A model generated the notes under the pieces. The model saw only the letters and a program-made list of their open reading frames with translations, searched no databases and was not told the DNA's origin. Below, in pieces: positions 1-64,000 of a stretch of 64,000 nt of DNA. How positions within the stretch are numbered: the first letter of the stretch is position 1; each line of letters begins with the position of its first letter. Source of the stretch: Blastococcus haudaquaticus (GTDB lineage: Bacteria > Actinomycetota > Actinomycetes > Mycobacteriales > Geodermatophilaceae); NCBI RefSeq assembly GCF_900230285.1, contig NZ_OCNK01000003.1, positions 496,001-560,000 on the forward strand, read 5' to 3'. The position numbers and the translations under genes were made by a program.

Positions 1-960
1 GTGCCCTACTACCACTGCTTCGGCATGGGCATGGGCAACCTCGGCGCCACCTCGCACGGCGCGACCATGGTCATCCCCGCCCCCGGGTTCGACCCGGCGC
101 TCACGCTCAAGGCCGTCCAGGACGAGCGCTGCACCTCGCTGTACGGCGTCCCGACGATGTTCATCGCCGAGCTGGCGCTGCCCGACTTCGCCGACTACGA
201 CCTCTCGACTCTGCGCACCGGGATCATGGCCGGCTCGCCGTGCCCGGTGGAGGTGATGAAGCGGGTGGTCAGCGAGATGGGCATGACCGAGGTGACCATC
301 TGCTACGGGATGACCGAGACGTCACCGGTCTCCACCCAGACCGGTGCCGACGACGACCTCGACCGCCGCACCTCCACCGTCGGTCGGGTGCACCCGCACC
401 TCGAGGTGAAGGTCGTCGACCCCGCCACCGGCCTGACCGTGCCGCGCGGGACGCCCGGGGAGTTCTGCACCCGCGGCTACTCGGTGATGCTCGGCTACTG
501 GAACGAGCCGGAGAGGACCGCGGAGGTGATCGACCGCGCCCGCTGGATGCACACCGGCGACCTGGCCGTGATGGACGACGCGGGGTACCTCAACATCGTC
601 GGCCGGATCAAGGACATGGTCATCCGCGGCGGCGAGAACGTGTACCCGCGCGAGATCGAGGAGTTCCTCTACAGCCATCCGGACGTCGTCGACGCGCAGG
701 TGATCGGCGTGCCCGACGAGCGGTACGGCGAGGAGCTGATGGCCTGGGTGCGGCTGCGCGAGGGCGCCGAGCCGCTGACGGCCGAGGCCCTGCGCGAGTT
801 CTGCACCGGCCGGCTCGCCCACTACAAGATCCCGCGCTACGTCAAGGTCGTCGACGAGTTCCCGATGACGGTGACCGGCAAGATCCGCAAGGTGGAGATG
901 CGGCAGGTCTCGGTCGAGGAGCTCGGCCTGGAGTCCGCGGCCGCCGTCCGGAACGCCTGA
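1..960 (+). CDS. acyl-CoA synthetase (AMP-binding family), 3' part only
   Basis: This is the C-terminal 319 residues of an acyl-/fatty-acid CoA ligase of the ANL superfamily, which activates a carboxylic acid as an acyl-adenylate and transfers it to CoA. Visible are the YGMTETSP adenylation motif (residues 102-109), a WMHTGD motif, the hinge and core motif [21 protein letters not shown]-like segment, and the C-terminal catalytic lysine in VTGKIRK (about residue 298). The reading frame is open to the window edge, so the GTG at base 1 is not the true start. Roughly the first 200 residues, including the AMP-binding P-loop, lie outside the window. The substrate is not evident; the wording resembles FadD-type enzymes. 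It converges on the small membrane protein that ends at 962. Confidence 0.93.
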
Positions 961-961
961 C

Positions 962-1291
962 TCAGGCCTTCGCCTTCGAGGCCGGGGTCAGCCGCACGAT
1001 CAGCTTCGACAGCAGGCTGCCCACCACCACCCAGATCAGCGCCGCGAGACCGTCGTTGATCGCCTCGGCGATCTTCGGGTCCGACGGCGTGAACAGGTCC
1101 TTGGTGAACCAGCCGAACGTGTCCCGCCAGCCGGCGGTGAACTCGACCAGCCCGTTGGCGGGGTTGGCCTCGAACAGCACGAACACCGCGTGGATCACGA
1201 TGATCGCGGCGATCACCGAGCACACGACCCGCACGATCGTGGCGACGAGTGAGAAGACGCGGGCTGCACCGTTGCTGGCCATGCGGAGCAT
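962..1291 (-). CDS. small membrane protein, unknown function
   Basis: The 109-residue protein has two hydrophobic stretches, about residues 13-42 and 83-103. A polar loop between them carries WRDTFGWFTKDLFTPSDPKI, and the tail is basic (TPASKAKA). It looks like an actinobacterial conserved hypothetical with an in/out hairpin topology. I do not recognise a named family. A second ATG lies three codons downstream and neither start has a clear ribosome binding site. It converges on the acyl-CoA synthetase with a 1-nt gap. Confidence 0.7.
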   Translation of the reverse strand: MLRMASNGAARVFSLVATIVRVVCSVIAAIIVIHAVFVLFEANPANGLVEFTAGWRDTFGWFTKDLFTPSDPKIAEAINDGLAALIWVVVGSLLSKLIVRLTPASKAKA

Positions 1292-1333
1292 CGTGGCGCA
1301 GCGGCGCGCGGTTCGCGAGTCGTCGGGTAACAG

Positions 1334-2101
1334 TCAGGCGGGTCCGCAGGGGACGACGAGCGCGCGGTGGTCGGACAGGGCCAGCCGCGGTGACTCGACC
1401 GGACCGGTGGCCCGCAGCCCACCCCTGACCAGCACGTGGTCGAGCTGCCGCGTCGGGCGGTGCACGGGGAACGTCGGAACCGAGGCGAGAGGCTGGAGAC
1501 CGCTGACCCGCACCGCGGGGCGGGCCGTCATGTTGAGGTCTCCGAGCAGCACCAGGGGCCCGGGAGCCCCCTCGAGCGTGCTCATCACCTGCCGCAGCTG
1601 CCGGCGGTTCCAGCCCGGCACGAAGGACAGGTGCGTGGTGCACACGGTGAACCGGCCGGACGGGCCGTCGATCACCGCTGTCACCGCCACCCGCGGCTCG
1701 TCCCGGACCAGGATCGGCCGGTGCGTCCCCGGCAACCACATGGGCAGGCCGGCGCGTGCCCCGCGCAGCCGGACGACGTCCCACGTGACCACCGGGTAGC
1801 GGGAGACCAGCGCGACGCCGTACCCGGGGGAGTCCTGCTGCTCCTGGCCCGTGGCCACCGTCCACGTGCCGCCGGGGGTCCCGATCACGGCGGGGACGAA
1901 GCACGCGTCCACCGCTCCCATGGCCTCGGCCGCCAGCGCCGTGAGGTCGGCACCGTGCGACCGGGCCTGGTTGCGGTCGACCTCCTGCAGCGCGAGGACG
2001 TCGGCGTCGAGCGCCGCCACCGCCTGGGAGAGCCGGCCGGGCTCGACCCGACCGTCGTCCACGGAGCGGCCGTGCAGCAGGTTGAAGGTGGCGATGCGCA
2101 C
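1334..2101 (-). CDS. endonuclease/exonuclease/phosphatase (EEP) family protein
   Basis: The 255-residue protein has the ordered EEP fold motifs: an N-terminal ATFNLLHG strand with the metal-site Asn, ALQEVD with the metal-binding Glu, the central GDLNM catalytic motif, QLDHVLV, and a C-terminal LSDHRALVV carrying the catalytic Asp-His. These residues bind Mg2+ and hydrolyse phosphodiesters or phosphate esters. The substrate (DNA, inositol phosphate, lipid) cannot be told from sequence. There is no signal peptide, so it is probably cytoplasmic. It lies downstream of two DUF202 genes on the same strand and could be the end of that transcription unit. Confidence 0.88.
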   Translation of the reverse strand: MRIATFNLLHGRSVDDGRVEPGRLSQAVAALDADVLALQEVDRNQARSHGADLTALAAEAMGAVDACFVPAVIGTPGGTWTVATGQEQQDSPGYGVALVSRYPVVTWDVVRLRGARAGLPMWLPGTHRPILVRDEPRVAVTAVIDGPSGRFTVCTTHLSFVPGWNRRQLRQVMSTLEGAPGPLVLLGDLNMTARPAVRVSGLQPLASVPTFPVHRPTRQLDHVLVRGGLRATGPVESPRLALSDHRALVVPCGPA

Positions 2102-2120
2102 GGGCGGTCCTGTGCCCGGG

Positions 2121-2450
2121 TCAGTCGACCGGAACCGTGACGGCCACGGCGGCGGCCAGGCAGATCGCGATCACGGCGGCGGTGACGGCAGCGACGGAGC
2201 GCCGTGCCGCGACGTCCCCGTCCTCTAGTCGCCGGCGCTGGACGAACCGGGCACGGGCGGGGGCGAGCCCACCGAGGACGCCGAGGCCGAACAGTGCGGT
2301 GACACCTGCCGCCACGAGCAGGGCCGGCCGGTCCGAATCCACGGCACGGTGCCCGATCAGCCCGGCGACGGCGAGGATGCCGAGGCCGGTGCGCTGCCAC
2401 GCGAGGTCGGTGCGCTCCGCAGCGACGCCCGGCGGTCCCGCGCGTGTCAC
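2121..2450 (-). CDS. DUF202 membrane protein (second of a pair)
   Basis: The 109-residue protein belongs to the DUF202 family: an N-terminal [15 protein letters not shown] motif precedes the first membrane helix, followed by two more hydrophobic segments (about residues 40-65 and 85-108). The AERTxLAWxRT wording is the family signature; function is not established. Its start overlaps the end of the upstream DUF202 gene by 4 nt, indicating co-translation and perhaps a hetero-oligomer. Confidence 0.82.
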
Positions 2451-2800
2451 AGCACCTCCAGCCCGACGAGGACGCCGACGACCACGACGACGGCGGCCAC
2501 GGCGGCGGTCAGCGCGGGCACCATCCAGCCCTCCGGCAGCGGCCGGCCGGCGCGGATGGCGGCCTCGTTGCCGCGCCAGCGGGAGTAGCCGGCCAGCGCC
2601 GTCCCGAGCCCGATGAGGACCAGCGCCAGAGCGATCGCCGCGCTGCCCCAGGACACCCCGAGATCGGGGGCGTAGGTCGCCACGGCGACCCCGCCGGCGA
2701 CCAGCGCCAGCCCGGTGCGCAGCCAGGCGAGCAGGGTGCGCTCGTTGGCCAGGGTGAAGCGGTAGTCCGGGTGTGTGCCGGAGCCGGGGGACGGGTCCAC
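2447..2800 (-). CDS. DUF202/YidH-type membrane protein (first of a pair)
   Basis: The 117-residue protein carries the family motif [19 protein letters not shown] near residue 15, then three predicted membrane helices (about 25-45, 50-72, 95-116), matching the YidH branch of DUF202 in length and layout. It overlaps the second DUF202 gene by 4 nt. The start is a GTG at 2800 with no leader: a TAGCCT -10-like box ends 6 nt upstream, so the transcript is probably leaderless. Function is unknown. Confidence 0.85.
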
Positions 2801-2806
2801 CCGCTC

Positions 2807-2812
2807 AGGCTA
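2807..2812 (-). promoter_or_regulatory. -10 box, predicted leaderless promoter of the DUF202 pair
   Basis: TAGCCT read on the minus strand, 6 nt before the GTG at 2800. That spacing puts the transcription start on the start codon. No convincing -35 hexamer is visible. Confidence 0.45.
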
Positions 2813-2950
2813 GGGCGGCGGCCCGGCCGCTGCGGAAAGCCAGGTCCGGGGGAGGGCGGGGGGCGGCTAACCTGTCGGGGGAGCGGCTCCGTGCCGCCGT
2901 CGTCGCCCGGCCAGCGTGCCGGACCCGGAAGCGAGCAAGAGGGATCCAAC

Positions 2951-3346
2951 GTGCCCACCGGCAAGGTCAAGTGGTTCAACCCGGAGAAGGGTTTCGGCTT
3001 CCTCGCGCGCGAGGACGGCCCGGACGTCTTCGTGCACAAGGACGCCCTCCCGGCCGGGACGGCGGAGCTGAAGCCGGGCCAGCGGGTGGAGTTCGGCATC
3101 GTCGCCGGCAAGCGTGGCGACCAGGCGCTGCAGGTGCGCATCCTCGACCCGCTGCCGTCGGTCGCGGCCACCGTCGCCGCGAAGAGCCGGAAGAAGCCGG
3201 ACGAGCTGGTGCCGATCATCGAGGACCTGATCAAGCTGCTCGACGACGTCGGCGAGGGCCTGCGCCACGGCCGGCACCCCGACCGCGCGGAGTCCCGCAA
3301 GATCGGCTCCGTGCTGCGCGCCGTCGCGATGGACCTGGAGAGCTAG
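2951..3346 (+). CDS. cold-shock domain protein with C-terminal extension
   Basis: The 131-residue protein starts with a complete cold-shock domain (about residues 2-65). It has the nucleic-acid-binding RNP-like motifs KGFGFL and VFVHKDAL, so it should bind single-stranded RNA/DNA in the cytoplasm. A further 65 residues, partly helical ([19 protein letters not shown]), extend beyond the usual 67-residue Csp length. It appears orthologous to the long mycobacterial CspB (Rv0871), since the same neighbours follow. The GTG start at 2951 is preceded by AAGAGGGA; in-frame codons further upstream have no RBS. Its TAG stop shares a CTAG with the stop of the convergent lipoprotein gene. Confidence 0.9.
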
Positions 3347-3837
3347 CTCCCCGGCACCGCGGTGGGCGGGGACGCGGGCGACGGCGTCCCGCTCAGGTCG
3401 CCGCCGGCGCGCAGGAAGCCGATCGGCCAGGCGCCGGAGAACTCGTCGCAGTCGCCGCCCTTGTCCTCGACGACCACCAGGTAGAACGCCGGCGGGACGA
3501 CGTCGTCGGTGGTGATCTCGTCGAAGGAGCGCTCCCCGGCCGGGACGTCCACCTCGCCGATGAGCTCCTCGAGCTGCTCGTCGAAGACCTGCACCGCCCA
3601 GCCGCGCTCGGCGACCGACTGCGGCACCGTCAGGCTGATCGTGGCGCCGGGGGAGACCTCGAGGACCGGCGGGGTGTTGTCGTAGCGCTGCCCCTCCCCG
3701 TCGAGGCAGAACTGCACCGGCCGCACGGCGAGCTGCTGCGGCCCGACCTCGACCTCGACGTCCGGGGGGCCGGCGGGCTCGCCCGACCCGCACCCGGCGA
3801 CGAGGAGCAGGAGCAGGGCGGCGACGGACCTGCTCAC
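3343..3837 (-). CDS. DUF2771-like lipoprotein
   Basis: The 164-residue protein begins with a hydrophobic signal ([15 protein letters not shown]) ending in the lipobox VAGC, so it should be lipidated and anchored outside the membrane. The mature part is acidic, with two cysteines (FCLDGEG and GGDCDEF) and alternating beta-like segments. The N-terminal cysteine region, size and position match the DUF2771 lipoprotein next to the MFS gene in M. tuberculosis (Rv0875c). The GTG start at 3837 overlaps the upstream permease stop as GTGA, giving translational coupling. Function is unknown; a role with the permease is inferred from the overlap only. Confidence 0.83.
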
Positions 3838-5414
3838 GACCACGAGGGTCCCACGGGCGTGGTGGGCGCCTCGGGGGAGACCCCCGACGGGCCGACCGGC
3901 CGCCGTCCCCGGTACAGGCTCCAGACGACGAGACCGACGGCGAGGCCCAGCAGCGCGGCGGCGACGGTGAAGCCCAGCCAGCCGGTCGGGGGCAGGGCGA
4001 TCCCGAGCGCGCCGCCGACCACCCAGGCCATCTGCAGCCAGGTCTCCGAACGCGCGAACGCCGAGGCGCGCAGGCTCTCGGGCACCTCCCGCTGGATGAT
4101 CGCGTCGAGCGACACCTTGCCCAGCGCGTTGGTCACCGCGGCGACACCGGCGACGACGGCGGCCATGGTGAAGCTGTAGAAGACCGCGGCCAGCAGCGTG
4201 ATCGCGGCCGCGGTGGCCGCCGAGATCAGGACGAGACGGTCCGGGGCGGCGGCGTGCATCCGCGAGCCGATCGCGGTCCCGGCGAAGCTGCCGAGGCCCG
4301 CAGCCGCCGCGATCACGCCGAGCGCGAGGGTCGCCGACCAGCCGTCGTCGAAGTTCGCCTGCACCAGGAACGCGCTGAAGATGGTGAGGAAGCCCCCGAG
4401 CCCGCGCAGCGCCGCGTTGGCGCGCAGGGCCAGCACCACGTGCGGGCTGACCCGGCGGCGGCCGCTGCCGACCGGGATCTCCGCGGTGGTGAGCACGTCC
4501 GCCGGGAGCTCGCCGGTGGGGACGTCGACGTGCGGGGGGAGCCGGACCGCCAGCACGCCGGCGATCGCGAAGACGACCGCCGTCGCCCCCAGCTCCCAGT
4601 CGAACCCGAGCACGGCGGCGATCCCCGCGGCGACGCCGCCGGCGACCCCCGCCGTCGCCAGCCCGAAGACCGAGAGGCGGGCGTTGGCCGAGGTCAGCGA
4701 CATGGCGTCGGGCAGGACACGGGGGACGACGGCGGCGCGCAGCACGTTGTGCGCCTTGGACAGCACGAGCACGCCCAGCGCCGCCGGGTAGAGCCAGAAG
4801 TCGTCGAAGTGCCGCATCATCACCAGCGCGAGCACCGCCCGGCCCAGATGGCTGCCCGCGATGGCCCACCGCCGGCCGCGCTGCAGCCGGTCCAGGGCGG
4901 GGCCGATGACGGGCGCGAGGACGGCGAACGGGGCCATCGTGACGAGCAGGTAGAGCGCGACGTTCCCGCGCTGCGCGTCGGCGGCCGCGGCGAAGAAGAG
5001 GGTGCCGGCGAGGCTGACCGCGATCATCGCGTCGCCGGCCATGTGCAGGGCGTTGACCCACAGCAGCTGGGTCAGGCCGCTCTCCCCGGCGCCGTCGGCG
5101 CGGCTCGCGGCCCGGACCCGGCGGGCCGCGGCGGCCGTGAGCTCCCGCGACCGCGCGGCGGCCACCCGGGTGACGGTCACCTTCTGCGGCCCGCCCGGTG
5201 GCGGATCCGGCGCAGCGGGCCGGTCGGGCCCGGGGAGGACCGTCGTCGGCTGCTCGTCGACCGGGGTGGGCCCCGTCGCCGACGGCATCGGGCGGGTGGC
5301 CGGACGCGGCGTGCCGAACGGTGTCGTGTCGGCCCGGTCGGGGCGCGCGGGCCCCGTGCGGCTCGCCCGGCGCAGGCGGCGGCCGGCACCGGGCGGACGA
5401 CGGGACGCGGGCAC
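3834..5414 (-). CDS. MFS transporter (Rv0876c-like)
   Basis: A roughly 526-residue membrane protein with about 12 hydrophobic segments after a long Pro/Arg-rich N-terminal tail. Family features include the loop after helix 2 (GPALDRLQRGRRW) and an NALGKVSLDAIIQREVP segment in the second half. It is the counterpart of mycobacterial Rv0876c, with the DUF2771 lipoprotein overlapping its 3' end and the divergent DUF3027 gene upstream. The substrate is unknown. The start is uncertain: a GTG at 5414 is used here, while an ATG at 5288 would remove 42 low-complexity residues. Neither has a strong RBS. Confidence 0.85.
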   Translation of the reverse strand: MPASRRPPGAGRRLRRASRTGPARPDRADTTPFGTPRPATRPMPSATGPTPVDEQPTTVLPGPDRPAAPDPPPGGPQKVTVTRVAAARSRELTAAAARRVRAASRADGAGESGLTQLLWVNALHMAGDAMIAVSLAGTLFFAAAADAQRGNVALYLLVTMAPFAVLAPVIGPALDRLQRGRRWAIAGSHLGRAVLALVMMRHFDDFWLYPAALGVLVLSKAHNVLRAAVVPRVLPDAMSLTSANARLSVFGLATAGVAGGVAAGIAAVLGFDWELGATAVVFAIAGVLAVRLPPHVDVPTGELPADVLTTAEIPVGSGRRRVSPHVVLALRANAALRGLGGFLTIFSAFLVQANFDDGWSATLALGVIAAAAGLGSFAGTAIGSRMHAAAPDRLVLISAATAAAITLLAAVFYSFTMAAVVAGVAAVTNALGKVSLDAIIQREVPESLRASAFARSETWLQMAWVVGGALGIALPPTGWLGFTVAAALLGLAVGLVVWSLYRGRRPVGPSGVSPEAPTTPVGPSWS

Positions 5415-5474
5415 GCCACCATCGTGCCGCACGGAGTCGGGCGGGTGGCCCTCCGCGGAGGTGGACGCGTCAGG

Positions 5475-5480
5475 GACAAT
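5475..5480 (+). promoter_or_regulatory. -10-like box before the DUF3027 gene
   Basis: GACAAT lies exactly 6 nt before the GTG at 5487. This is the same geometry as the TANNNT boxes of other leaderless candidates here, but a weaker match. Confidence 0.3.
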
Positions 5481-5486
5481 GGGCGG

Positions 5487-6287
5487 GTGACCGACTCCTC
5501 CGCCTCCGCCGACGTCCTGGCCGCCGCGGTCGAGCAGGCCCGCGCCGCCGCCGTCGAGACCGCCGGCGACCCCTCCCTGGTGGGCGACCACCTGGGCGCC
5601 GCGCGCGAGCCGGTCGCCCCCGCCACCGACGAGGTGCCGGTGGAGGCCCTCGGCGACGTGCTGACCCACACCTTCGCCAGCCGCCTGCCCGGGTACGTCG
5701 GCTGGCACTGGGCGGTCACCGTGGCCCATGCCCCGGGCGACGACGGCGTGACCGTCGACGAGGTCGTGCTGCTGCCGGGCGACTCCGCGCTCCTGGCCCC
5801 GGCCTGGGTGCCGTGGCAGGAGCGGCTGCGCCCCGGCGATCTCTCCGTCGGTGATGTGCTTCCCTCGACCGAGGACGACCCGCGCCTCGCGCCCGCCTAC
5901 CTGGTCGACGACGACTCGGCCGAGGACCCGGAGGGCCGGGTCGTGGCCCAGGAGCTGGGCGTGGGGCGCGAGCGCGTCATGTCCGCCGACGGACGCGGCC
6001 AGGCTGTGGGGCGCTGGACCGCGGGCGAGTTCGGGCCGACGTCGCCCATGGCGCGTCAGGCCCCGGGTCCCTGCGCCACCTGCGGGTTCTACCTGCCCCT
6101 GGCCGGCTCGCTGCGCCAGATGGTCGGCGCCTGCGGCAACGCCTACGCCCCGGCCGACGGCCGCGTCGTCACCGCCGACTACGGCTGCGGTGCGCACAGC
6201 CAGGCGACCCTGGTCGCCGACGAGGCCACCGAGGTCGTGCGCACCGCGCGCTACGACACCGGGACGTACGACGTCCTCACCGACTGA
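5487..6287 (+). CDS. DUF3027 family protein
   Basis: The 266-residue soluble protein matches the actinobacterial DUF3027 family (Rv0877 in M. tuberculosis). Residues 1-130 include the conserved GYVGWHWAVTVA segment; the C-terminal third has a zinc-ribbon-like set of cysteines (PCATCGFYLPL, GACGNAYAP, DYGCGAHS). Function is unknown; the cysteine clusters suggest metal binding. It is divergent from the MFS gene, with 72 bp between the chosen starts. The GTG start has no Shine-Dalgarno sequence, consistent with a leaderless mRNA. Confidence 0.88.
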   Translation: MTDSSASADVLAAAVEQARAAAVETAGDPSLVGDHLGAAREPVAPATDEVPVEALGDVLTHTFASRLPGYVGWHWAVTVAHAPGDDGVTVDEVVLLPGDSALLAPAWVPWQERLRPGDLSVGDVLPSTEDDPRLAPAYLVDDDSAEDPEGRVVAQELGVGRERVMSADGRGQAVGRWTAGEFGPTSPMARQAPGPCATCGFYLPLAGSLRQMVGACGNAYAPADGRVVTADYGCGAHSQATLVADEATEVVRTARYDTGTYDVLTD

Positions 6288-6288
6288 G

Positions 6289-6347
6289 GGCCCCCTTCCA
6301 GGGGCCCGCCCTGAGCCTGCGAAGGGTGGGGAGGAAGGGGGTCCTTC
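6289..6347 (-). repeat. hairpin repeat, copy A (59 nt)
   Basis: Read on the minus strand, this 59-nt block aligns without gaps to 31728-31786 and 56883-56941, at about 80% identity to the latter by eye. Its ends form a near-perfect 12-bp stem (6288-6299 with 6333-6344 on the plus strand, one G-T pair), with an inner stem around the loop. It starts 3 nt after the TGA of the minus-strand DUF2530 gene and lies between two convergent genes, so it may act as a bidirectional terminator. There is no T-tract. Confidence 0.75.
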
Positions 6348-6350
6348 CAG

Positions 6351-6560
6351 TCACCTGCGGCGGGACTGGCCCTGCAGCTTCATGATCCACAGGCCCATCA
6401 GGGCCAGGCCGATGGCGGCCAGGCACGTCCAGGTCCACATCCGGTCCACCCGGTCGCCCAGGACCAGCAGCACGACGAGCGCCACCGCCCAGATGCCGAT
6501 GCCGACGAGGACGACGCGGGCGGTGTCCACCTGCAGCGGGGGCGGGGCCTGCTTCGTCAC
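6351..6560 (-). CDS. DUF2530 small membrane protein
   Basis: The 69-residue protein has two membrane helices (about residues 15-35 and 43-61) and a basic tail (GQSRRR). It starts with a PPPLQVDTARVVLVG segment typical of the actinobacterial DUF2530 family (Rv0879c in M. tuberculosis). Function is unknown. The GTG start at 6560 follows a TAAGGT box by 6 nt with no ribosome binding site, suggesting a leaderless transcript. Confidence 0.85.
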   Translation of the reverse strand: MTKQAPPPLQVDTARVVLVGIGIWAVALVVLLVLGDRVDRMWTWTCLAAIGLALMGLWIMKLQGQSRRR

Positions 6561-6566
6561 GGTGCG

Positions 6567-6572
6567 ACCTTA
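6567..6572 (-). promoter_or_regulatory. -10 box, predicted leaderless promoter of DUF2530
   Basis: TAAGGT on the minus strand, 6 nt before the GTG at 6560. Confidence 0.45.
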
Positions 6573-6699
6573 GGCCCGCGGCAGGTCACGATCGCAGAAC
6601 CCCTCGGGCCGGGCGGGACGGGGCACGCGTCCTGCCGGACGGTCGTGTGGCACGCTGTCGCCGCTCGTCGCCAGCCACCGCCGTCCCGGGGGAGTCCGC

Positions 6700-8229
6700 A
6701 TGCCCGAGAAGTCCCGTCCCACCACGGGTTCCACCACCGCAGGTGCTGACGGCGGGACGCCGGCGGACGTGCTCGCCGGCGGGACCGGTGCCCGCCGCAG
6801 CGACGGACCGCAGGTGCGCCCGAAGAACGGCCTCGACCGCTACTTCGAGATCAGTGCCCGGCGCTCGACCCTCACCCGTGAGCTGCGCGGCGGCCTGACG
6901 ACCTTCTTCACGATGGCCTACATCGTGGTCCTCAACCCGATCATCCTGTCGGGCGCCGACGTCAGCGGGAACGAGCTGCCGTTCGCGTCCGTGGCCGCCG
7001 TCACGGCGCTCATCGCGGGCGTCATGACGGTGCTCATGGGCGTCGTCGGCCGGTACCCGTTCGCGCTCGCCACCGGACTGGGCATCAACGCCATCGTCGC
7101 GGTCTTCGCCGCCACCCAGCTCTCCTGGCCGGAGATCATGGGCCTGGTCGTGCTGGAGGGCCTGCTGATCACGGTCCTGGTGCTCACCGGGTTCCGTCGC
7201 GCCGTCTTCGAGGCCATCCCGCCGCAGCTGAAGACGGCCATCGCCGTCGGCATCGGCTTCTTCCTCACGATCATCGGTCTCGCCGACGCCGGCATCATCC
7301 GGCCGGGCAACCCGCTGATCAGCTTCGGTGTCGGGGGTCAGCTGGCCGGCTGGCCGATCCTGGTCTTCGTCGTCGGGCTGCTGCTGACCGCCGTGCTCGT
7401 GGTCCGCCGGGTCAAGGGTGCGCTGCTCATCGGCATCGTCATCTCGACCGTGCTGGCGATCATCATCGAGGCCGTCGCCGACATCGGCCCGCGGTTCGGC
7501 GCCGACGGTGCGGAGAACCCACGCGGTTGGGCGCTGCAGGTCCCGACCCTGCCCGACGACGTCGTGGGCACCCCGGACCTCTCGCTGATCGGCAACTTCT
7601 CGCTCTTCGGGGGCTTCGAGCGGATCGGTGTCATCGCCGCGCTGCTCATCGTCTTCTCGATCATGATCGCGGACTTCTTCGACACCGTCGGCACCGTCAC
7701 GGCGGTCGGCGCCGAGGCCGACCTCCTCGACGAGAAGCGCAACCTGCCCAAGTCGCAGCCGGTCCTCCTCGTCGACTCCCTCGCCGCCGCCGCGGGTGGT
7801 GCCGGCAGCGTCTCGTCGAACACGACCTACATCGAGAGCACGGCCGGCGTCGCCGACGGCGCGCGCACCGGCCTGGCCAGCGTGGTGACGGGTCTGCTCT
7901 TCCTGGTGGCCACCCTCTTCAGCCCGCTCGTCCAGGTCGTGCCGTCGGAGGCCGCGGCCCCGGTGCTGGTGATCGTCGGCGCCATGCTGATCAGCCAGAT
8001 CAAGAACCTGGCCTGGGACGACATGTCGCTGGTCATCCCGGCCTTCCTGACGATCGCCCTCATGCCCTTCACCTACTCGATCACCAACGGCATCGGGGCC
8101 GGTGTCGTCAGCTACGTGCTGCTGCGGACCGCCGTCGGCCGGAGTCGCGACGTCCACCCGCTCATGTGGGTCATCGCGCTGCTGTTCCTCGTCTACTTCC
8201 TGCTGGAGCCCCTGCAGCAGCTGTTCTGA
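6700..8229 (+). CDS. NCS2-family purine permease (AzgA/PbuG type)
   Basis: The 509-residue inner-membrane protein has a 50-residue polar N-terminus, then 12 or more hydrophobic segments. It carries the hallmarks of the AzgA branch of NCS2 transporters: LTTFFTMAYIVVLNP, ATGLGINA, ADFFDTVGT and SSNTTYIESTAGVADGARTG. The family imports hypoxanthine, guanine or adenine with protons. The ATG at 6700 follows GGGGGAG with 5-nt spacing. There is no recognisable purine riboswitch in the 139 bp upstream. A MarR regulator follows 45 bp downstream but has its own promoter-like box. Confidence 0.92.
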   Translation: MPEKSRPTTGSTTAGADGGTPADVLAGGTGARRSDGPQVRPKNGLDRYFEISARRSTLTRELRGGLTTFFTMAYIVVLNPIILSGADVSGNELPFASVAAVTALIAGVMTVLMGVVGRYPFALATGLGINAIVAVFAATQLSWPEIMGLVVLEGLLITVLVLTGFRRAVFEAIPPQLKTAIAVGIGFFLTIIGLADAGIIRPGNPLISFGVGGQLAGWPILVFVVGLLLTAVLVVRRVKGALLIGIVISTVLAIIIEAVADIGPRFGADGAENPRGWALQVPTLPDDVVGTPDLSLIGNFSLFGGFERIGVIAALLIVFSIMIADFFDTVGTVTAVGAEADLLDEKRNLPKSQPVLLVDSLAAAAGGAGSVSSNTTYIESTAGVADGARTGLASVVTGLLFLVATLFSPLVQVVPSEAAAPVLVIVGAMLISQIKNLAWDDMSLVIPAFLTIALMPFTYSITNGIGAGVVSYVLLRTAVGRSRDVHPLMWVIALLFLVYFLLEPLQQLF

Positions 8230-8261
8230 GCAGTTGCTGAGCGTCGCTAATCACACGGGGA

Positions 8262-8267
8262 TAAGCT
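8262..8267 (+). promoter_or_regulatory. -10 box, predicted leaderless promoter of the marR-MFS pair
   Basis: TAAGCT lies 7 nt before the GTG at 8275, within the 45-bp gap after the purine permease. Confidence 0.42.
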
Positions 8268-8274
8268 GGGGAAC

Positions 8275-8709
8275 GTGAGCCGGACGACGCTGGACACCGC
8301 GGCACTGGCTCACGACCTGCGGCTGGCGGTGATGCGCTTCTCCCGCCGGCTGCGCAACCAGCGGGTCGACAGCTCGGTCACCCTCACCCACCTCGCGGCG
8401 CTGTCCACGCTCAAGCGCGTGGGGCCGATCAGCCCGGGGGAGCTGGCCGCCCACGAGCGGGTGCAGCCACCCTCGATGACCCGGGTCGTCGTCGCGCTCG
8501 AGGGGATGGGTCTGGTCACCCGGACCCCGCACCCGACCGACGGCAGGCAGGTCATCATCGGCCTCACCCCCGCCGCGGAGGACCTCCTCACCGAGGAGGC
8601 CCGCGCGCGCGAGGCGTGGCTGAGCGGCCGGCTGCAGGAGCTGACGCCGGAGGAGCGCGCCGTGCTCCGCGAGGCGGCCGAGATCATGGAGAAGCTCGCC
8701 GGTGGGTGA
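8275..8709 (+). CDS. MarR family transcriptional regulator
   Basis: The 144-residue protein has the winged-helix layout of MarR regulators: N-terminal dimer helix, recognition-helix region VQPPSMTRVVVALEGMGLVTR, wing with HPTDGRQV, and a C-terminal dimerisation helix. It corresponds in context to Rv0880 of M. tuberculosis. Its stop overlaps the GTG of the following MFS exporter (GTGA), so the regulator and transporter are coupled and the regulator probably controls them both. The GTG start is preceded only by a -10-like box. Confidence 0.9.
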   Translation: MSRTTLDTAALAHDLRLAVMRFSRRLRNQRVDSSVTLTHLAALSTLKRVGPISPGELAAHERVQPPSMTRVVVALEGMGLVTRTPHPTDGRQVIIGLTPAAEDLLTEEARAREAWLSGRLQELTPEERAVLREAAEIMEKLAGG

Positions 8710-10097
8710 CCTGGACGAGTACTGACCAGGCGGCCGTGCAGGACCCCGGCACGGGATCGTTCCGTGCGCTGCGGGTCCGGAACTTCCGCATCTATGCATC
8801 GGCCAACCTGGTCAGCCTCACCGGCACCTGGATGCAGCGCATCGGCCAGGACTGGCTGGTCCTCCAGCTGTCCGGCGACAGCGGGGTCGCGCTCGGGCTG
8901 ATCACCGCGCTGCAGTTCGGCCCCAGCCTGCTGCTCAGCATGTACGGCGGGGTCCTCGCCGACCGCTACGAGAAGCGCCGGACGTTGCTGATCTGCCAGG
9001 CGCTGATGGGCCTGCTCGCGCTGGTGCTGGCGATCCTCGTGGCCACCGACGCGGTGGCCCTGTGGCACGTCTTCGCGCTGGCCGCGGGGCTGGGCTCGGT
9101 CGCCGCGATCGACCTGCCGGTGCGGCAGGCGTTCGTGTCCGAGATGGTCGGCTCGGCCCTGCTGACGAACGCGGTGAGCCTGAACTCCACGATCTTCAAC
9201 GGGGCCCGGCTGGTCGGGCCCGCGGTGGCCGGCCTGCTGATCGGCGCCTCCTCGGGGAACACCGCCCCGGCTTTCTTCGTCAACGCCGCCAGCTTCGCGT
9301 TCACGATCGCCGCGCTCGCCGGCATGCGGGCCTCCGAGCTGAGGCCCAGCACGCCGGTGGCGCGCGCCAAGGGCCAGCTCCGCGAGGGCCTCCGCTACAC
9401 CCGGGCGCACCCGGACCTGCTCCTGGCGATGGGCCTCGCGTTCGTGATCGGCACCTTCGGCTTCAACTACCAGGTGACGATCGCGCTGATGGCCCGCGAG
9501 CAGTTCGGGCTGGGCGCGGAGGCCTTCGGGCTGCTGTCCACCACGTTCGCCGTCGGATCCCTGACCGGCGCCCTGCTGTCCACCCGCCGCAGCGTGCGGC
9601 CGCGCCAGCGATTCCTGGTGATTTCCGCGGTCGTCTTCGGGCTGTTCACCGTGGTCGCCGGCCTGATGCCGGGCTACGCCTCCTTCGCCCTGCTGCTCGT
9701 GCCCACCGGCGCCGCGGCGCTGGTGTTCAGCGTGGCCAACAACAGCTTCGTCCAGCTCGGCGTCGACCCGCAGATGCGCGGCCGCGTCATGGCGCTGTAC
9801 TTCATGTCCTTCATGGGCGGCACGCCGGTCGGGGCACCGCTGATCGGCTGGATCTCCGAGCACCTCGGTGCGCCGTGGGGGCTGATCCTGGGCGGAGCCG
9901 TCTGCGTGGTCGCCGGCCTCGGCGCGGCCGCGTGGCTCGCCCGGGGACGGCGGGTGCGGCTGGAGGGCGCCCTGCGCCCGCCGCGCCTGCGGCTGCGGGT
10001 CGGCGCCCCGGGGACGCGCGTGCCGTCGGCCCGGCTGCGCGCCGCGGCGGAGGCCGCCGAGGAACAGACCACCGGGCCCCAGAACCTGGGGCGCTGA
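8706..10097 (+). CDS. MFS exporter (MFS_3/EntS type)
   Basis: The 463-residue, roughly 12-helix transporter has the enterobactin-exporter-like pattern: FRALRVRNFRIYASANLVSLTGTWMQ at the start, DRYEKRRTLL in loop 2-3 and a MRGRVMALYF segment in the second half. It most likely exports a small hydrophobic or toxic molecule in exchange for protons. The GTG at 8706 overlaps the marR stop by 4 nt. The Arg-rich C-terminal 60 residues are cytoplasmic and poorly conserved in appearance. Pairing with MarR suggests inducible efflux. Confidence 0.9.
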   Translation: MTWTSTDQAAVQDPGTGSFRALRVRNFRIYASANLVSLTGTWMQRIGQDWLVLQLSGDSGVALGLITALQFGPSLLLSMYGGVLADRYEKRRTLLICQALMGLLALVLAILVATDAVALWHVFALAAGLGSVAAIDLPVRQAFVSEMVGSALLTNAVSLNSTIFNGARLVGPAVAGLLIGASSGNTAPAFFVNAASFAFTIAALAGMRASELRPSTPVARAKGQLREGLRYTRAHPDLLLAMGLAFVIGTFGFNYQVTIALMAREQFGLGAEAFGLLSTTFAVGSLTGALLSTRRSVRPRQRFLVISAVVFGLFTVVAGLMPGYASFALLLVPTGAAALVFSVANNSFVQLGVDPQMRGRVMALYFMSFMGGTPVGAPLIGWISEHLGAPWGLILGGAVCVVAGLGAAAWLARGRRVRLEGALRPPRLRLRVGAPGTRVPSARLRAAAEAAEEQTTGPQNLGR

Positions 10098-10162
10098 GGG
10101 CCCGCGGGCACCGCACCCGGAGTACCGTCCCCGGCATCCCCGTGCGGGCACCGGAGGCGACG

Positions 10163-10549
10163 ATGTACGTCCCACTGCTCCAGATCGGCGGCACGGTCGC
10201 CGTCATCGCCGCTCTCATCGCGTGGACCGGGCCCGCCGTCCGATGGGTCCGCCGGAGGATGGAACGCCGCCGCGCCGTCCGCTGTCCCGCGCCGGACCGG
10301 CGTCCGCTGCAGGTCGTCGCGGCCGACCTCCGCCGGCTCGCCCGCTCCCTCTCGCTCGTCCCGGCCGGCGCACCGATGGCCCGCCGGCGGGCGTTGGTGG
10401 CTGCCTACGACGACGTCCTCGTGGAGGCGGCGGCCCTGCTCGAGGTGCCGCACGAGCTGCGGACCGGGCCGGACGGCCCCGTGCGCGACGCCGAGCGGCT
10501 CCGGCTCGTGGCCCAGCTGGAGGCCGCCGGGCTGGCGGTGCAGGGCTGA
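10163..10549 (+). CDS. hypothetical membrane-anchored protein
   Basis: The 128-residue protein has one N-terminal membrane helix (about residues 5-22), a basic stretch (RWVRRRMERRRAVR) that should stay inside, and a helical domain of about 90 residues (AADLRRLARSLSLVP, YDDVLVEAAALLEVPHEL). I do not recognise the family, but the helical part resembles small actinobacterial hypotheticals. The ATG follows CCGGAGGCGACG, a good ribosome binding site. It overlaps the downstream ThpR gene by a CTGA. Confidence 0.7.
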   Translation: MYVPLLQIGGTVAVIAALIAWTGPAVRWVRRRMERRRAVRCPAPDRRPLQVVAADLRRLARSLSLVPAGAPMARRRALVAAYDDVLVEAAALLEVPHELRTGPDGPVRDAERLRLVAQLEAAGLAVQG

Positions 10550-11115
10550 GTCCGGCCGGACGGCGGCTGTTCCTCGCCGTCGACCCCCCGGAGTGGGCCC
10601 GGTCGGACCTGGCGGCGGCCGTCGCGCCGCTGACCTCGGCGGCCGGGGCGCCGCGCTGGACCGTCCCGGAGCGGTGGCACCTCACGCTGCTCTTCCTCGG
10701 CGCGGTGCCGGCCGGGTGCGTGGAGCCGCTGGTGTCGGCGGCGGGACCGGCCGTGGCGGGCACACCGGCGATGCGGCTGCGGCTGGCGGGAGGTGGGCGG
10801 TTCGGCTCCCTCCGCCGTCCGCAGGTCGCGTGGGCCGGCCTGGACGGGGACGTCGCGGCACTCGTCGCGCTCGCGGAGCGGCTGGCCGACGCGGCGCGCG
10901 CGGTCGGACTGCCGGTCGAGGACCGGCCGTTCCGTCCGCACCTCACCCTGGGCCGCTGGCGTCCCCGGCAGCCGGCGGACGGGTCGCTGACCGACCGGCT
11001 CGCGGACTACCGCGGTCCGGTGTGGCCGGTGGAGGAGGTGCGCCTCTGGGAGAGCCACCTCGGGCGGGAGCCGACCTACGACGTGGTCGCGAGCTGGCCG
11101 ATCCCGGTCGAGTGA
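10546..11115 (+). CDS. thpR: RNA 2',3'-cyclic phosphodiesterase (ThpR / 2'-5' RNA ligase-like)
   Basis: A 2H phosphoesterase with both catalytic HxT motifs (HLTLLFLG and HLTLGRW) about 80 residues apart, and the family-typical opening RRLFLAVDPP. Enzymes of this fold hydrolyse RNA 2',3'-cyclic phosphates. No ATG, GTG or TTG lies near the conserved start. The frame is open upstream only as antisense-like Arg/Gly/Pro-rich sequence. The best start is a CTG at 10546 in a CTGA overlap with the preceding gene, giving 189 residues. Translational coupling would explain a weak start codon. Confidence 0.82.
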   Translation: MSPAGRRLFLAVDPPEWARSDLAAAVAPLTSAAGAPRWTVPERWHLTLLFLGAVPAGCVEPLVSAAGPAVAGTPAMRLRLAGGGRFGSLRRPQVAWAGLDGDVAALVALAERLADAARAVGLPVEDRPFRPHLTLGRWRPRQPADGSLTDRLADYRGPVWPVEEVRLWESHLGREPTYDVVASWPIPVE

Positions 11116-11169
11116 GCAGTTCCGGTCGCCTCGCCCGGCGTGCCCGCGCACGTCGGCGACGGGAACTGC
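11116..11169. terminator. bidirectional hairpin terminator between thpR and the aldo/keto reductase
   Basis: Arms 11116-11130 and 11155-11169 pair over 14 of 15 positions, starting right after the thpR stop. The 24-nt loop can form a small inner hairpin. There is no T-run, as is usual in this GC range. It sits between convergent genes. Confidence 0.6.
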
Positions 11170-11179
11170 ACAGTCGGCG

Positions 11180-12148
11180 TCACCAGGCGTACTCCATGGG
11201 GGCGGCGCGGTAGCCCGGGAAGATCTCGTCCAGGCGCTCCAGCGCGGCGTCGTCCAGCTCGACGTCGAGCGCGGCCAGGGAGCCCTCGAACTGCGCCATC
11301 GTGCGCGGGCCCACGATCGGGGCGGTCACCGCCGGCTGGTGCAGCAGCCAGGCGAGCCCCACGCCGGCGGGTGCGTGCCCGAGGTCGCGGCAGAACGCCT
11401 CGTAGGCCTCCAGGGCCGGCCGGTGCTCCTCGATCCGCTTCTGCTGGCGCTCCTCGTTGCGGCGGCCGCCTTCCGTCTTCTCGAGCACGCCTCCCAGCAG
11501 GCCCCCGGCGAGCGGGCTCCACGGGATGATGCCGACGCCGTAGTGGGTGGCGGCCGGGAGCACCTCGAGCTCCACGTGCCGGGTGAGCAGGTTGTAGTGC
11601 GACTGCTCGCTGACCAGGCCCTGGAAGTTCCGGCGGGCGGCGGCCTCGTTCGCGGCCGCGATCTGCCACGCCGCGTGGTTCGACGATCCGACGTAGAGGA
11701 CCTTGCCCTGGGCGACGAGCGTCTCGCAGGCCTGCCAGATCTCCTCCCACGGCGTCCGCAGGTCGACGTGGTGGAACTGGTAGAGGTCGATCCAGTCCGT
11801 CTGCAGCCGGCGCAGCGAGGCCTCGCAGGCCCGGACGATGTTGCGGGCCGACAGGAAGGTGTCGTTGGGCCAGTCGGTCATCGAGCCGTAGACCTTGGTG
11901 GCGAGGACCGTCTTCTCCCGCCGCTCCGCCCCGTGGGCGAACCAGGTGCCGAGGACCTCCTCGGTGCGGCCCTTGCCGACCTCGAAGCCGTAGACGTTGG
12001 CGGTGTCGAAGAAGTTGATCCCCTCGGCATGCGCGCGGTCCATGATCTCGTGCGAGTCGGCCTCCTCGGTCTTCCAGCCGAAGTTCATGGTGCCCAGGCA
12101 CAGGCGGGAGACGGTGAGGCCGCTGCGGCCGAGGTGCGTGTACTCCAT
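11180..12148 (-). CDS. aldo/keto reductase
   Basis: The 322-residue TIM-barrel oxidoreductase has the catalytic tetrad visible: Asp and Tyr in FFDTANVYG, Lys in ATKVYG, and His in FHHVD. NADPH-binding segments follow near the C-terminus (IVGPRTMAQ). It should reduce aldehydes or ketones with NADPH in the cytoplasm; the substrate is not predictable. The ATG at 12148 (MEYTHLGRSGL) fits the family start. It diverges from the thioesterase gene with only about 28 bp between starts. Confidence 0.92.
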   Translation of the reverse strand: MEYTHLGRSGLTVSRLCLGTMNFGWKTEEADSHEIMDRAHAEGINFFDTANVYGFEVGKGRTEEVLGTWFAHGAERREKTVLATKVYGSMTDWPNDTFLSARNIVRACEASLRRLQTDWIDLYQFHHVDLRTPWEEIWQACETLVAQGKVLYVGSSNHAAWQIAAANEAAARRNFQGLVSEQSHYNLLTRHVELEVLPAATHYGVGIIPWSPLAGGLLGGVLEKTEGGRRNEERQQKRIEEHRPALEAYEAFCRDLGHAPAGVGLAWLLHQPAVTAPIVGPRTMAQFEGSLAALDVELDDAALERLDEIFPGYRAAPMEYAW

Positions 12149-12176
12149 GGGGAACGACCCTGGCACCCTGTGCGCC

Positions 12177-13010
12177 GTGCCGCAGGACGATGCAACCACC
12201 GCTGCAACCACTGCTTTCGACGCCGCCACCGCCGTCCGACGGACCGACGGCGGCGGCCTGGTCGCCGAGCTCGACCCGGGGTGGGACGTCGGGGGAGGCA
12301 TCCTCAACGGCGGGTACCTGCTGTCGGTGGCCGGCCGGGCCGCGGTGCTGGAGAGCCCGCACGCGCACCCGGTCGCACTGTCGGCCAGCTACCTGCGGGC
12401 GCCCGCGGCAGGGCCGGCGACCCTCACGGTGGAGCCCGGCCCGGCGGGCCGCACGCTGGCGCACTCGCTGGTCACGCTGTCCGACGGCGGGGGACCGGCG
12501 CTCACCGTCCAGGCGACGACGGCCACGCTGACGTCGGCGCCGTCGGAGTACGGCCGTCCGATGCCCGACGTCCCGCCGGTCGAGGAGTGCTTCTCCGTCT
12601 CCGAGCACCGCGACCTGGCGCCCCCCGGGGTGCAGGTGCCGGGACTCTCGCTGCAGGTGGACACGCGGCTCGACATGGCGACGGCGGGGTGGGCCTTCGG
12701 TCAGCCTTCGGGTGAGCCGGTCCTCCGTGCCTGGCTGCGGTTCGCCGACGGGCGCGAACCCGATCCGCTGGCGCTGCTCACGTTTGCCGACGCCCTGCCG
12801 CCCACCAGCTTCTCGATGGGCAACATGGGGTGGGCGCCGACGGTGCAGCTGCAGGTGCTCGTGCGGGCGCTGCCCGCGCCCGGGTGGTGCCTGGTCGAGG
12901 CCCGGTCGAGCGAGATCTCCGGTGGCTGGGTCGACGAGGACTACCGCATCTGGGACTCCACCGGCCGGCTGGTCGCGCAGAGCCGTCAGCTCGCCCGGGC
13001 GCCCCGATGA
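12177..13010 (+). CDS. thioesterase family protein (TesB-like double hot-dog)
   Basis: The 277-residue protein looks like an acyl-CoA thioesterase with two hot-dog halves: WDVGGGILNGGYLLSVAGRAA in the first and a SFSMGNMGWAPTVQLQV segment with YRIWDSTGRLVAQSRQL in the second. This matches the TesB-like 4HBT_3 family, which hydrolyses acyl-CoA thioesters. The start is taken as the GTG at 12177; an ATG at 12147 would overlap the divergent reductase start. Its stop overlaps the start of the APC permease (ATGA). Confidence 0.85.
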   Translation: MPQDDATTAATTAFDAATAVRRTDGGGLVAELDPGWDVGGGILNGGYLLSVAGRAAVLESPHAHPVALSASYLRAPAAGPATLTVEPGPAGRTLAHSLVTLSDGGGPALTVQATTATLTSAPSEYGRPMPDVPPVEECFSVSEHRDLAPPGVQVPGLSLQVDTRLDMATAGWAFGQPSGEPVLRAWLRFADGREPDPLALLTFADALPPTSFSMGNMGWAPTVQLQVLVRALPAPGWCLVEARSSEISGGWVDEDYRIWDSTGRLVAQSRQLARAPR

Positions 13011-14587
13011 CCGGCGGCGCGCGGGAGGACCGGCACGCCGAGGACGGTGACCACCTCGCCGGGTTCGGGTACCGGCAGCAACTGGACCGGAGCATCGGGC
13101 GGTTCGCCAGCTTCGCCGCAGGCGTCAGCTACATCTCGATCCTCACCGGGACGTTCCAGCTCTTCTACTTCGGCTTCGGCGCGGGCGGGCCGGCCTACGT
13201 CTGGTCCTGGCCGCTGGTGTTCGTCGGCCAGCTCATGGTCGCCCTGTGCTTCGCCGAGCTGGCCGCGCGGTTCCCCGTCGCCGGGTCGCTCTACAACTGG
13301 ACCAAGCGCCTGGGGAACCGGACCACGGCCTGGATGGCCGGCTGGATGATGCTCACCGCCTCGATCGTGACGCTGGCGGCCACCGTCCTCGCCTACCAGA
13401 TCACGCTGCCCCAGCTCTGGTCGGGCTTCCAGCTGGTCGGCGACGGCACGGGCACCTACGACTACGCGGTCAACGCCGTGATCCTGGGCAGCGCGCTCAT
13501 CGTCTTCACCACGCTGGTCAACGTCTTCGGCGTCAAGCTGATGTCCCGCATCAACAGCGCGGGGGTCTTCGTCGAACTCGTCGCCGCCGTGCTGATCATC
13601 GTGCTGCTGGCGGCGAACATCACCCGCGGGCCCGACGTCGTCCTCGACACGGCAGGGACGGGGGAGGGGCAGGACCTCGGCTACCTGGGTGCCTTCCTGG
13701 TGGCCGCGCTGGCCTCGGGCTACGTGATGTACGGGTTCGACACGGCGAGCTCCATGGGTGAGGAGACCGTCGACCCGCGGCGCACCGCGCCCCGGGCCAT
13801 CCTGCGGGCCGTCACCGCCTCCTTCGTGCTCGGCGGCCTGATCCTGCTCTTCGGCCTCATGGCCGTCGAGGACATCCGCGACCCGCAGCTGTCCTCCAGC
13901 ACCGGTGGCCTGCAGTACGTGCTCCTCCAGGCCTCGGGCAGCGGGATCGGGCGGGTCTTCCTGCTCGCGATCGTCGTCGCGATCACCGTCTGCTGCCTCG
14001 CGGTGCACACGGCGACGATCCGGATGATGTTCGGCATGGCCCGGGACAACAACCTCCCGGGCGCCGCCCGGCTGGCCCGGGTGCACCCCCGCTTCAAGAC
14101 CCCCGTCGTCCCCGCCGTGGTCATCGGGCTGCTCTCCATCGCCATCCTGCTGATCAACATCCGCCAGCCGCAGATCTTCACGGTGATCACCAGCATCGCC
14201 GTCGTGATGATCTACCTCGCGTACCTGCTGGTGACGGTGCCGATGCTCCTCAGCCGCCTCCGTGGCCGGTGGCCGCTGCCCGCCGAGGGCGGCAGCCGCG
14301 GGCACTTCTCCCTGGGGCGCTGGGGCCTGCCGGTGAACGTGCTGGCGGTCCTGTGGGGCGCCGGCATGGCGATCAACCTCGGCTGGCCGCGGCGGGAGGT
14401 CTACAACGCCGCGGAGCCGTACCACTGGTACCTGCAGTGGGGTGCGGCCGTCTTCATCGGCGCGATCGCCCTGGCCGGCCTGGCGTACTACCGGCTCCGT
14501 CAGCGGCACCGCACCGGGGTGCTGCCCGACCACGCGGCGGAGCGTCCCGTGCCCGGCGGACCGCAGGTCGCCGTCGGCGAGGCCTGA
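13007..14587 (+). CDS. APC-superfamily amino acid/amine permease
   Basis: The 526-residue membrane protein has about 12 helices after a 40-residue polar N-terminus. Family marks are GVSYISILTGTFQLF in the first helix, AELAARFPVAGSLYNWTKRL, GYVMYGFDTASSMGEET in the middle and SRLRGRWP in a late loop. It resembles the GABA/choline/urea-linked branch of the APC family and should import an amino acid or amine by cation symport. The ATG overlaps the upstream thioesterase stop (ATGA), so the two are co-translated. Confidence 0.9.
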   Translation: MTGGAREDRHAEDGDHLAGFGYRQQLDRSIGRFASFAAGVSYISILTGTFQLFYFGFGAGGPAYVWSWPLVFVGQLMVALCFAELAARFPVAGSLYNWTKRLGNRTTAWMAGWMMLTASIVTLAATVLAYQITLPQLWSGFQLVGDGTGTYDYAVNAVILGSALIVFTTLVNVFGVKLMSRINSAGVFVELVAAVLIIVLLAANITRGPDVVLDTAGTGEGQDLGYLGAFLVAALASGYVMYGFDTASSMGEETVDPRRTAPRAILRAVTASFVLGGLILLFGLMAVEDIRDPQLSSSTGGLQYVLLQASGSGIGRVFLLAIVVAITVCCLAVHTATIRMMFGMARDNNLPGAARLARVHPRFKTPVVPAVVIGLLSIAILLINIRQPQIFTVITSIAVVMIYLAYLLVTVPMLLSRLRGRWPLPAEGGSRGHFSLGRWGLPVNVLAVLWGAGMAINLGWPRREVYNAAEPYHWYLQWGAAVFIGAIALAGLAYYRLRQRHRTGVLPDHAAERPVPGGPQVAVGEA

Positions 14588-14634
14588 TCCCGACGGGGCG
14601 ATGAGTTCGGGGCGCCCCTGCGGTCTGCACGACC

Positions 14635-15498
14635 GTGACCACCACGACGCTCGACACCCCCGAGGCCGCGCTCGTCTACGACGTCCGCGGTCCGCTGCCG
14701 ACGGCGGACGGCCGCCCGCCGCTGTTCCTCGTCGGCGCACCGATGGACGCCAGCGGCTTCGGCACGCTCGCCGGGCACTTTCCCGACCGCACGGTGGTCA
14801 CCTACGACCCGCGTGGCCTCGGCCGCAGCACGCGCACCGACGGGCGGACGACGCACACGCCCGAGCAGCACGCCGAGGACATCCACCGGGTCATCGAGGC
14901 CGTCGGCGGCCCCGTCGACCTGTTCGGCAGCAGCGGCGGTGCCATCAGCGGGCTGGCCCTGGTCGCCGCCCACCCCGGTGACGTGCGCAGACTCGTCGCC
15001 CACGAGCCGCCGCTCCTGCCGGTCCTCCCGGACGCGGAGCGCGCCGTCGCGGCCACCCGCGCGGTGCAGGCGGTCTACCGGGCGAAGGGCTGGGGCCACG
15101 GGATGGCCGCGTTCATCGCCCTGACCTCGTGGCAGGGCGAGTTCACCGACGACTTCGCGGCCACCGCCACGCCGGACCCCGCGGCGTTCGGCTTCCCCAC
15201 CGAGGACGACGGCTCCCGCGACGACCCGTTGCTGTCGGACGCCTCCGACGCGATCACGGCCTTCCGGCTCGACGTCGCCGCGCTGACGGCGGCGCCGACC
15301 CGGATCGTCGTCGCCGCCGGCATCGAGTCGAAGGACACCCTCACCTGGCGCACCGCGGTCTCGACGGCCGAGGCCCTGGGGCAGGAGATCGTCGTCTTCC
15401 CCAGCCACCACGGCGGATTCCTCGGCGGCGAGTTCGGCCAGCACGGGCAGCCGGAGGCCTTCGCCGCCCGGCTGCGCGAGGTCCTGGGGGCGGGCTGA
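14635..15498 (+). CDS. alpha/beta hydrolase
   Basis: The 287-residue hydrolase has an HG-like oxyanion region (FLVGAPMDASG), the YDPRGLGRS strand, the nucleophile elbow GSSGGA (Ser about residue 102) and a late catalytic His in SHHGGFLGG. Probably a cytoplasmic esterase or epoxide-hydrolase-like enzyme; the substrate is unknown. The GTG start lacks a clear Shine-Dalgarno sequence. It ends 1 nt from the convergent TetR gene. Confidence 0.9.
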   Translation: MTTTTLDTPEAALVYDVRGPLPTADGRPPLFLVGAPMDASGFGTLAGHFPDRTVVTYDPRGLGRSTRTDGRTTHTPEQHAEDIHRVIEAVGGPVDLFGSSGGAISGLALVAAHPGDVRRLVAHEPPLLPVLPDAERAVAATRAVQAVYRAKGWGHGMAAFIALTSWQGEFTDDFAATATPDPAAFGFPTEDDGSRDDPLLSDASDAITAFRLDVAALTAAPTRIVVAAGIESKDTLTWRTAVSTAEALGQEIVVFPSHHGGFLGGEFGQHGQPEAFAARLREVLGAG

Positions 15499-15499
15499 G

Positions 15500-16120
15500 T
15501 CAGGAGTCCGGCAGCTCGATGGGCCCGGTGAGGTAGCGCTGCAGGTTCGGCCCGATCGTCGTGGCCAGCCACTCCGGGGACGCCGTCGCCAGCGGTTCCA
15601 GCTTCAGCACGTACCGGCCGACGACCAGCCCGATCAGCTGCGAGGCCGCCAGGGCGCCGCGGATCTCCCGCTCCCGGGCGGGCATGTCGAGCGTCCCGAC
15701 CACACGGCGGAGCACCTGGGTGACCAGGAACTCGCGCAGGAACTTCGCCGTCCGCTCGCTGCCGATGGCCGACCGCACCAGGGCGAGGGCCGCCGGCTGC
15801 ATGGGGCCGTCCCAGACCCGCAGCAGCAGCCGGACGACGTTGCGCCCGAGGTCGTCCCGGCCGCCGGCCAGCACCTCGGGCAGCAGGTCCGCCGGATCGG
15901 CCGGAGCCTCGATGGCGGCGAGGAAGAGCTTGTCCTTGTTGCCGAAGTAGTGGTGCACCAGGGCCGGATCCACGCCCGCCCCCGCAGCGATGCCGCGGAT
16001 GGTGGCGCCGTCGAAACCCCGCTCGGCGAACGCCTGCCGTGCAGCGGTCAGGACGGCGTCCCGGGTGTCGGGGTTCCCGGGGCGCCGTCCCGACCGTCGT
16101 GCGGGTCCTGCTGTGCTCAG
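15500..16120 (-). CDS. TetR family regulator of the adjacent ABC exporter
   Basis: The 206-residue protein has a TetR helix-turn-helix at about residues 22-65 (AFAERGFDGATIRGIAAGAGVDPALVHHYFGNKDKL-like) and an all-helical ligand domain. It is the third gene of the ATPase-permease-TetR operon and probably represses it through the palindrome at 17654-17673. No ATG/GTG/TTG occurs at the expected start. A CTG at 16120 fits: it overlaps the permease stop (CTGA) and is preceded by GGAGGAGG with 5-nt spacing. An in-frame GTG near 16204 would demand an 80-nt overlap and an odd Arg-rich extension. Confidence 0.87.
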   Translation of the reverse strand: MSTAGPARRSGRRPGNPDTRDAVLTAARQAFAERGFDGATIRGIAAGAGVDPALVHHYFGNKDKLFLAAIEAPADPADLLPEVLAGGRDDLGRNVVRLLLRVWDGPMQPAALALVRSAIGSERTAKFLREFLVTQVLRRVVGTLDMPAREREIRGALAASQLIGLVVGRYVLKLEPLATASPEWLATTIGPNLQRYLTGPIELPDS

Positions 16121-16908
16121 CTGGTCCTCCTCCGCAGGGTCGCCGCCGCGAGCGCGAGGGCGAGCAGGGCGACGCCGGCCACGATCCCGACGTCGACCCA
16201 CATGGTGCCCGTCGCCTCGGTGGAGCTGCCGACCTCCTGGAGCGCCTCGACCGCGTAGGTCAGGGGGAGGACGTCGCTGATGGCCTGCAGCCAGCCGGCC
16301 ATCTGCTCGCGGGGGACCAGCAGGCCGCACAGGAAGAACTGCGGCAGCACGATCACCGGCATGAACTGCACCGCCTGGAACTCGCTGCGGGCGAAGGCGC
16401 TGGCCAGGAGTCCGAGGGCCACCCCCAGGACGGCGTCGACGACGGCGATGAGGACCACCAGCCCCACCGACCCGGTGACGTCCAGGTCGTAGACGGTGGT
16501 CGCGACCGAAACCGTCACCACCGCCTGCAGGGCCGCGGCCAGGCCGAACGCCAGGCCGTACCCGAGCAGCAGGTCCAGGCGGGCGAGCGGAGTGGTGAGC
16601 AGCCGCTCGAGCGTGCCGGACGTGCGCTCCCGCAGCATCGCGATGCTGGTCACGAGGAACATGACGACGAACGGGAAGATCCCGAGCATCGTCAGCCCGA
16701 CCCGGTCGAACGTGCTCGGCTGGCCGGGCATGGTCGGCAGGTCCTTCCAGAGCAGGTACAGCAGGCCGAGCAGCAGGCTCGGCAGCACCAACAACATCGC
16801 GATGGTCCGGTGGTCGTGCCGCAGCTGTCGCAGGATACGGCCGGCGGTCGAGACCGTCAGGCGCGGGCTCAGGTGGGTGGGGGCCGGACGGTCCAGGGTC
16901 GCGGTCAT
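16117..16908 (-). CDS. ABC-2 type exporter permease
   Basis: The 263-residue protein has six hydrophobic segments typical of ABC-2 (drug/lipid) exporters. An amphipathic loop reads MLRERTSGTLERLLTTPLARLDLLLGY, the signature RE-GTLE-L-TP pattern of the family. With the upstream ATPase it should form a homodimeric exporter. It overlaps the ATPase gene by 4 nt and the TetR gene by 4 nt, so all three are translated as one unit. Confidence 0.92.
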   Translation of the reverse strand: MTATLDRPAPTHLSPRLTVSTAGRILRQLRHDHRTIAMLLVLPSLLLGLLYLLWKDLPTMPGQPSTFDRVGLTMLGIFPFVVMFLVTSIAMLRERTSGTLERLLTTPLARLDLLLGYGLAFGLAAALQAVVTVSVATTVYDLDVTGSVGLVVLIAVVDAVLGVALGLLASAFARSEFQAVQFMPVIVLPQFFLCGLLVPREQMAGWLQAISDVLPLTYAVEALQEVGSSTEATGTMWVDVGIVAGVALLALALAAATLRRRTS

Positions 16909-17624
16909 GCCGCCACCTCCTCACGGGCGCGGACCACGGTGAGGAAGGCTTCCTCGAGGTCCTCGGAGTGGCCGTCGGCGCGCAGCTGCGCCGGCGTGGA
17001 GTCGGCGATCAGCTCGCCGTCGCGGAGCAGCAGCAGGCGGTCGCAGCGCCCGGCCTCGTCCATCACGTGGCTGGAGACGATCAGCGTCGTCCCGGCCGCG
17101 GCCAGGCCGTGGAACCTCTCCCACAGCTCGACCCGCAGCACCGGGTCGAGCCCGACCGTCGGCTCGTCGAGGACCAGCACCTCCGGGCTGCCGACCAGCG
17201 CGCAGGCCAGGGAGGCCCGGCCCCGCTGCCCGCCGGAGAGATCCGCGACGAGCTGACCGGCGGCACCGGCGAGGCCGACGTCGGCGATCGCGGCGTCGGC
17301 CTCCCGGGCGCCCATGCCGTACAGCGAGGCGAAGTAGCGGGCGTTCTCCCGCACGGTGAGGTCGGCGTAGACGCTCGGCGCCTGGGTCACGTAGCCGACC
17401 CGGCGGCGCAGGTCGGGGGAGCCGGCCGGCCGGCCGAGCACGGTGACCCGGCCCGAGCGCACCTGCTGGACCCCGACCAGGGCGCGCATGAGCGTCGTCT
17501 TCCCGCTCCCGCTGGGCCCGAGCAGGCCGGTGACCTGCCCGGCGGGGACGGTGAACGACAGGCCGGGGAGCACGCGACGGCGTCCCCTGTCGACGACGAG
17601 ATCGGTGACGGTGACGGCATCCAT
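16905..17624 (-). CDS. ABC exporter ATP-binding protein
   Basis: The 239-residue ATPase has Walker A GPSGSGKTT, Q-loop YVTQAPS, signature LSGGQRGR, Walker B VLVLDEP, D-loop GLD and switch His in SSHVMDE. It powers the adjacent ABC-2 permease; drug or lipid export is the likely role. The ATG at 17624 is chosen because AGGAGG lies 6 nt upstream; an upstream in-frame ATG at 17660 would fall inside the promoter/operator. First gene of a three-gene operon controlled by its own TetR. Confidence 0.93.
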   Translation of the reverse strand: MDAVTVTDLVVDRGRRRVLPGLSFTVPAGQVTGLLGPSGSGKTTLMRALVGVQQVRSGRVTVLGRPAGSPDLRRRVGYVTQAPSVYADLTVRENARYFASLYGMGAREADAAIADVGLAGAAGQLVADLSGGQRGRASLACALVGSPEVLVLDEPTVGLDPVLRVELWERFHGLAAAGTTLIVSSHVMDEAGRCDRLLLLRDGELIADSTPAQLRADGHSEDLEEAFLTVVRAREEVAA

Positions 17625-17637
17625 GCCGGCCTCCTGA

Positions 17638-17662
17638 AACTCAACGGGTGATGAACTCAACG
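17638..17662. repeat. direct repeat AACTCAACG in the operon leader
   Basis: AACTCAACG occurs at 17638-17646 and again at 17654-17662, 16 nt apart start to start. This suggests a second, weaker regulator half-site downstream of the main palindrome. Confidence 0.5.
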
Positions 17663-17673
17663 CTAGATGAGTT
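17654..17673. promoter_or_regulatory. candidate TetR operator
   Basis: A 20-bp imperfect palindrome, AACTCAACGCTAGATGAGTT, with perfect 6-bp outer arms. It covers the -10 box of the exporter operon, so binding would block initiation. Confidence 0.62.
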
Positions 17674-17689
17674 GCTGTGGACCCGTCAA
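17660..17689 (-). promoter_or_regulatory. sigma-A type promoter of the ABC-TetR operon
   Basis: On the minus strand, TTGACG (17689-17684) and TAGCGT (17665-17660) are separated by 18 nt, followed by about 28 nt of leader with a strong ribosome binding site. This is the clearest two-box promoter in the window. Confidence 0.65.
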
Positions 17690-17712
17690 CGGAGTCGTTG
17701 GTCCCGGCTGCC

Positions 17713-19812
17713 TCAGGCGCGCGCCGTGACCGCGGCGGGCAGCCGGCCGGCGAGCCAGTCGGTCATCTCCGCGGCGCCCATCGGCGCGGCGTAGAGGTAC
17801 CCCTGCCCGACGTCGCACCCGAGCTCCGCCAGGGCGGCGGCGGTCGCGGGGTCCTCGACGCCCTCCGCCACGACGGTCAGACCCAGCTCGTGGCCCAGGT
17901 CGACCACCGACCGGACCAGGGCGGCGTCCTCCGTCGTCGTCGCCATCTCGGCGATGAAGCTGCGGTCGATCTTCACCTCGCTGACCGGCAGGTTCTTGAC
18001 GCGCCCCATCGAGGAGTAACCGGTGCCGAAGTCGTCGATCGACAGGCTCACCCCCGCGGAGTGCAGTCGACCGAGGACGTCGCGGGCGCGGGCGGGCTCG
18101 GCGACCAGCGCGCTCTCGGTCAGCTCCAGCCGGAGCATGCCGGCCGGGATCCCGTGGCTCGCGAGCGCGGACAGCACGCGGGCCGGCAGGTCCGGGCGGT
18201 GCACCGACCGGGCCGACAGGTTCACCGCCACCGGCACCGCCACCCCCTGCTCCGTCCACGCGCGCACCTGGGCCAGGGCCAGATCCAGGACGCAGTCGGT
18301 CAGCGGTTCGATGAGCCCGGTCTGCTCGACGGCGGGGAGGAAGTCGCCGGGCAGCAGCAGCCCTCGGGTCGGGTGCTCCCAGCGCACCAGTGCCTCCAGG
18401 CCCACGACGGCACCGGTGCGGAGCGAGACCTTCGGCTGGTAGTGCAGGACGAGGTGGCCTTCGGCCATCCCGCGCCGGAACTCCGAGAGGAGGACGAGGC
18501 GACCGCGGTCATGACCGTCGGCGGCGGCGTCGTACACCTCGACGCCGCTCTGCCGCTCCTTCGCGGTGTACATCGCGATGTCGGCCTGGCGCAGCAGGGA
18601 GTCGATGTCCAGCGGGCCCGCTCCGGACACGGCCACCCCGATGCTGACGTCGACGTCCAGGGCCAGTCCGTCGACCAGGAAGGGCTCGATCAACGCCGCC
18701 CGTGCGCGCTCCGCGACGGCGCGGGCGGCCTCGGTGGAGACGTCGGGGAGCAGGAGGAGGAACTCGTCGCCCCCCAGCCGGGCGACGACGTCGACCTCGC
18801 GCAGGTGCGGGCGCAGCCTGGGTCCGATCTGGGCGAGCAGCCGGTCGCCGTAGCCGTGGCCGAGGGTGTCGTTCACCTCCTTGAAGCGGTCCAGGTCGAG
18901 CAGCGCGACCGCGACGTGGCCTCCGCCCTGCCTGGCCGCGAGCAGTTCGGCGCCGCGGGCCAGGACCGCCGCCCGGTTCGGCAGGGCGGTCAGCTCGTCG
19001 TGCGTCGCCTGGTGGGCCAGCCGCTCCTGCAGCTCGATCCGCTCCGTGACGTCCCGGGCGGTGAGCAGCAGTGCGCCGATGACCGGGTCGGTCCGGCGGT
19101 CGGAGGACGTGACCTCCAGGTGACGCCAGTTCCCGTCGCCGTGGCGCACGCGGACGACGAGGACGTCGGGCAGATCGGCGGCACCGGCCCGGAACTCGGC
19201 GCCGGTGGGGAGTCCGAGGAGCGCCGGGTCGTCGGGGTGGACGAGGTCGTGCGGGCGCTGCCCCAGGAGCTCCTGCGGTGAACGGCCGAGCAGGTCGGTC
19301 ACCGAGTCGGAGACGAAGGAGATCCGGCCGGTGAGGTCGATCAGCATGATGACGTCGCTGGTGGCCTGCACCACCGAACGGAAGCGCCGTTCCCGGTCGA
19401 GCGCCGCCAGCATCGCGTTGAACGCCGCAGCCGTCCGTCCCAGGTCGTCCGCCGCGCCCACGGGGAGGGTCAGCTCCGCCCGCGCGATGCCGGACGAGCC
19501 GGAACGGCTGCCCACGGTGTCGGCCACATCGGTCAACCGCGTCGCGAGGAGCTGCAGCCGGCGGCCGATGACCCGGCGCGCCAGCAGCCAGTTCGCCGCG
19601 CCGAGGCCGACGCCCGCAGCCAGGCAGGCCATGCGGAACGTCGAGGCGCGGGAGTACTGCGTCGGGACGTCGAGGAACTCCGCGAAGTAGGGGAAGACCG
19701 CACCGATGCAGATACCCAGTGCCGCCATGCCCAGGGCCAGTCGGGTGAAGACCCCCACCGGGGGCCGCCGGTCCCCGGATGCGGGCGGCGTCGTCGCCGT
19801 CGTGAGTGCCAC
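17713..19812 (-). CDS. GGDEF-EAL cyclic di-GMP enzyme with HAMP and PAS domains
   Basis: The 699-residue membrane signalling protein has two helices (about 20-42 and 58-78), a HAMP-like linker (78-140), PAS (145-255), GGDEF (270-420) and EAL (440-690). The diguanylate cyclase site is intact (GGDEF at 347-351), with an RxxD inhibitory site at 338-341. The phosphodiesterase site is also intact: EAL at 473-475, NLSARS, LELTES, DDFGTGYS at 593-600, KIDRSF and AEGVED. It could therefore both make and degrade c-di-GMP, with the PAS domain tuning the balance. No strong RBS was identified. Confidence 0.93.
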   Translation of the reverse strand: MALTTATTPPASGDRRPPVGVFTRLALGMAALGICIGAVFPYFAEFLDVPTQYSRASTFRMACLAAGVGLGAANWLLARRVIGRRLQLLATRLTDVADTVGSRSGSSGIARAELTLPVGAADDLGRTAAAFNAMLAALDRERRFRSVVQATSDVIMLIDLTGRISFVSDSVTDLLGRSPQELLGQRPHDLVHPDDPALLGLPTGAEFRAGAADLPDVLVVRVRHGDGNWRHLEVTSSDRRTDPVIGALLLTARDVTERIELQERLAHQATHDELTALPNRAAVLARGAELLAARQGGGHVAVALLDLDRFKEVNDTLGHGYGDRLLAQIGPRLRPHLREVDVVARLGGDEFLLLLPDVSTEAARAVAERARAALIEPFLVDGLALDVDVSIGVAVSGAGPLDIDSLLRQADIAMYTAKERQSGVEVYDAAADGHDRGRLVLLSEFRRGMAEGHLVLHYQPKVSLRTGAVVGLEALVRWEHPTRGLLLPGDFLPAVEQTGLIEPLTDCVLDLALAQVRAWTEQGVAVPVAVNLSARSVHRPDLPARVLSALASHGIPAGMLRLELTESALVAEPARARDVLGRLHSAGVSLSIDDFGTGYSSMGRVKNLPVSEVKIDRSFIAEMATTTEDAALVRSVVDLGHELGLTVVAEGVEDPATAAALAELGCDVGQGYLYAAPMGAAEMTDWLAGRLPAAVTARA

Positions 19813-19907
19813 CCCAGCAGCATCGGCAGGGCGGCAGCAGGGCCTGAGCGCCGCGTGAGCGGGCTCCCTCAGCAGGGTGGCGCGCAGCGTCCGGGCAGAA
19901 TCGGCTC

Positions 19908-20714
19908 GTGCCCAGCCCCGTCGTCATCACCGACCCGCAGGACCCCCGGGTCGCCGACTTCCGCGATCTCAAGGCCGGGGACCGCCCGGAGGGGACGCCG
20001 CGCTGGGGCGGCCCGGTGATCGTGGAGGGCGTGTCCGCGGTCGAGCGGCTACTGGACTCGCCCTACCGGGTGCGGGCGGTGTTCGGGGTGCCGGGCCGGG
20101 TTGCGGCCCTCGACCTGCCGGACGACGTCGCGGCCTACGAGGCGGACAAGTGGGTGCTGTCGGAGGTCATCGGGTTCCGGCTCACCCGCGGGGTGATCGC
20201 GTCGGCCGATCGCATGCCGCCGGCCGACCTCGGCGAGCTGCTCGCCGGCCCCGATCCGGCGGCACCGCGGCGGCTCGCCGTGCTGGAGGGCCTCAACGAC
20301 GCGGAGAACCTCGGCTCGATCGCCCGCTCGGCGCTCGCGCTGGGGATCGACGGGCTGCTGCTGGACCCGCGCTGCGCGGACCCGTTCTACCGGCGCTCGG
20401 TGCGGGTCTCGATGGGGCACATCCTCGCCCTCCCGTTCGCCGTCCTGCCCGACTGGCCGGCCGACCTCGGCCAGGTGCACGACGCCGGGTACACGACGGT
20501 GGCGCTCACGCCCGCCCCCGACGCGGTCGACCTGCGCGACCTGGACCCGGTCGCCCATCCGCGCACGGCGGTGCTCCTCGGCGCGGAAGGCCCGGGCCTC
20601 ACCCCCGAGGCGCAGCAGGCGGCCACCGTGCGGGCGCGGATCCCGATGCGACCGGGGGTGGACTCCCTCGGCGTCGCGGCGGCCGCCGCGATCGCCTTCG
20701 CCACCCTGCGGTGA
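19908..20714 (+). CDS. TrmH/SpoU family RNA methyltransferase
   Basis: The 268-residue SPOUT methyltransferase has the three SpoU motifs: ENLGSIARSALALGIDGLLLDPRC (motif 1), VLLGAEGPGL (motif 2) and PMRPGVDSLGVAAAAAIAF (motif 3). The N-terminal domain (1-110) is the substrate-binding part. It transfers a methyl group from SAM to ribose 2'-OH in rRNA or tRNA. Position next to SepH matches Rv0881 of M. tuberculosis. The GTG start has a CAGAAT sequence 6 nt upstream and no RBS. Confidence 0.92.
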   Translation: MPSPVVITDPQDPRVADFRDLKAGDRPEGTPRWGGPVIVEGVSAVERLLDSPYRVRAVFGVPGRVAALDLPDDVAAYEADKWVLSEVIGFRLTRGVIASADRMPPADLGELLAGPDPAAPRRLAVLEGLNDAENLGSIARSALALGIDGLLLDPRCADPFYRRSVRVSMGHILALPFAVLPDWPADLGQVHDAGYTTVALTPAPDAVDLRDLDPVAHPRTAVLLGAEGPGLTPEAQQAATVRARIPMRPGVDSLGVAAAAAIAFATLR

Positions 20715-20727
20715 GGCCCCGGGGCAC

Positions 20728-21201
20728 TCAGCCCCGCAGGGAGAAGCGCGCCAGGTGGGCGCGGGCCTCCTCGGCGGACGCCGGGGCGCACATGACGTCG
20801 TAGCGGCCGGCCACGATGGCGCTGGTGCTGGTGAAGTCACGGCGCCCGCCCATGGCGGAGTAGCCGATGGCGCCGAAGATCGCACCGAAGACAAGACCGA
20901 CCAGCAGCCCGCTGAGGACCGATCCGACCCAGCCGCCGCCGTCGGTCGAGAAGATCCCGAGCAGCAGCCCGACGAACAGACCCCACCAGGCGCCGCCCGC
21001 AGCCCCGGCCGCGGTCGCGCGCCCCAGGGTCAGCCGGCCGGTGACCTTCTCGACCTGGCGGAGGTCCGACCCGATGATCGTCACGTTCTCGACCGCGAAC
21101 TTCTGGTCCGACAGGTAGTCGACCGCGGCCTGCGCCTGCTCGTAGCTGTCGTAGGAACCCACCTGGACGCCGCCGAGCGGCATCGACACCGAAGCTGACA
21201 T
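20728..21201 (-). CDS. general stress protein 17M-like membrane protein
   Basis: The 157-residue protein has an N-terminal soluble domain of the GSP17M/YflT family (GVQVGSYDSYEQAQAAVDYLSDQKFAVENVTIIG-like; residues 8-50). Two Gly-rich membrane helices follow (about 65-90 and 95-115), the second ending in AIFGAIGYSAMGG. A short beta-rich end carries GRYDVMCAP. Related actinobacterial proteins accompany stress responses; the role is unknown. The ATG at 21201 follows GGAG with suitable spacing. It converges on the methyltransferase gene. Confidence 0.85.
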   Translation of the reverse strand: MSASVSMPLGGVQVGSYDSYEQAQAAVDYLSDQKFAVENVTIIGSDLRQVEKVTGRLTLGRATAAGAAGGAWWGLFVGLLLGIFSTDGGGWVGSVLSGLLVGLVFGAIFGAIGYSAMGGRRDFTSTSAIVAGRYDVMCAPASAEEARAHLARFSLRG

Positions 21202-21290
21202 GTCCGCTCCAACCTCCGCGACCGGTGATCCGTTCCCAGCGTCGCCGTCGGTGGTCGCGCGGACAAGGCCAACGGCCCTGGTCGGTACGG

Positions 21291-22220
21291 CTAACGGTGG
21301 CGGCGGACCCCGAAGACGATGTCCTCCCACGCGGGGATGCGGGCCCGCGGGTCCTCGTCCTCGCCGCCACTGCGGCCGAGGACGACGGTGTCGTGGTCGG
21401 CGACCTCGTCGAGGAGCGCGTCGATCGTCCGGTCGTCCGCCGGGGACCCACTGGCGGGGTGCACGTCCCGCACCAGCTCGTCGTCGTCGCGCGTGAGCAG
21501 GTCCGCCGGGAGCACGTCGGGAGTGACCGTGTCGTGGACGACGGGCCCGTCGTCGTCGCGCACGACGCTGACCGACCGGGGGCGGTGTGCCGTCACGGTG
21601 GCACCGGCGGGCACCTCGGGGACGACGCGGACGAGCCGGGTCCCCTCGGCGAAGTCCATCGTCGCCGCGTCGGCGGGCGTCACCGTGCGCGAGGGCAGGT
21701 CGAACGTCCAGCGGGTCAGCCCCGACTTGTCGCCGGCCCGCCACGCACCGGTGACCTGCCAGCTGCCGTCGTGGGTGCGGTGGGCGTCCCAGGTGACCGC
21801 GCCGATGTCGGAGTCGATGAGGCGCAGTCGCTCGTCCATGAACCGGTGCAGCTCGCCGCCGGGAGCCCCCTCGCTCAGCCGCACGCGGGCCTCGCGGGCC
21901 TGCTCGGCGACGCGCTCGCGCTCCTGCAGCACCGGGGAGGCGAACCGCATGATCCGCTCCACGCGGGTCCCGGAGGCCGCGGCCACCTGCTCCGGGGTCT
22001 CCCCGGCGCGGATGCGGGCCTGGATGACGCGCGGCGGCAGTTCGACGCCGGCGTCGACGTCGATCTGGGTGAGCCGACGGGCGTCCCCGCGGGCCGCGGC
22101 GCGCACGCGGTCGTCGACGGGGAGCTCGAACCGCTCGCCCTCGGCGCCATCGATGCCCTCGGTGGCCAGCACGAGGCTCTTCCCGTCGTCGGAGAGTGCC
22201 ACGAGACGCAGCGTGCGCAT
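21291..22220 (-). CDS. sepH: SepH, septation protein (DUF3071)
   Basis: The 309-residue protein has the N-terminal DUF3071 region (MRTLRLVALSDDGKSLVL start) containing a helix-turn-helix-like segment (IRAGETPEQVAAASGTRVERIMRF, about 70-95) and a long variable, acidic C-terminal tail. SepH stimulates FtsZ assembly during actinobacterial cell division; that function is known from Streptomyces and mycobacterial homologues. The tail ends in the conserved-looking IPAWEDIVFGVRR. The ATG follows AGGAGGTCCGCC, a very strong RBS. In M. tuberculosis (Rv0883c) it neighbours serC, also nearby here. Confidence 0.92.
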   Translation of the reverse strand: MRTLRLVALSDDGKSLVLATEGIDGAEGERFELPVDDRVRAAARGDARRLTQIDVDAGVELPPRVIQARIRAGETPEQVAAASGTRVERIMRFASPVLQERERVAEQAREARVRLSEGAPGGELHRFMDERLRLIDSDIGAVTWDAHRTHDGSWQVTGAWRAGDKSGLTRWTFDLPSRTVTPADAATMDFAEGTRLVRVVPEVPAGATVTAHRPRSVSVVRDDDGPVVHDTVTPDVLPADLLTRDDDELVRDVHPASGSPADDRTIDALLDEVADHDTVVLGRSGGEDEDPRARIPAWEDIVFGVRRHR

Positions 22221-22395
22221 GGCGGACCTCCTGACTCGCGACCGGGCCGTCGGAAGGGACGGACCGGAGCCCGAGGCTATCGGCGTCGTGCGAACCCGGC
22301 GCGCAGGCGACGCGGCGCGGCGCGTCCCCCGGACGGTAGAACCTTCCCCGCACGGGTGCAGACAGCCGTTCATCCCGCCGATACGAGCCATGTCA

Positions 22396-22410
22396 CGTGT
22401 TCGCAACACG
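22396..22410. promoter_or_regulatory. perfect inverted repeat upstream of the S9 peptidase operon
   Basis: CGTGTT-CGC-AACACG, a 15-bp site with perfect 6-bp arms, lies 58 bp before the ATG at 22468. It could be a repressor operator or a small leader hairpin. Confidence 0.45.
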
Positions 22411-22423
22411 CGGCCGCAACAGT

Positions 22424-22444
22424 GGGGCTCCTGGTGGGAGCCCC
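22424..22444 (+). promoter_or_regulatory. leader hairpin before the S9 peptidase
   Basis: GGGGCTCC and GGAGCCCC form a perfect 8-bp stem with a 5-nt loop, ending about 10 nt before the AGGAGG ribosome binding site of the peptidase gene. The remaining 247-bp divergent region to sepH contains a TAGCCT box (22274-22279, minus strand) plausible for sepH and nothing else recognisable. Confidence 0.45.
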
Positions 22445-22467
22445 GCGAGCACATGAGGAGGTGCCCC

Positions 22468-24375
22468 ATGGTCAGTCCGCTGACCGATCTCCGGCCGGGC
22501 ACGTCCGCCCGCCGGCCCAGGATCCCCGTCGGCGCCCCCAGCCGGGGGATGCCGGACCTCCTGCCTGCCGACGTCCGACGCGCCGTCACCGAGATCGCCG
22601 CGGCGCCCGGGGCGTGGTGTCCCGCGCTCTCGCCGGACGGCACGTCGGTCGCCTACGTCACCGACCGGTCCGGCATCCCCCGGCTGGAGATGGCGACGCT
22701 CGAGGGCGCCGATCCGGTCGTCCTGTCCGGGCCGGCCGAGGAGGTCGTCTCCGTCGCCTGGTCGCCGGACGGCGCATGGCTGGCCTACCTGGTGAGTCCC
22801 GGCGGCTCCATCTGCGCCCAGTTGCACGTCGTCCGTCCTGACGGGACCGGCGCGCGGCTGGTGGCGGGGGAGGACCCGCGCGCCACGGTCTTCGCCGGCG
22901 GCTGGACCGGTCCTGGTTCCTACGTGTGCTCGATCGCTCCCGGCGACGGGCCCGACGCCGACGTCGTGCTGGTCGACGTCATGACCGGCGCCCACCGGAC
23001 GCTCGCCCGCGGCGGCTTCCTGTCGGTCACGTCCGTGTCCGCGGACGGGCGCTTCGTGCTGGCCCGGCGGGGTCCGCGCGCCTACCGCCACATCGTGCTC
23101 GTCGACGTCGCCTCCGGCGAGCAGCGTCCGCTGATCAGCCCTGACGCCCCCGGCGGCATCGCGTCCGAGGACGGCCGGTTCGGCCCTGACGGCCGATCGG
23201 TCTTCGTCCGGGCATCGCTGCCCGGTGCCCCGTTCACCGACCGGGCGGGCCTGGTGCAGGTCGCCCTCTCCGACGACGGCGTCCCCGGGGAGAACCGCGT
23301 CGTCCTCGCCCGGCCCGACGCCGATCTCGACGGCTACGCCCTGCGCACCGACGGCACCGCCCTCGCCGTCTGGAACCACGGCGGGATCACCGAGCTGCGG
23401 GTGCACGCGGTCTCCGACGGGTCGCTGGTCCGGGAGATCCCGCTCCCCGAGCCGGTCATGCCCGGCTGGTCGCTGTCGGCCGACGGCGCCACCATGGTCG
23501 CCGAGCTCACCGGGCCCCGCGCCCCCCGCGGCCTCTTCCGGATCCCCCTGGACGGCGGCACGCCCGCGTTCCTGCCCTGCACGCCTCGTCGGCCGGACCA
23601 GCGGACCCTGGTGACGCCGGTCCGGCACGACTACGTCGCACCGGACGGACTGCCGCTGTCCGGGTGGCTGTACACCCCGCCCGGGATGGAGGGCCCGAAC
23701 CGGACGGTGGTGAGCTTCCACGGTGGCCCGGAGGGGCACGAGCGGCCGGACTACAACCCGCTCGCCCAGTCGCTGGTCGCCGCCGGGCTCACCGTCTTCG
23801 CACCCAACGTGCGCGGCTCCGGCGGCTTCGGCCGCGCCTTCCTCCTCGCGGACGACGGCCCGGCCCGCGAGACGTCCTTCGCCGACGTCCGGACGACGGT
23901 GGACGAGCTCGTCACCGCCGGCATCGCCGAGCCGGGGCGCATCGGCGCGCACGGTTGGTCCTACGGCGGGTACCTGACGCTGGTCGCGCTCACCCGCTGG
24001 CCCGACCTGTTCGCCGCCGGGGTCACCGGTGCGGGGATGAGCGACCTGCGCACCTTCTTCGCCGGGACCGAGCCGTGGATGGCGGCGGCGTCGGTCACGG
24101 AGTACGGCGACCCGGTCGCCGACCGGGAGCTGCTCACCGCGCTGTCCCCGATCACCGACCTCGAGCGGCTCACCTCGCCCGTGCTGTTCGTGCACGGGGA
24201 CCGCGACACCAACGTGCCGGTCGCCGAGTCGGTACAGGCCCACCAGGCCCTGCTGGCGCTCGGTGCGCCGAGCGACCTGCTGCTGCTACCGGGTGAGGGC
24301 CACACCATCGTGGGCCGCGACCACCTCGTGGAACTCAGCGAGCGGGTCGCCACCTGGTTCGATCGCTGGCTGTGA
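22468..24375 (+). CDS. S9 family (prolyl oligopeptidase-type) peptidase
   Basis: The 635-residue protein has an N-terminal beta-propeller (about 45-380, repeated SPDG/SADG strands) and a C-terminal alpha/beta-hydrolase domain. The catalytic triad reads Ser498 in GWSYGGY, Asp580 in HGDRD and His612 in GEGHT. It resembles acylaminoacyl-peptidase or dipeptidyl-peptidase enzymes that cleave short peptides. There is no signal peptide, so it acts in the cytoplasm. The ATG follows AGGAGG. Its stop overlaps the GTG of the ATP-grasp gene (GTGA), so the two proteins are made together. Confidence 0.93.
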   Translation: MVSPLTDLRPGTSARRPRIPVGAPSRGMPDLLPADVRRAVTEIAAAPGAWCPALSPDGTSVAYVTDRSGIPRLEMATLEGADPVVLSGPAEEVVSVAWSPDGAWLAYLVSPGGSICAQLHVVRPDGTGARLVAGEDPRATVFAGGWTGPGSYVCSIAPGDGPDADVVLVDVMTGAHRTLARGGFLSVTSVSADGRFVLARRGPRAYRHIVLVDVASGEQRPLISPDAPGGIASEDGRFGPDGRSVFVRASLPGAPFTDRAGLVQVALSDDGVPGENRVVLARPDADLDGYALRTDGTALAVWNHGGITELRVHAVSDGSLVREIPLPEPVMPGWSLSADGATMVAELTGPRAPRGLFRIPLDGGTPAFLPCTPRRPDQRTLVTPVRHDYVAPDGLPLSGWLYTPPGMEGPNRTVVSFHGGPEGHERPDYNPLAQSLVAAGLTVFAPNVRGSGGFGRAFLLADDGPARETSFADVRTTVDELVTAGIAEPGRIGAHGWSYGGYLTLVALTRWPDLFAAGVTGAGMSDLRTFFAGTEPWMAAASVTEYGDPVADRELLTALSPITDLERLTSPVLFVHGDRDTNVPVAESVQAHQALLALGAPSDLLLLPGEGHTIVGRDHLVELSERVATWFDRWL

Positions 24376-25847
24376 GCAACCCCGACCCCTTCGCCGCCTA
24401 TCCCGCTCCAGCCGCCGACGAGGCGGTCGCCGCGGACGGCCGGGTGCGGGAGGCCTACGTCGCGGTCGCGTCGGTGATCCGGCAGTGGGGGACGACCGGC
24501 CTGTCCGCCGCGACGGCGGCGCTGGCCGCCGAGCGGGCAGCACGTGGCGTGACGGTAGGGGCGTGGGCCGACGGCCGCCAGACGGTCCGGCCGTTCCCCA
24601 TGGACCCGGTGCCGCGCATCCTGAGCGGCACGGAGTGGGCGCTCATCGCCGCTGGGGTGGAGCAGCGTCACCGCGCGCTCAACGCCTTCCTGGCCGACGC
24701 CTACCGGGCCGCCGGACGCCGGCGGGGGGACGTCGACCGCGCGCCGCAGGTGGTGCGGGCCGGGGTCATCCCCGAGTGGGCCGTCGCGCACAGCCCGGGA
24801 CGCGACCCCGACGCCGTGGCGCAGGCGTGGCCCGGGCAGCCGCGGGCCACGCTCGCCGGCACCGATCTGGTGCGCACCGCCTCCGGTGCGTGGGTGGTGA
24901 CCGCCGACCACCTCCGGGTGCCGGCCGGGCTCGGCTACGCCCTGGCCGGCCGGGACGCACTGCGGGCCGCCGCGGCGGAGTTGATGGCCGCGGGTGCCGG
25001 GACCCTCGACCCGCACGACGCCGTCCCGCTGCTCCGCGCCGGGCTGGCGACCGCGGCCCCGCGGGCATGCACCGGCACGCCGCGGATCGCCGTCCTCAGT
25101 GCCGGGGAGAGCGACAACGCCTGGTTCGAGCACCGGCTGCTGGCCGAGGTGCTCGGAGTGCCGCTGGTGCGGGCCGGTGACCTCTGGCCGCGCATCGACG
25201 GCGGGGTCGAGGCGGCGGTGGACGGGGAGCGGTTCCCGATCGACGTCCTGTACCGGCGGTTCGACGACGGGCTGCTCGCCGCGTTCCGCACCCCGACGGG
25301 GCAGTCGCTGGACATGCTGCTGACCGAGGCGGTCCGCGCGGGCCGGCTCGGGCTGGCCAACGTGCCGGGCAACGAGCTCGCCGACGACGTGTCGACCTAC
25401 GCGTGGGTGCCGGCGCTGATCCGCTTCCACCTCGGCGAGGAGCCGCTCCTGGGCACCGTGCCCACCTGGGTGCTGGCCGACGAGGAGCAGTGGGCGCAGG
25501 TCCGGGACCGGCTGCACGAGCTAGTGGTCCGGCCGGTCGCCGGGTACGGCGGCCGAGGCGCCGTGGTCGGGCCGTCGTGCTCCGCGGACGAGCTCGCCTT
25601 CCTCCAGGCGGAGGTCTCCTCGGCGCCCTACCGGTTCGTCGCCCAGGAGCCGGTGGTGCCGACGACGCTGCCCACCGTCGTGGACGGTGCGCTGCGACCC
25701 AGGCCGGTGGACCTGCGGGTGCTGTCGGTCGCCGGCGCCGGCGACACGGCGACCGCGCTGCCGGCACCGCTCACCCGGGTGGCGGACCGTCCGGAGAACG
25801 GCGGCTGGTGGTCCGGCGGCAGCAAGGACACCTGGATCGTCGGCTAG
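24372..25847 (+). CDS. circularly permuted ATP-grasp family protein
   Basis: The 491-residue protein matches the CP_ATPgrasp (DUF404/DUF407) family. Conserved blocks include YRRFDD, NVPGNELADDVSTYAWVP, LVVRPVAGYGGRG (the ATP-binding region), QEPVVPTTLPT and a C-terminal GGSKDTW. ATP-grasp enzymes ligate a carboxylate to an amine or thiol using ATP; members of this family are often found with alpha-E and transglutaminase-like proteins, which are absent here. It is coupled to the S9 peptidase by a 4-nt overlap. The substrate is unknown; a peptide or peptide-like product handled by the peptidase is inference. Confidence 0.88.
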   Translation: MSNPDPFAAYPAPAADEAVAADGRVREAYVAVASVIRQWGTTGLSAATAALAAERAARGVTVGAWADGRQTVRPFPMDPVPRILSGTEWALIAAGVEQRHRALNAFLADAYRAAGRRRGDVDRAPQVVRAGVIPEWAVAHSPGRDPDAVAQAWPGQPRATLAGTDLVRTASGAWVVTADHLRVPAGLGYALAGRDALRAAAAELMAAGAGTLDPHDAVPLLRAGLATAAPRACTGTPRIAVLSAGESDNAWFEHRLLAEVLGVPLVRAGDLWPRIDGGVEAAVDGERFPIDVLYRRFDDGLLAAFRTPTGQSLDMLLTEAVRAGRLGLANVPGNELADDVSTYAWVPALIRFHLGEEPLLGTVPTWVLADEEQWAQVRDRLHELVVRPVAGYGGRGAVVGPSCSADELAFLQAEVSSAPYRFVAQEPVVPTTLPTVVDGALRPRPVDLRVLSVAGAGDTATALPAPLTRVADRPENGGWWSGGSKDTWIVG

Positions 25848-28543
25848 GGGAGCGGTTCGGCGTCCCGCGCGACGGCGAGGGGGCTGCTGATCACCACGGT
25901 GGTCCCCTCGGGGCTCGGCGTGGCGGTGATCTCGCCGAATGCGCTCATCAGCGTGGAACCCCGTCCCCGGTCCATGCTCGGCACCCGCTCGCGCCACTGA
26001 CCGTGGTCGCGGACCGAGATGAGCACCCGGCCGTCCTCGACCGAGGCGCTGACGTCGACGAACGGCTCGGTGGGCTCCTGCGCGTGCTCGACGGCGTTGG
26101 TCGCCGCTTCGCAGGCGGCGAGCAGCAGGTCGTAGGCCTGGTCCTCCTCGACGCCGGACTCGGCCAGCCAGCTGCGCAGCGACCGGCGCAGGACCGGGAT
26201 GGCTGCCGGCTCCGAGCGCACCCGCCACCGGGACGCCGAGCCGCCGGGCAGGTCCGCGGGGGTGCGCGGTGCGGGCGGCACGGGGAGGACCGTGGGGGAC
26301 GGCGTCGGCCGGGATACCTCCGCGATCTGCAGGGGCACGGTCGCGGGCGCCCGCTCGGGCGCCGGTGCGGCCGCGGCCCGCCCGGCTGCCCGCTCCAGCG
26401 CCACGCGGACGCGGGCGATGAGCTCGTCGGCGCGGAACGGTTTGGCCAGGTAGTCGTCGGCACCGGCCTCGAGCCCCTCGACCGACGCCTCCTGCCCTGC
26501 GCGCGCGGTGAGCATGATGACCGGGATGTGCCGGGTGGCCGGGTCCGCCCGCAGGGCGCGCAGCAGCTCGAACCCGTCGACGCGCGGCATCATCACGTCG
26601 GTCAGGACGACGTCGGGCTGCCGCTCGGCGACGGCCGCCAGCGCCTCCTCGCCGTTCGCCGTCGTCCGCACGGTCCAGTGCGGCCCCAGCAGTCGGGTCA
26701 GGTAGGCGCGCATGTCGGCGTTGTCGTCGACGACCAGCACGCCGCCCCCCGCGGGTGGCGTCGCAGGCGACTCGCCGGGCCGGGAGGTGTCCTCCTCCCA
26801 GCTCGCCGCCTCGCCGCGGGCGGCGTCGGACGGGTGGGCCGCCGGCCGGGGCGCGTCCTCGACGACGTCGGGAGCGCCGTAGGGCAGGGCCACCGTGAAC
26901 GTGCTGCCGACCCCGGGCTCGCTCGTCACCGACGCCGTGCCGCCGTGCAGCGCGACGAGCTCGTGGACCAGCGCGAGGCCGATGCCGGTGCCCTCTCGGG
27001 TGCGCGCGGTGGCCCCGGGGACGCGGTGGAAGCGCTCGAAGAGCTGCGGCAACTGGTCGGCGACGATCCCGACGCCGGTGTCGGTGACGGTGAGCAGGAA
27101 GCCGTCGTCACCGGAACGCAGGCCGACGTCGATGCCACCGACGAAGGTGTACTTGACGGCGTTCGCCAGCAGGTTGACGACGACCTTCTCCCACATGCGC
27201 GGGTCGACGTAGGCCGGCCGGTCCAGCGCCGGGCAGTCGACGGTCAGCCGCAGCCCCGCCCGCTCGGCGGCCGCCCGGAAGATGCCGGCGAGCTCGGCGG
27301 TGAAGGTGGCCACGTCGGTCTCGACCCGCACCGGGTTGGCCCGCCCGGCCTCGATGCTGGCGAAGTCGAGCAGGTCGTTCACCAGCCGCTGCAGCCGCTG
27401 GCCGTTGCGCAGGGCGAGGTCGAGCTGCTCCCGGGCACCGGCGGGCAGCGGTTCCTCGGTGTTCTCCAGGACGTCCTGGATGGGGCCCAGCAGCAGCGTC
27501 AGCGGGGTGCGCAGCTCGTGGCTGACGTCGGAGAAGAAGGTCGTCTTCGCGCGGTCGAGCTCGGCCAGGGACTCCGCGCGCAGCCGCTCGGTCTCGAAGG
27601 CGCGGATGTTCACCACGACGCCGGCCAGTTGACCGGCCACGAGCTCGTAGAAGGACCGGTACTCGTCGTCGAACGCGAGATTGGGGCTCCGTCCCGCCAG
27701 CAGCAGTCCCAGCGGCTCGCCGTCGCGGGTGGCGGTGAGCGGGAGGACGACGGCGTCGGTGATCCGGTCGCCGAAGGGGCCGCCGGTGACGCCGAGCCCG
27801 TCCACGACGCCCGCCAGGTCGGCCTCTCCGGCGGCCGTCTCCGGCAGCAGCGCGTCGTCGCACCCGACCGCCGCGACCCGGCGGAACCCCGGCTCGCCGG
27901 GGACGGAGAGGTAGACAGCGGCGAACGGGACGTCGACGGAGGTGCTGGCCAGCGCGCGGCACATGTTCGCGACGGTCTCCTCCTCGTCGCCGAGCCGGTT
28001 GCCCGCGGTCGCCAGCTCGTGGAGCAGACGCTGTCGGCGGGCGGAGACGAGCTCGCCCGTCACCTCGGTGCAGATCGCGTGGATGCCGGCGACCCGACCT
28101 GCGTCGTCGAACGCGGGGGCGTGGGAGACGGTGAAGTAGGTCTCCTCCCGGTAGCCGTGGCGCTCCAGCTGCAGCAGCAGACCGGGCAACCACGATGCCT
28201 CCAACGTCCGCATCGCGTGGTCGATCGGCGGCTGCAGCGCGCCCCAGGTCTCGGGCTGTGTGAGGCGGATGTCCTTCCCGATGGCCGGGTGCTTCGCGCC
28301 AATCACGGGGGCGTACGCGTCGTTGTAGAACTGCAGGAGGTCGGGACCCCACAGCACGATGGTCGGAAAACGTGAGAAGAGCACGGTGCGGACGGCGAAG
28401 CGCAGGCTGTCCGGCCAGGATTCGACGGGGCCGACCGAAGTGGTCGCCCAGTCGATCTCCGCCATGAGGCGGCCGCACTCCCCACCGCCGGCGAAAAGAT
28501 CGCCGACCCCGGGTCCCGACGGGGGATCGGGAACCACGATCAC
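25844..28543 (-). CDS. hybrid sensor histidine kinase/response regulator with C-terminal RsbW-like domain
   Basis: The 899-residue cytoplasmic protein has, in order, PAS (about 35-165), GAF (175-315), HisKA with phospho-His342 in SHELRTP, HATPase (445-555; N-box and DTGVGI), a receiver domain (600-715; phospho-Asp649 in VVLTDVMMP, Lys701), a Pro/Ala-rich linker, and a second ATPase fold (765-890). The last fold has EAATNAVEHA and DHGQWRE as in RsbW-type anti-sigma kinases. This joins two-component and partner-switching signalling in one chain. The GTG at 28543 is annotated; a GTG two codons later has better spacing to GGAGG. The TAG stop shares CTAG with the convergent ATP-grasp gene. Confidence 0.93.
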   Translation of the reverse strand: MIVVPDPPSGPGVGDLFAGGGECGRLMAEIDWATTSVGPVESWPDSLRFAVRTVLFSRFPTIVLWGPDLLQFYNDAYAPVIGAKHPAIGKDIRLTQPETWGALQPPIDHAMRTLEASWLPGLLLQLERHGYREETYFTVSHAPAFDDAGRVAGIHAICTEVTGELVSARRQRLLHELATAGNRLGDEEETVANMCRALASTSVDVPFAAVYLSVPGEPGFRRVAAVGCDDALLPETAAGEADLAGVVDGLGVTGGPFGDRITDAVVLPLTATRDGEPLGLLLAGRSPNLAFDDEYRSFYELVAGQLAGVVVNIRAFETERLRAESLAELDRAKTTFFSDVSHELRTPLTLLLGPIQDVLENTEEPLPAGAREQLDLALRNGQRLQRLVNDLLDFASIEAGRANPVRVETDVATFTAELAGIFRAAAERAGLRLTVDCPALDRPAYVDPRMWEKVVVNLLANAVKYTFVGGIDVGLRSGDDGFLLTVTDTGVGIVADQLPQLFERFHRVPGATARTREGTGIGLALVHELVALHGGTASVTSEPGVGSTFTVALPYGAPDVVEDAPRPAAHPSDAARGEAASWEEDTSRPGESPATPPAGGGVLVVDDNADMRAYLTRLLGPHWTVRTTANGEEALAAVAERQPDVVLTDVMMPRVDGFELLRALRADPATRHIPVIMLTARAGQEASVEGLEAGADDYLAKPFRADELIARVRVALERAAGRAAAAPAPERAPATVPLQIAEVSRPTPSPTVLPVPPAPRTPADLPGGSASRWRVRSEPAAIPVLRRSLRSWLAESGVEEDQAYDLLLAACEAATNAVEHAQEPTEPFVDVSASVEDGRVLISVRDHGQWRERVPSMDRGRGSTLMSAFGEITATPSPEGTTVVISSPLAVARDAEPLP

Positions 28544-28585
28544 CTCCAGCCGCGTACGGCCATCGACACCACGATCCGGTCGGGA

Positions 28586-29740
<1,155 letters not shown>

Positions 29741-29780
29741 TCACCGGGACCCGCCGCGAACGTGCGAGCAGGGCCGTGGC

Positions 29781-30911
29781 TCAGGAGGGTGCGACCTCGG
29801 TCGTCGCCTTCGTCTGGATGGTGTCCCAGCCCTCGACGGCCTCGGGCTTGCGCGGGTCGGGGCCGATGTAGCGCGCCGACGGGCGTACGAGGCGGCCGGT
29901 CCGCTTCTGCTCGAGGATGTGCGCGCACCAGCCGGCGGTGCGGGCGCAGGTGAACATGGAGGTGAACATGTGGCTGGGCACCTCGGCGAAGTCGAGGACG
30001 ATCGCCGCCCAGAACTCCACGTTGGTCTCGACCGGCCGGTCGGGACGCCGCTCGCGCAGCTCCTTGAGCGCGGCGTTCTCCAGCGCCAGGGCCGCCTCGA
30101 AGCGGGGCGCAGCCAGTTCCTCGGCGGCGCGGCGCAGCACGCGGGCGCGGGGGTCCTCGGCGCGGTAGACGCGGTGGCCGAAGCCCATCAACCGCTCCTT
30201 GCGGTCGAGCAGGTCCTTCACGTACTTCTCGGCGTCGCCGGTCTTCTCCACCTCGTCGAGCATGTGGAGCACCCGGGAGGGGGCGCCGCCGTGCAGCGGA
30301 CCCGACATCGCGCCGATGGCGCCGGACAGCGAGGCGGCGACGTCGGCGCCGGTCGAGGCGATGACGCGGGCGGTGAAGGTGGACGCGTTCATGCCGTGCT
30401 CGGCGGCCGACGTCCAGTACGCGTCGACGGCGGCGACGTGGCGGGGGTCGGGCTCGCCGCGCCAGCGGACCATGAAGCGCTCGACGATCGTCGACGCCTG
30501 GTCGACCCGCTTCTGCGGGACGGCGGGGGTGCCGATGCCGCGCGCGGACTGCGCGACGTAGGACAGCGCCATGACGGCGGCCCGGGCGAGCTCCTCGCGG
30601 GCCTCCTCGTCGTCGATGTCCAGCAGCGGGCGGTAGCCCCAGATGGGGGTCAGCATCGCCAGTGCCGCCTGGACGTCGACGCGGACGTCCCCGGTGTGCA
30701 CCGGGATCGGGAAGGGCTCCGCCGGGGGGAGACCCGGGCCGAACTTCCCGTCGACCAGGAGGGCCCAGACGTTGCCGAAGGTCACCTTGCCGACGAGGTC
30801 CTCGATGTCGACGCCGCGATAGCGCAGAGCGCCGCCGTCCTTGTCGGGTTCGGCGATCTCGGTCTCGAAGGCGATGATGCCTTCCAGGCCGGGTACGAAG
30901 TCGTCGGCCAT
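29781..30911 (-). CDS. citA: citrate synthase 2
   Basis: The 376-residue enzyme condenses acetyl-CoA and oxaloacetate to citrate at the entry of the TCA cycle. Catalytic and binding segments are visible: AAEHGMNAST (His), GPLHGGAP (His), GFGHRVYRAEDPRA (His/Arg), the Asp-containing VLDFAEVPS and ARTAGWCAHILEQ. The N-terminal GLEGIIAFETEI matches the short (type II) form such as CitA/Rv0889c. The ATG at 30911 follows AGAGGAG. It diverges from pdxH over 167 bp; a TAGGGT sequence there is a possible -10 box for this gene. Confidence 0.93.
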   Translation of the reverse strand: MADDFVPGLEGIIAFETEIAEPDKDGGALRYRGVDIEDLVGKVTFGNVWALLVDGKFGPGLPPAEPFPIPVHTGDVRVDVQAALAMLTPIWGYRPLLDIDDEEAREELARAAVMALSYVAQSARGIGTPAVPQKRVDQASTIVERFMVRWRGEPDPRHVAAVDAYWTSAAEHGMNASTFTARVIASTGADVAASLSGAIGAMSGPLHGGAPSRVLHMLDEVEKTGDAEKYVKDLLDRKERLMGFGHRVYRAEDPRARVLRRAAEELAAPRFEAALALENAALKELRERRPDRPVETNVEFWAAIVLDFAEVPSHMFTSMFTCARTAGWCAHILEQKRTGRLVRPSARYIGPDPRKPEAVEGWDTIQTKATTEVAPS

Positions 30912-31078
30912 CTCGCATGCTCCTCTGCGCGCGGACCCCTGCGCGCCGGGGAGGTGGCACGCAGATTGCCAGCCGACCCTAGGCGTTGCGGACCCACCTG
31001 GGCACACGGGGGGCGGTCCTGGCCGGCGCGGGGGTGGTCTCGCGCGCCGAGCCGGCGGGACGGTGCCAGCATGGCGGC

Positions 31079-31726
31079 GTGCCCGACCTCACCCGCATGC
31101 GCAACGACTACACCGCCGGCCGGCTCACCGAGGAGGACCTCGCGCCCACCTGGGTCGAGCAGTTCGACCGCTGGTTCGGCGACGTGGTCGCCGCGGAACT
31201 GCCCGAGCCCAACGCGGTCGTGGTCGCCACCGCCGACGCCGACGGGGCTCCCGACGCCCGGGTCGTCCTGATAAAGGGCTACGACGAGGCCGGGTTCATC
31301 TTCGGCACCAGCTACGCCTCGGCCAAGGGCGCCCAGCTCGCGGTCAACCCGAGGGCGGCACTGGTCTTCCCCTGGCACGCGCTGCAGCGCCAGGTCCGGG
31401 TGACCGGCCGGGTCGAGAAGATCGGGGAGACCGCGTCCGACGGGCTGTGGGACCCACGTCCGCGGGGATCGCAGCTGGCCGCGGTGGCCTCGGTCCAGTC
31501 GACGGTCGTGGACTCCCGGGAGGAGCTGGCCGAGCGGGTGCGGCTGCTCGACGAGCAGACACCCGAGGAGAAGGTGCCGCGCCCGGCGGTCTGGGGCGGC
31601 TACCGCGTGCTCCCGGAGCGGGTGGAGTTCTGGCAGGGCGGCAAGGACCGGCTGCACGACCGGCTGCGGTTCGAGCGCGACGACGAAGAGGGGGGCGGCT
31701 GGCTGGTGCGGCGCCTGGCCCCGTGA
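31079..31726 (+). CDS. pdxH: pyridoxamine 5'-phosphate oxidase
   Basis: The 215-residue FMN enzyme oxidises pyridoxine or pyridoxamine 5'-phosphate to PLP. Typical segments are NAVVVATADADGAPDARVVLIKGYDEAGFIF-type beta strands (FMN binding), FPWHALQRQVRVTGRVEKI, SVQSTVVDSREEL and the C-terminal WQGGKDRLHDRLRF that binds substrate. The GTG start is preceded by CAGCAT 6 nt upstream, not by an RBS. Its stop overlaps the GTG of the MFS gene. Confidence 0.94.
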   Translation: MPDLTRMRNDYTAGRLTEEDLAPTWVEQFDRWFGDVVAAELPEPNAVVVATADADGAPDARVVLIKGYDEAGFIFGTSYASAKGAQLAVNPRAALVFPWHALQRQVRVTGRVEKIGETASDGLWDPRPRGSQLAAVASVQSTVVDSREELAERVRLLDEQTPEEKVPRPAVWGGYRVLPERVEFWQGGKDRLHDRLRFERDDEEGGGWLVRRLAP

Positions 31727-33111
31727 AGAAGGATCCTGCTTCCCCCCAGACCTCGCACGGTCGGCCCGGGCCCCTGGAGCAGGGCCAGCGGCGCCGCGGC
31801 TGGGCGATCGACACGACGCCGCTGCGCAACCCGCACTACCGGCGGCTGTTCTGGGGCGTCGCCGCCACGATGCTCGGCCAGCAGATGACGCTGGTCGCCG
31901 TCCCCTTCCAGGTCTACGCACTCACCGGGTCCTCCCTGCTGGTCGGCGTCACGTCGATCGTGGCGCTGGTCCCGCTGGTGGTCTTCGGCCTGCTCGGCGG
32001 GGCGATCGCGGACGCCATGGACCGCAGGCGGCTCATCCTGATCACGTCGGTCGGCGCGGCCGTGACCAGCGCCCTGCTCGCGGTGCAGTCACTGCTGCCG
32101 GGCGGCGGCAACCTGGTGGTGCTGTGGATCCTGACCGCCTGCGTGTCCGGCTTCGCCGCGGTCAACCAGCCCACCCGCAGCGCCGTCATCCCCGCGATCG
32201 TCGGCCCCGCCGGGGTTCCGGCGGCCAACGCCCTGGCCATGACGGTCCGGCAGGCAGGCGTGATCGTCGGGCCGCTGCTGGCCGGCGTCCTGATCGGGAT
32301 GGGCGAGCTCTTCCTGACCTACCTGGTGGACGCGCTCGGCTTCCTGCTGGCCGCCCTGCTGCTGCGCGGCCTGCCGTCGCTGCCCCCGCACGGCGTCGTG
32401 GGTCCGCTCCGGCTGCGCTCGGCGGTGCGCGGGGTGGGGGAGGGCTTCGTCTTCCTCCGCACCCAGCCGGTGCTGCTGATGACGTTCGTCGTCGACATCA
32501 TCGCGATGATGTTCGCCTGGCCGCAGGCGGTCTTCCCCGAGCTCTCGGAGACCCGGTACGCGGACTCGCCCAACAGCCTCGGGTGGTTGTTCGCCGGGGT
32601 GTCGATCGGCGCGCTGGTGATGGGGCTGACGTCGGGCTGGGTGTCGCGGGTGGACCGGCAGGGCGCGGTGGTGCTCGCCGCGATCGCGGTCTGGGGCGTG
32701 GCGATCATCGGCTTCGGCCTGGCGCCGACGTTGTGGCTGGCGGTCCTGTGCCTGGCGGTGGCGGGCGCCGGCGACATGGTCAGCGCGGTGCTGCGCTCCT
32801 CGATGCTCCAACTGGCGGCGCCCGACGACATGCGCGGACGGATGCAGGGCGTGTTCATCGTGGTGGTCGCCGGCGGGCCGCGGCTCGGTGACCTGCGGGC
32901 CGGCGCGATCGCGAGCGCGGCGTCGGTCAGCGTCGCGATGGTGTCCGGCGGCGTGATCGTCGTGGTGGCGATGGCCGTCGTCGCGCTGGTCGTCCCGTCG
33001 TTCTGGCTCTTCCGGGCGTCCCGGTCGACGGTGGAGACGGGCACGGGGACGGAGGCCCGGCCGGGCTCGCCCGCCCCCGAGAGTGGCGAGGACCGGCCGG
33101 GCAGCGCGTAA
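31723..33111 (+). CDS. MFS transporter whose N-terminus is encoded by a repeat
   Basis: The 462-residue MFS_3-type exporter has about 12 helices beginning near residue 40. Family marks are NPHYRRLFWG, GAIADAMDRRRLIL, MRGRMQGVFIVVVAGGPRLGD. The GTG at 31723 overlaps the pdxH stop (GTGA), yet codons 2-22 are formed by hairpin repeat copy C. No other ATG, GTG or TTG occurs before the ATG at about 31869 inside the first helix, so either the repeat was recruited as coding sequence or the gene uses an unusual start. The substrate is unknown. Confidence 0.86.
   Translation: MKKDPASPQTSHGRPGPLEQGQRRRGWAIDTTPLRNPHYRRLFWGVAATMLGQQMTLVAVPFQVYALTGSSLLVGVTSIVALVPLVVFGLLGGAIADAMDRRRLILITSVGAAVTSALLAVQSLLPGGGNLVVLWILTACVSGFAAVNQPTRSAVIPAIVGPAGVPAANALAMTVRQAGVIVGPLLAGVLIGMGELFLTYLVDALGFLLAALLLRGLPSLPPHGVVGPLRLRSAVRGVGEGFVFLRTQPVLLMTFVVDIIAMMFAWPQAVFPELSETRYADSPNSLGWLFAGVSIGALVMGLTSGWVSRVDRQGAVVLAAIAVWGVAIIGFGLAPTLWLAVLCLAVAGAGDMVSAVLRSSMLQLAAPDDMRGRMQGVFIVVVAGGPRLGDLRAGAIASAASVSVAMVSGGVIVVVAMAVVALVVPSFWLFRASRSTVETGTGTEARPGSPAPESGEDRPGSA
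31728..31786 (+). repeat. hairpin repeat, copy C (59 nt)
   Basis: Aligns ungapped with copies A and B. It starts 1 nt after the pdxH TGA, exactly as copy B does after its gene. The arms (GGATCCTGCTTCC and CTGGAGCAGGGCC) pair with one bulge and two wobbles. It lies inside the start region of the MFS gene. Confidence 0.72.
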
Positions 33112-33169
33112 CGATGCCACAGAACCTGGACGATGCCGTATCGATACAGGGGCGACGTCCGGTCGGTGA

Positions 33170-33229
33170 GGTGAGCACTGCTCCGGTGGGCGCTCGATCG
33201 CAGCGAGGCCCGCTGGACCAGTGCTCACC
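33170..33229. terminator. long inverted repeat between convergent genes
   Basis: GGTGAGCACTG (33170-33180) and CAGTGCTCACC (33219-33229) are perfect 11-bp complements, extended by 3 bp after one mismatch. The loop contains a short CGCT/AGCG stem. It lies between the MFS stop and the udgX stop and is a plausible two-way terminator without a T-tract. Confidence 0.5.
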
Positions 33230-33235
33230 GGCCCC

Positions 33236-33946
33236 TCAGGCGAGGGCGTGGGCGACCACCGTCAGGTCGGCGACCAGGGCGGCATAGGCGGCGTCGCGCG
33301 CCTCGTCGGGCGTGCGCAGGATCGCGGACGGGTGCGTGGTCGCGAGCATCCAGGTCTGCGCCGGGGCACCCTCGTCCGGCTCGTCGTCGTCGGCCTCCTG
33401 GTGCCCGTCGTCGAGGTGCCCGTCGTCGACAGGGAGGGCGGCTCCGGGCGGGGTCCACGGGAGCAGCTGCCCACGGTCCCGGGTGATCCGGAACGACGGC
33501 GAGATCAGCGCCTTGGCCGCCGTCGCCCCCAGGCAGACCACGACCTCGGGCCGCAGGACGGCGAACTCCGCCTCCAGCCACGGCCGGCACGCGCGCAGGT
33601 GCTCGGGCCCCGGGGTCTGGTGGATGCGCCGCTTGCCCTTCGCCGTGAACCGGAAGTGCTTGACCGCGTTGGAGATGTAGGCGTCGCGCCGGTCGATGCC
33701 GGCGTCGCCGAGCGCCTTGTCCAGCAGTCGCCCTGCGGGCCCGACGAAGGGTTCGCCCGTGCGGTCCTCCCGATCCCCGGGCTGCTCGCCGACGAACACG
33801 ATCCGGGCGGTCTCCGGGCCCTCGCCGAAGACCGTCTGCGTCGCCGGCTCCCACAGCTCGCAGGCGCGGCAGCCGGCGGCCGCTGCCCGGAGCCCGTCCA
33901 GGCCCACACCGTCCGGCGGCTGGGCGCGACCCTGTTCACCAGTCAT
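33236..33946 (-). CDS. udgX: UdgX family uracil-DNA glycosylase (uracil-DNA cross-linking type)
   Basis: The 236-residue Fe-S protein has cysteines at 26, 29, 120 and 138 placed to bind a 4Fe-4S cluster, the GEQPGDREDRTGEPF active-site motif (53-67) and the UdgX-specific loop KRRIH (105-109). In the mycobacterial enzyme the His of this loop forms a covalent bond to the abasic sugar after uracil excision. THPSAILR near the C-terminus is the second uracil-site motif. An unusual acidic, His-containing insert (about 173-194) makes it longer than the roughly 210-residue norm. The ATG at 33946 fits. Confidence 0.93.
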   Translation of the reverse strand: MTGEQGRAQPPDGVGLDGLRAAAAGCRACELWEPATQTVFGEGPETARIVFVGEQPGDREDRTGEPFVGPAGRLLDKALGDAGIDRRDAYISNAVKHFRFTAKGKRRIHQTPGPEHLRACRPWLEAEFAVLRPEVVVCLGATAAKALISPSFRITRDRGQLLPWTPPGAALPVDDGHLDDGHQEADDDEPDEGAPAQTWMLATTHPSAILRTPDEARDAAYAALVADLTVVAHALA

Positions 33947-33993
33947 TCGCCGATGACACCGCAGCGCCGCCCTGGACGCGAGGTGAGCGGCCG

Positions 33994-33999
33994 ATACGG
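33994..33999 (+). promoter_or_regulatory. -10 box before the NatAB-type ABC operon
   Basis: TACGGT, 29 nt upstream of the GTG at 34029. This leaves a short leader containing GGGAGG. A weak TGGACG -35 candidate lies 16 nt before it. Confidence 0.35.
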
Positions 34000-34028
34000 T
34001 GCGGCAACCAACAATCTCGGGAGGACAC

Positions 34029-34939
<911 letters not shown>

Positions 34940-34943
<4 letters not shown>

Positions 34944-36127
34944 GCGAGCCCCGCAGCCTGAGCAGTGCGTCGCTGGTCGGTCTGGTCGCGAGGCGGGAGA
35001 TCTCGGCGCGCATCCGCGACAAGAACTTCATCATCAGCTCGATCGTCATCCTGGTGCTGCTTCTGGGCAGCCTGGCGTTGCAGGTGGCCCTCGACTCGGG
35101 CACGGAGGAGTCGCGGATCGGCCTCGTCGGCGATGCCCCCGGCCTGGAGCAGGCGCTGCAGGCGCAGGGGGAGGCCCTCGAGGTCGACGTCACCGTCGTC
35201 GAGCTGCCCGACGAGGCGGCCGCGTCGGCGGCCGTCGAGGACGAGGAGGTCGACAGCGCTCTCGTCGTCCAGGGCAGGGAGTACGAGCTGCTCGTCCAGG
35301 AGTCGGCGGGCGGATCGCTGGAGGCGATCGTCCAGGGGGCGGTGTCGCAGCTGTCGGTCGCCGAGCAGCTCGCCGAGGCGGGCATCAGCGGCCTCGACGT
35401 CCCCGAGGTGCCGGTGACCGCGCTGGACCCCGACGCCGACCAGGACAGCCAGCGCGTCGTCGCCGCGATCATCGGCGCGGGTCTCCTCTACGGCCTGCTG
35501 ATCCTCTTCGGTCAGTTCATCGCGCAGGGCGTCGTGGAGGAGAAGTCGAGCCGGGTGGTCGAGCTGCTGCTGGCGACGATGAAGCCGTGGCAGCTCCTCG
35601 CCGGGAAGATCCTGGGGCTCGGGGTGCTGGGCCTGGCCCAGATCGTGGTCATCGCCGTCGTCGGCGTGGCCGGTGCCATCGCCTTCGACGTCGTCGACAT
35701 CCCCGGCGACCTCATCGGGACGGCGATCTCGGTGGTCCTGTGGTTCGTGCTGGCCTACGCCTTCTACGCCGCCATCTTCGCCGTCGCGGCGTCCCTGGTG
35801 AGCCGGCAGGAGGACCTCGGCACGGTCCTCATGCCCACGACGCTGGTCCTCGTGGCCGCGTTCGTCGTCGGCATCCAGGCGTCGGCCGACCCCGACGGCA
35901 CCCTCGCCCGCGTCACCTCGCTGGTCCCCGGGCTCTCGCCGCTGGTGATGCCGGTGCGGCAGGCGGCGGGCGACGTCCCGGTCTGGGAGGTCGGCCTGGC
36001 CGTCGTCCTCATGCTCGTCGCCATCGCCCTGATCGTGCGGCTCGGCGGGCGGATCTACGCGGGGGCGCTGCTGCGCACGAGCGGCAAGCTGAAGATGCGG
36101 GAGGCGCTGAAGGCCGAGCGCGCGTAG
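34940..36127 (+). CDS. ABC-2 permease (NatB-like)
   Basis: The 395-residue protein has an N-terminal helix (about 28-50), an acidic extracytoplasmic domain (50-170) and five to six C-terminal helices. The cytoplasmic VVEEKSSRVVELLLATMKPWQLLAGK motif is the signature of NatB/YhaP-type ABC-2 permeases. With the co-translated ATPase it forms an exporter; the substrate is unknown. The GTG overlaps the ATPase stop. Confidence 0.92.
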
Positions 36128-36164
36128 CGGGTTGCGCGCGATCGGGTGGGGGTAGCCGGGCCGC

Positions 36165-37145
36165 ATGGCGATGCAGCTGGGCTACACGATGATGACCGAG
36201 CAGGCCGGGCCGAAGGACCTCGTCAGCCACGTGGTGGGTGCCGAGGAGGTCGGCTTCGACTTCTCGGTGAGCAGCGACCACTACTTCCCCTGGCTCGACG
36301 AGATGGGCCACTCGCCACACGCGTGGACGGTGCTCGGTGCCGCCGCCCAGGCGACCAGCCGCATCCCGCTGACCACCTACGTGACCTGCCCGAGCTTCCG
36401 GTACCACCCGGCGGTCGTGGCGCAGAAGGCCGCGACCCTGCAGATCCTCTCCGACGGCCGCTTCACGCTGGGTCTCGGTTCCGGCGAGAACCTCAACGAG
36501 CACGTCGTGGGCGCGGGCTGGCCACCCGCCGACGTCCGCCAGGAGATGCTGGAGGAGGCCCTCCACATCATCCGCGACCTGTTCGACGGCGACGGCTACA
36601 CGAACTTCCGCGGCGAGCACTTCGACGTCGAGTCCGCCAAGCTCTGGGACCTCCCCGACAAGCGGGTGCCGATCGGCGTCGCCGCCGGGGGGAAGCAGGC
36701 CTGCACGATCGCCGGTGAGCTGGCCGACGCGCTGATCGCCACCGAGCCGAAGGCCCAGTACGGGGAGTGGTTCGACGCGGCGGGCGGGACGGGCAAGCCC
36801 CGCATCGCGCAGATGCCGATCAGCTACGGCACCGACAAGGCCGCCGCCGTCACCCGGGCGCACACGCTCTTCCGCTGGTTCGGCCTCGGCTGGAAGGTCA
36901 ACGCCGAGCTGCCCGGGCCTCCGGCCTTCGACTCGGCGAGCCAGTTCGTGCGGAAGGACGACGTCGAGAGCAGCATCCCGTGCGGGGACGACGTCGACGC
37001 CGTGATCGAGGCCGCGAAGGAGTACGCCGACGCCGGCTTCACGCACCTGGCGCTGGTCCAGATCGGCGGCGACCAGCAGAAGCCGTACCTGGAGTGGACC
37101 GAGAAGACGCTGCTGCCCGCCTGGCGGGAGGCTTTCAGCAGCTGA
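36165..37145 (+). CDS. LLM class F420-dependent oxidoreductase
   Basis: The 326-residue luciferase-like TIM barrel matches the actinobacterial F420 family: MQLGYTMMTEQAGP start, SDHYFPWLDEMGHSPHAWTVLGA, LGLGSGENLNEHVVG and GVAAGGKQA. It should use coenzyme F420 for hydride transfer; the substrate is unpredictable, and glucose-6-phosphate dehydrogenase-like relatives exist. No clear Shine-Dalgarno precedes the ATG. It appears monocistronic. Confidence 0.9.
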   Translation: MAMQLGYTMMTEQAGPKDLVSHVVGAEEVGFDFSVSSDHYFPWLDEMGHSPHAWTVLGAAAQATSRIPLTTYVTCPSFRYHPAVVAQKAATLQILSDGRFTLGLGSGENLNEHVVGAGWPPADVRQEMLEEALHIIRDLFDGDGYTNFRGEHFDVESAKLWDLPDKRVPIGVAAGGKQACTIAGELADALIATEPKAQYGEWFDAAGGTGKPRIAQMPISYGTDKAAAVTRAHTLFRWFGLGWKVNAELPGPPAFDSASQFVRKDDVESSIPCGDDVDAVIEAAKEYADAGFTHLALVQIGGDQQKPYLEWTEKTLLPAWREAFSS

Positions 37146-37222
37146 CCTGCACGCACACCTTGGGGTGAGGTCATCCCGCCGGGGGGCGCGGTGGACACGG
37201 TTCCGCCCTGATCATCAGCGGC

Positions 37223-38083
37223 ATGACCGAGGACCTCGACGCCCGCCTCCAGGCGCTGCAGTCCTCCGACGACGTCTACGCGCTGATCGACCTCGGCTGC
37301 GACCTGGCCGACGTCGGGAGACAGACCGACGCCGAGTGGTGCTTCCGTCGCGCCGCCGACCTGGGTGACTCCGTCGCGTCCTTCAACCTCGGCAACGCCC
37401 TCGCGGCGCAGCGGCGGTTCCCGGAGGCCGTGGAGGCGTACGAGGTCGCGCTGGCCGCGGGGGAGCCCGACGCCTGGCGGAACCTGGGCAAGGTCCTGGA
37501 GGACCTCGGCGACCTGGCCGGTGCGATGCGCGCCTACCGCGGCGCCGTCGAGGCCGGCGACCTGGAGGGTGGCCTGCAGCTGGCCTTCCTGCTCCGCGAG
37601 CAGGGAGAGCGGCACGCGGCCATGGACGTGGCCATGGAGATCGCCGCCATGGGCGACCAGGAGGCTGCGGCCGTCGTGGCCTGCTGGCGCTGGTGCGCCA
37701 CCCTCGACCCGACGCTGGAGCCCGACCTCCGTGCCGGGGCCGACCACTTCCCGGCCGCGCGCGCCGACCTGGCGCACCTGCTGCGCGAGACGGGGCGCCA
37801 TGACGAGGCCCGCTTCGTGCTGGAGAGGGGCGCGAAGCTCGGCGAGGCCGTGGCCTGGCTGCCGCTGGGCAACTTCTACGCCGACGTGATGCAGGACGAC
37901 GAGGCGGCGGAGGAGGCCTACCGCGGCGGGATCGCCGCCGGGGAGGCGTACTGCCACCACAACCTGGCCGTCCTCCTCGCCGAGCGGGGCGACTTCGACG
38001 GCGCCGTCGAGCAGTTCCGGCTGGGCGCCGCGGCGGGCGACCAGCTGGCCGCCGAGGCCCTCCGGGAGCTCGAGCACGGCTGA
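37223..38083 (+). CDS. Sel1/TPR-like repeat protein
   Basis: The 286-residue all-helical protein is built of about six to seven degenerate 36-residue repeats, such as AEWCFRRAADLGDSVASFNLG and EAYRGGIAAGEAYCHHNLA, which fit Sel1-like/TPR arrays. Such arrays bind other proteins. There is no signal peptide or membrane segment. It lies just upstream of ppc in the same direction but has no overlap; the function is unknown. Confidence 0.85.
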   Translation: MTEDLDARLQALQSSDDVYALIDLGCDLADVGRQTDAEWCFRRAADLGDSVASFNLGNALAAQRRFPEAVEAYEVALAAGEPDAWRNLGKVLEDLGDLAGAMRAYRGAVEAGDLEGGLQLAFLLREQGERHAAMDVAMEIAAMGDQEAAAVVACWRWCATLDPTLEPDLRAGADHFPAARADLAHLLRETGRHDEARFVLERGAKLGEAVAWLPLGNFYADVMQDDEAAEEAYRGGIAAGEAYCHHNLAVLLAERGDFDGAVEQFRLGAAAGDQLAAEALRELEHG

Positions 38084-38122
38084 CGAGGAACGGGGCGGTA
38101 GCTCGCCGTAACACCGGAGCCG

Positions 38123-38128
38123 GATACT
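38123..38128 (+). promoter_or_regulatory. -10 box, predicted leaderless promoter of ppc
   Basis: GATACT lies exactly 6 nt before the GTG at 38135. This is the best ANACT-type -10 among the leaderless candidates. Confidence 0.45.
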
Positions 38129-38134
38129 GCCCGC

Positions 38135-40939
<2,805 letters not shown>

Positions 40940-40944
40940 CAGGA

Positions 40945-42372
40945 TCAGGCGCGGGCGGCAGCCGCGCGGACGGCGGCCATCAGCGCCTCCCGCTCGTGCA
41001 GCGTGGTGCGCGCCCGTCCCTTGGTCGCGCCCAGCGCGGTCTCGGCCGCGTCGATCGCCCGCCAGTCGTCCAGCAGCACCGGCTCGGCGCCCCGGGCGAC
41101 CAGTTCGTCGACCAGGTCGCCCACCGGCCCCGCGGCGCGCAGCTCCCCGGCCGCGACGTCGGCGAGGAGCGAGGCGACCGTCTCCCGGGCGTCGTGCTTG
41201 TTGTGCCCCACGACCCCGCTGGGCCCGCGCTTGATCCACCCGGCCACGTACTCGCCCGCCGACGGCGACCCGTCGCGGAGCACCCGGCCCGCGTCGTTCG
41301 GCACGGTGCCGCTCCGCTCGTCGACCGGCAGGCCGGGGAGGGGGATGCCGCGGTAGCCGACCGACCGCACCACCAGGTCGGCGGGGAGCACCTCCAGCTC
41401 GCCGGTGCCCATGGCTCGGCCGTCCCCGTCGACGGCGGTGCGCTCCACCTCCACGCCGGCCACCCGGTCGGTGCCCAGCAGCCGCACCGGGCGGCGGAAG
41501 AACCGCAGCCGCAACCGGACCCGGCCGGCGGTGGCGGCGTGATCGGCCCAGCCACGCAGGACCGCCAGGTTGCGGCTGACGACCCGGTCGGCGGCGGCGC
41601 GCTCCTCGCTGCCCGGGTCGAGCTCGAGCTCCGCCGGGTCGACCAGCACGGTGGCGTCGGCCAGCCCGTCGAGCTCGCGGAGCTCCTGGGTGGTGAAGGT
41701 GGCCTGCGCCGGTCCGCGGCGGCCGAGGACCGTGACCTCCTCGACCGGCGCGGCCGCCAGCACGTCGAGCACGTGCTGGGGCATGTCGGTCGGGTCGAGC
41801 TCCTCCGGCGTCCGGGACAGCACCCGCGCGACGTCCAGGGCCACGTTCCCGACGCCCACGACGACGACCGACCGCACGCCGGTCAGCGCCGCCTCGACGC
41901 GGGCGCGGTCGGCGTCGGGGTGGCCGGTGTACCAGGCGACGAGGTCGGTGGCGGCGAGGCTGCCGGGGAGGTCCTCGCCCTCGATGCCGAGCTGGCGGTC
42001 GAGCGAGGCGCCGTAGGTGTAGATGACCGCGTCGACGTGCCGCCGCAGCTCGTCGAGGGGGATGTCGACACCGACGTCCACGTTCCCCACGAAGCGCACC
42101 AGCGGGTGCTCCAGGCTGTGGTGGAGGGTGTCGCGGATCGCCCGCATCTTGGGGTGGTCGGGCGCGATGCCGTGACGCACGAGGCCGAACGGCGTCGGCA
42201 GCCGGTCGATCAGGTCGACGGCGACGGGGACGGCGTCCTGCCGGGTCAGGGCGTCCGCGGCGTAGATGCCGGCGGGACCCGCGCCGACGACGGCGACCCG
42301 CAGCGGGTGCCGTGCCGACGGGGGAGGCGCCGACGGGGGAGGAGGCGAACCGTCGACGGACACGACTGGCAT
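40945..42372 (-). CDS. fprA: ferredoxin/adrenodoxin-type NADP+ reductase (FprA-like)
   Basis: The 475-residue flavoenzyme has an FAD-binding VAVVGAGPAGIYAA (about 25-38), FGLVRHGIAPDHP, a second dinucleotide motif VVVVGVGNVALDVAR for NADPH, and the C-terminal YVAGWIKRGPSGVVGHNKHDA, characteristic of adrenodoxin-reductase-like FprA. It transfers electrons between NADPH and ferredoxin. It lacks the N-terminal ferredoxin domain of mycobacterial FprB, although the neighbourhood is similar. The first 22 residues are a Pro/Ser-rich tail. Confidence 0.93.
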   Translation of the reverse strand: MPVVSVDGSPPPPSAPPPSARHPLRVAVVGAGPAGIYAADALTRQDAVPVAVDLIDRLPTPFGLVRHGIAPDHPKMRAIRDTLHHSLEHPLVRFVGNVDVGVDIPLDELRRHVDAVIYTYGASLDRQLGIEGEDLPGSLAATDLVAWYTGHPDADRARVEAALTGVRSVVVVGVGNVALDVARVLSRTPEELDPTDMPQHVLDVLAAAPVEEVTVLGRRGPAQATFTTQELRELDGLADATVLVDPAELELDPGSEERAAADRVVSRNLAVLRGWADHAATAGRVRLRLRFFRRPVRLLGTDRVAGVEVERTAVDGDGRAMGTGELEVLPADLVVRSVGYRGIPLPGLPVDERSGTVPNDAGRVLRDGSPSAGEYVAGWIKRGPSGVVGHNKHDARETVASLLADVAAGELRAAGPVGDLVDELVARGAEPVLLDDWRAIDAAETALGATKGRARTTLHEREALMAAVRAAAARA

Positions 42373-42434
42373 CCTGACCCCGCCCGGGCCGTCAGCACCA
42401 GAGCAACGGCCCGATCACCGTCCCGGAGGTCCGC

Positions 42435-42743
42435 GTGTCCGTCGTCGTCGTCGCCACCATCATCCCGAAGCCCGACCAGGTCGACGCCGTCCGGGACGCG
42501 ATCCTGGCCGCCGTCCCGAAGGTGCACGCCGAGCCGGGCTGCGAGCTGTACGCGCTGCACGAGGGCGACGGGCGGTTCGTCATGGTCGAGCGCTGGGAGA
42601 GCGTCGAGGCCCTGAAGGTGCACGGGCGGGCGGAGGCGCTCACCACGCTCGGCGGAGAGCTCGCCGACAAGCTGGCCGGCCCGCTGGACGTGCAGCGGCT
42701 CACCGCCGTGCCGGCGGGTGACCCCGACAAGGGCGCGCTCTAG
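42435..42743 (+). CDS. antibiotic biosynthesis monooxygenase (ABM) domain protein
   Basis: The 102-residue ferredoxin-like-fold protein has the ABM pattern: VATIIPKPDQVDAVRDAIL, HAEPGCELYALHEGDGRFVMVERWES and HG---ALTTLGGELADKL. Such small dimers act as quinol or heme-type oxygenases, or have unknown roles. The GTG follows GGAGGTCCGC, a strong ribosome binding site. It is divergent from fprA and converges on the secreted protein gene. Confidence 0.88.
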   Translation: MSVVVVATIIPKPDQVDAVRDAILAAVPKVHAEPGCELYALHEGDGRFVMVERWESVEALKVHGRAEALTTLGGELADKLAGPLDVQRLTAVPAGDPDKGAL

Positions 42744-42747
42744 CCGG

Positions 42748-43557
42748 TCACCGGCAGGACGCGTTCCGGTCCCACTCGTCGCGGACGTACTGGCTGAGCA
42801 CCACGTCGCCGTCGGGCACGAGAGGCTCCTCGTCGCAGGCATCCTCGGCCTGGTCGGCGGTCACCGAGCCGGCCAGCCAGCTGTCCAGGCCCGCGAGGAC
42901 GCTGTCCTCGTCGACGCTGCCGACGATCTGCGCCCACTGCTGCCCGGTGGAGTAGACCCCCACCTCGGCGTCCCGGGAGTGCAGGTACTCGGTCATGCCC
43001 TCGACCGTCGCGCGGTTGCGCGCCAGTGCGTCGACGGAGCCGGACTGCCAGGTGTTCATGGTCTCGACGTCCAGCCACCACATGTAGCGGGACGGCTGGC
43101 TGTCCACCCGGGCGGCGCGGGCCGCGGGTGTGAAGAAGGACAGGACGCTGTTCTGGGCACGCTCCCAGCCGTACTGCCACGAGCAGGCGGTCGAGTTCGT
43201 GCCGTCGCACACGCCGTACGGGGTGGCACCGCTCTCGGGCCACGTCGTGACCTCGCCCAGCAGGTGTCCGGGGTTGGCGGTGTTCAGGTAGACCTGGGCG
43301 CGCGGCTGGTCGTCCACCTCGCCGGAGGACTCCCACGCCCAGGTCAGCTGCTCCTGCAGGCAGGGGTTGGCCCGGGTGGACAGGCCACCGTTGACCCCGA
43401 CGACGGCGAAGGCGCGGTCGCGGGGGAGGTCGGTGCCGCACTGCGGGTGGCTGACGTCGTAGCCGACGGTGGTGTCCGCCGAGGCGACGCCGGGCACGGC
43501 GACGGCCGCCACCGCCCCCACGGCGATGACGGCGATCCTCCACGCTGACGATGCCAT
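42748..43557 (-). CDS. secreted GH25-like/DUF1906-like protein
   Basis: The 269-residue protein has a signal peptide (MASSAWRIAVIAVGAVAAVAVPGVASA, cleavage after ASA) and a mature TIM-barrel-like domain starting GYDVSHPQCGTDLP. WWLDVETMNTW and a GVYSTGQQW segment resemble lysozyme-like (GH25) barrels. Several cysteines (about six) suggest disulfides outside the cell. A cell-wall role is inferred. The ATG at 43557 is chosen over a TTG three codons earlier because TACGTT lies 7 nt upstream, consistent with a leaderless transcript. Confidence 0.8.
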   Translation of the reverse strand: MASSAWRIAVIAVGAVAAVAVPGVASADTTVGYDVSHPQCGTDLPRDRAFAVVGVNGGLSTRANPCLQEQLTWAWESSGEVDDQPRAQVYLNTANPGHLLGEVTTWPESGATPYGVCDGTNSTACSWQYGWERAQNSVLSFFTPAARAARVDSQPSRYMWWLDVETMNTWQSGSVDALARNRATVEGMTEYLHSRDAEVGVYSTGQQWAQIVGSVDEDSVLAGLDSWLAGSVTADQAEDACDEEPLVPDGDVVLSQYVRDEWDRNASCR

Positions 43558-43564
43558 CCGCGGC

Positions 43565-43570
43565 AACGTA
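43565..43570 (-). promoter_or_regulatory. -10 box, predicted leaderless promoter of the secreted protein
   Basis: TACGTT on the minus strand, 7 nt before the ATG at 43557. Confidence 0.42.
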
Positions 43571-43663
43571 CACGGGCTCCCTGGGCGGTGCCGAGTCCTA
43601 CCGGGTGCCGGTTGCCACCTGCGGGTGGGATCGGAACGCGCGCTGGTGGGGGCTCGTCCGGGG

Positions 43664-44473
43664 TCATACCGCCTGGCAGACGGGGCACCAGTAGAGGTTG
43701 CGCCCCACCATCACCTCGGTGCGGATCCCGGTGCCGCAGACCCGGCAGGGCAGGCCGGTTCGCCGGTACACGTAGTGGGCGTCGTCGCGCTGCACGGCGC
43801 CCCGCTTGCGCGCCCGGTCCTCCGGCCGGGTGGTGACGATCCGGCCCATCCGGACGCCGGAGCGCATCAGGGTGACCAGGTCGGCCCACATGGCCTGCCA
43901 GAGCGCCGCATCGACGTCCCGGCCGGGGCGGAACGGTGAGACCCCGTGCCGGAACAGCAGCTCGGCCCGGTAGACGTTGCCGACGCCGGCCAGCACCGAC
44001 TGGTCCATGAGCAGGGCGCCGATCGCCGTCCGGCTGCCGGAGATCCGGCGGTGCGCGACGGCGCCGTCGGCCCGGGGCCGCAGCGGGTCGGGACCCAGCC
44101 GGTCGAGGATCGCCTGCACCTCGGGCTCGGCCAGCACCTCGCACGCGGTCGGGCCCCGCAGGTCCGTCCAGACGACGGCGCCGTCGGACCCCTCGGCGGT
44201 CCAGCGCATCCGCAGCGCGCCCTTGACCGGCGGCGGGTCGCCCGTGCCGCCCACGAAGGTGCCGTAGAGCCCCAGGTGCACGTGCAGGGTGTCCCCGCCG
44301 AAGTCGGCGAACAGGTGCTTGCCGTAGGAGAAGACCTCCCGGAGCACCCGTCCGTCGAGCAGGGCCGCACCGGCGGCGAACCGGCCCTGCGGGCTCGTGA
44401 CGTGGACCGGGCGCCCGGCGAAGGTCTGCTGCTGCTCACGGGCCAGGCGGTACAGCGTGTGCCCCTCAGGCAC
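43664..44473 (-). CDS. nei: Fpg/Nei family DNA glycosylase (Nei1-like)
   Basis: The 269-residue bifunctional glycosylase/AP lyase removes oxidised bases. The N-terminal MPEGHT gives the catalytic Pro and Glu after Met removal. GKHLFADFGG contains the conserved Lys, DQSVLAGVGNVYRAELLF the helix-two-turn-helix, and CRVCGTGIRTEV with WCPVCQ the C-terminal zinc finger. The wording resembles mycobacterial Nei1 (Rv2464c). It lies 21 bp downstream of a photolyase gene on the same strand, forming a small repair pair. Confidence 0.93.
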   Translation of the reverse strand: MPEGHTLYRLAREQQQTFAGRPVHVTSPQGRFAAGAALLDGRVLREVFSYGKHLFADFGGDTLHVHLGLYGTFVGGTGDPPPVKGALRMRWTAEGSDGAVVWTDLRGPTACEVLAEPEVQAILDRLGPDPLRPRADGAVAHRRISGSRTAIGALLMDQSVLAGVGNVYRAELLFRHGVSPFRPGRDVDAALWQAMWADLVTLMRSGVRMGRIVTTRPEDRARKRGAVQRDDAHYVYRRTGLPCRVCGTGIRTEVMVGRNLYWCPVCQAV

Positions 44474-44494
44474 GGGGGCCCCTCCGGATCCCGG

Positions 44495-45868
44495 TCACGC
44501 GGACCGCACCTGCTGGTAGCGGGCGAGCGCGACCTCGCGCTCGGCGGCGTGGTCGACGACGGGCTCCGGGTAGCCGGCGGGGACGCCGCCGGGCGCCAGC
44601 CACGGCTCGTGCACGAAGGCTCCGGGGACGTCGCGCAGCTCGGGCACCCAGCGGCGCACGTACTCGCCCTCGGGGTCGAACTGCTTGCCCTGCCGGGTCG
44701 GGTTGAAGACGCGGTAGTAGGGCGAGGCGTCGGTCCCGGTGCCGGCCACCCACTGCCAGCCGTGGTTGTTGCTCGCCAGGTCGCCGTCGACCAGGTGCTG
44801 GAGGAAGTGCCGCGCGCCTCGTCGCCAGTCCAGGTGCAGGTCCTTGACCAGGAAGGAGGCGACGATCATCCGCACCCTGTTGTGCACGTAGGCCTCGCCG
44901 AGCAACTGGCGCATCCCCGCGTCGACGATCGGGTAGCCGGTGCGGCCCTCCGCCCACGCGTCGTACAGGGCGTCGGCCTCGGGCCCGCTGTCGTACTCGA
45001 TGGACCCGGTGCGGCCGTCGAGCGGCTCGCGCGCCGACTCGGGGCGGTGCCACACGACGTCGGCGTAGAACTCGCGCCAGGCCAGCTCGTCGGTGAAGCG
45101 GCGCACCGCCTCCTCGCCGTCGTCGCTGCCTGCGAGGTCGGCCAGCAGGGTGCGCGGGTGGACGCAGCCGTACTTCAGGTAGGCCGACAGCCGGCTGGTG
45201 CCGGCGGTGGCCGGGCGGTTGCGGTCCTCCGGGTACGCGGAGAGCAGCTCGTCGCGGAAGTGCGCCCAGGCGGCGAGCGCCGCCTCCTCTCCCGCAGGGG
45301 GGAGCTGCACGCCGTCGAGGTCCTGGGCCGGCGGCAGGCCGTCCGAGGGGGCTCCGCGGTGCCACGGAACCGCGTCCGGCCGGGGCGCGGGGGAGCGCCA
45401 GCCGTGCTCGCGCCAGGCGCGGGCGAAGGGGGAGAAGACCTTGAACGGCTCGCCGTCGGCCTTCGTCACCCGGCCCGGCGTGACCGCGTACGGGGACCCG
45501 GTGCGGACGAGCTCCACCTCGCCCAGGGCCCGGTCGACGGCCTCGTCCCGACGGCGGCCGTAGGGGCCCGCGTCGGCGGACACGTGCACCGAGTCCGCGC
45601 CGACCTCGGCGGCCAGCGCCGGGACGACCTCGGCGGGGTCGCCCGTCCGGATCACCAGCGGCGCCCCGTCGAGCGACTCCTGCAGGGAGGCCAGGCAGTC
45701 GCGCAGGAACTGGCGGCGCGGGGCGCCGGCCGGCCCGAACAGCCGCGGATCGACCACGAAGACCGGCAGGACCGAACCGTGCGACCCGGCGGCGTCGACG
45801 GCCGCGAGGAGTGCGGGATGGTCGGCCAGTCGCAGGTCGCGGCGGAACCACAGCAGCGACGTCGGCAC
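44495..45868 (-). CDS. phr: deoxyribodipyrimidine photolyase (class I CPD type)
   Basis: The 457-residue flavoprotein has an N-terminal antenna-binding Rossmann domain (LLWFRRDLRLADHPAL) and a C-terminal FAD-binding helical domain. The latter carries TSRLSAYLKYGCVHPR, LAWREFYADV, GYPIVDAGMRQLL, YVHNRVRMIVASFLVKDL and WQWVAGTGTDASPYYRVFNPTRQGKQFDP. It repairs UV-induced cyclobutane dimers with light. The GTG start at 45868 is 6 nt after TACGCT, so it is probably leaderless and drives the downstream nei gene too. Confidence 0.94.
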   Translation of the reverse strand: MPTSLLWFRRDLRLADHPALLAAVDAAGSHGSVLPVFVVDPRLFGPAGAPRRQFLRDCLASLQESLDGAPLVIRTGDPAEVVPALAAEVGADSVHVSADAGPYGRRRDEAVDRALGEVELVRTGSPYAVTPGRVTKADGEPFKVFSPFARAWREHGWRSPAPRPDAVPWHRGAPSDGLPPAQDLDGVQLPPAGEEAALAAWAHFRDELLSAYPEDRNRPATAGTSRLSAYLKYGCVHPRTLLADLAGSDDGEEAVRRFTDELAWREFYADVVWHRPESAREPLDGRTGSIEYDSGPEADALYDAWAEGRTGYPIVDAGMRQLLGEAYVHNRVRMIVASFLVKDLHLDWRRGARHFLQHLVDGDLASNNHGWQWVAGTGTDASPYYRVFNPTRQGKQFDPEGEYVRRWVPELRDVPGAFVHEPWLAPGGVPAGYPEPVVDHAAEREVALARYQQVRSA

Positions 45869-45874
45869 CTGCGG

Positions 45875-45880
45875 AGCGTA
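45875..45880 (-). promoter_or_regulatory. -10 box, predicted leaderless promoter of phr
   Basis: TACGCT on the minus strand, 6 nt before the GTG at 45868. Confidence 0.45.
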
Positions 45881-45904
45881 GGCAGGTCCCGGACCTGCCG
45901 CAGA

Positions 45905-46225
45905 TCAGCGGTCGGCGGTGGCCAGACCGAAGTGGGGTCGGTCGTCGTCGGCGACGAGGTCGACCAGCTCGGGATGCTGCTGGATGTAGCGGCGGATGAA
46001 GGAGCAGTACGGGAGGACGGTGAGCCCGCGCTCGCGGGCGGCGTCGAGGACGCCGGCGACCAGCGTCGTGCCGATGCCCTGGCCTCCGACACCGGGGTCG
46101 ACCTCGGTGTGCGGGAGGGTCATCGTCGTGCCGTCGACGTGGTAGCTGGCCAGACCGACGACCCGGCCGTCGAGCCGGATCTCGAAGCGTCCCCTCTCCG
46201 GGACGTCCACCACCTGCGTGTCCAT
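45905..46225 (-). CDS. small GNAT-type N-acetyltransferase
   Basis: The 106-residue protein belongs to the minimal GNAT group (COG2388/Acetyltransf_CG type): RFEIRLDGRVVGLASYHVDG, TEVDPGVGGQGIGTTLVAGVLDAARERG with the acetyl-CoA binding GGQGIG loop, and VLPYCSFIRRYIQQHPEL at the end. The substrate is unknown. The ATG follows GGAGGGGGCGAGGACG. Confidence 0.9.
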   Translation of the reverse strand: MDTQVVDVPERGRFEIRLDGRVVGLASYHVDGTTMTLPHTEVDPGVGGQGIGTTLVAGVLDAARERGLTVLPYCSFIRRYIQQHPELVDLVADDDRPHFGLATADR

Positions 46226-46360
46226 CGTCCTCGCCCCCTCCGTCTCCCGGCGCCGTTGCCGGAGCCCGACGTGTACCCGGAACGGTAGCCCCGCGATGCG
46301 TCGGTTCGTCTCACGTGTGGTGACGAGTCGGGTGTGACGCGTGTTCCCGGAGGCACCCGA

Positions 46361-46366
46361 TAGCCT
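46361..46366 (+). promoter_or_regulatory. -10 box candidate for tRNA-Arg
   Basis: TAGCCT, 40 nt before the mature 5' end of the tRNA. The -35 is not convincing (TGACGC at 20-nt spacing). Confidence 0.35.
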
Positions 46367-46406
46367 CTCCGCATCGGCGCGGCGGCCACGGGCCGTCGCG
46401 TGCTGA

Positions 46407-46482
46407 GCCCCCGTAGCTCAGGGGATAGAGCATCGGTTTCCTAAACCGTGTGCCGCAGGTTCGAATCCTGCCGGGGGCACCA
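46407..46482 (+). tRNA. tRNA-Arg (anticodon CCT)
   Basis: A complete cloverleaf of 76 nt with encoded CCA. Acceptor GCCCCCG pairs with CGGGGGC; D stem GCTC/GAGC; anticodon loop TTCCTAA gives CCU, reading AGG; T arm GCAGG-TTCGAAT-CCTGC. The outermost anticodon-stem pair appears as T-T, a mild irregularity. Confidence 0.95.
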
Positions 46483-46518
46483 CACATCCGACGGCGCGCG
46501 CGGTCGCGCGGCGTGCCA

Positions 46519-46577
46519 CCGATGAGTCCGCCCACGTCGGCCGGTCTGCTCCTGGACAGGGACGACCGACTCATCGG
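46519..46577. repeat. inverted repeat between tRNA-Arg and the DHFR-like gene
   Basis: CCGATGAGTC (46519-46528) and GACTCATCGG (46568-46577) are perfect 10-bp complements around a 39-nt region that also has a GGTC/GACC inner stem. The right arm ends about 9 nt before the ATG at 46587, next to its GGGAGCAGGG ribosome binding site. It may terminate the tRNA transcript or structure the gene leader. Confidence 0.5.
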
Positions 46578-46586
46578 GAGCAGGGC

Positions 46587-47234
46587 ATGGGGCTCATCCA
46601 CATCGAGATGTTCGCGACGCTCGACCTCGTCGGGCAGGCGCCCGGCGGCCCCGAGGAGGACCCGGAGGGCGGGTTCCCGTTCGGCGGCTGGCAGGCGCCG
46701 CTCTTCGACGACGTCGCCGGGGCGCAGGTCCTCGCCGCGTACGAGGGCACCGACGCCCTGCTGCTCGGCCGCCGGACCTACGACATCTTCGCCGCGTACT
46801 GGCCGCACCAGGAGGGTGGTGACGACGACGACATCGCCACGCTCTTCAACCGCGTCCCGAAGTACGTGGCGTCCCGTGGCAGGCCCGACCTCTCCTGGGC
46901 CGGGTCGCAGCAGCTCGGCCCGGACCTGCCCGCCGCGGTCCGGGAGGTCCGGGACCGGCACGAGCACGTGAAGGTCGTCGGGAGTCTGGACCTGGTGCAG
47001 ACCCTCCTGCGCGAGAAGCTCTTCGACCGGCTGGACCTGTGGGTGCACCCGGTCGTGCTCGGCGTCGGCAAGAAGGTGTTCGACGGGGGCGCGGTGCCCA
47101 CGAACATCACGCTCCTCGAACCGCCGACGGCCGGCCCGAAGGGCACCGTCTACCTGCGCTACGGGCTGGCCGAGGGCGTGCCGGGCACCGGGGACATGGC
47201 GGCACCCGACCGCGGGGTCGGTATCACCACGTGA
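46587..47234 (+). CDS. dihydrofolate reductase family protein (RibD C-terminal type)
   Basis: The 215-residue protein has the DHFR/RibD fold: MFATLDLVGQAPGG start, GTDALLLGRRTYDIFAAYWP, RDRHEHVKVVGSLDLVQTLL and VLGVGKKVFDGG. It probably binds NAD(P)H and reduces a small heterocycle; the true substrate is unknown. A hairpin lies at its start. No operon partner is obvious, although the maleylpyruvate isomerase-like gene follows 47 bp downstream. Confidence 0.9.
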   Translation: MGLIHIEMFATLDLVGQAPGGPEEDPEGGFPFGGWQAPLFDDVAGAQVLAAYEGTDALLLGRRTYDIFAAYWPHQEGGDDDDIATLFNRVPKYVASRGRPDLSWAGSQQLGPDLPAAVREVRDRHEHVKVVGSLDLVQTLLREKLFDRLDLWVHPVVLGVGKKVFDGGAVPTNITLLEPPTAGPKGTVYLRYGLAEGVPGTGDMAAPDRGVGITT

Positions 47235-47281
47235 TCCCCGCCGTGCCAGTCTTGCCGCCGACCGGACCTGGAGGAGCGACC

Positions 47282-47878
47282 GTGACCGACCCGCAGTCCT
47301 GGGTGGCGTCGACCTACGACGGCCTCGCCGACCTGCTCGCCTCCGCGCCCGAGGACACCTGGGACGCGCCGACGCTGTGCGAGGGCTGGCAGGTACGCCA
47401 CGTGGTCGCGCACGTGGCGATGCCGGTGCGGCTGACCCCGGAGCAGTTCGGGGCCGAGATGGCGGCGGCCGGAGGCGACTTCGGCGTGCTGTCCGACACC
47501 GTGGCCGCGCGCGACGCCGCCCTGCCGGTGACCGACCAGTTGGCCGCGCTGCGTTCCCCGCGACTGCACGCGTGGGAGCCGCCCGGCGGTGGCGCTGCGG
47601 GTGCGCTCAGCCACGCCGTCATCCACTCCCTCGACGTCACCGTCGGGCTCGGCCGGCCGTCGGTCGCGCCGCCCGACGCCGTGGTCGCCGTCCTCGACCA
47701 GCTCACCGCCGTCGACGGGGCGTTCTTCGGCATCGAACTGAGCGGTGTCCGCCTCGAGGCGGCCGACGCCGACTGGAGCTGGGGGAGCGGCGACGTCGTG
47801 CGCGCCGACGCCGGATCCCTGGTGGCACTCCTGGGCGGCCGCACCCTGCCCGACGGCCGTTCCCTGCCGCGCGGCTGA
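47282..47878 (+). CDS. maleylpyruvate isomerase family (DinB-like, mycothiol type) protein
   Basis: The 198-residue helical-bundle protein matches the mycothiol-dependent maleylpyruvate isomerase N-terminal family: LLASAPEDTWDAPTLCEGWQVRHVVAHVA, with the His pair and a later AVIHSLDVTVGLG that may bind a divalent metal. These proteins probably use mycothiol in thiol transfer or detoxification; the exact role is unknown. The GTG follows GGAGGAGCGACC. Confidence 0.87.
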   Translation: MTDPQSWVASTYDGLADLLASAPEDTWDAPTLCEGWQVRHVVAHVAMPVRLTPEQFGAEMAAAGGDFGVLSDTVAARDAALPVTDQLAALRSPRLHAWEPPGGGAAGALSHAVIHSLDVTVGLGRPSVAPPDAVVAVLDQLTAVDGAFFGIELSGVRLEAADADWSWGSGDVVRADAGSLVALLGGRTLPDGRSLPRG

Positions 47879-47885
47879 GCCGCGG

Positions 47886-48518
47886 TCACGTCCGCCGGAC
47901 GGCGCGCACGACGACGTCGTGCAGGGTGACCTCCCGGCTCCCCGGGCCGGTCAGCGTGCGCTGCGCCTCCTCGGCGGTGGCGACGTCCCACTCGGCCCGG
48001 TCCAGACGCGCCGTGACGGCTGCGGCGGTGACCGACGCCTCGGCCGGCGGGTGGTCACCGTGCTCGTGGCCTCCGGCACCGTGCCCGTGCAGGTGGCCGA
48101 CGATCAGCAGCGTGCCGCCGGGAGCCACCCACCCGGCGATGCGGTCGTAGAAGTCCAGTTGCGGCATGGCCGGGTGGGCGTAGTGGGTGGTGACCAGGTC
48201 GAACCGCTCGCCCGGTTCCCAGACGCCCAGGTCCGCCTCCACCCAGCGCACCCGCTCGGCAGTTCCGCTCGCCGCGGCCCGCTCGGCGGCGCGGGCGAGG
48301 GCCTCGCCCGAGATGTCCGCTGCGGTCACCTCCCAGCCGTGCGTGGCGAGCCAGATCGCCTCGGCCCCGGCGCCGCATCCGGCGTCGAGGGCCGTGCCCG
48401 GGACCAGGTCGCCGACCTCCCGTGCCAGGTACGGGCTGGGCGGGTTGCCGCTCATGGCGCCGGCCTCGTCCCGGTGCCAGTGCTGTTCCCAGTAGTCCTG
48501 GTCGAACGCGTGCGTCAT
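47886..48518 (-). CDS. class I SAM-dependent methyltransferase
   Basis: The 210-residue methyltransferase has SAM-binding motif I ALDAGCGAGAEAIWLA, motif II acidic residue in VTAADISGEAL, and WVEADLGVWEP. The start HAFDQDYWEQHWHR is common in actinobacterial homologues. A His/Gly-rich loop (HLHGHGAGGHEHGDH) near residue 145 could bind metal; this is unusual. The substrate is unknown. The ATG follows AAGGAGATGCACGG. Confidence 0.9.
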   Translation of the reverse strand: MTHAFDQDYWEQHWHRDEAGAMSGNPPSPYLAREVGDLVPGTALDAGCGAGAEAIWLATHGWEVTAADISGEALARAAERAAASGTAERVRWVEADLGVWEPGERFDLVTTHYAHPAMPQLDFYDRIAGWVAPGGTLLIVGHLHGHGAGGHEHGDHPPAEASVTAAAVTARLDRAEWDVATAEEAQRTLTGPGSREVTLHDVVVRAVRRT

Positions 48519-48619
48519 CCGTGCATCTCCTTGTCGCGGGCCGGCCCCGATCGTGCGGGCGGCTGTGCGATATCGGCAACCACGTTTGCCGAAATGGAGA
48601 ATGGTCGTACGGCTCCGCC

Positions 48620-49732
48620 TCAGGCGGACACCGTCTCGCGCGGCGCCGGGGCGGCACGGCGGGCGGCGCGACGCTCCGCCATGCGCTTGGAGAGAGCCAC
48701 GCCGTAGAGGCGCAGGGGCTCCTCGAACCAGCGGTGCACGATCCAGGAGGCGTACACCGCGAGGCCGAGCGCCAGGGCCGCCGACAGCAGCGAACCGGGG
48801 CGGCCCCAGTCCTCCGGGACGGCCATCTCGACGGCGTTCACGAAGAACCCGTGGATCAGGTAGAAGGTGTACGAGATCGCGGCGAGGAAGGCCATGGGCC
48901 GGCTGCTCAGCCAGGCGACGTGTCGGGAGTGGGTCGTCACGAGGCCGGCCAGCACCAGCGCGATGACCAGGCCGTGCAGCCCGTACAGGTCCCCGTAGAT
49001 GTAGACCGCGGTGCCGGTGGCGAGCTGCAGGACGACGGCGACCACGGCGACCGCGAGCAGGTTCCGCGGTCGCGCCAGGGTCGCCACGATCGCGTACGTG
49101 CGCTCGCGGTGCAGCAGGACCGCGACGATCGCGCCGAACGCCAGGTTCTGGTAGGGCGCCAGGTAGACCAGGTCGTCGGAGAACCCGGTGACCGACGACG
49201 CGACGGCGATCACCGCGAGCACCGGGATGCGGGCCCGTTTCCATGCCGCCAGGAGCAGGAAGCCCAGGACCGGCCAGACGAGGTAGAACTTCTCCTCGAT
49301 CCCGATGGACCAGGCACCGCTGAACGCCGGGTAGGCGTCGGTCGTCCGGAAGTACGGCAGGTGCTCGGGGAACCAGACGACGTAGGGCAGGTTGTCCACC
49401 CAGAGGTCACGCCGCTCGGCGTCCATGCCGAGGCCGAGGATCAGCACGCAGTAGAGCGCGATGACCCCCAGGAACATCGGATAGATCCGGAAGGTCCGGC
49501 GCACGTAGAACGACGCGAAGTCCACCGCGCCGGTCCGGTCCTCCTCGCGCAGCAGGAGGGTCGTGATCAGGTAGCCGCTGAGGACGAAGAACAGCGTGAC
49601 GCCGGTGGCGCCGTGGAGGACGGCGAAGAGGTCGCCGCGCAGATGGGCGGTGAAGACGAGCAGGATCGCGATCGCGCGGAGTCCGTCGAGCACGCCGAAC
49701 CGGCGGATCAAGAGGTACTCGGCATGGGTCAT
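48620..49732 (-). CDS. acyltransferase family 3 membrane protein
   Basis: The 370-residue protein has about 10 membrane helices and the Acyltransferase_3 signatures: RFGVLDGLRAIAILLVF (start), TLFFVLSGYLITTLLL, FYVRRTFRIYPMF and SIGIEEKFYLVWPVLG. The catalytic His of this family is probably in the FTAHL segment. It O-acylates an exported sugar or polysaccharide. The ATG at 49732 is chosen; a TTG at 49774 or GTG at 49759 would add 9-14 residues. A TAATCT box (49790-49795, minus strand) may be its -10. Confidence 0.9.
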   Translation of the reverse strand: MTHAEYLLIRRFGVLDGLRAIAILLVFTAHLRGDLFAVLHGATGVTLFFVLSGYLITTLLLREEDRTGAVDFASFYVRRTFRIYPMFLGVIALYCVLILGLGMDAERRDLWVDNLPYVVWFPEHLPYFRTTDAYPAFSGAWSIGIEEKFYLVWPVLGFLLLAAWKRARIPVLAVIAVASSVTGFSDDLVYLAPYQNLAFGAIVAVLLHRERTYAIVATLARPRNLLAVAVVAVVLQLATGTAVYIYGDLYGLHGLVIALVLAGLVTTHSRHVAWLSSRPMAFLAAISYTFYLIHGFFVNAVEMAVPEDWGRPGSLLSAALALGLAVYASWIVHRWFEEPLRLYGVALSKRMAERRAARRAAPAPRETVSA

Positions 49733-49945
49733 CGGACCCGACAGTCCAGGCACATGCACCCCCCGCAGCAGCAACCCTCCGTGCGCCGGAGATTACGGTC
49801 AGCCACGAGGCCGTCAGGGGTGCGACCCGCCGGGGCTGGGACGCGTGGTGCGGAAGTGGCCGTGCGCCGTGTCGGATGGGACGGACCGGCCCCGTGCGAG
49901 CCCTCGGGCCGGTCCTCTCCAGGGTCCTCAGGGCGTCCCGGGAAC

Positions 49946-49951
49946 TACCGT
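49946..49951 (+). promoter_or_regulatory. -10 box, predicted leaderless promoter
   Basis: TACCGT lies exactly 6 nt before the ATG at 49958. Confidence 0.45.
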
Positions 49952-49957
49952 CGGGGA

Positions 49958-50326
49958 ATGGTCCTCGCGCTGATCGAGCTGGCCCTGGTGCTGGCCGTGC
50001 TCGGTGCCCTGGGGGTCGTGGGGTGGTCGCTGTGGAACGCCCTCCGCAGCGGCGGCGGAGCAGTGCCGCCGCCCCGTCAGCGCGCCGAGCTGGCAGCGGC
50101 CATCGCGCAGGCGCGGTGGGTGCCGGCGCACGACGAGGTGGACGGCACGACCCGCGTGCTCGTCCGCCGCACCTACACGGGGCTGGACGGCCGACCCGAG
50201 GTGCTCGACGAGCGGGTGCTGGAGACCTTCCCGGCACAGGACCCGGCCTGGGAGGCCCGGTTCACCGAGGCGATGTCTACCGCCCGGTTCCGGTGCGCCT
50301 ACCTGAACGCCGAAGAGGCGCAGTAG
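49958..50326 (+). CDS. hypothetical membrane-anchored protein
   Basis: The 122-residue protein has one N-terminal helix (about residues 2-28), then a soluble alpha/beta domain: RAELAAAIAQARWVPAHDEVDGTTRVLVRRTYTG, VLDERVLETFPAQDPAWEARFTEAMSTARFRCAYLN. It resembles small actinobacterial hypotheticals; no function is known. Its last 50 bp overlap, in the opposite direction, the C-terminal end of the hydrolase gene. Confidence 0.78.
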   Translation: MVLALIELALVLAVLGALGVVGWSLWNALRSGGGAVPPPRQRAELAAAIAQARWVPAHDEVDGTTRVLVRRTYTGLDGRPEVLDERVLETFPAQDPAWEARFTEAMSTARFRCAYLNAEEAQ

Positions 50327-51170
50327 CCACCGCCGGCTCGTCGACCGAGGCCTCCGACGGCAGGGTGCCGGCGGCGTCGGCCTCCCGGGCCTGTGCCGCC
50401 GTCCGCTCCACCATCTCGACGATGGTGCGCGGTCGGTCGGACTGGGGCGCGTGCCCGGCGGCGAGCAGCGGACGGAAGCGCGACCGCGGGACCAGAGGCA
50501 GGTAGCGGACGGTCTGCCCCATCGCGATCCAGTCGGCCGTGCCCTGCACCAGCAGGACCGGGCAGTCGATGTGGCCGAGCCCCCGGGGGACGTCGAGCAG
50601 CAGGGACCACAGGAGCATGCGCCAGTAGTCGCGGGAGTCCGCGAAACCCTCGCGCAGACCGATGCCCTCCTCCTCGCCGGTCGCCCAGGGACGGGTCTTC
50701 AGGGGCAGCATCAGTGCGGTCCGGCCGACCGCCGAGCGGGACAGCGGGCCGATGAGCGGGGAGATCGTGCGGGCCACCAGCCGGGCGGCGGCCAGACCGG
50801 TGCCCTGGAAGACCCGCTCCGGCAGGATGTTCAGGCCCGATGGGGCGATGGACACCACCGAGAGCGCGCGGCCGCGGCGGGCCAGCTCGATCGCGACCCG
50901 GGCGCCGAGCGAGTTCCCCAGCACGTGCACCCGGCCCACGCCCTCGCCGTCCAGCGTGCGCTCCACCGCGTCGGTGATCGCCGCGACGGTGGGCCGTTCC
51001 AGCAGGTGCGGGGAGCGTCCCGCGCCGGGCAGGTCCATGTTCACGACGTCGAACCGCTCGGTCAGAGCCGGGAGGACGGCGGCGAAGTCGCGGCGGGAAC
51101 TGCCCCAGCCGTGCAGGAGCAGGAGGGGCTCACCGGCGCCGGAACGGGTGAAGGACAGCGGAGAACTCAT
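50277..51170 (-). CDS. alpha/beta hydrolase
   Basis: The 297-residue hydrolase has LLLLHGWGSSRRDF (oxyanion hole), NMDLPGAGRS, the nucleophile elbow GNSLGA, an acid in VQGTADW and a His in LAAGHAPQ. It probably hydrolyses an ester or C-C bond; the substrate is unknown. The last 35 residues are Ala/Arg-rich and read through the convergent gene, suggesting stop-codon loss in the past. Start at 51170. Confidence 0.88.
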   Translation of the reverse strand: MSSPLSFTRSGAGEPLLLLHGWGSSRRDFAAVLPALTERFDVVNMDLPGAGRSPHLLERPTVAAITDAVERTLDGEGVGRVHVLGNSLGARVAIELARRGRALSVVSIAPSGLNILPERVFQGTGLAAARLVARTISPLIGPLSRSAVGRTALMLPLKTRPWATGEEEGIGLREGFADSRDYWRMLLWSLLLDVPRGLGHIDCPVLLVQGTADWIAMGQTVRYLPLVPRSRFRPLLAAGHAPQSDRPRTIVEMVERTAAQAREADAAGTLPSEASVDEPAVATAPLRRSGRRTGTGR

Positions 51171-51269
51171 CCACCCCGGGTACCCACACGGGGCGCCGGG
51201 GCCTCCGTGACGTCCCCCACCCCTGGGTCGTCCCGGTCCGTCCGGGGCCGGACCGGGACGACGCGCGGG

Positions 51270-52583
51270 TCAGCCGGCGACGGCGGACCGGGGACGACCG
51301 GCGGACAGGCGGGACAGGCCCATGGACAGGGCGACCGCGACGAGGATGCCGATGACCGGCGGGATCCCGATCTCGAGCTCCCCGCTGAGCCACGCCAGGA
51401 ACGCCGCGACGGCGTAGGCGAGCACGTTGGGCCACCGCACGGCCGGGGGGACGTGGTCCTCCGGGATGCCCCGCCGCCACCGGGCGAGGAAGTCGCCGAT
51501 GATGACGCCGCCCAGCGGGGGGATGAACGTCCCGAGCAGGACCAGGTAGTCGACCAGGTGGTTCTGCACGCCGGTCAGCGCCAGCACGGTGGCGATCACC
51601 GACCCCCCGATGACGAAGGGCGCCTTGCTGGGCCGGTTGAACAGCTCCGCCCCGGCCACCCCGAAGGCGTAGGCGGTGTCGGCGTTGCTCTTCCAGAGGT
51701 TGCCGAACAACAGCACCAGACCCCAGCCCACCAGGCCGAGCTGGTAGAGGACCAGCACGAAGTCGCCCTCGCCGAAGGTCAGGGCCCCCACCGCACCGAA
51801 GAAGACCATCAGGCCGTTGCCGATGAAGAAGCCGATGACGCAGGCCCAGACGGCGTGCGAGCCGCGCTTGGCGAAGCGGGTCCAGTTCGGTGCCTGGGTC
51901 CCGGCCGACACGAAGGTGCCCACCACGGTGGTCACCGCCACGGCGAGAGCCATGGACGTCGTCGGCTGCACGTCGGCCAGGCCGGCGAATCCGCCCACCT
52001 CCTGGAGCGACCGGGCGAGCACCCAGAACGCGAGGATGAGGATCAGCGGGGTGGACACCAGCGACACCCAGTACATGCCGCCGTAGCCCCAGTAGGCGGT
52101 GGCGCACATCAGCGCGCTGGTCACCACCATGACCGCGGCCCTGGCGCCGTAGGACTCCCAGCCCAGCGCCTCCGCGGTGAGGTCGCCGATCGTCCCGACG
52201 ACGACGGCGTACCAGCCGACCTGCGTGCCGCCGAGCAGCACCGAGGACAGCTTGGCGCCGCGGGTGCCGAGCGTGTACCGGGCCATGACGACGGTGGTGA
52301 GCCCGGTGCGGGCGCCGATCCACCCCATGACGGCGACGTAGGTCCCGAGGACGAGGGATCCGATGGCGATGACCAGCAGCAGGCCGCTGAAGTCGAACGC
52401 CGGGCCGAGCGCGGCCCCGGCGAGCATCGTCGGGGTGAACACCGTGAAGCCCAGCAGGACGACGGCGACCGAGAAGAACGACTTCCGCGCGTGCGCGGGG
52501 ACCGGCGTGACCGGGTAGTCCGGGTCGATGGCGGCGGCCTCGTCGGCGTCCAGGACCGGACCGGCGCCCGACGTGCTGCTCAT
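51270..52583 (-). CDS. codB: cytosine permease (NCS1 family, CodB-like)
   Basis: The 437-residue, 12-helix transporter matches CodB: FFSVAVVLLGFTVFTPTMLAGAALG, FSGLLLVIAIGSLVLGTYVAVMGWIGARTG, NWTRFAKRGSHAVWA, NLWKSNADTAYAFGVA and FIPPLGGVIIGDF. It imports cytosine with protons or Na+. The ATG overlaps the stop of the upstream cytosine deaminase gene (ATGA), so uptake and deamination are one unit. A divergent PucR protein probably regulates both. Confidence 0.93.
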   Translation of the reverse strand: MSSTSGAGPVLDADEAAAIDPDYPVTPVPAHARKSFFSVAVVLLGFTVFTPTMLAGAALGPAFDFSGLLLVIAIGSLVLGTYVAVMGWIGARTGLTTVVMARYTLGTRGAKLSSVLLGGTQVGWYAVVVGTIGDLTAEALGWESYGARAAVMVVTSALMCATAYWGYGGMYWVSLVSTPLILILAFWVLARSLQEVGGFAGLADVQPTTSMALAVAVTTVVGTFVSAGTQAPNWTRFAKRGSHAVWACVIGFFIGNGLMVFFGAVGALTFGEGDFVLVLYQLGLVGWGLVLLFGNLWKSNADTAYAFGVAGAELFNRPSKAPFVIGGSVIATVLALTGVQNHLVDYLVLLGTFIPPLGGVIIGDFLARWRRGIPEDHVPPAVRWPNVLAYAVAAFLAWLSGELEIGIPPVIGILVAVALSMGLSRLSAGRPRSAVAG

Positions 52584-53077
52584 GACTCCTCCCCGATGTC
52601 TTCGTTCCAGATCTCGGGGCGCTCGGTCATCATGCGGCGCATGAGCTCGATGCACTCGGCATCGTCGACGACGGTGAGCTCGACGCCTTTCGAGCGCAGC
52701 AGCGCTTCCGACGCCTGGAAGCTGCGGTTCTCGCCGATGACGATGCGCGGGATGTCGTAGAGCAGCGCGGTGCCGGCGCACATGTAGCAGGGCGAGAGCG
52801 TCGTGTAGAGCACGCTGGCCCGGTACACCGATGCCGGCTGCCGCCCGGCCTGGTCGATGCAGTCGGTCTCCCCGTGACGGATCGGGCTGCCGAGCTGCAC
52901 GCGCCGGTTGCGGCCGACGGCCAGCACCTCGTCGCGGTGGACGAGTGCGGCACCGATCGGCACGCCTCCCTCGTCCCACCCGATGCGGGCCTGCTCGACG
53001 GCCAGGCCGAGGTAGAAGCGGTCGCGTTCCTCGGGGGAGAGGTCCGGTGGCGCGGTGGGCAGGGGAGCGGCGGTCAC
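52580..53077 (-). CDS. cytosine deaminase of the fungal Fcy1 type
   Basis: The 165-residue zinc enzyme converts cytosine to uracil. Zinc ligands are visible as His68 with catalytic Glu70 in HGETDCIDQAGR, and Cys97/Cys100 in TTLSPCYMCAG. The C-terminal IPRIVIGENRSF and VVDDAECIELM---ERPEIWNEDIGE follow the yeast Fcy1 enzyme almost block for block and differ from the large bacterial CodA. The GTG at 53077 is chosen for its GGAGGAGAACCCC leader; an in-frame start near 53149 lacks an RBS. First gene of the deaminase-permease operon. Confidence 0.92.
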   Translation of the reverse strand: MTAAPLPTAPPDLSPEERDRFYLGLAVEQARIGWDEGGVPIGAALVHRDEVLAVGRNRRVQLGSPIRHGETDCIDQAGRQPASVYRASVLYTTLSPCYMCAGTALLYDIPRIVIGENRSFQASEALLRSKGVELTVVDDAECIELMRRMMTERPEIWNEDIGEES

Positions 53078-53150
53078 GGGGTTCTCCTCCGGTGCGGCGG
53101 GCGGTGGTGCTGCACCCGCAGCGAAGCGCTCCGTAGCCCTGCGGGACAAG

Positions 53151-53163
53151 GGACATGGTGTCC
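53151..53163. promoter_or_regulatory. palindrome at the pucR start
   Basis: GGACATGGTGTCC has 5-bp arms (GGACA/TGTCC) and covers the candidate ATG at 53155 between the divergent deaminase and pucR genes. It is a possible PucR binding site. Confidence 0.3.
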
Positions 53164-54810
53164 GCTCCAGACCGGCAGCTGCTTGACACGGCGTCCAGCC
53201 GCCGCGAGCCTTCCCCGGTGCTGCCCACCGTCACCGAGGTCCTCCGCCTGCCCGCCCTCCGTGCAGCCGCGCCCGAGGTGCTCGCGGGCGACCCCGACAG
53301 CGCCATCGTCCGCTGGGTGCACTCCTCCGAGGTCTACGAGATGGGCGGGCTGCTGGCGGGCGGCGAGCTGCTGCTGACCACCGGGCTGGGTCTGCACGGG
53401 CGGACCGCCCAGCAGGTGGCGGGCTACGTCGAGCAGCTGGCCGACGCCGGCTGTTCCGCGCTGGCCCTGGAGGTCGGACGCTCCTTCGCCGTGGTCCCGC
53501 ATGAGCTGGTGCAGACGGCGCGGCGGCGCGGGATGGTGCTGTTGGCGCTGCACGAGGTCGTCCCGTTCGTCCGGATGGTCGAGGACTTCCACGACCTGCT
53601 GCTGCGCCGCAAGCTCTCCTGGCGCCGGGCGGGTGAGCCGATCTGGCAGGAGCTGCTCGGGCTGGTGGTCTCCGGCCAGGGGCTCGCCGCCGTCCTGCAC
53701 GCCACCGCCCGGATGGCCGACTGCCCGGTCGAGCTGGTCGACGTCGACGGGCGGGTCGTCGAGCGCAGCCACACCCCGGGTCTGCTCGACTCCACGGCAC
53801 GCACCGTCGCCGAGGTGCGCGGGCCGCACGGCCCGGTCGGCCGGCTCGTGCTGCACGGCCGCCCGACCGCCGGCCGCACCGGCGTGGCGGGCCGCGCGGC
53901 CGTCGCCGTCGCGCTGGAACTGGGCCGCCACCCCGACCTGGGCTCGCGGCCGTCGCTCGCGCAGGCGGTCGTCACCGACATGGTGGCCGGGGTGCTCGTC
54001 TCGCAGGGCGACCTGCAGGCCCGGATGTCCGCGGCGGGCTGGGCGCCGGCTCCCGGCGCGGCGGTGCTCGTCCTCGCCGTCGAGGTGGACCGGCGCACGC
54101 CCGCGAGCGAGGCCGTGCCCGCGGTGCGGGAGGCGGCGGAGAGCGTGCTCGGGCGATGCCTGGTCGGCGCGGCCGGCAGCGCGGTGGTCGTCCTGGCCCG
54201 CGGGTGGCCCCGCTCGGCGCAGCGCAGGCAGCGGGACGCCGCCGAGGACCTCCTGCGGCAGCTGCGTGCGGGCGCCCTGGGTGCCGCGGTGCGCACCATC
54301 GGCGTCGCCGACCCGGTCGGGGAACTGGCCGCGGTCCCTGGTGCGGTGGCCCGCGCGCGCGAGGTGGTCACCCTCAGCCGGCGCATCGGCAGCCGCGAGC
54401 CGGTGGTGCTCGCGCAGGACGTGGCCGTGCACCGGCTGCTGGCCGGCGGGCTGGACGCGTCGGAGATCGCCGCCTTCGTCACCGGGCAGCTCGGGCCGCT
54501 CGTCGACCACGACGCCGCCCACGGGACGGATCTGCTGCGGACGCTGGACGCCCATGTCGCGACGGGGCTGAGCAAGACCCGGACCGCCGACGTGCTGGGG
54601 ATCCGCAGGCAGACGCTCTACGCCCGTCTCGAGCGCATCGAGCACCTGCTCGGCGCCCCGGTCGACGACCCGGGCCAGCGGACCTGCCTGGGGCTGGCGC
54701 TGAGCGCGTGGCGCATGCGCACCGGGCTGGATCCCCAGACGGTGCCGGCCGCCACCCGCGGCGGGGTGGCGGGGCCGGTGCCGGTCCTGGCCGGCGGAGC
54801 AGGAGGATAG
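53155..54810 (+). CDS. PucR family transcriptional regulator
   Basis: The 551-residue regulator has the N-terminal PucR sensor domain (about 22-140: LPTVTEVLRLPALRAAAPEVLAG, WVHSSEV, GGLLAGGELLLTTGLGL) and a GGDEF-like middle. The C-terminal helix-turn-helix (about 480-515: TGLSKTRTADVLGIRRQTLYARLERIE) is typical of purine/pyrimidine catabolic regulators. Divergent from the cytosine deaminase-permease operon, it is the likely regulator, sensing a nucleobase or its breakdown product. A GTG at 53218 is an alternative start nearer the conserved region. Confidence 0.92.
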   Translation: MVSAPDRQLLDTASSRREPSPVLPTVTEVLRLPALRAAAPEVLAGDPDSAIVRWVHSSEVYEMGGLLAGGELLLTTGLGLHGRTAQQVAGYVEQLADAGCSALALEVGRSFAVVPHELVQTARRRGMVLLALHEVVPFVRMVEDFHDLLLRRKLSWRRAGEPIWQELLGLVVSGQGLAAVLHATARMADCPVELVDVDGRVVERSHTPGLLDSTARTVAEVRGPHGPVGRLVLHGRPTAGRTGVAGRAAVAVALELGRHPDLGSRPSLAQAVVTDMVAGVLVSQGDLQARMSAAGWAPAPGAAVLVLAVEVDRRTPASEAVPAVREAAESVLGRCLVGAAGSAVVVLARGWPRSAQRRQRDAAEDLLRQLRAGALGAAVRTIGVADPVGELAAVPGAVARAREVVTLSRRIGSREPVVLAQDVAVHRLLAGGLDASEIAAFVTGQLGPLVDHDAAHGTDLLRTLDAHVATGLSKTRTADVLGIRRQTLYARLERIEHLLGAPVDDPGQRTCLGLALSAWRMRTGLDPQTVPAATRGGVAGPVPVLAGGAGG

Positions 54811-54815
54811 GCGGC

Positions 54816-55259
54816 ATGAGTCAGGTCGTCGCCACCGCCGAACGAGTCGTCCGAGCGCCCGCCGAGCAGGTCCGCGCCGCGCTGGCCGACTACGAGGGCA
54901 CCCGTCGCCGCGTGCTGGGGGAGCAGTTCAGCGACTACCGCGTGGAGGCCGGTGGACAGGGCGCCGGTACGCGGGTGCACTGGCTGTTCGCCGCGACGCA
55001 GAAGCGGGTGCGCGACCAGCTCCTGGACGTCACCGAGCCCGCCGGCACCCTCGTGGAGTCCGATGCCAACTCCTCGATGGTGACCACCTGGACGGTGGTC
55101 CCGGCCGACGCCGGCACCTCGACGGTCCGGGTGCGCACCACCTGGAACGGCGCGGGGGGCATCGGCGGGTTCTTCGAGCGCACCTTCGCGCCGAAGGGCC
55201 TGCGCCGCGTGTACGAGCAGATCCTCGAGCGGCTGGACACGGAGCTCGCCGCCCGCTGA
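54816..55259 (+). CDS. SRPBCC family protein
   Basis: The 147-residue protein has the START/Bet v1-like layout of a helix-grip fold: TAERVVRAPAEQVRAALADYEGTRR, then strands ending in the helix GFFERTFAPKGLRRVYEQILERLDTEL. It should bind a hydrophobic ligand or act in cell-envelope or stress biology; there is no specific function. The ATG follows AGGAGGATAGGCGGC, an excellent ribosome binding site. It lies 5 bp after pucR and may be co-transcribed. Confidence 0.88.
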   Translation: MSQVVATAERVVRAPAEQVRAALADYEGTRRRVLGEQFSDYRVEAGGQGAGTRVHWLFAATQKRVRDQLLDVTEPAGTLVESDANSSMVTTWTVVPADAGTSTVRVRTTWNGAGGIGGFFERTFAPKGLRRVYEQILERLDTELAAR

Positions 55260-55290
55260 GCACCTCCTCGGGAGGGCTGCGGCGCGCCAC

Positions 55291-55296
55291 TACGGT
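55291..55296 (+). promoter_or_regulatory. -10 box, predicted leaderless promoter
   Basis: TACGGT lies exactly 6 nt before the GTG at 55303. Confidence 0.45.
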
Positions 55297-55302
55297 GCAC
55301 GC

Positions 55303-55680
55303 GTGATCATGGTCGCCGCCTGGGTCGCGGTCGCAGTTCTCGGCTGCCTCGCCGTCTTCCAGCTCCTCCTCGTCGCCGGCGCGCCGCTGGGGCGGTTCGC
55401 CTGGGGAGGGCAGCACGCCGTCCTGCCGACGGGCCTGCGCATCGGCAGCGTGGTGTCCCTCGCGATCTACGCCGTCGTCGCCCTGCTGGTGCTCCAGGCG
55501 GCCGGCGTGCTCGACGTGCTGCCCGAAGGCATGGTGGGCGTGGCCATGTGGGTGCTCACCGGCTACTTCGTGCTGGGCGTGGCGCTCAACCTCGCCTCGC
55601 GCAGCCGGCCGGAGCGGATGGTGATGACCCCCGTGGCCCTGGTCCTCGCGATCTGCTGCCTGGTGCTGGCCCTGCACTGA
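55303..55680 (+). CDS. four-helix membrane protein, unknown
   Basis: The 125-residue protein has four hydrophobic segments (about 4-25, 45-66, 75-95, 106-124) with a conserved-looking GAPLGRFAWGGQHAVLPTGLRIGS loop after the first. It resembles a widespread small bacterial membrane family seen in actinobacteria and firmicutes; function is unknown. The GTG start is 6 nt downstream of TACGGT with no ribosome binding site. Confidence 0.83.
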   Translation: MIMVAAWVAVAVLGCLAVFQLLLVAGAPLGRFAWGGQHAVLPTGLRIGSVVSLAIYAVVALLVLQAAGVLDVLPEGMVGVAMWVLTGYFVLGVALNLASRSRPERMVMTPVALVLAICCLVLALH

Positions 55681-55718
55681 TCCCGGCACGGGTCGCCGCG
55701 AGAGGGGACGATGGCCGG

Positions 55719-56579
55719 GTGACGACCGCCGCGCCGCCCGCCGACCCCCGGCACCACACGGCGCTCGACGCGCTGGCCGACCTCGTCGTCGACGGGGACG
55801 TCGTCGTCCTCTCCGGGGCCGGGCTCTCCACGGACTCCGGCATCCCCGACTACCGGGGCGCGACCGGCAGCCTGCGCCGGCACACGCCCATGACCTACCA
55901 GACCTTCACCCGCGACCCGCGCGGACGGCACCGCTACTGGGCCCGGAGCTTCGTCGGCTGGCGGCAGATCCGCGAGGCGCGGCCCAACGACGGCCACCGC
56001 GCCGTCGGTCAGCTGCAGACCGCGGGCCTCGTCGGGGGCGTCATCACGCAGAACGTCGACGGGCTGCACCAGGCCGGCGGCGCGACCGACGTCGTCGAGC
56101 TGCACGGCGGGCTGGACCGCACGGTCTGCCTGGGCTGCGGCGACGTCGCCTCCCGGGCGGCGCTGGACGAGCGGCTGCAGGCGGCCAACCCGCACTTCGG
56201 GGCGCGCACCGACGAGATCAACCCCGACGGCGACGCCGAGCTGCCCGACGAGGTGCTCGACGGCTTCGTGATGGTCGGCTGCCTCGCCTGCGGGGACGGT
56301 CCGCTGAAGCCCGACGTCGTCTTCTTCGGCGAGACCGTGCCGCGCGACCGCGTCGACCACTGCTTCGGGCTGGTGGAGGCCGCGGGCAGCCTGCTCGTCC
56401 TGGGCTCGTCCTTGACGGTGATGAGCGGCTACCGGTTCGTGCTGCGGGCGGCGAAGCTCGGCATCCCGGTGGGGATCGTGAACGTCGGGCCCACCCGCGG
56501 CGACGCCAAGGCCGACGTCCGGGTCGATGCCCCGCTCGGGACGGTGCTGCCGGCGCTGGCCGCCCGCCTCACCGCGTGA
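55719..56579 (+). CDS. NAD-dependent protein deacylase (sirtuin, SIRT4-like class)
   Basis: The 286-residue Sir2 enzyme has the NAD-binding GAGLSTDSGIPDYRG, TQNVDGLHQ (catalytic region), ELHGGLDRTVCLGCG, a second CLACG to complete the zinc site, and LVLGSSLTV. The STDSGIPDYR wording fits the class II (SIRT4-like) sirtuins. It removes acyl groups from lysines, forming O-acyl-ADP-ribose. The GTG start has GACGAT 6 nt upstream. Its stop overlaps the next gene (GTGA), linking them. Confidence 0.93.
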   Translation: MTTAAPPADPRHHTALDALADLVVDGDVVVLSGAGLSTDSGIPDYRGATGSLRRHTPMTYQTFTRDPRGRHRYWARSFVGWRQIREARPNDGHRAVGQLQTAGLVGGVITQNVDGLHQAGGATDVVELHGGLDRTVCLGCGDVASRAALDERLQAANPHFGARTDEINPDGDAELPDEVLDGFVMVGCLACGDGPLKPDVVFFGETVPRDRVDHCFGLVEAAGSLLVLGSSLTVMSGYRFVLRAAKLGIPVGIVNVGPTRGDAKADVRVDAPLGTVLPALAARLTA

Positions 56580-56881
56580 GCCGGGACGTCGAGCGCACCG
56601 ACGACGGCCGGTGGATCGTCGTCGACGGTCGGCGGTGGCGGACGGCGGACCCCGCGCTGCCCGACGACGTCCGGGAGCGGCTGCTGCACCACCTGGGCGT
56701 CGGCCGTTCCGGGGTGCGGACGGCCAAGGCATCGGGTGACGACGCCGCGGTGGCCGCGGCCCGCGCCCGGGTGCAGCTGGCCAAGACCGGGCTGGGGGAG
56801 CGGGGCCCTGCCTGGTGGGACCAGGACGACGACGCCCGCCGGGACCGCTGGGAGACCGCGCTGCGCGACCTCGACGGCTGA
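56576..56881 (+). CDS. conserved hypothetical protein coupled to the sirtuin
   Basis: The 101-residue charged soluble protein starts with DGRWIVVDGRRWRTADPALPDDVRERLLHHL and has a KTGLGERG segment and a C-terminal WWDQDDDARRDRWETALRDLDG. I recognise it as a recurring actinobacterial small protein, sometimes mislabelled as a Tol-like transporter; no function is established. Its GTG overlaps the sirtuin stop by 4 nt, so the two are co-translated. The DNA repeat copy B begins 1 nt after its stop. Confidence 0.82.
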   Translation: MSRDVERTDDGRWIVVDGRRWRTADPALPDDVRERLLHHLGVGRSGVRTAKASGDDAAVAAARARVQLAKTGLGERGPAWWDQDDDARRDRWETALRDLDG

Positions 56882-56882
56882 A

Positions 56883-56941
56883 GAAGGACCTCCCTGCCCC
56901 CCACCCCTCGCCCGCTCGCGGTGGGCCCCTGCACGGAGGCC
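56883..56941 (+). repeat. hairpin repeat, copy B (59 nt)
   Basis: Aligns ungapped with copies A and C. It starts 1 nt after the TGA of the small gene coupled to the sirtuin. The arms GGACCTCCCTGC and GCACGGAGGCC pair with one bulged A and one mismatch; an inner CCACC/GGTGG stem follows. It lies in the 107-bp gap before the next gene. Confidence 0.75.
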
Positions 56942-56988
56942 GCCGCTGATCCGGCGGGCATCTCCACCCTGGGTGAGGATGGAGAGCG

Positions 56989-57891
56989 ATGCAGACCTTC
57001 CTCCCGGTCGCCGACTTCACCGAGTCCGCCCGTCTCCTGGACAACCCTCGGCTCGGCAAGCAGCGGGTGGAGTGCCTGCAGGTGCTGCGCGCGCTCGAGC
57101 TGCCGGACTACGGCTGGGCCAACCACCCGGTGGTCACCATGTGGCGCGGGCACACCGCCGGGCTGGTCGTCTACTCGCTGGCGATGGTGCGCGTCTGGCG
57201 GGAGCGCGGCTTCGCCGACACCACGGAGACGCTCATCGCGGAGTTCGCCCCCGACGCCGCCGCGATGACGCAGGAGCAGGCCGCGGCCGCCGGGCTGCTG
57301 CCCAGATGGGTGGGCGACGAGGAGCTGCACCTCTCGCACCGGTCCAACCTGGTCGCCAAGGACCCGGGGTTCTACCGCCCGCGGTTCCCCGGCGACCCCG
57401 ACGACCTGCCGTACAAGTGGCCCGGGTCCGACGGCGTGCCCACGGCGCCGGCGCCCGAGGGCGCCGGCGTGTGGGTCGTGCGGCCGCGCTCCCACAACGA
57501 GCTGGGCGCGTGCCTGGCCGCCGGGGTGGTCGGGCTCGGCGTCCAGTCCGGCATCGACGTCGACGCGACCGGACTGACGCCGACGGAGCTCCGCGTCCTG
57601 TCCAAGGAGCTGTCCGGACGGCGTCCGGCCAAGGACCTCCGCCAGCTGTCGGCCTTCCTCGACGAGATGGCTCCCGGCGACCGCGTCGCGCTGCCGATCG
57701 AGCACGGTGCGGGACTGCTGCTGGGAAAGGTCGTGGGCGGCTATCTCTTCCAGGGGCGCGAACTCCTGCCGCACCGGCGGGCGGCCCGCTGGGAGCGGGT
57801 GGTGCCGCGATCGGCCGCGCTGCCGCCGGCCACGCTGCAGGACCCCCGGGCGCTGTTCCGCGTCGTCCTCGACCCGGCGGCCGTCTCCTAG
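56989..57891 (+). CDS. MSMEG_6728-family (pyrimidine-dimer glycosylase-like) domain fused to an Mrr-N/EVE-like domain
   Basis: The 300-residue protein has two parts. Residues 1-145 match the MSMEG_6728 family (MQTFLPVADFTESARLLDNPRLGKQRVECLQVLRAL, HPVVTMWRGH, SHRSNLVAKDPGFY), related to T4 endonuclease V-like proteins. Residues 158-296 look like the PUA-like N-terminal domain of Mrr-type restriction proteins: GVWVVRPRSHN, MAPGDRVALPI, KVVGGYLFQG and LPHRRAARWERVVPRSALP-like. The fusion suggests a DNA-repair or modified-base-reading enzyme. Start at 56989; its TAG shares a CTAG with the convergent thioesterase stop. Confidence 0.8.
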   Translation: MQTFLPVADFTESARLLDNPRLGKQRVECLQVLRALELPDYGWANHPVVTMWRGHTAGLVVYSLAMVRVWRERGFADTTETLIAEFAPDAAAMTQEQAAAAGLLPRWVGDEELHLSHRSNLVAKDPGFYRPRFPGDPDDLPYKWPGSDGVPTAPAPEGAGVWVVRPRSHNELGACLAAGVVGLGVQSGIDVDATGLTPTELRVLSKELSGRRPAKDLRQLSAFLDEMAPGDRVALPIEHGAGLLLGKVVGGYLFQGRELLPHRRAARWERVVPRSAALPPATLQDPRALFRVVLDPAAVS

Positions 57892-58304
57892 CTCCCCGGG
57901 AGGGGCACGTTCTGCAGCCGCACCTGACCGCGCGCCACGAGCTTCCCGTCGTCGGCCCGCGTCAGGTGCACCTGCCACAACTGGAGGGTGCGGCCCTGCT
58001 GGACCGGCTCTGCCACGACGTCGACCCTGCCGGCGGTCATCGGGCGGAGGAAGTCGGTGTTGTTGTTGACGCCGACGGCGAACTGGCCACGCTCCTGGAC
58101 GGCGAGGCTGGCGCCGACGGAGGCGGCCGACTCCACGACCGAGCAGTACACGCCGCCGTGCACGACGCCCCACGGCGTGTGCTGGTCGGGGCCCAGCTCG
58201 ACGTGCCCGGTCACCCGCGTGCCGGTGGCCTCCTCGATCTGGAACCCGAACGCCGCCACGAAGGCGCTCGCGGCGGTGAGGTCGACGGCGGGCCGGTCGC
58301 TCAC
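57888..58304 (-). CDS. PaaI-type hot-dog thioesterase
   Basis: The 138-residue hot-dog protein has the HGGVYCSVVESAASVGASLAV active-site helix (His-Gly-Gly) and GVNNNTDFLRPMTAGRVDVVAEPVQQGRTLQLWQV strands, typical of the PaaI/EntH-like acyl-CoA thioesterase group. It cleaves aromatic or other acyl-CoA thioesters. Its start overlaps the VOC gene stop by 4 nt. Confidence 0.92.
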   Translation of the reverse strand: MSDRPAVDLTAASAFVAAFGFQIEEATGTRVTGHVELGPDQHTPWGVVHGGVYCSVVESAASVGASLAVQERGQFAVGVNNNTDFLRPMTAGRVDVVAEPVQQGRTLQLWQVHLTRADDGKLVARGQVRLQNVPLPGS

Positions 58305-58657
58305 GCGTCCCAGACCAGGCAGAAGGGGTGGCCGACCGGATCGGCGTAGACGCGGAAGTCCCCGCCTCCGCCGGGCAACCGGCGGGCGCCGAGCGCGAGC
58401 AGCTTCGGCTCGGCCTCGTCGACGTCGGCGACCCGGATGTCGAGGTGGAACTGCTGCGGACGGTCCGGGTCGGGCCAGTCCGGTGGCTGCAGGTCCGGCG
58501 CCTGCTGGAAGGCGATCCGGTAGCCGGCCCCGGTGACGACCACCCAGTCGTCACCCGGCGATCCCTTCACCTCCATGCCGAGCACCTCGGCGTAGAAGCC
58601 GGCGAGCGCGTGGGCGTCGGGCGCGTCGATGACGACGGAGTGGAGCTGTCCGATCAT
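58301..58657 (-). CDS. VOC (glyoxalase/bleomycin-resistance) family protein
   Basis: The 118-residue protein has the vicinal-oxygen-chelate fold: IGQLHSVVIDAPDAHALAGFYAEVLGMEVKG, FHLDIRVADVDEAEPKLLALGARRL and YADPVGHPFCLVWDA, with possible metal His residues at the start of each half. Enzymatic or ligand-binding role is unknown. It is the first gene of a two-gene unit with the thioesterase; start at 58657. Confidence 0.92.
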   Translation of the reverse strand: MIGQLHSVVIDAPDAHALAGFYAEVLGMEVKGSPGDDWVVVTGAGYRIAFQQAPDLQPPDWPDPDRPQQFHLDIRVADVDEAEPKLLALGARRLPGGGGDFRVYADPVGHPFCLVWDA

Positions 58658-58774
58658 GGGCTCATCCTGACCCGCTCCGTCGGACGGCGACAGGCGGGAT
58701 GCGGCCGCGCTCCGTCGTCTTCCGGCCAACCGGGCGGTGTGGTCGGCTCGGGAGCCGTACCGGAGGATCGAGGC

Positions 58775-59476
58775 GTGACCTCCCCGTCTGCTCCCGTGCT
58801 CGGGTCCCTGACCTGGCTGCCCGCCGTCGAGCGGCCCGACCTCCTCGCGGCCCCGGTCGCCGCGGCGTTGGCCGGGCTGACCGTGCCGGCGTGGGTCGCC
58901 GAGATCGACGAGGACCTCGCCGACACCGCGGCGTTCAGCGACGCCTACGGCGTGCCCCTCGAGGCGTCGGCGAACTGCGTGGTCGTCGCAGCGCGGCGGG
59001 CCGGGCAGACCAGCCTCGCCGCCTGCGTCGTGCTCGCCACCACCCGGGCCGACGTCAACGGCGTCGTCCGGCGGCACCTCGACGCGCGCAAGGCATCCTT
59101 CGCCCCTCAGGACGTGGCGGTGGCCGAGTCCGGGATGGCCTTCGGCGGGATCACGCCGGTGGGACTGCCGGCGTCCTGGCCGGTGCTCGTGGACCCTGCA
59201 GTGGCCGCCGCGGACCTCGTCGTCATCGGCTCCGGGACGCGGGGCGGCAAGCTCGCGGTGCCGGGCTCGGCCCTGGCGGCACTGCCGGGCGCGCACGTGC
59301 TCGAGGGTCTCGGCCGTGCCGTTCCGGCCGCTCCTCCCGCTCCTGCTCCGGGGACCGAGCGGCCGGTCCGCGCCCCCGACGACAGCGACGTCGGCTGGGG
59401 CGAGCGCCCCTCCGACGTGCCCGACCCCGACCGCAGGTACCTGGAGGACCGCCCCCCGCACTGGGGGAGCGACTGA
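58775..59476 (+). CDS. YbaK/ProX-type aminoacyl-tRNA deacylase domain protein
   Basis: The 233-residue protein contains a YbaK/prolyl-tRNA-deacylase-like domain (about 40-185). Segments are NCVVVAARRAGQTSLAACVVLATTRADVNGVVRRHLDARKASFA, AVAESGMAFGGITPVGLPASWPVLVDP and VVIGSGTRGGKLAVPG. Members hydrolyse mischarged tRNA. A 45-residue acidic Pro-rich tail follows, which is unusual. The GTG follows CGGAGGATCGAGGC. Confidence 0.85.
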   Translation: MTSPSAPVLGSLTWLPAVERPDLLAAPVAAALAGLTVPAWVAEIDEDLADTAAFSDAYGVPLEASANCVVVAARRAGQTSLAACVVLATTRADVNGVVRRHLDARKASFAPQDVAVAESGMAFGGITPVGLPASWPVLVDPAVAAADLVVIGSGTRGGKLAVPGSALAALPGAHVLEGLGRAVPAAPPAPAPGTERPVRAPDDSDVGWGERPSDVPDPDRRYLEDRPPHWGSD

Positions 59477-59478
59477 AC

Positions 59479-59916
59479 TCAGAGCCGGTCAGGGAGGACC
59501 GTCGTGCCGGGGCCCGACGGGCCGGGGCCGGGGCCTTGGCCCTGCTGCGCGCGGAGCAGGTCGCGGATCTCCACCAGCAGCTCGATCTGGGTCGGTGCGG
59601 CGGGTCCGGCCTCCTCGCCCCGCCGGCGGCGCTCGATCAGCGTCTTCATGGGCAGCACGACGACGACGTAGACGACCGCGGCGGTCAGCACGAACGTGAT
59701 CACGGCATTGACGAACGCCGCCCAGTCGAAGACCTGGCCGTCGACGGTGAAGGTCCCTCCGTCCAGGCCCCCGCCGCCGACGAGGGCGATCAGCGGCTCC
59801 AGGAACGACGCGGTGAACTGCCCGACGACCGCGGTGAACGCGGCACCGATGACGACTGCCACGGCCAGGTCGACGACGTTCCCGCGCAGCAGGAAGTCCT
59901 TGAATCCCTTGATCAT
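59479..59916 (-). CDS. mscL: large-conductance mechanosensitive channel
   Basis: The 145-residue protein has the MscL signature FKDFLLRGNVVDLAVAVVIGAAF in helix 1 (gate residues), an extracytoplasmic loop, helix 2 (about 66-92: VNAVITFVLTAAVVYVVVV) and a cytoplasmic helix (IELLVEIRDLL) followed by a Gly/Pro tail. It forms a homopentamer that vents solutes under hypo-osmotic shock. It lies next to the SAF-domain and Ruc genes, as in M. tuberculosis (mscL, Rv0985c). Confidence 0.95.
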   Translation of the reverse strand: MIKGFKDFLLRGNVVDLAVAVVIGAAFTAVVGQFTASFLEPLIALVGGGGLDGGTFTVDGQVFDWAAFVNAVITFVLTAAVVYVVVVLPMKTLIERRRRGEEAGPAAPTQIELLVEIRDLLRAQQGQGPGPGPSGPGTTVLPDRL

Positions 59917-59966
59917 GGGTTCATCCACGCACAGGGGCAGGCCGGGGACCAGCACCGCGGAGCGTG

Positions 59967-60584
59967 TCACGGCGGCGGAAGGCTGAGGGTCAGCGTCGCG
60001 GCGGCGGCCATGGCGGCGAGCCGCGCGGCGGTCGCCGGATCGACGGCGAGCAGCAGCAGCCCCCCGGCGCCCTCCGGTCCCGCCGCGGGGGCGGCCAGGA
60101 CGAGCGCGGAGGCGGCGACGACCTCGGCGGCGGCCGCGTCCGGGGCCGTGGCGAGGACGTCGACGCGGTCACCGGCCCGCACGAGAGCCGCCACCGCGAG
60201 GTCGGCGAGCCGGACGGGCGCGGCCACCTGCCCCTCGGGCAGCCGGGCGGTGAGGCCGGCGCCCACCAGCCGGACATCGGTCAGCGGCTCACCGGCGCGC
60301 ACCGGCCCGGCGAGCACCCGACCGGCCAGGTCGGCAGCGTCCGCGGTCGTCCCGGTGGGTGCCAGGTCGTCCGGGAACCGGACGAGGCGGACGTCCTGCG
60401 AGGTCAGCGGCGCACCGGGGAGGAGGTCCGTCGCCGCCACCGCCACGGGAGTGGTGGCCGGGACGTCGGCAGCCGCGGGCCGGGGGGCCGGCCGCAGGGC
60501 GAGCACGAGGGCGAGGGCGGCGAGCAGCACCGCGAGCACCCGGCGGGCGGTGTGCAGCAGCGACCGGGGACGGCGGAGACGCAT
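59967..60584 (-). CDS. SAF domain / CpaB-like protein
   Basis: The 205-residue protein has an N-terminal membrane helix (about 15-33), then a SAF-type domain (VPATTPVAVAATDLLPGAPLTSQDVRLVRFPDDLAP) and a RcpC/CpaB-like second half (GAGLTARLPEGQVAAPVRLADLAVAALVRAGDRVDVLAT). CpaB proteins support Flp pilus assembly; no pilus genes are in the window, so a general envelope role is equally likely. Confidence 0.82.
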   Translation of the reverse strand: MRLRRPRSLLHTARRVLAVLLAALALVLALRPAPRPAAADVPATTPVAVAATDLLPGAPLTSQDVRLVRFPDDLAPTGTTADAADLAGRVLAGPVRAGEPLTDVRLVGAGLTARLPEGQVAAPVRLADLAVAALVRAGDRVDVLATAPDAAAAEVVAASALVLAAPAAGPEGAGGLLLLAVDPATAARLAAMAAAATLTLSLPPP

Positions 60585-60667
60585 CCGCCGAGCGTGCCGT
60601 CGCCGTCAGCCCGGGGGAGGGAGGCGGCCGAACCTGTGGACGACCCCGCCGGCTGTGGAGGACGCCG

Positions 60668-60973
60668 TCAGTCGGCGGCCTTCGACCCACCCGAGGACGA
60701 GGAGGAGGTGCTGGCGGCCGGGGTCGACGAGGTGGAGCTCTCCTTCTTCGGAGCCGACGTGCTGCCGGCGGTCTCCGACGCGGAGGAGGACTTGCGGCTG
60801 TCGGTCCGGTAGAAGCCGGACCCCTTGAACACCACGCCGACCGAGCCGTAGACCTTGCGCACGGGGGCGCCGCACTCCGGGCACTCGCTCACCGGGGCGT
60901 CGCTGAACGACTGCACGACCTCGAACTCGTGCTTGCCCTCGGGGTTGGTGCAGGCGTACTGGTACGTGGGCAC
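60668..60973 (-). CDS. ruc: Ruc-like FmdB zinc-ribbon chaperone with serine-rich tail
   Basis: The 101-residue protein has an N-terminal FmdB zinc ribbon and a Ser/Thr/Ala-rich disordered tail (about 62-101), the layout of mycobacterial Rv0991c (Ruc), a redox-regulated chaperone made under HrcA control. The conserved SVGVVFKGSGFYRTDSRK joins the two parts. The zinc knuckle is odd: Cys31 and Cys34 (CPEC) are present but the first knuckle has only Cys8, followed by TNPEGKHEF, so His15 may replace the usual second Cys. The GTG start follows AGGGAG. A CIRCE-like operator lies 40 nt upstream. Confidence 0.87.
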   Translation of the reverse strand: MPTYQYACTNPEGKHEFEVVQSFSDAPVSECPECGAPVRKVYGSVGVVFKGSGFYRTDSRKSSSASETAGSTSAPKKESSTSSTPAASTSSSSSGGSKAAD

Positions 60974-61012
60974 GGCGGTACTCCCTGGTGGTGCGGAAGG
61001 GTCTGCGCCGGG

Positions 61013-61039
61013 TTGGCACTCGCCCCCGGCGACTGCCAA
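61013..61039. promoter_or_regulatory. CIRCE-like HrcA operator upstream of ruc
   Basis: TTGGCACTC-N9-GACTGCCAA has the exact 9-9-9 spacing of CIRCE (consensus TTAGCACTC-N9-GAGTGCTAA; actinobacterial sites often read TGGCACTC). The arms pair at 8 of 9 positions. It lies 40 nt before the ruc start, in the divergent region shared with the NTF2-like gene. Confidence 0.78.
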
Positions 61040-61135
61040 TGATGCGCCATCCCGGCACCGTGCGTCCACGCGTGTAGCCCGGTGTGAGCAAACCGGCCGC
61101 CGGTCGCGCGCCGGCCCGGCCGCGTCCCCGGGCGC

Positions 61136-61141
61136 TAGGGT
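61136..61141 (+). promoter_or_regulatory. -10 box, predicted leaderless promoter of the NTF2-like gene
   Basis: TAGGGT lies exactly 6 nt before the GTG at 61148. Confidence 0.45.
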
Positions 61142-61147
61142 CCCGAC

Positions 61148-61552
61148 GTGATCGAGGACGTTGTCGCGCGGTGGCACCGGTACATGCAGGGCGACCTGCC
61201 GGGCGGTCTGGAGGAGCTCCTCGCCGACGACGTCGTCTTCTACTCGCCCGTGGTCTACACACCGCAGCGCGGCAAGGAGATCACCACGCGGTACCTGGAG
61301 GCGGCCGCCGCCTCGCTGGCCGGCGACGCGGCGGGCGACCCCGACCGGGCGTTCCGCTACACGAAGCAGGTGCTCGGCGGCGACACCGCGGTGCTCGAGT
61401 TCGAGACCAGCCTCGACGGGAAGGACGTCAACGGCGTCGACATCGTCCGTTGCGACGACGCCGGGAGGATCGTCGAGTTCCGCGTCATGATGCGTCCGCT
61501 GCAGGCGATCCAGGCCGTGCACGAGGCGATGGGCCGGCGCCTGACCGCCTGA
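61148..61552 (+). CDS. SnoaL/NTF2-like protein
   Basis: The 134-residue protein has an NTF2-like cone fold: VVARWHRYMQGDLPGGLEELLADDVVFYSPV, strands with AVLEFETSLDGKDVNGVDIVRCDDAGRIVEFRVMMRPLQAI. It resembles SnoaL polyketide cyclase-like hypotheticals; probably a small ligand-binding or isomerase protein. The start is GTG with a TAGGGT box 6 nt upstream and no RBS. Confidence 0.86.
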   Translation: MIEDVVARWHRYMQGDLPGGLEELLADDVVFYSPVVYTPQRGKEITTRYLEAAAASLAGDAAGDPDRAFRYTKQVLGGDTAVLEFETSLDGKDVNGVDIVRCDDAGRIVEFRVMMRPLQAIQAVHEAMGRRLTA

Positions 61553-61568
61553 GCCCGGCGGCAGGAAG

Positions 61569-61574
61569 TACGGT
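61569..61574 (+). promoter_or_regulatory. -10 box, predicted leaderless promoter of marR
   Basis: TACGGT lies 7 nt before the GTG at 61582. Confidence 0.42.
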
Positions 61575-61581
61575 CGCCGGC

Positions 61582-62076
61582 GTGGCGGATCGGTGGCTCG
61601 ACGACGAGCAGCAGCGGACCTGGCGGGCGTGGCTCACGGTGTCCGAGCTGGTTCCCCGGGTTCTCGACGCCCAGCTCCAGCGCGACGCAGGGCTCAGCCA
61701 CGCCGCGTACGTCGTCCTGGCCATGCTCTCGGAGTCGCCCAGCCGCAGCCGCCGGATGAGCGATCTCGCCCGCCGGGCCAACCAGTCGCAGAGCCGGCTG
61801 TCGCACACCGTCGCCCGGCTCGAGGAGCGTGGCTGGGTGCGCCGCGAGCGCGCCACCGACGACGGCCGCGGCAACCTCGCCGTGCTCACCGACGCGGGCT
61901 ACGACGTGGTCGTGGCGGTGGCGCCCGGGCACGTCGACGCCGTCCGGGAGTCGGTGTTCGGCCCGCTCACCGGCGAGCAGACGAGCGTCCTGCGCGAGGC
62001 GCTGGAGGCCATCGCCGAGAAGCTCGATCCCGACCGGAGCCTGCGGGTGCGCGACGGGAACGACCTGCCCGACTGA
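61582..62076 (+). CDS. MarR family transcriptional regulator
   Basis: The 164-residue winged-helix regulator has an N-terminal dimer helix (QQRTWRAWLTVSELVPRVLDAQL), HTH (MSDLARRANQSQSRLSHTVARLEERGWVRRERATDDGRG) and C-terminal helix. It is similar to regulators of aromatic or drug-response genes; the ligand is unknown. It appears monocistronic and converges on the ATPase gene with a 22-nt gap. Confidence 0.92.
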   Translation: MADRWLDDEQQRTWRAWLTVSELVPRVLDAQLQRDAGLSHAAYVVLAMLSESPSRSRRMSDLARRANQSQSRLSHTVARLEERGWVRRERATDDGRGNLAVLTDAGYDVVVAVAPGHVDAVRESVFGPLTGEQTSVLREALEAIAEKLDPDRSLRVRDGNDLPD

Positions 62077-62098
62077 CTGGGCGTGGCTCGGGCCATCC

Positions 62099-62809
62099 CT
62101 AGGTCAGGTGGCGCAGGAACGACTGCGGGTCGCCGAGGAACTGCCGCCAGCTCGCGGTGAGCTCCAGGTCCGCCCACTCCGCCTCCCGCAGGCCCCAGGG
62201 GCCGACCTCCAGCAGTCGCGCGCCCGGGAGCGCCGCCAGCACCGGCGAGTGGGTGGCGACGACGACCTGCGCGCCGCTCCGGACGAGGTCGCCGAGGGTG
62301 GCGACCAGCGAGAGCGTGCCCGTGAACGAGAGCGCCGCATCGGGCTCGTCGAGCAGGTAGAAGCCGCCGCCATGTGCCCGGCTGCCGAGCAGCGCGAGGA
62401 AGCCCTCCCCGTGCGACATCTCGTGGAAGAGCGGGTCGGGCCCGTTGGTGGATTCCAGGTAGCTGTAGAGGCCGTGCAGCGTCTCGTCGCGCAGGAAGTA
62501 CGCCCACCGGTCCGCGCCCGGTGAGCGTTCCACGATCAGGTCGAGGGAGCCCGGCTCGCTCGGCCGCGTGACCATGCGGGTGTTGCGCGAGCCGCCCTCG
62601 GCGTTGATGCCGAGGGCCGACGCGAGCACCTCCAGGACCGTCGACTTCCCGGACCCGTTCTCGCCGACGAGCACGGTCGCCCCCGGACCCAGCGACAGCC
62701 CCTCGCGGAGGATCTGCGCGATCGACGGGACGACGGCCGGCCAGGCCCCGGGGTCCGGGGGAGGGGCGCCGGGATCCGGCCGGAACCGGCGCACGGTCTG
62801 ACGATCCAT
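62099..62809 (-). CDS. small AAA/ABC-like ATPase (RecF/SMC-type head)
   Basis: The 236-residue stand-alone ATPase domain has Walker A GENGSGKST, signature MSHGEGFLAL, Walker B FYLLDEPDAAL and switch ATHSPVLAAL, with the conserved REGLSLGPGATVLVG strand in front. It looks like AAA_23-type 'ATP-binding cassette' proteins of unknown role. Such proteins often act with a nuclease or toxin; none is adjacent. The ATG at 62809 is followed upstream by a 20-bp tandem repeat. Confidence 0.88.
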   Translation of the reverse strand: MDRQTVRRFRPDPGAPPPDPGAWPAVVPSIAQILREGLSLGPGATVLVGENGSGKSTVLEVLASALGINAEGGSRNTRMVTRPSEPGSLDLIVERSPGADRWAYFLRDETLHGLYSYLESTNGPDPLFHEMSHGEGFLALLGSRAHGGGFYLLDEPDAALSFTGTLSLVATLGDLVRSGAQVVVATHSPVLAALPGARLLEVGPWGLREAEWADLELTASWRQFLGDPQSFLRHLT

Positions 62810-62820
62810 GCGCCGATCCT

Positions 62821-62880
62821 GGCCGACGGCTGTGACGGTTGGCCGACGGCTGTGACGGTTGGCCGACGGCTAGGACGGCT
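62821..62880. repeat. 20-bp tandem repeat (three units) at the carboxyltransferase 3' end
   Basis: The unit GGCCGACGGCTGTGACGGTT is perfect at 62821-62840 and 62841-62860; the third (62861-62880) diverges (CTAGGACGGCT) and contains the TAG stop of the carboxyltransferase. It fills the gap before the AAA ATPase start. Confidence 0.85.
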
Positions 62881-64000
62881 GGCGGCCCAGGTGGCGGTAG
62901 CGGTGCAGCCGGCTGCGGAAGCGCTCGGTGTCGTCGCGGCCCAGCAGCCCGGCCAGCTCCTCGCCCAGCACCCGGCCCAGCCGCTGGCAGAACTCGTTCG
63001 GCTCGTCCGCGGCGTCCGGTCGCTCGGGCACCACCCGGTCGACGATCCCGGCCCGCCAGAGGTCGGTCGCCCGGACGCCCTGCGCCGCCGCCATCTCCCC
63101 GGCGTGCTCGACGTCGCGGTGCACGATCGCGCTCGCGCCCTCCGGCGGCAGCGGTCCGAGCCAGCCGTTGGCCGCGGCCAGCACGCGGTCGGCCGGCACC
63201 AGCGCCAGCGCCCCGCCGCCGGTGCCCTGACCGAGCAGCACCGCCAGCGTCGGCGCCTTCAGGACGACCAGGTCGTGCAGGCAGCGGGCGATCTCCCCGG
63301 CCAGCCCGCCCTCCTCCGCCTCCCGGGACAGCGCCGCCCCGGGGGTGTCGATGAGCGTGACCAGCGGCAGGCGCAGCTCCTCGGCCAGGTGCATGCCGCG
63401 CCGGGCCTCGCGCAACGCGGCCGGGCCGAGCGGCGCGGACATGCTCTGACCCCGCCGGTCCTGGCCCAGCACCACGCAGGGCGCGCCGCCGAACCGGGCG
63501 AGCGCGAGCAGCAGGCCCGGGTCCTTCTCCCCGGCCCCCGTCCCCGACAGGCCGACCACGTCGGTGGCCGCCGTCCGCAGCAGCCGGCGCACACCCGGCC
63601 GGTCCTCGCGCCGGGACGCCGTCACGACGTCCCAGGCGCTGCGGTGGTCCTCGGGGTCGTCGGCGTCCGTGCCGTCCTCGGGGGTCGGGCGCTCGGCGCC
63701 CCGGACGTCGGTGTGCCAGGTCTGCCGGGCGGCGAGCACGCGCAGCGCCCGGTCGGCGAGGTCGGCGACCTCGTCGTGCGGGACGACGGCGTCGATGAGC
63801 CCGCGCTCGGCGAGGTGCTCGGCGGTCTGCACGCCCTCGGGGAACGGCTCGCCGTACAGCGCCTGGTAGACCCGAGGACCGAGGAAGCCGATGGAGGCCC
63901 CGGGCTCGGCGATGGTGACGTGCCCGAGCGACCCCCACGAGGCGAGCACGCCGCCGAAGGTGGGGTTCCGCAGGTAGACCAGGTAGGGGAGCCCGGCCTC
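62870..64000 (-). CDS. acyl-CoA carboxyltransferase (AccD/AccA-type), 3' part only
   Basis: The last 376 residues of a biotin-dependent carboxyltransferase are in the window; the 5' end lies beyond base 64000. The frame holds the beta-type GGVLASWGSLGHVTIAEPGASIGFLGPRV with EPFPEGVQTAEHLAERGLIDAVV (acetyl-CoA binding), then an alpha-type half with MHLAEELRLPLVTLIDTPGA, GEIARCLHDLVVLKAPTLAVLLGQGTGGGAL and the late GIVDRVVPERPD. A beta-alpha fused acetyl-CoA carboxylase carboxyltransferase is likely. It ends in the tandem repeat at 62861-62880. Confidence 0.92.
   Translation of the reverse strand, partial: EAGLPYLVYLRNPTFGGVLASWGSLGHVTIAEPGASIGFLGPRVYQALYGEPFPEGVQTAEHLAERGLIDAVVPHDEVADLADRALRVLAARQTWHTDVRGAERPTPEDGTDADDPEDHRSAWDVVTASRREDRPGVRRLLRTAATDVVGLSGTGAGEKDPGLLLALARFGGAPCVVLGQDRRGQSMSAPLGPAALREARRGMHLAEELRLPLVTLIDTPGAALSREAEEGGLAGEIARCLHDLVVLKAPTLAVLLGQGTGGGALALVPADRVLAAANGWLGPLPPEGASAIVHRDVEHAGEMAAAQGVRATDLWRAGIVDRVVPERPDAADEPNEFCQRLGRVLGEELAGLLGRDDTERFRSRLHRYRHLGRQPS

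What the first reader, a model, noticed from the sequence alone, without database searches (positions are those of the whole stretch)
6289..56941. Three-copy 59-nt hairpin repeat directly after stop codons, arms covary
Copies at 6289-6347 (minus), 31728-31786 and 56883-56941 align without a gap over 59 nt (roughly 70-80% identical by eye). Each begins 1-3 nt after the TGA of a gene on the same strand. Outer arms differ (CCCCCTTCC, CCTCCCTGC, CCTGCTTCC), yet each is complementary to its own partner arm, with the same bulged A in two copies; the inner stems also covary. This points to selection on the folded form: an RNA 3'-end element, transcription terminator or REP-like mobile hairpin.
Basis: seen in the sequence. 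Interest (0 to 1): 0.74.

Follow-up and report, generated by a model that had tools for sequence, protein, structure and literature searches.

The report
Hairpin repeats parked at stop codons
A short palindromic DNA repeat sits directly behind the stop codons of many genes in one family of soil and stone bacteria; it behaves like a jumping element rather than a transcription terminator, and the enzyme that moves it is unknown.

Summary
The three copies are real and belong to a large family: at least 155 copies in this 4.5 Mb genome. A covariance model finds it in 101 of 112 genomes of the same family, in 3 other genomes of the order and in none of 395 further phylum genomes sampled. The 80 listed named hits are Geodermatophilaceae. 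103 of 155 copies start within -6..+4 nt of a called same-strand stop codon, against 10 of 3030 random positions. The arms covary. Against an RNA 3'-end element or terminator of the host gene: no U-tract (1 of 155), and pairing that fits the antisense strand better (a junction pair forms there in 50 of 51 copies, on sense in 11 of 51). Orthologous sites differ by presence, orientation and nesting. The REP transposase domain Y1_Tnp is absent from 108 family genomes. Best reading: a REP/MITE-like palindromic element that inserts at existing stop codons, moved by an unidentified non-RAYT activity. Movement was not observed and its effect on the host is untested.

The parts
6289..6347 (-). Element copy 1. 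It nearly fills the gap between two convergent genes (stop at 6351 on -, stop at 6287 on +).
   Evidence: R1 83.3 bits
6351..6560 (-). Upstream gene of copy 1: DUF2530 small protein (PF10745); its TGA is 3 nt before the element
5619..6287 (+). 3' part of the convergent DUF3027 gene (PF11228); its stop lies 1 nt beyond the right end of copy 1 (true start not determined)
31728..31786 (+). Element copy 2, 1 nt after the pdxH-like stop. It also lies in frame near the start of the next gene if that gene starts at the GTG overlapping the stop (GTGA).
   Evidence: R1 73.1 bits
30986..31726 (+). Upstream gene of copy 2: pyridoxamine 5'-phosphate oxidase, pdxH-like (ORF start as listed; true start not determined)
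31723..33111 (+). MFS transporter whose first codons would be the element read in frame (VKKDPASPQTSHGRPGPLEQGQ...); also open in frame in relative G007, not in G002 or G015
56883..56941 (+). Element copy 3, 1 nt after TGA; a copy is present at the orthologous stop in relative G008
   Evidence: R1 74.9 bits
56576..56881 (+). Upstream ORF of copy 3 (101 aa, no Pfam match)

Best explanation
It is a non-autonomous, REP/MITE-like palindromic DNA element, mostly 57-59 nt (50-62), with a right extension like GTTCCA[GT]CACGTCAC in 29 of 155 copies. It has spread through Geodermatophilaceae and inserts directly at the 3' side of stop codons, left end (GAAGGACC) against the codon. Shown here: copy number, taxonomic limits, stop-codon register, differences in presence, orientation and nesting at orthologous stops, no target duplication above chance, no Y1_Tnp found, and better pairing on the strand antisense to the gene. 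Inferred: these differences come from transposition; the substrate is the single-stranded hairpin of that antisense (G-rich) strand; an unidentified enzyme joins its foot to a site at the stop codon; the purine leader GA-N-GAAGGA rebuilds TGA, TAG or TAA across the junction, so insertion leaves the protein intact. Host effects (a stall of the terminating ribosome as reported for E. coli REPs, or a roadblock to antisense transcription) would be consequences, not the reason for the position.
For: At least 155 own copies. 15 of 16 genus and 101 of 112 family genomes, own genome counted, though some relatives have 0-9 matches (G016, G005, G032, G022). 103 of 155 copies have a called stop at -6..+4 against 10 of 3030 random positions; 30 of the other 52 have a stop triplet there against 446 of 4589 background 13-mers. 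In other species 75 of 114 are called, and 19 of the other 39 have a stop triplet. Codon-specific register TGA+1 nt (52), TAG+2 (10), TAA overlapping (8). TAA is enriched, 11 of 103 against 9 of 512 stops without element in the G000 window, G020, G035 and G005. G000/G008: by my reading of 17 printed sites, 7 carry it in both and 10 only in G000, 7 of those 10 with the stop at the same codon in G008 (the script's strict regex flagged only 4 of 17 as present). Same stop, opposite orientation in G020 and G035 at two sites; nested and replaced copies. pdxH site: full copy in 3, mosaic in 1, outer-stem remnant in 1, no hairpin in 18 of 23 readable genomes. No target duplication above chance. No clear enrichment at convergent ends. 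Antisense pairing.
Against: No enzyme, no autonomous parent element and no transposition event was seen; only Y1_Tnp was tested, and it is absent. Loss rather than gain cannot be excluded at most sites; polarity is argued only for pdxH. 22 of 155 copies have no stop triplet at the left end, so stop adjacency is not absolute. No preference for a base before the stop was found (C in 69 of 103 against 343 of 512), so no DNA target motif explains the site choice. Part of the strand asymmetry in folding energy is compositional (shuffles give 4.4 of the 6.7 kcal/mol). Two sites look duplicated by eye although the general test is negative.
Confidence: 0.6

Rival explanations
1. An antisense-facing intrinsic terminator. 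Read against the gene, it is a strong G-rich hairpin followed by UCCUUC-N plus the complement of the stop codon, and it would stop antisense or convergent transcripts at the 3' border of genes.
For: T in the 8 nt after the hairpin: 3.86 in the antisense direction against 1.26 sense, 1.62 for 61 ordinary 3' hairpins and 1.07 background. Antisense pairing is better. The position at the stop is where such a barrier would sit.
Against: Not clearly enriched where a reverse gene follows: 35 of 103 against 177 of 492 gene ends without the element; counting only called reverse gene ends, 33 of 103 against 131 of 492. Patchy between relatives; G005 and G016 live almost or wholly without it.
Confidence: 0.15
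2. A 3'-UTR RNA element (terminator, exonuclease barrier or protein site) of the upstream mRNA, kept by selection on the sense RNA fold.
For: Same-strand position after stops; covariation; a stem that starts inside the footprint of a terminating ribosome; E. coli REPs within 15 nt of a stop are reported to stall ribosomes (passages of PMC12306157).
Against: No U-tract in 154 of 155. Ordinary strong hairpins follow in 21 of 103, at least as often as at other gene ends (28 of 282; 33 of 229 in G005). Sense wobble pairs are rarer than antisense ones: 9 against 29, and 7 against 27 in other species. Differences at orthologous stops.
Confidence: 0.1
3. A true REP mobilised by a RAYT (Y1 tyrosine transposase).
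For: Copy number, palindromy, nested and inverted neighbours; GTAG REP termini are said often to supply the TAG stop of flanking ORFs (passage of PMC3733652).
Against: Y1_Tnp (PF01797): 0 of 108 family genomes, while the control rings in 5 of 14 named genomes. GTAG near the left foot in only 13 of 155. 57-59 nt against the 20-40 bp given for REPs in the abstract of PMC3733652 (listing).
Confidence: 0.04
4. The covariation is a by-product of DNA metabolism (template-switch correction of quasi-palindromes, or copies drawn from several master palindromes), with no selection on any folded form.
For: Among changes that keep a pair, two-sided ones far outnumber one-sided ones (A3: 208 cells against 20; 110 cells are unpaired). 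At G000/G008 shared sites both arms change together while the upstream gene is 74-95% identical (my reading).
Against: A correcting process should also remove the conserved A.C junction and bulged A, which persist (A.C in 39 of 51 and 43 of 59; A6 in 49 of 51 and 58 of 59).
Confidence: 0.11

Closest known systems
REP / BIME elements (GTAG superfamily) with RAYT
   Same: High-copy short imperfect palindromes outside or at the edges of genes, part of them close to stop codons (446 of 4072 E. coli REPs within 15 nt, passage of PMC12306157); inverted and nested neighbours
   Different: No GTAG tag, longer, no Y1 transposase found in the family, much tighter lock to the stop codon, left end facing the gene
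CGTC-tagged REPs / Rickettsia palindromic elements (RPE)
   Same: Palindromes without a dedicated transposase (PMC3733652 passages); some copies here are read in frame (pdxH-MFS site, and G035 C2:19066 by my reading), as RPEs are (PMC10969869 passages)
   Different: No CGTC tag above background (31 of 155 against 32 of 155 random 20-mers); most copies lie behind stops, not inside genes
MIRU (mycobacterial interspersed repetitive units)
   Same: Actinobacterial, apparently mobile, inserted so that the neighbouring gene suffers little (passage of PMC12548453)
   Different: MIRUs insert at start codons and carry a coupled ORF (same passage); that they lack dyad symmetry is recalled, from no call. 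The present element is a palindrome behind stops, at all kinds of gene ends
Bacterial MITEs
   Same: Short, non-autonomous, inverted repeats, patchy between relatives
   Different: No target duplication above chance, no parent transposon known (none was searched for systematically), and a site rule (stop codon) not mentioned in the MITE review PMC10969869 (term 'stop codon' 0 hits)
Intrinsic terminators
   Same: G+C-rich hairpin after the gene; in the antisense direction also a T-rich tail
   Different: No T-tail in the sense direction; ordinary hairpins persist downstream

Membership tests
REP (GTAG type) | short palindrome, high copy, mostly outside genes | tested here: met
   at least 155 copies
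REP (GTAG type) | GTAG at one end of the stem | tested here: not met
   13 of 155 near the left foot
REP (GTAG type) | RAYT (Y1_Tnp) in the genome | tested here: not met
   PF01797 0 of 108
CGTC-type REP / RPE | CGTC at one end | tested here: not met
   31 of 155 within 20 nt of the right end against 32 of 155 in random 20-mers
MITE | insertional polymorphism between relatives | tested here: met
   (between species, not within one)
MITE | target-site duplication | tested here: not met
   direct repeats no longer than in permuted pairs (mean 4.63 against 4.56; 9 against 5.65 of at least 7 nt, 70-nt right flank); two sites (G002 pdxH; G000/G008 site 133) look duplicated by eye
MITE | related full-length transposon sharing its ends | not tested
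   no systematic search for long elements with these ends was run
Intrinsic terminator of the upstream gene | U-rich tract after the stem | tested here: not met
   1 of 155 against 11 of 775 background
MIRU | insertion at stop/start overlap with a coupled ORF | tested here: inconclusive
   the pdxH-MFS copy lies at a GTGA overlap and is in frame; many copies are at other gene ends
Rfam families | match above gathering score | tested here: not met
   window: only one tRNA; matches below gathering score were not searched

The most novel reading that the evidence does not exclude
A new class of mobile DNA whose target is the stop codon itself. A G-rich single-strand hairpin is joined by an unknown, non-Y1 enzyme to the 3' edge of stop codons, and its purine leader rebuilds a stop. 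It also doubles as an antisense-facing terminator at gene borders, which could explain why around 150 copies per genome are tolerated.
Probability: 0.3. Interest if true: 0.82.

Novelty: new variant of a known kind. Interest (0 to 1): 0.58.

Why it matters
Known REPs are near stop codons in part of the cases; this family is locked to them at nucleotide resolution across a whole bacterial family, in genomes where the REP transposase domain was not found. It makes concrete questions testable: how an element finds stop codons, which enzyme moves palindromes that lack a RAYT, and which strand of a palindrome carries the selected fold. The A.C versus G.U count used here is a simple strand test that could be applied to other palindromic repeats.

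Tried and rejected
RAYT association: rejected by the PF01797 scan. Sense terminator: rejected by missing U-tracts and by persisting downstream hairpins; a first count of downstream terminators with T-tails was too sparse to use (4 of 103). DNA target motif CTGA/CTAG: the base before the stop is as at ordinary stops. Target duplication: not above permuted pairs. A substitute repeat at gene ends of the nearly element-free relative G005: no dominant 8-mer at 229 gene ends, but the test is weak, since it did not bring out the element itself in the G000 window (52 ends, 3 copies) and hardly in G035. First alignment A1 (44 copies) was misaligned in the outer stem for 57-nt copies and was replaced by the 59-nt set A2 (21 copies). 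A regex for the inner junction was off by one and its printout was discarded; one search replaces it. The GC3 gene-end caller was replaced by a codon-usage caller. The three copy-bearing genomes of the order outside the family (G164, G173, G248) were not resolved into transfer or contamination.

Rows dropped: 14 of 58 regex candidates before A1; 4 of 21 G008 sites whose alignment ended more than 60 nt from the element; 7 of 30 pdxH loci in which I could not read the gene end (loci existed only for the 30 best of 105 matching genomes); 3 of 119 matches in named loci that were cut or partial (the 116 kept were not checked for overlapping loci). One of the 150 places (C4:89483, 30.5 bits) was fetched but did not pass the threshold and is not among the 155.

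Full report
OBSERVATION. Single copies do not fold clearly better than their shuffles. A covariance model (R1) from 21 own-genome copies of 59 nt finds only these three in the window with significance and 150 in the genome, which is the scoring cap. With fetched flanks I could separate 155 copies, 50-62 nt long, 135 of them 57-59 nt. The covariation score exceeds all 500 shuffles on the 21-copy set and on two larger own sets of 70 and 93 distinct rows (these are fitted to the model). Not every measure is that clear: 'further pair types' is reached by 40 of 500 shuffles, 'pairs changed on both sides' by 9 of 500. Slid structures score at most 0.086.

ANATOMY (sense strand, 5' to 3'). Leader GAAGG with a nearly invariant A6; outer stem of 9 pairs plus GG/CC around the A; CC spacer; inner stem CCC-A-CCNC / GNGG-C-GGG with a conserved A.C junction; loop TCGCNNGCTC; CCCCT; 3' arm; GGCC. 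In 29 of 155 copies an extension like GTTCCA[GT]CACGTCAC follows, counted by TTCC in the first 9 nt (22 of 116 copies in other species).

DISTRIBUTION. 15 of 16 genus genomes and 101 of 112 family genomes, own genome counted, have it at E up to 1e-5. In the order it is in 76 of 397 genomes, all in the same family except three with 1-2 copies. In a phylum sample only the window's own genome of 396 has it, with strict filters. Some relatives are nearly free of it: G016 none, G005 one weak match, G032 three, G022 nine (E up to 0.05).

POSITION. With a codon-usage gene-end caller, 113 of 155 copies have a called same-strand gene end between -9 and +200 of the first base, median 1 nt; 103 of 155 lie at -6..+4, against 10 of 3030 random positions in the same flanks. 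Of the remaining 52, 30 have a stop triplet there in some frame against 446 of 4589 background 13-mers. Of the 22 without one, five have the right end at or within 4 nt of a called stop of a reverse-strand gene. In other species 75 of 114 copies with enough flank are called. The register depends on the codon: TGA+1 nt 52 times, TAG+2 nt 10 times, TAA overlapping the leader 8 times; a G at -3 occurs in 115 of 155 and fits both TGA and TAG. Ordinary strong hairpins at other gene ends start at a median of 22 nt (61 hairpins, quartiles 13-48). TAA is over-represented at elements (11 of 103 against 9 of 512, odds ratio 6.7), as expected if the junction falls inside the stop and the leader rebuilds it.

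TURNOVER. Of 30 pdxH loci (the 30 best of 105 matching genomes) I could read the gene end in 23: the full element is in G000, G007 and G002, a mosaic in G015, an outer-stem remnant in G034, and no hairpin in 18, of which G014 has GCAGGACC after the stop, perhaps a remnant. In several empty sites the next gene could start at a GTGA/ATGA overlap, in both genera looked at, so the filled state looks derived. In G000 and G007 the copy is open in frame into the MFS gene; in G002 and G015 it is not. For 17 of 155 G000 copies (21 with a similar upstream gene) an orthologous gene end could be aligned in a fetched 800 kb of G008. My reading of the printed sequences is 7 shared and 10 absent (the script's strict regex counted 4 present). 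At 7 of the 10 absent sites the stop stands at the same codon in G008, so the element met an existing stop. Among the closer trio G020/G034/G035 (85-95% identity over the aligned blocks) the same stop carries the element in opposite orientations at two sites. Elsewhere a second copy sits inside the arm of the first, another repeat (AAAGGATCCTTT) replaces it, and one gene reads through the element to a stop at its right end (my reading). Direct repeats of the flanks are no longer than in permuted pairs, so there is no general target duplication, although two sites look duplicated by eye.

WHICH STRAND FOLDS. If the mRNA fold were selected, G.U should be tolerated and A.C avoided on the sense strand. 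In 59-nt copies the opposite holds: 29 A.C against 9 G.T in 51 own copies (p 0.0017), 27 against 7 in 59 copies of other species (p 0.0008). The junction pair forms on the antisense strand in 50 of 51 and 57 of 59 copies, on the sense strand in 11 of 51 and 14 of 59. Computed energy is lower on the antisense strand in 153 of 155, though two thirds of the difference is composition. Shared descent makes copies non-independent, so these p values are guides only.

TERMINATOR TESTS. Sense: 1 of 155 with four T in eight after the stem; ordinary hairpins of at least 10 bp still follow within 115 nt in 21 of 103, against 28 of 282 element-free ends (G000 window, G020, G035) and 33 of 229 in G005. Antisense: 3.86 T in eight, far above ordinary hairpins (1.62), so a reverse-facing terminator is possible. 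Yet elements are not clearly enriched before reverse genes (35 of 103 against 177 of 492; called reverse ends alone 33 of 103 against 131 of 492).

MOVER. Y1_Tnp is absent from all 108 family genomes scanned, with positive controls. No other enzyme was tested.

LITERATURE. Seen as passages: PMC12306157 (E. coli REPs, stop distance of 15 nt or less, ribosome stalling; Geodermatophil-, Blastococcus, Modestobacter 0 hits), PMC3733652 (GTAG REPs often give the TAG stop; CGTC REPs lack a transposase), PMC12548453 (MIRUs), PMC10969869 (MITEs), PMC9686282 (Geodermatophilaceae genomes, palindromes mentioned only as CRISPR). Other papers were seen only in listings. Searches for a description in this family showed none in their listings (9 of 9 listed; 20 of 98; 0 found; 12 of 86), within the held open-access library only.

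VERDICT. A family-wide, stop-codon-locked, REP/MITE-like element without a detected RAYT: a new variant of a known kind. What is shown: the family, its position, its differences between relatives and its strand preference. What is inferred: movement, single-strand transposition and its enzyme. Host effect unknown.

Noticed in passing
L326 (G036), L330 (G033), L333 (G019), L317 (G004) after pdxH; L431-L436; own copies e.g. G000:C2:219729 and C4:39258: A second repeat (GAGCATCGCAGCGAG...GAGCGAGGAGCGGAGCG...) sits at the same GTGA stop/start overlap, often in tandem units about 34 or 80 nt apart. Its core occurs in all 8 genomes scanned (15 exact matches in G000, 37 in G005). It resembles MIRUs in its site.
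   Followed up: partly
G020:C4 stretch (L335-L341), orthologous site of G034 C79:14631 / G035 C2:69434: A third palindromic repeat (two AAAGGATCCTTT-like boxes about 40 nt apart) takes the place of the element directly after the same stop codon.
   Followed up: no
G005 and G016 (same genus / same family as the window genome): Relatives of at least 99% completeness that are almost or wholly free of the element (one weak match, none), while the other genus mates of G000 have 28-150: natural controls for its function and for finding the mover.
   Followed up: partly
G164 contig C17, G173 contig C6, G248 contigs C132 and C165: One or two good copies in three genomes of other families of the order, three of the five within about 700 nt of a contig end; transfer or assembly contamination not resolved.
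   Followed up: no
L323 (G034 pdxH site): Remnant with outer stem only (AGGACCCCGCTGCCCCCCTGCAGCGGGGCC): the inner hairpin is lost, hinting at slippage decay of the palindrome.
   Followed up: no
L264 (G000:C10:6098 + / 6138 -), L300 (1453 - / 1501 +): Overlapping back-to-back inverted copies, reminiscent of BIME pairs.
   Followed up: no
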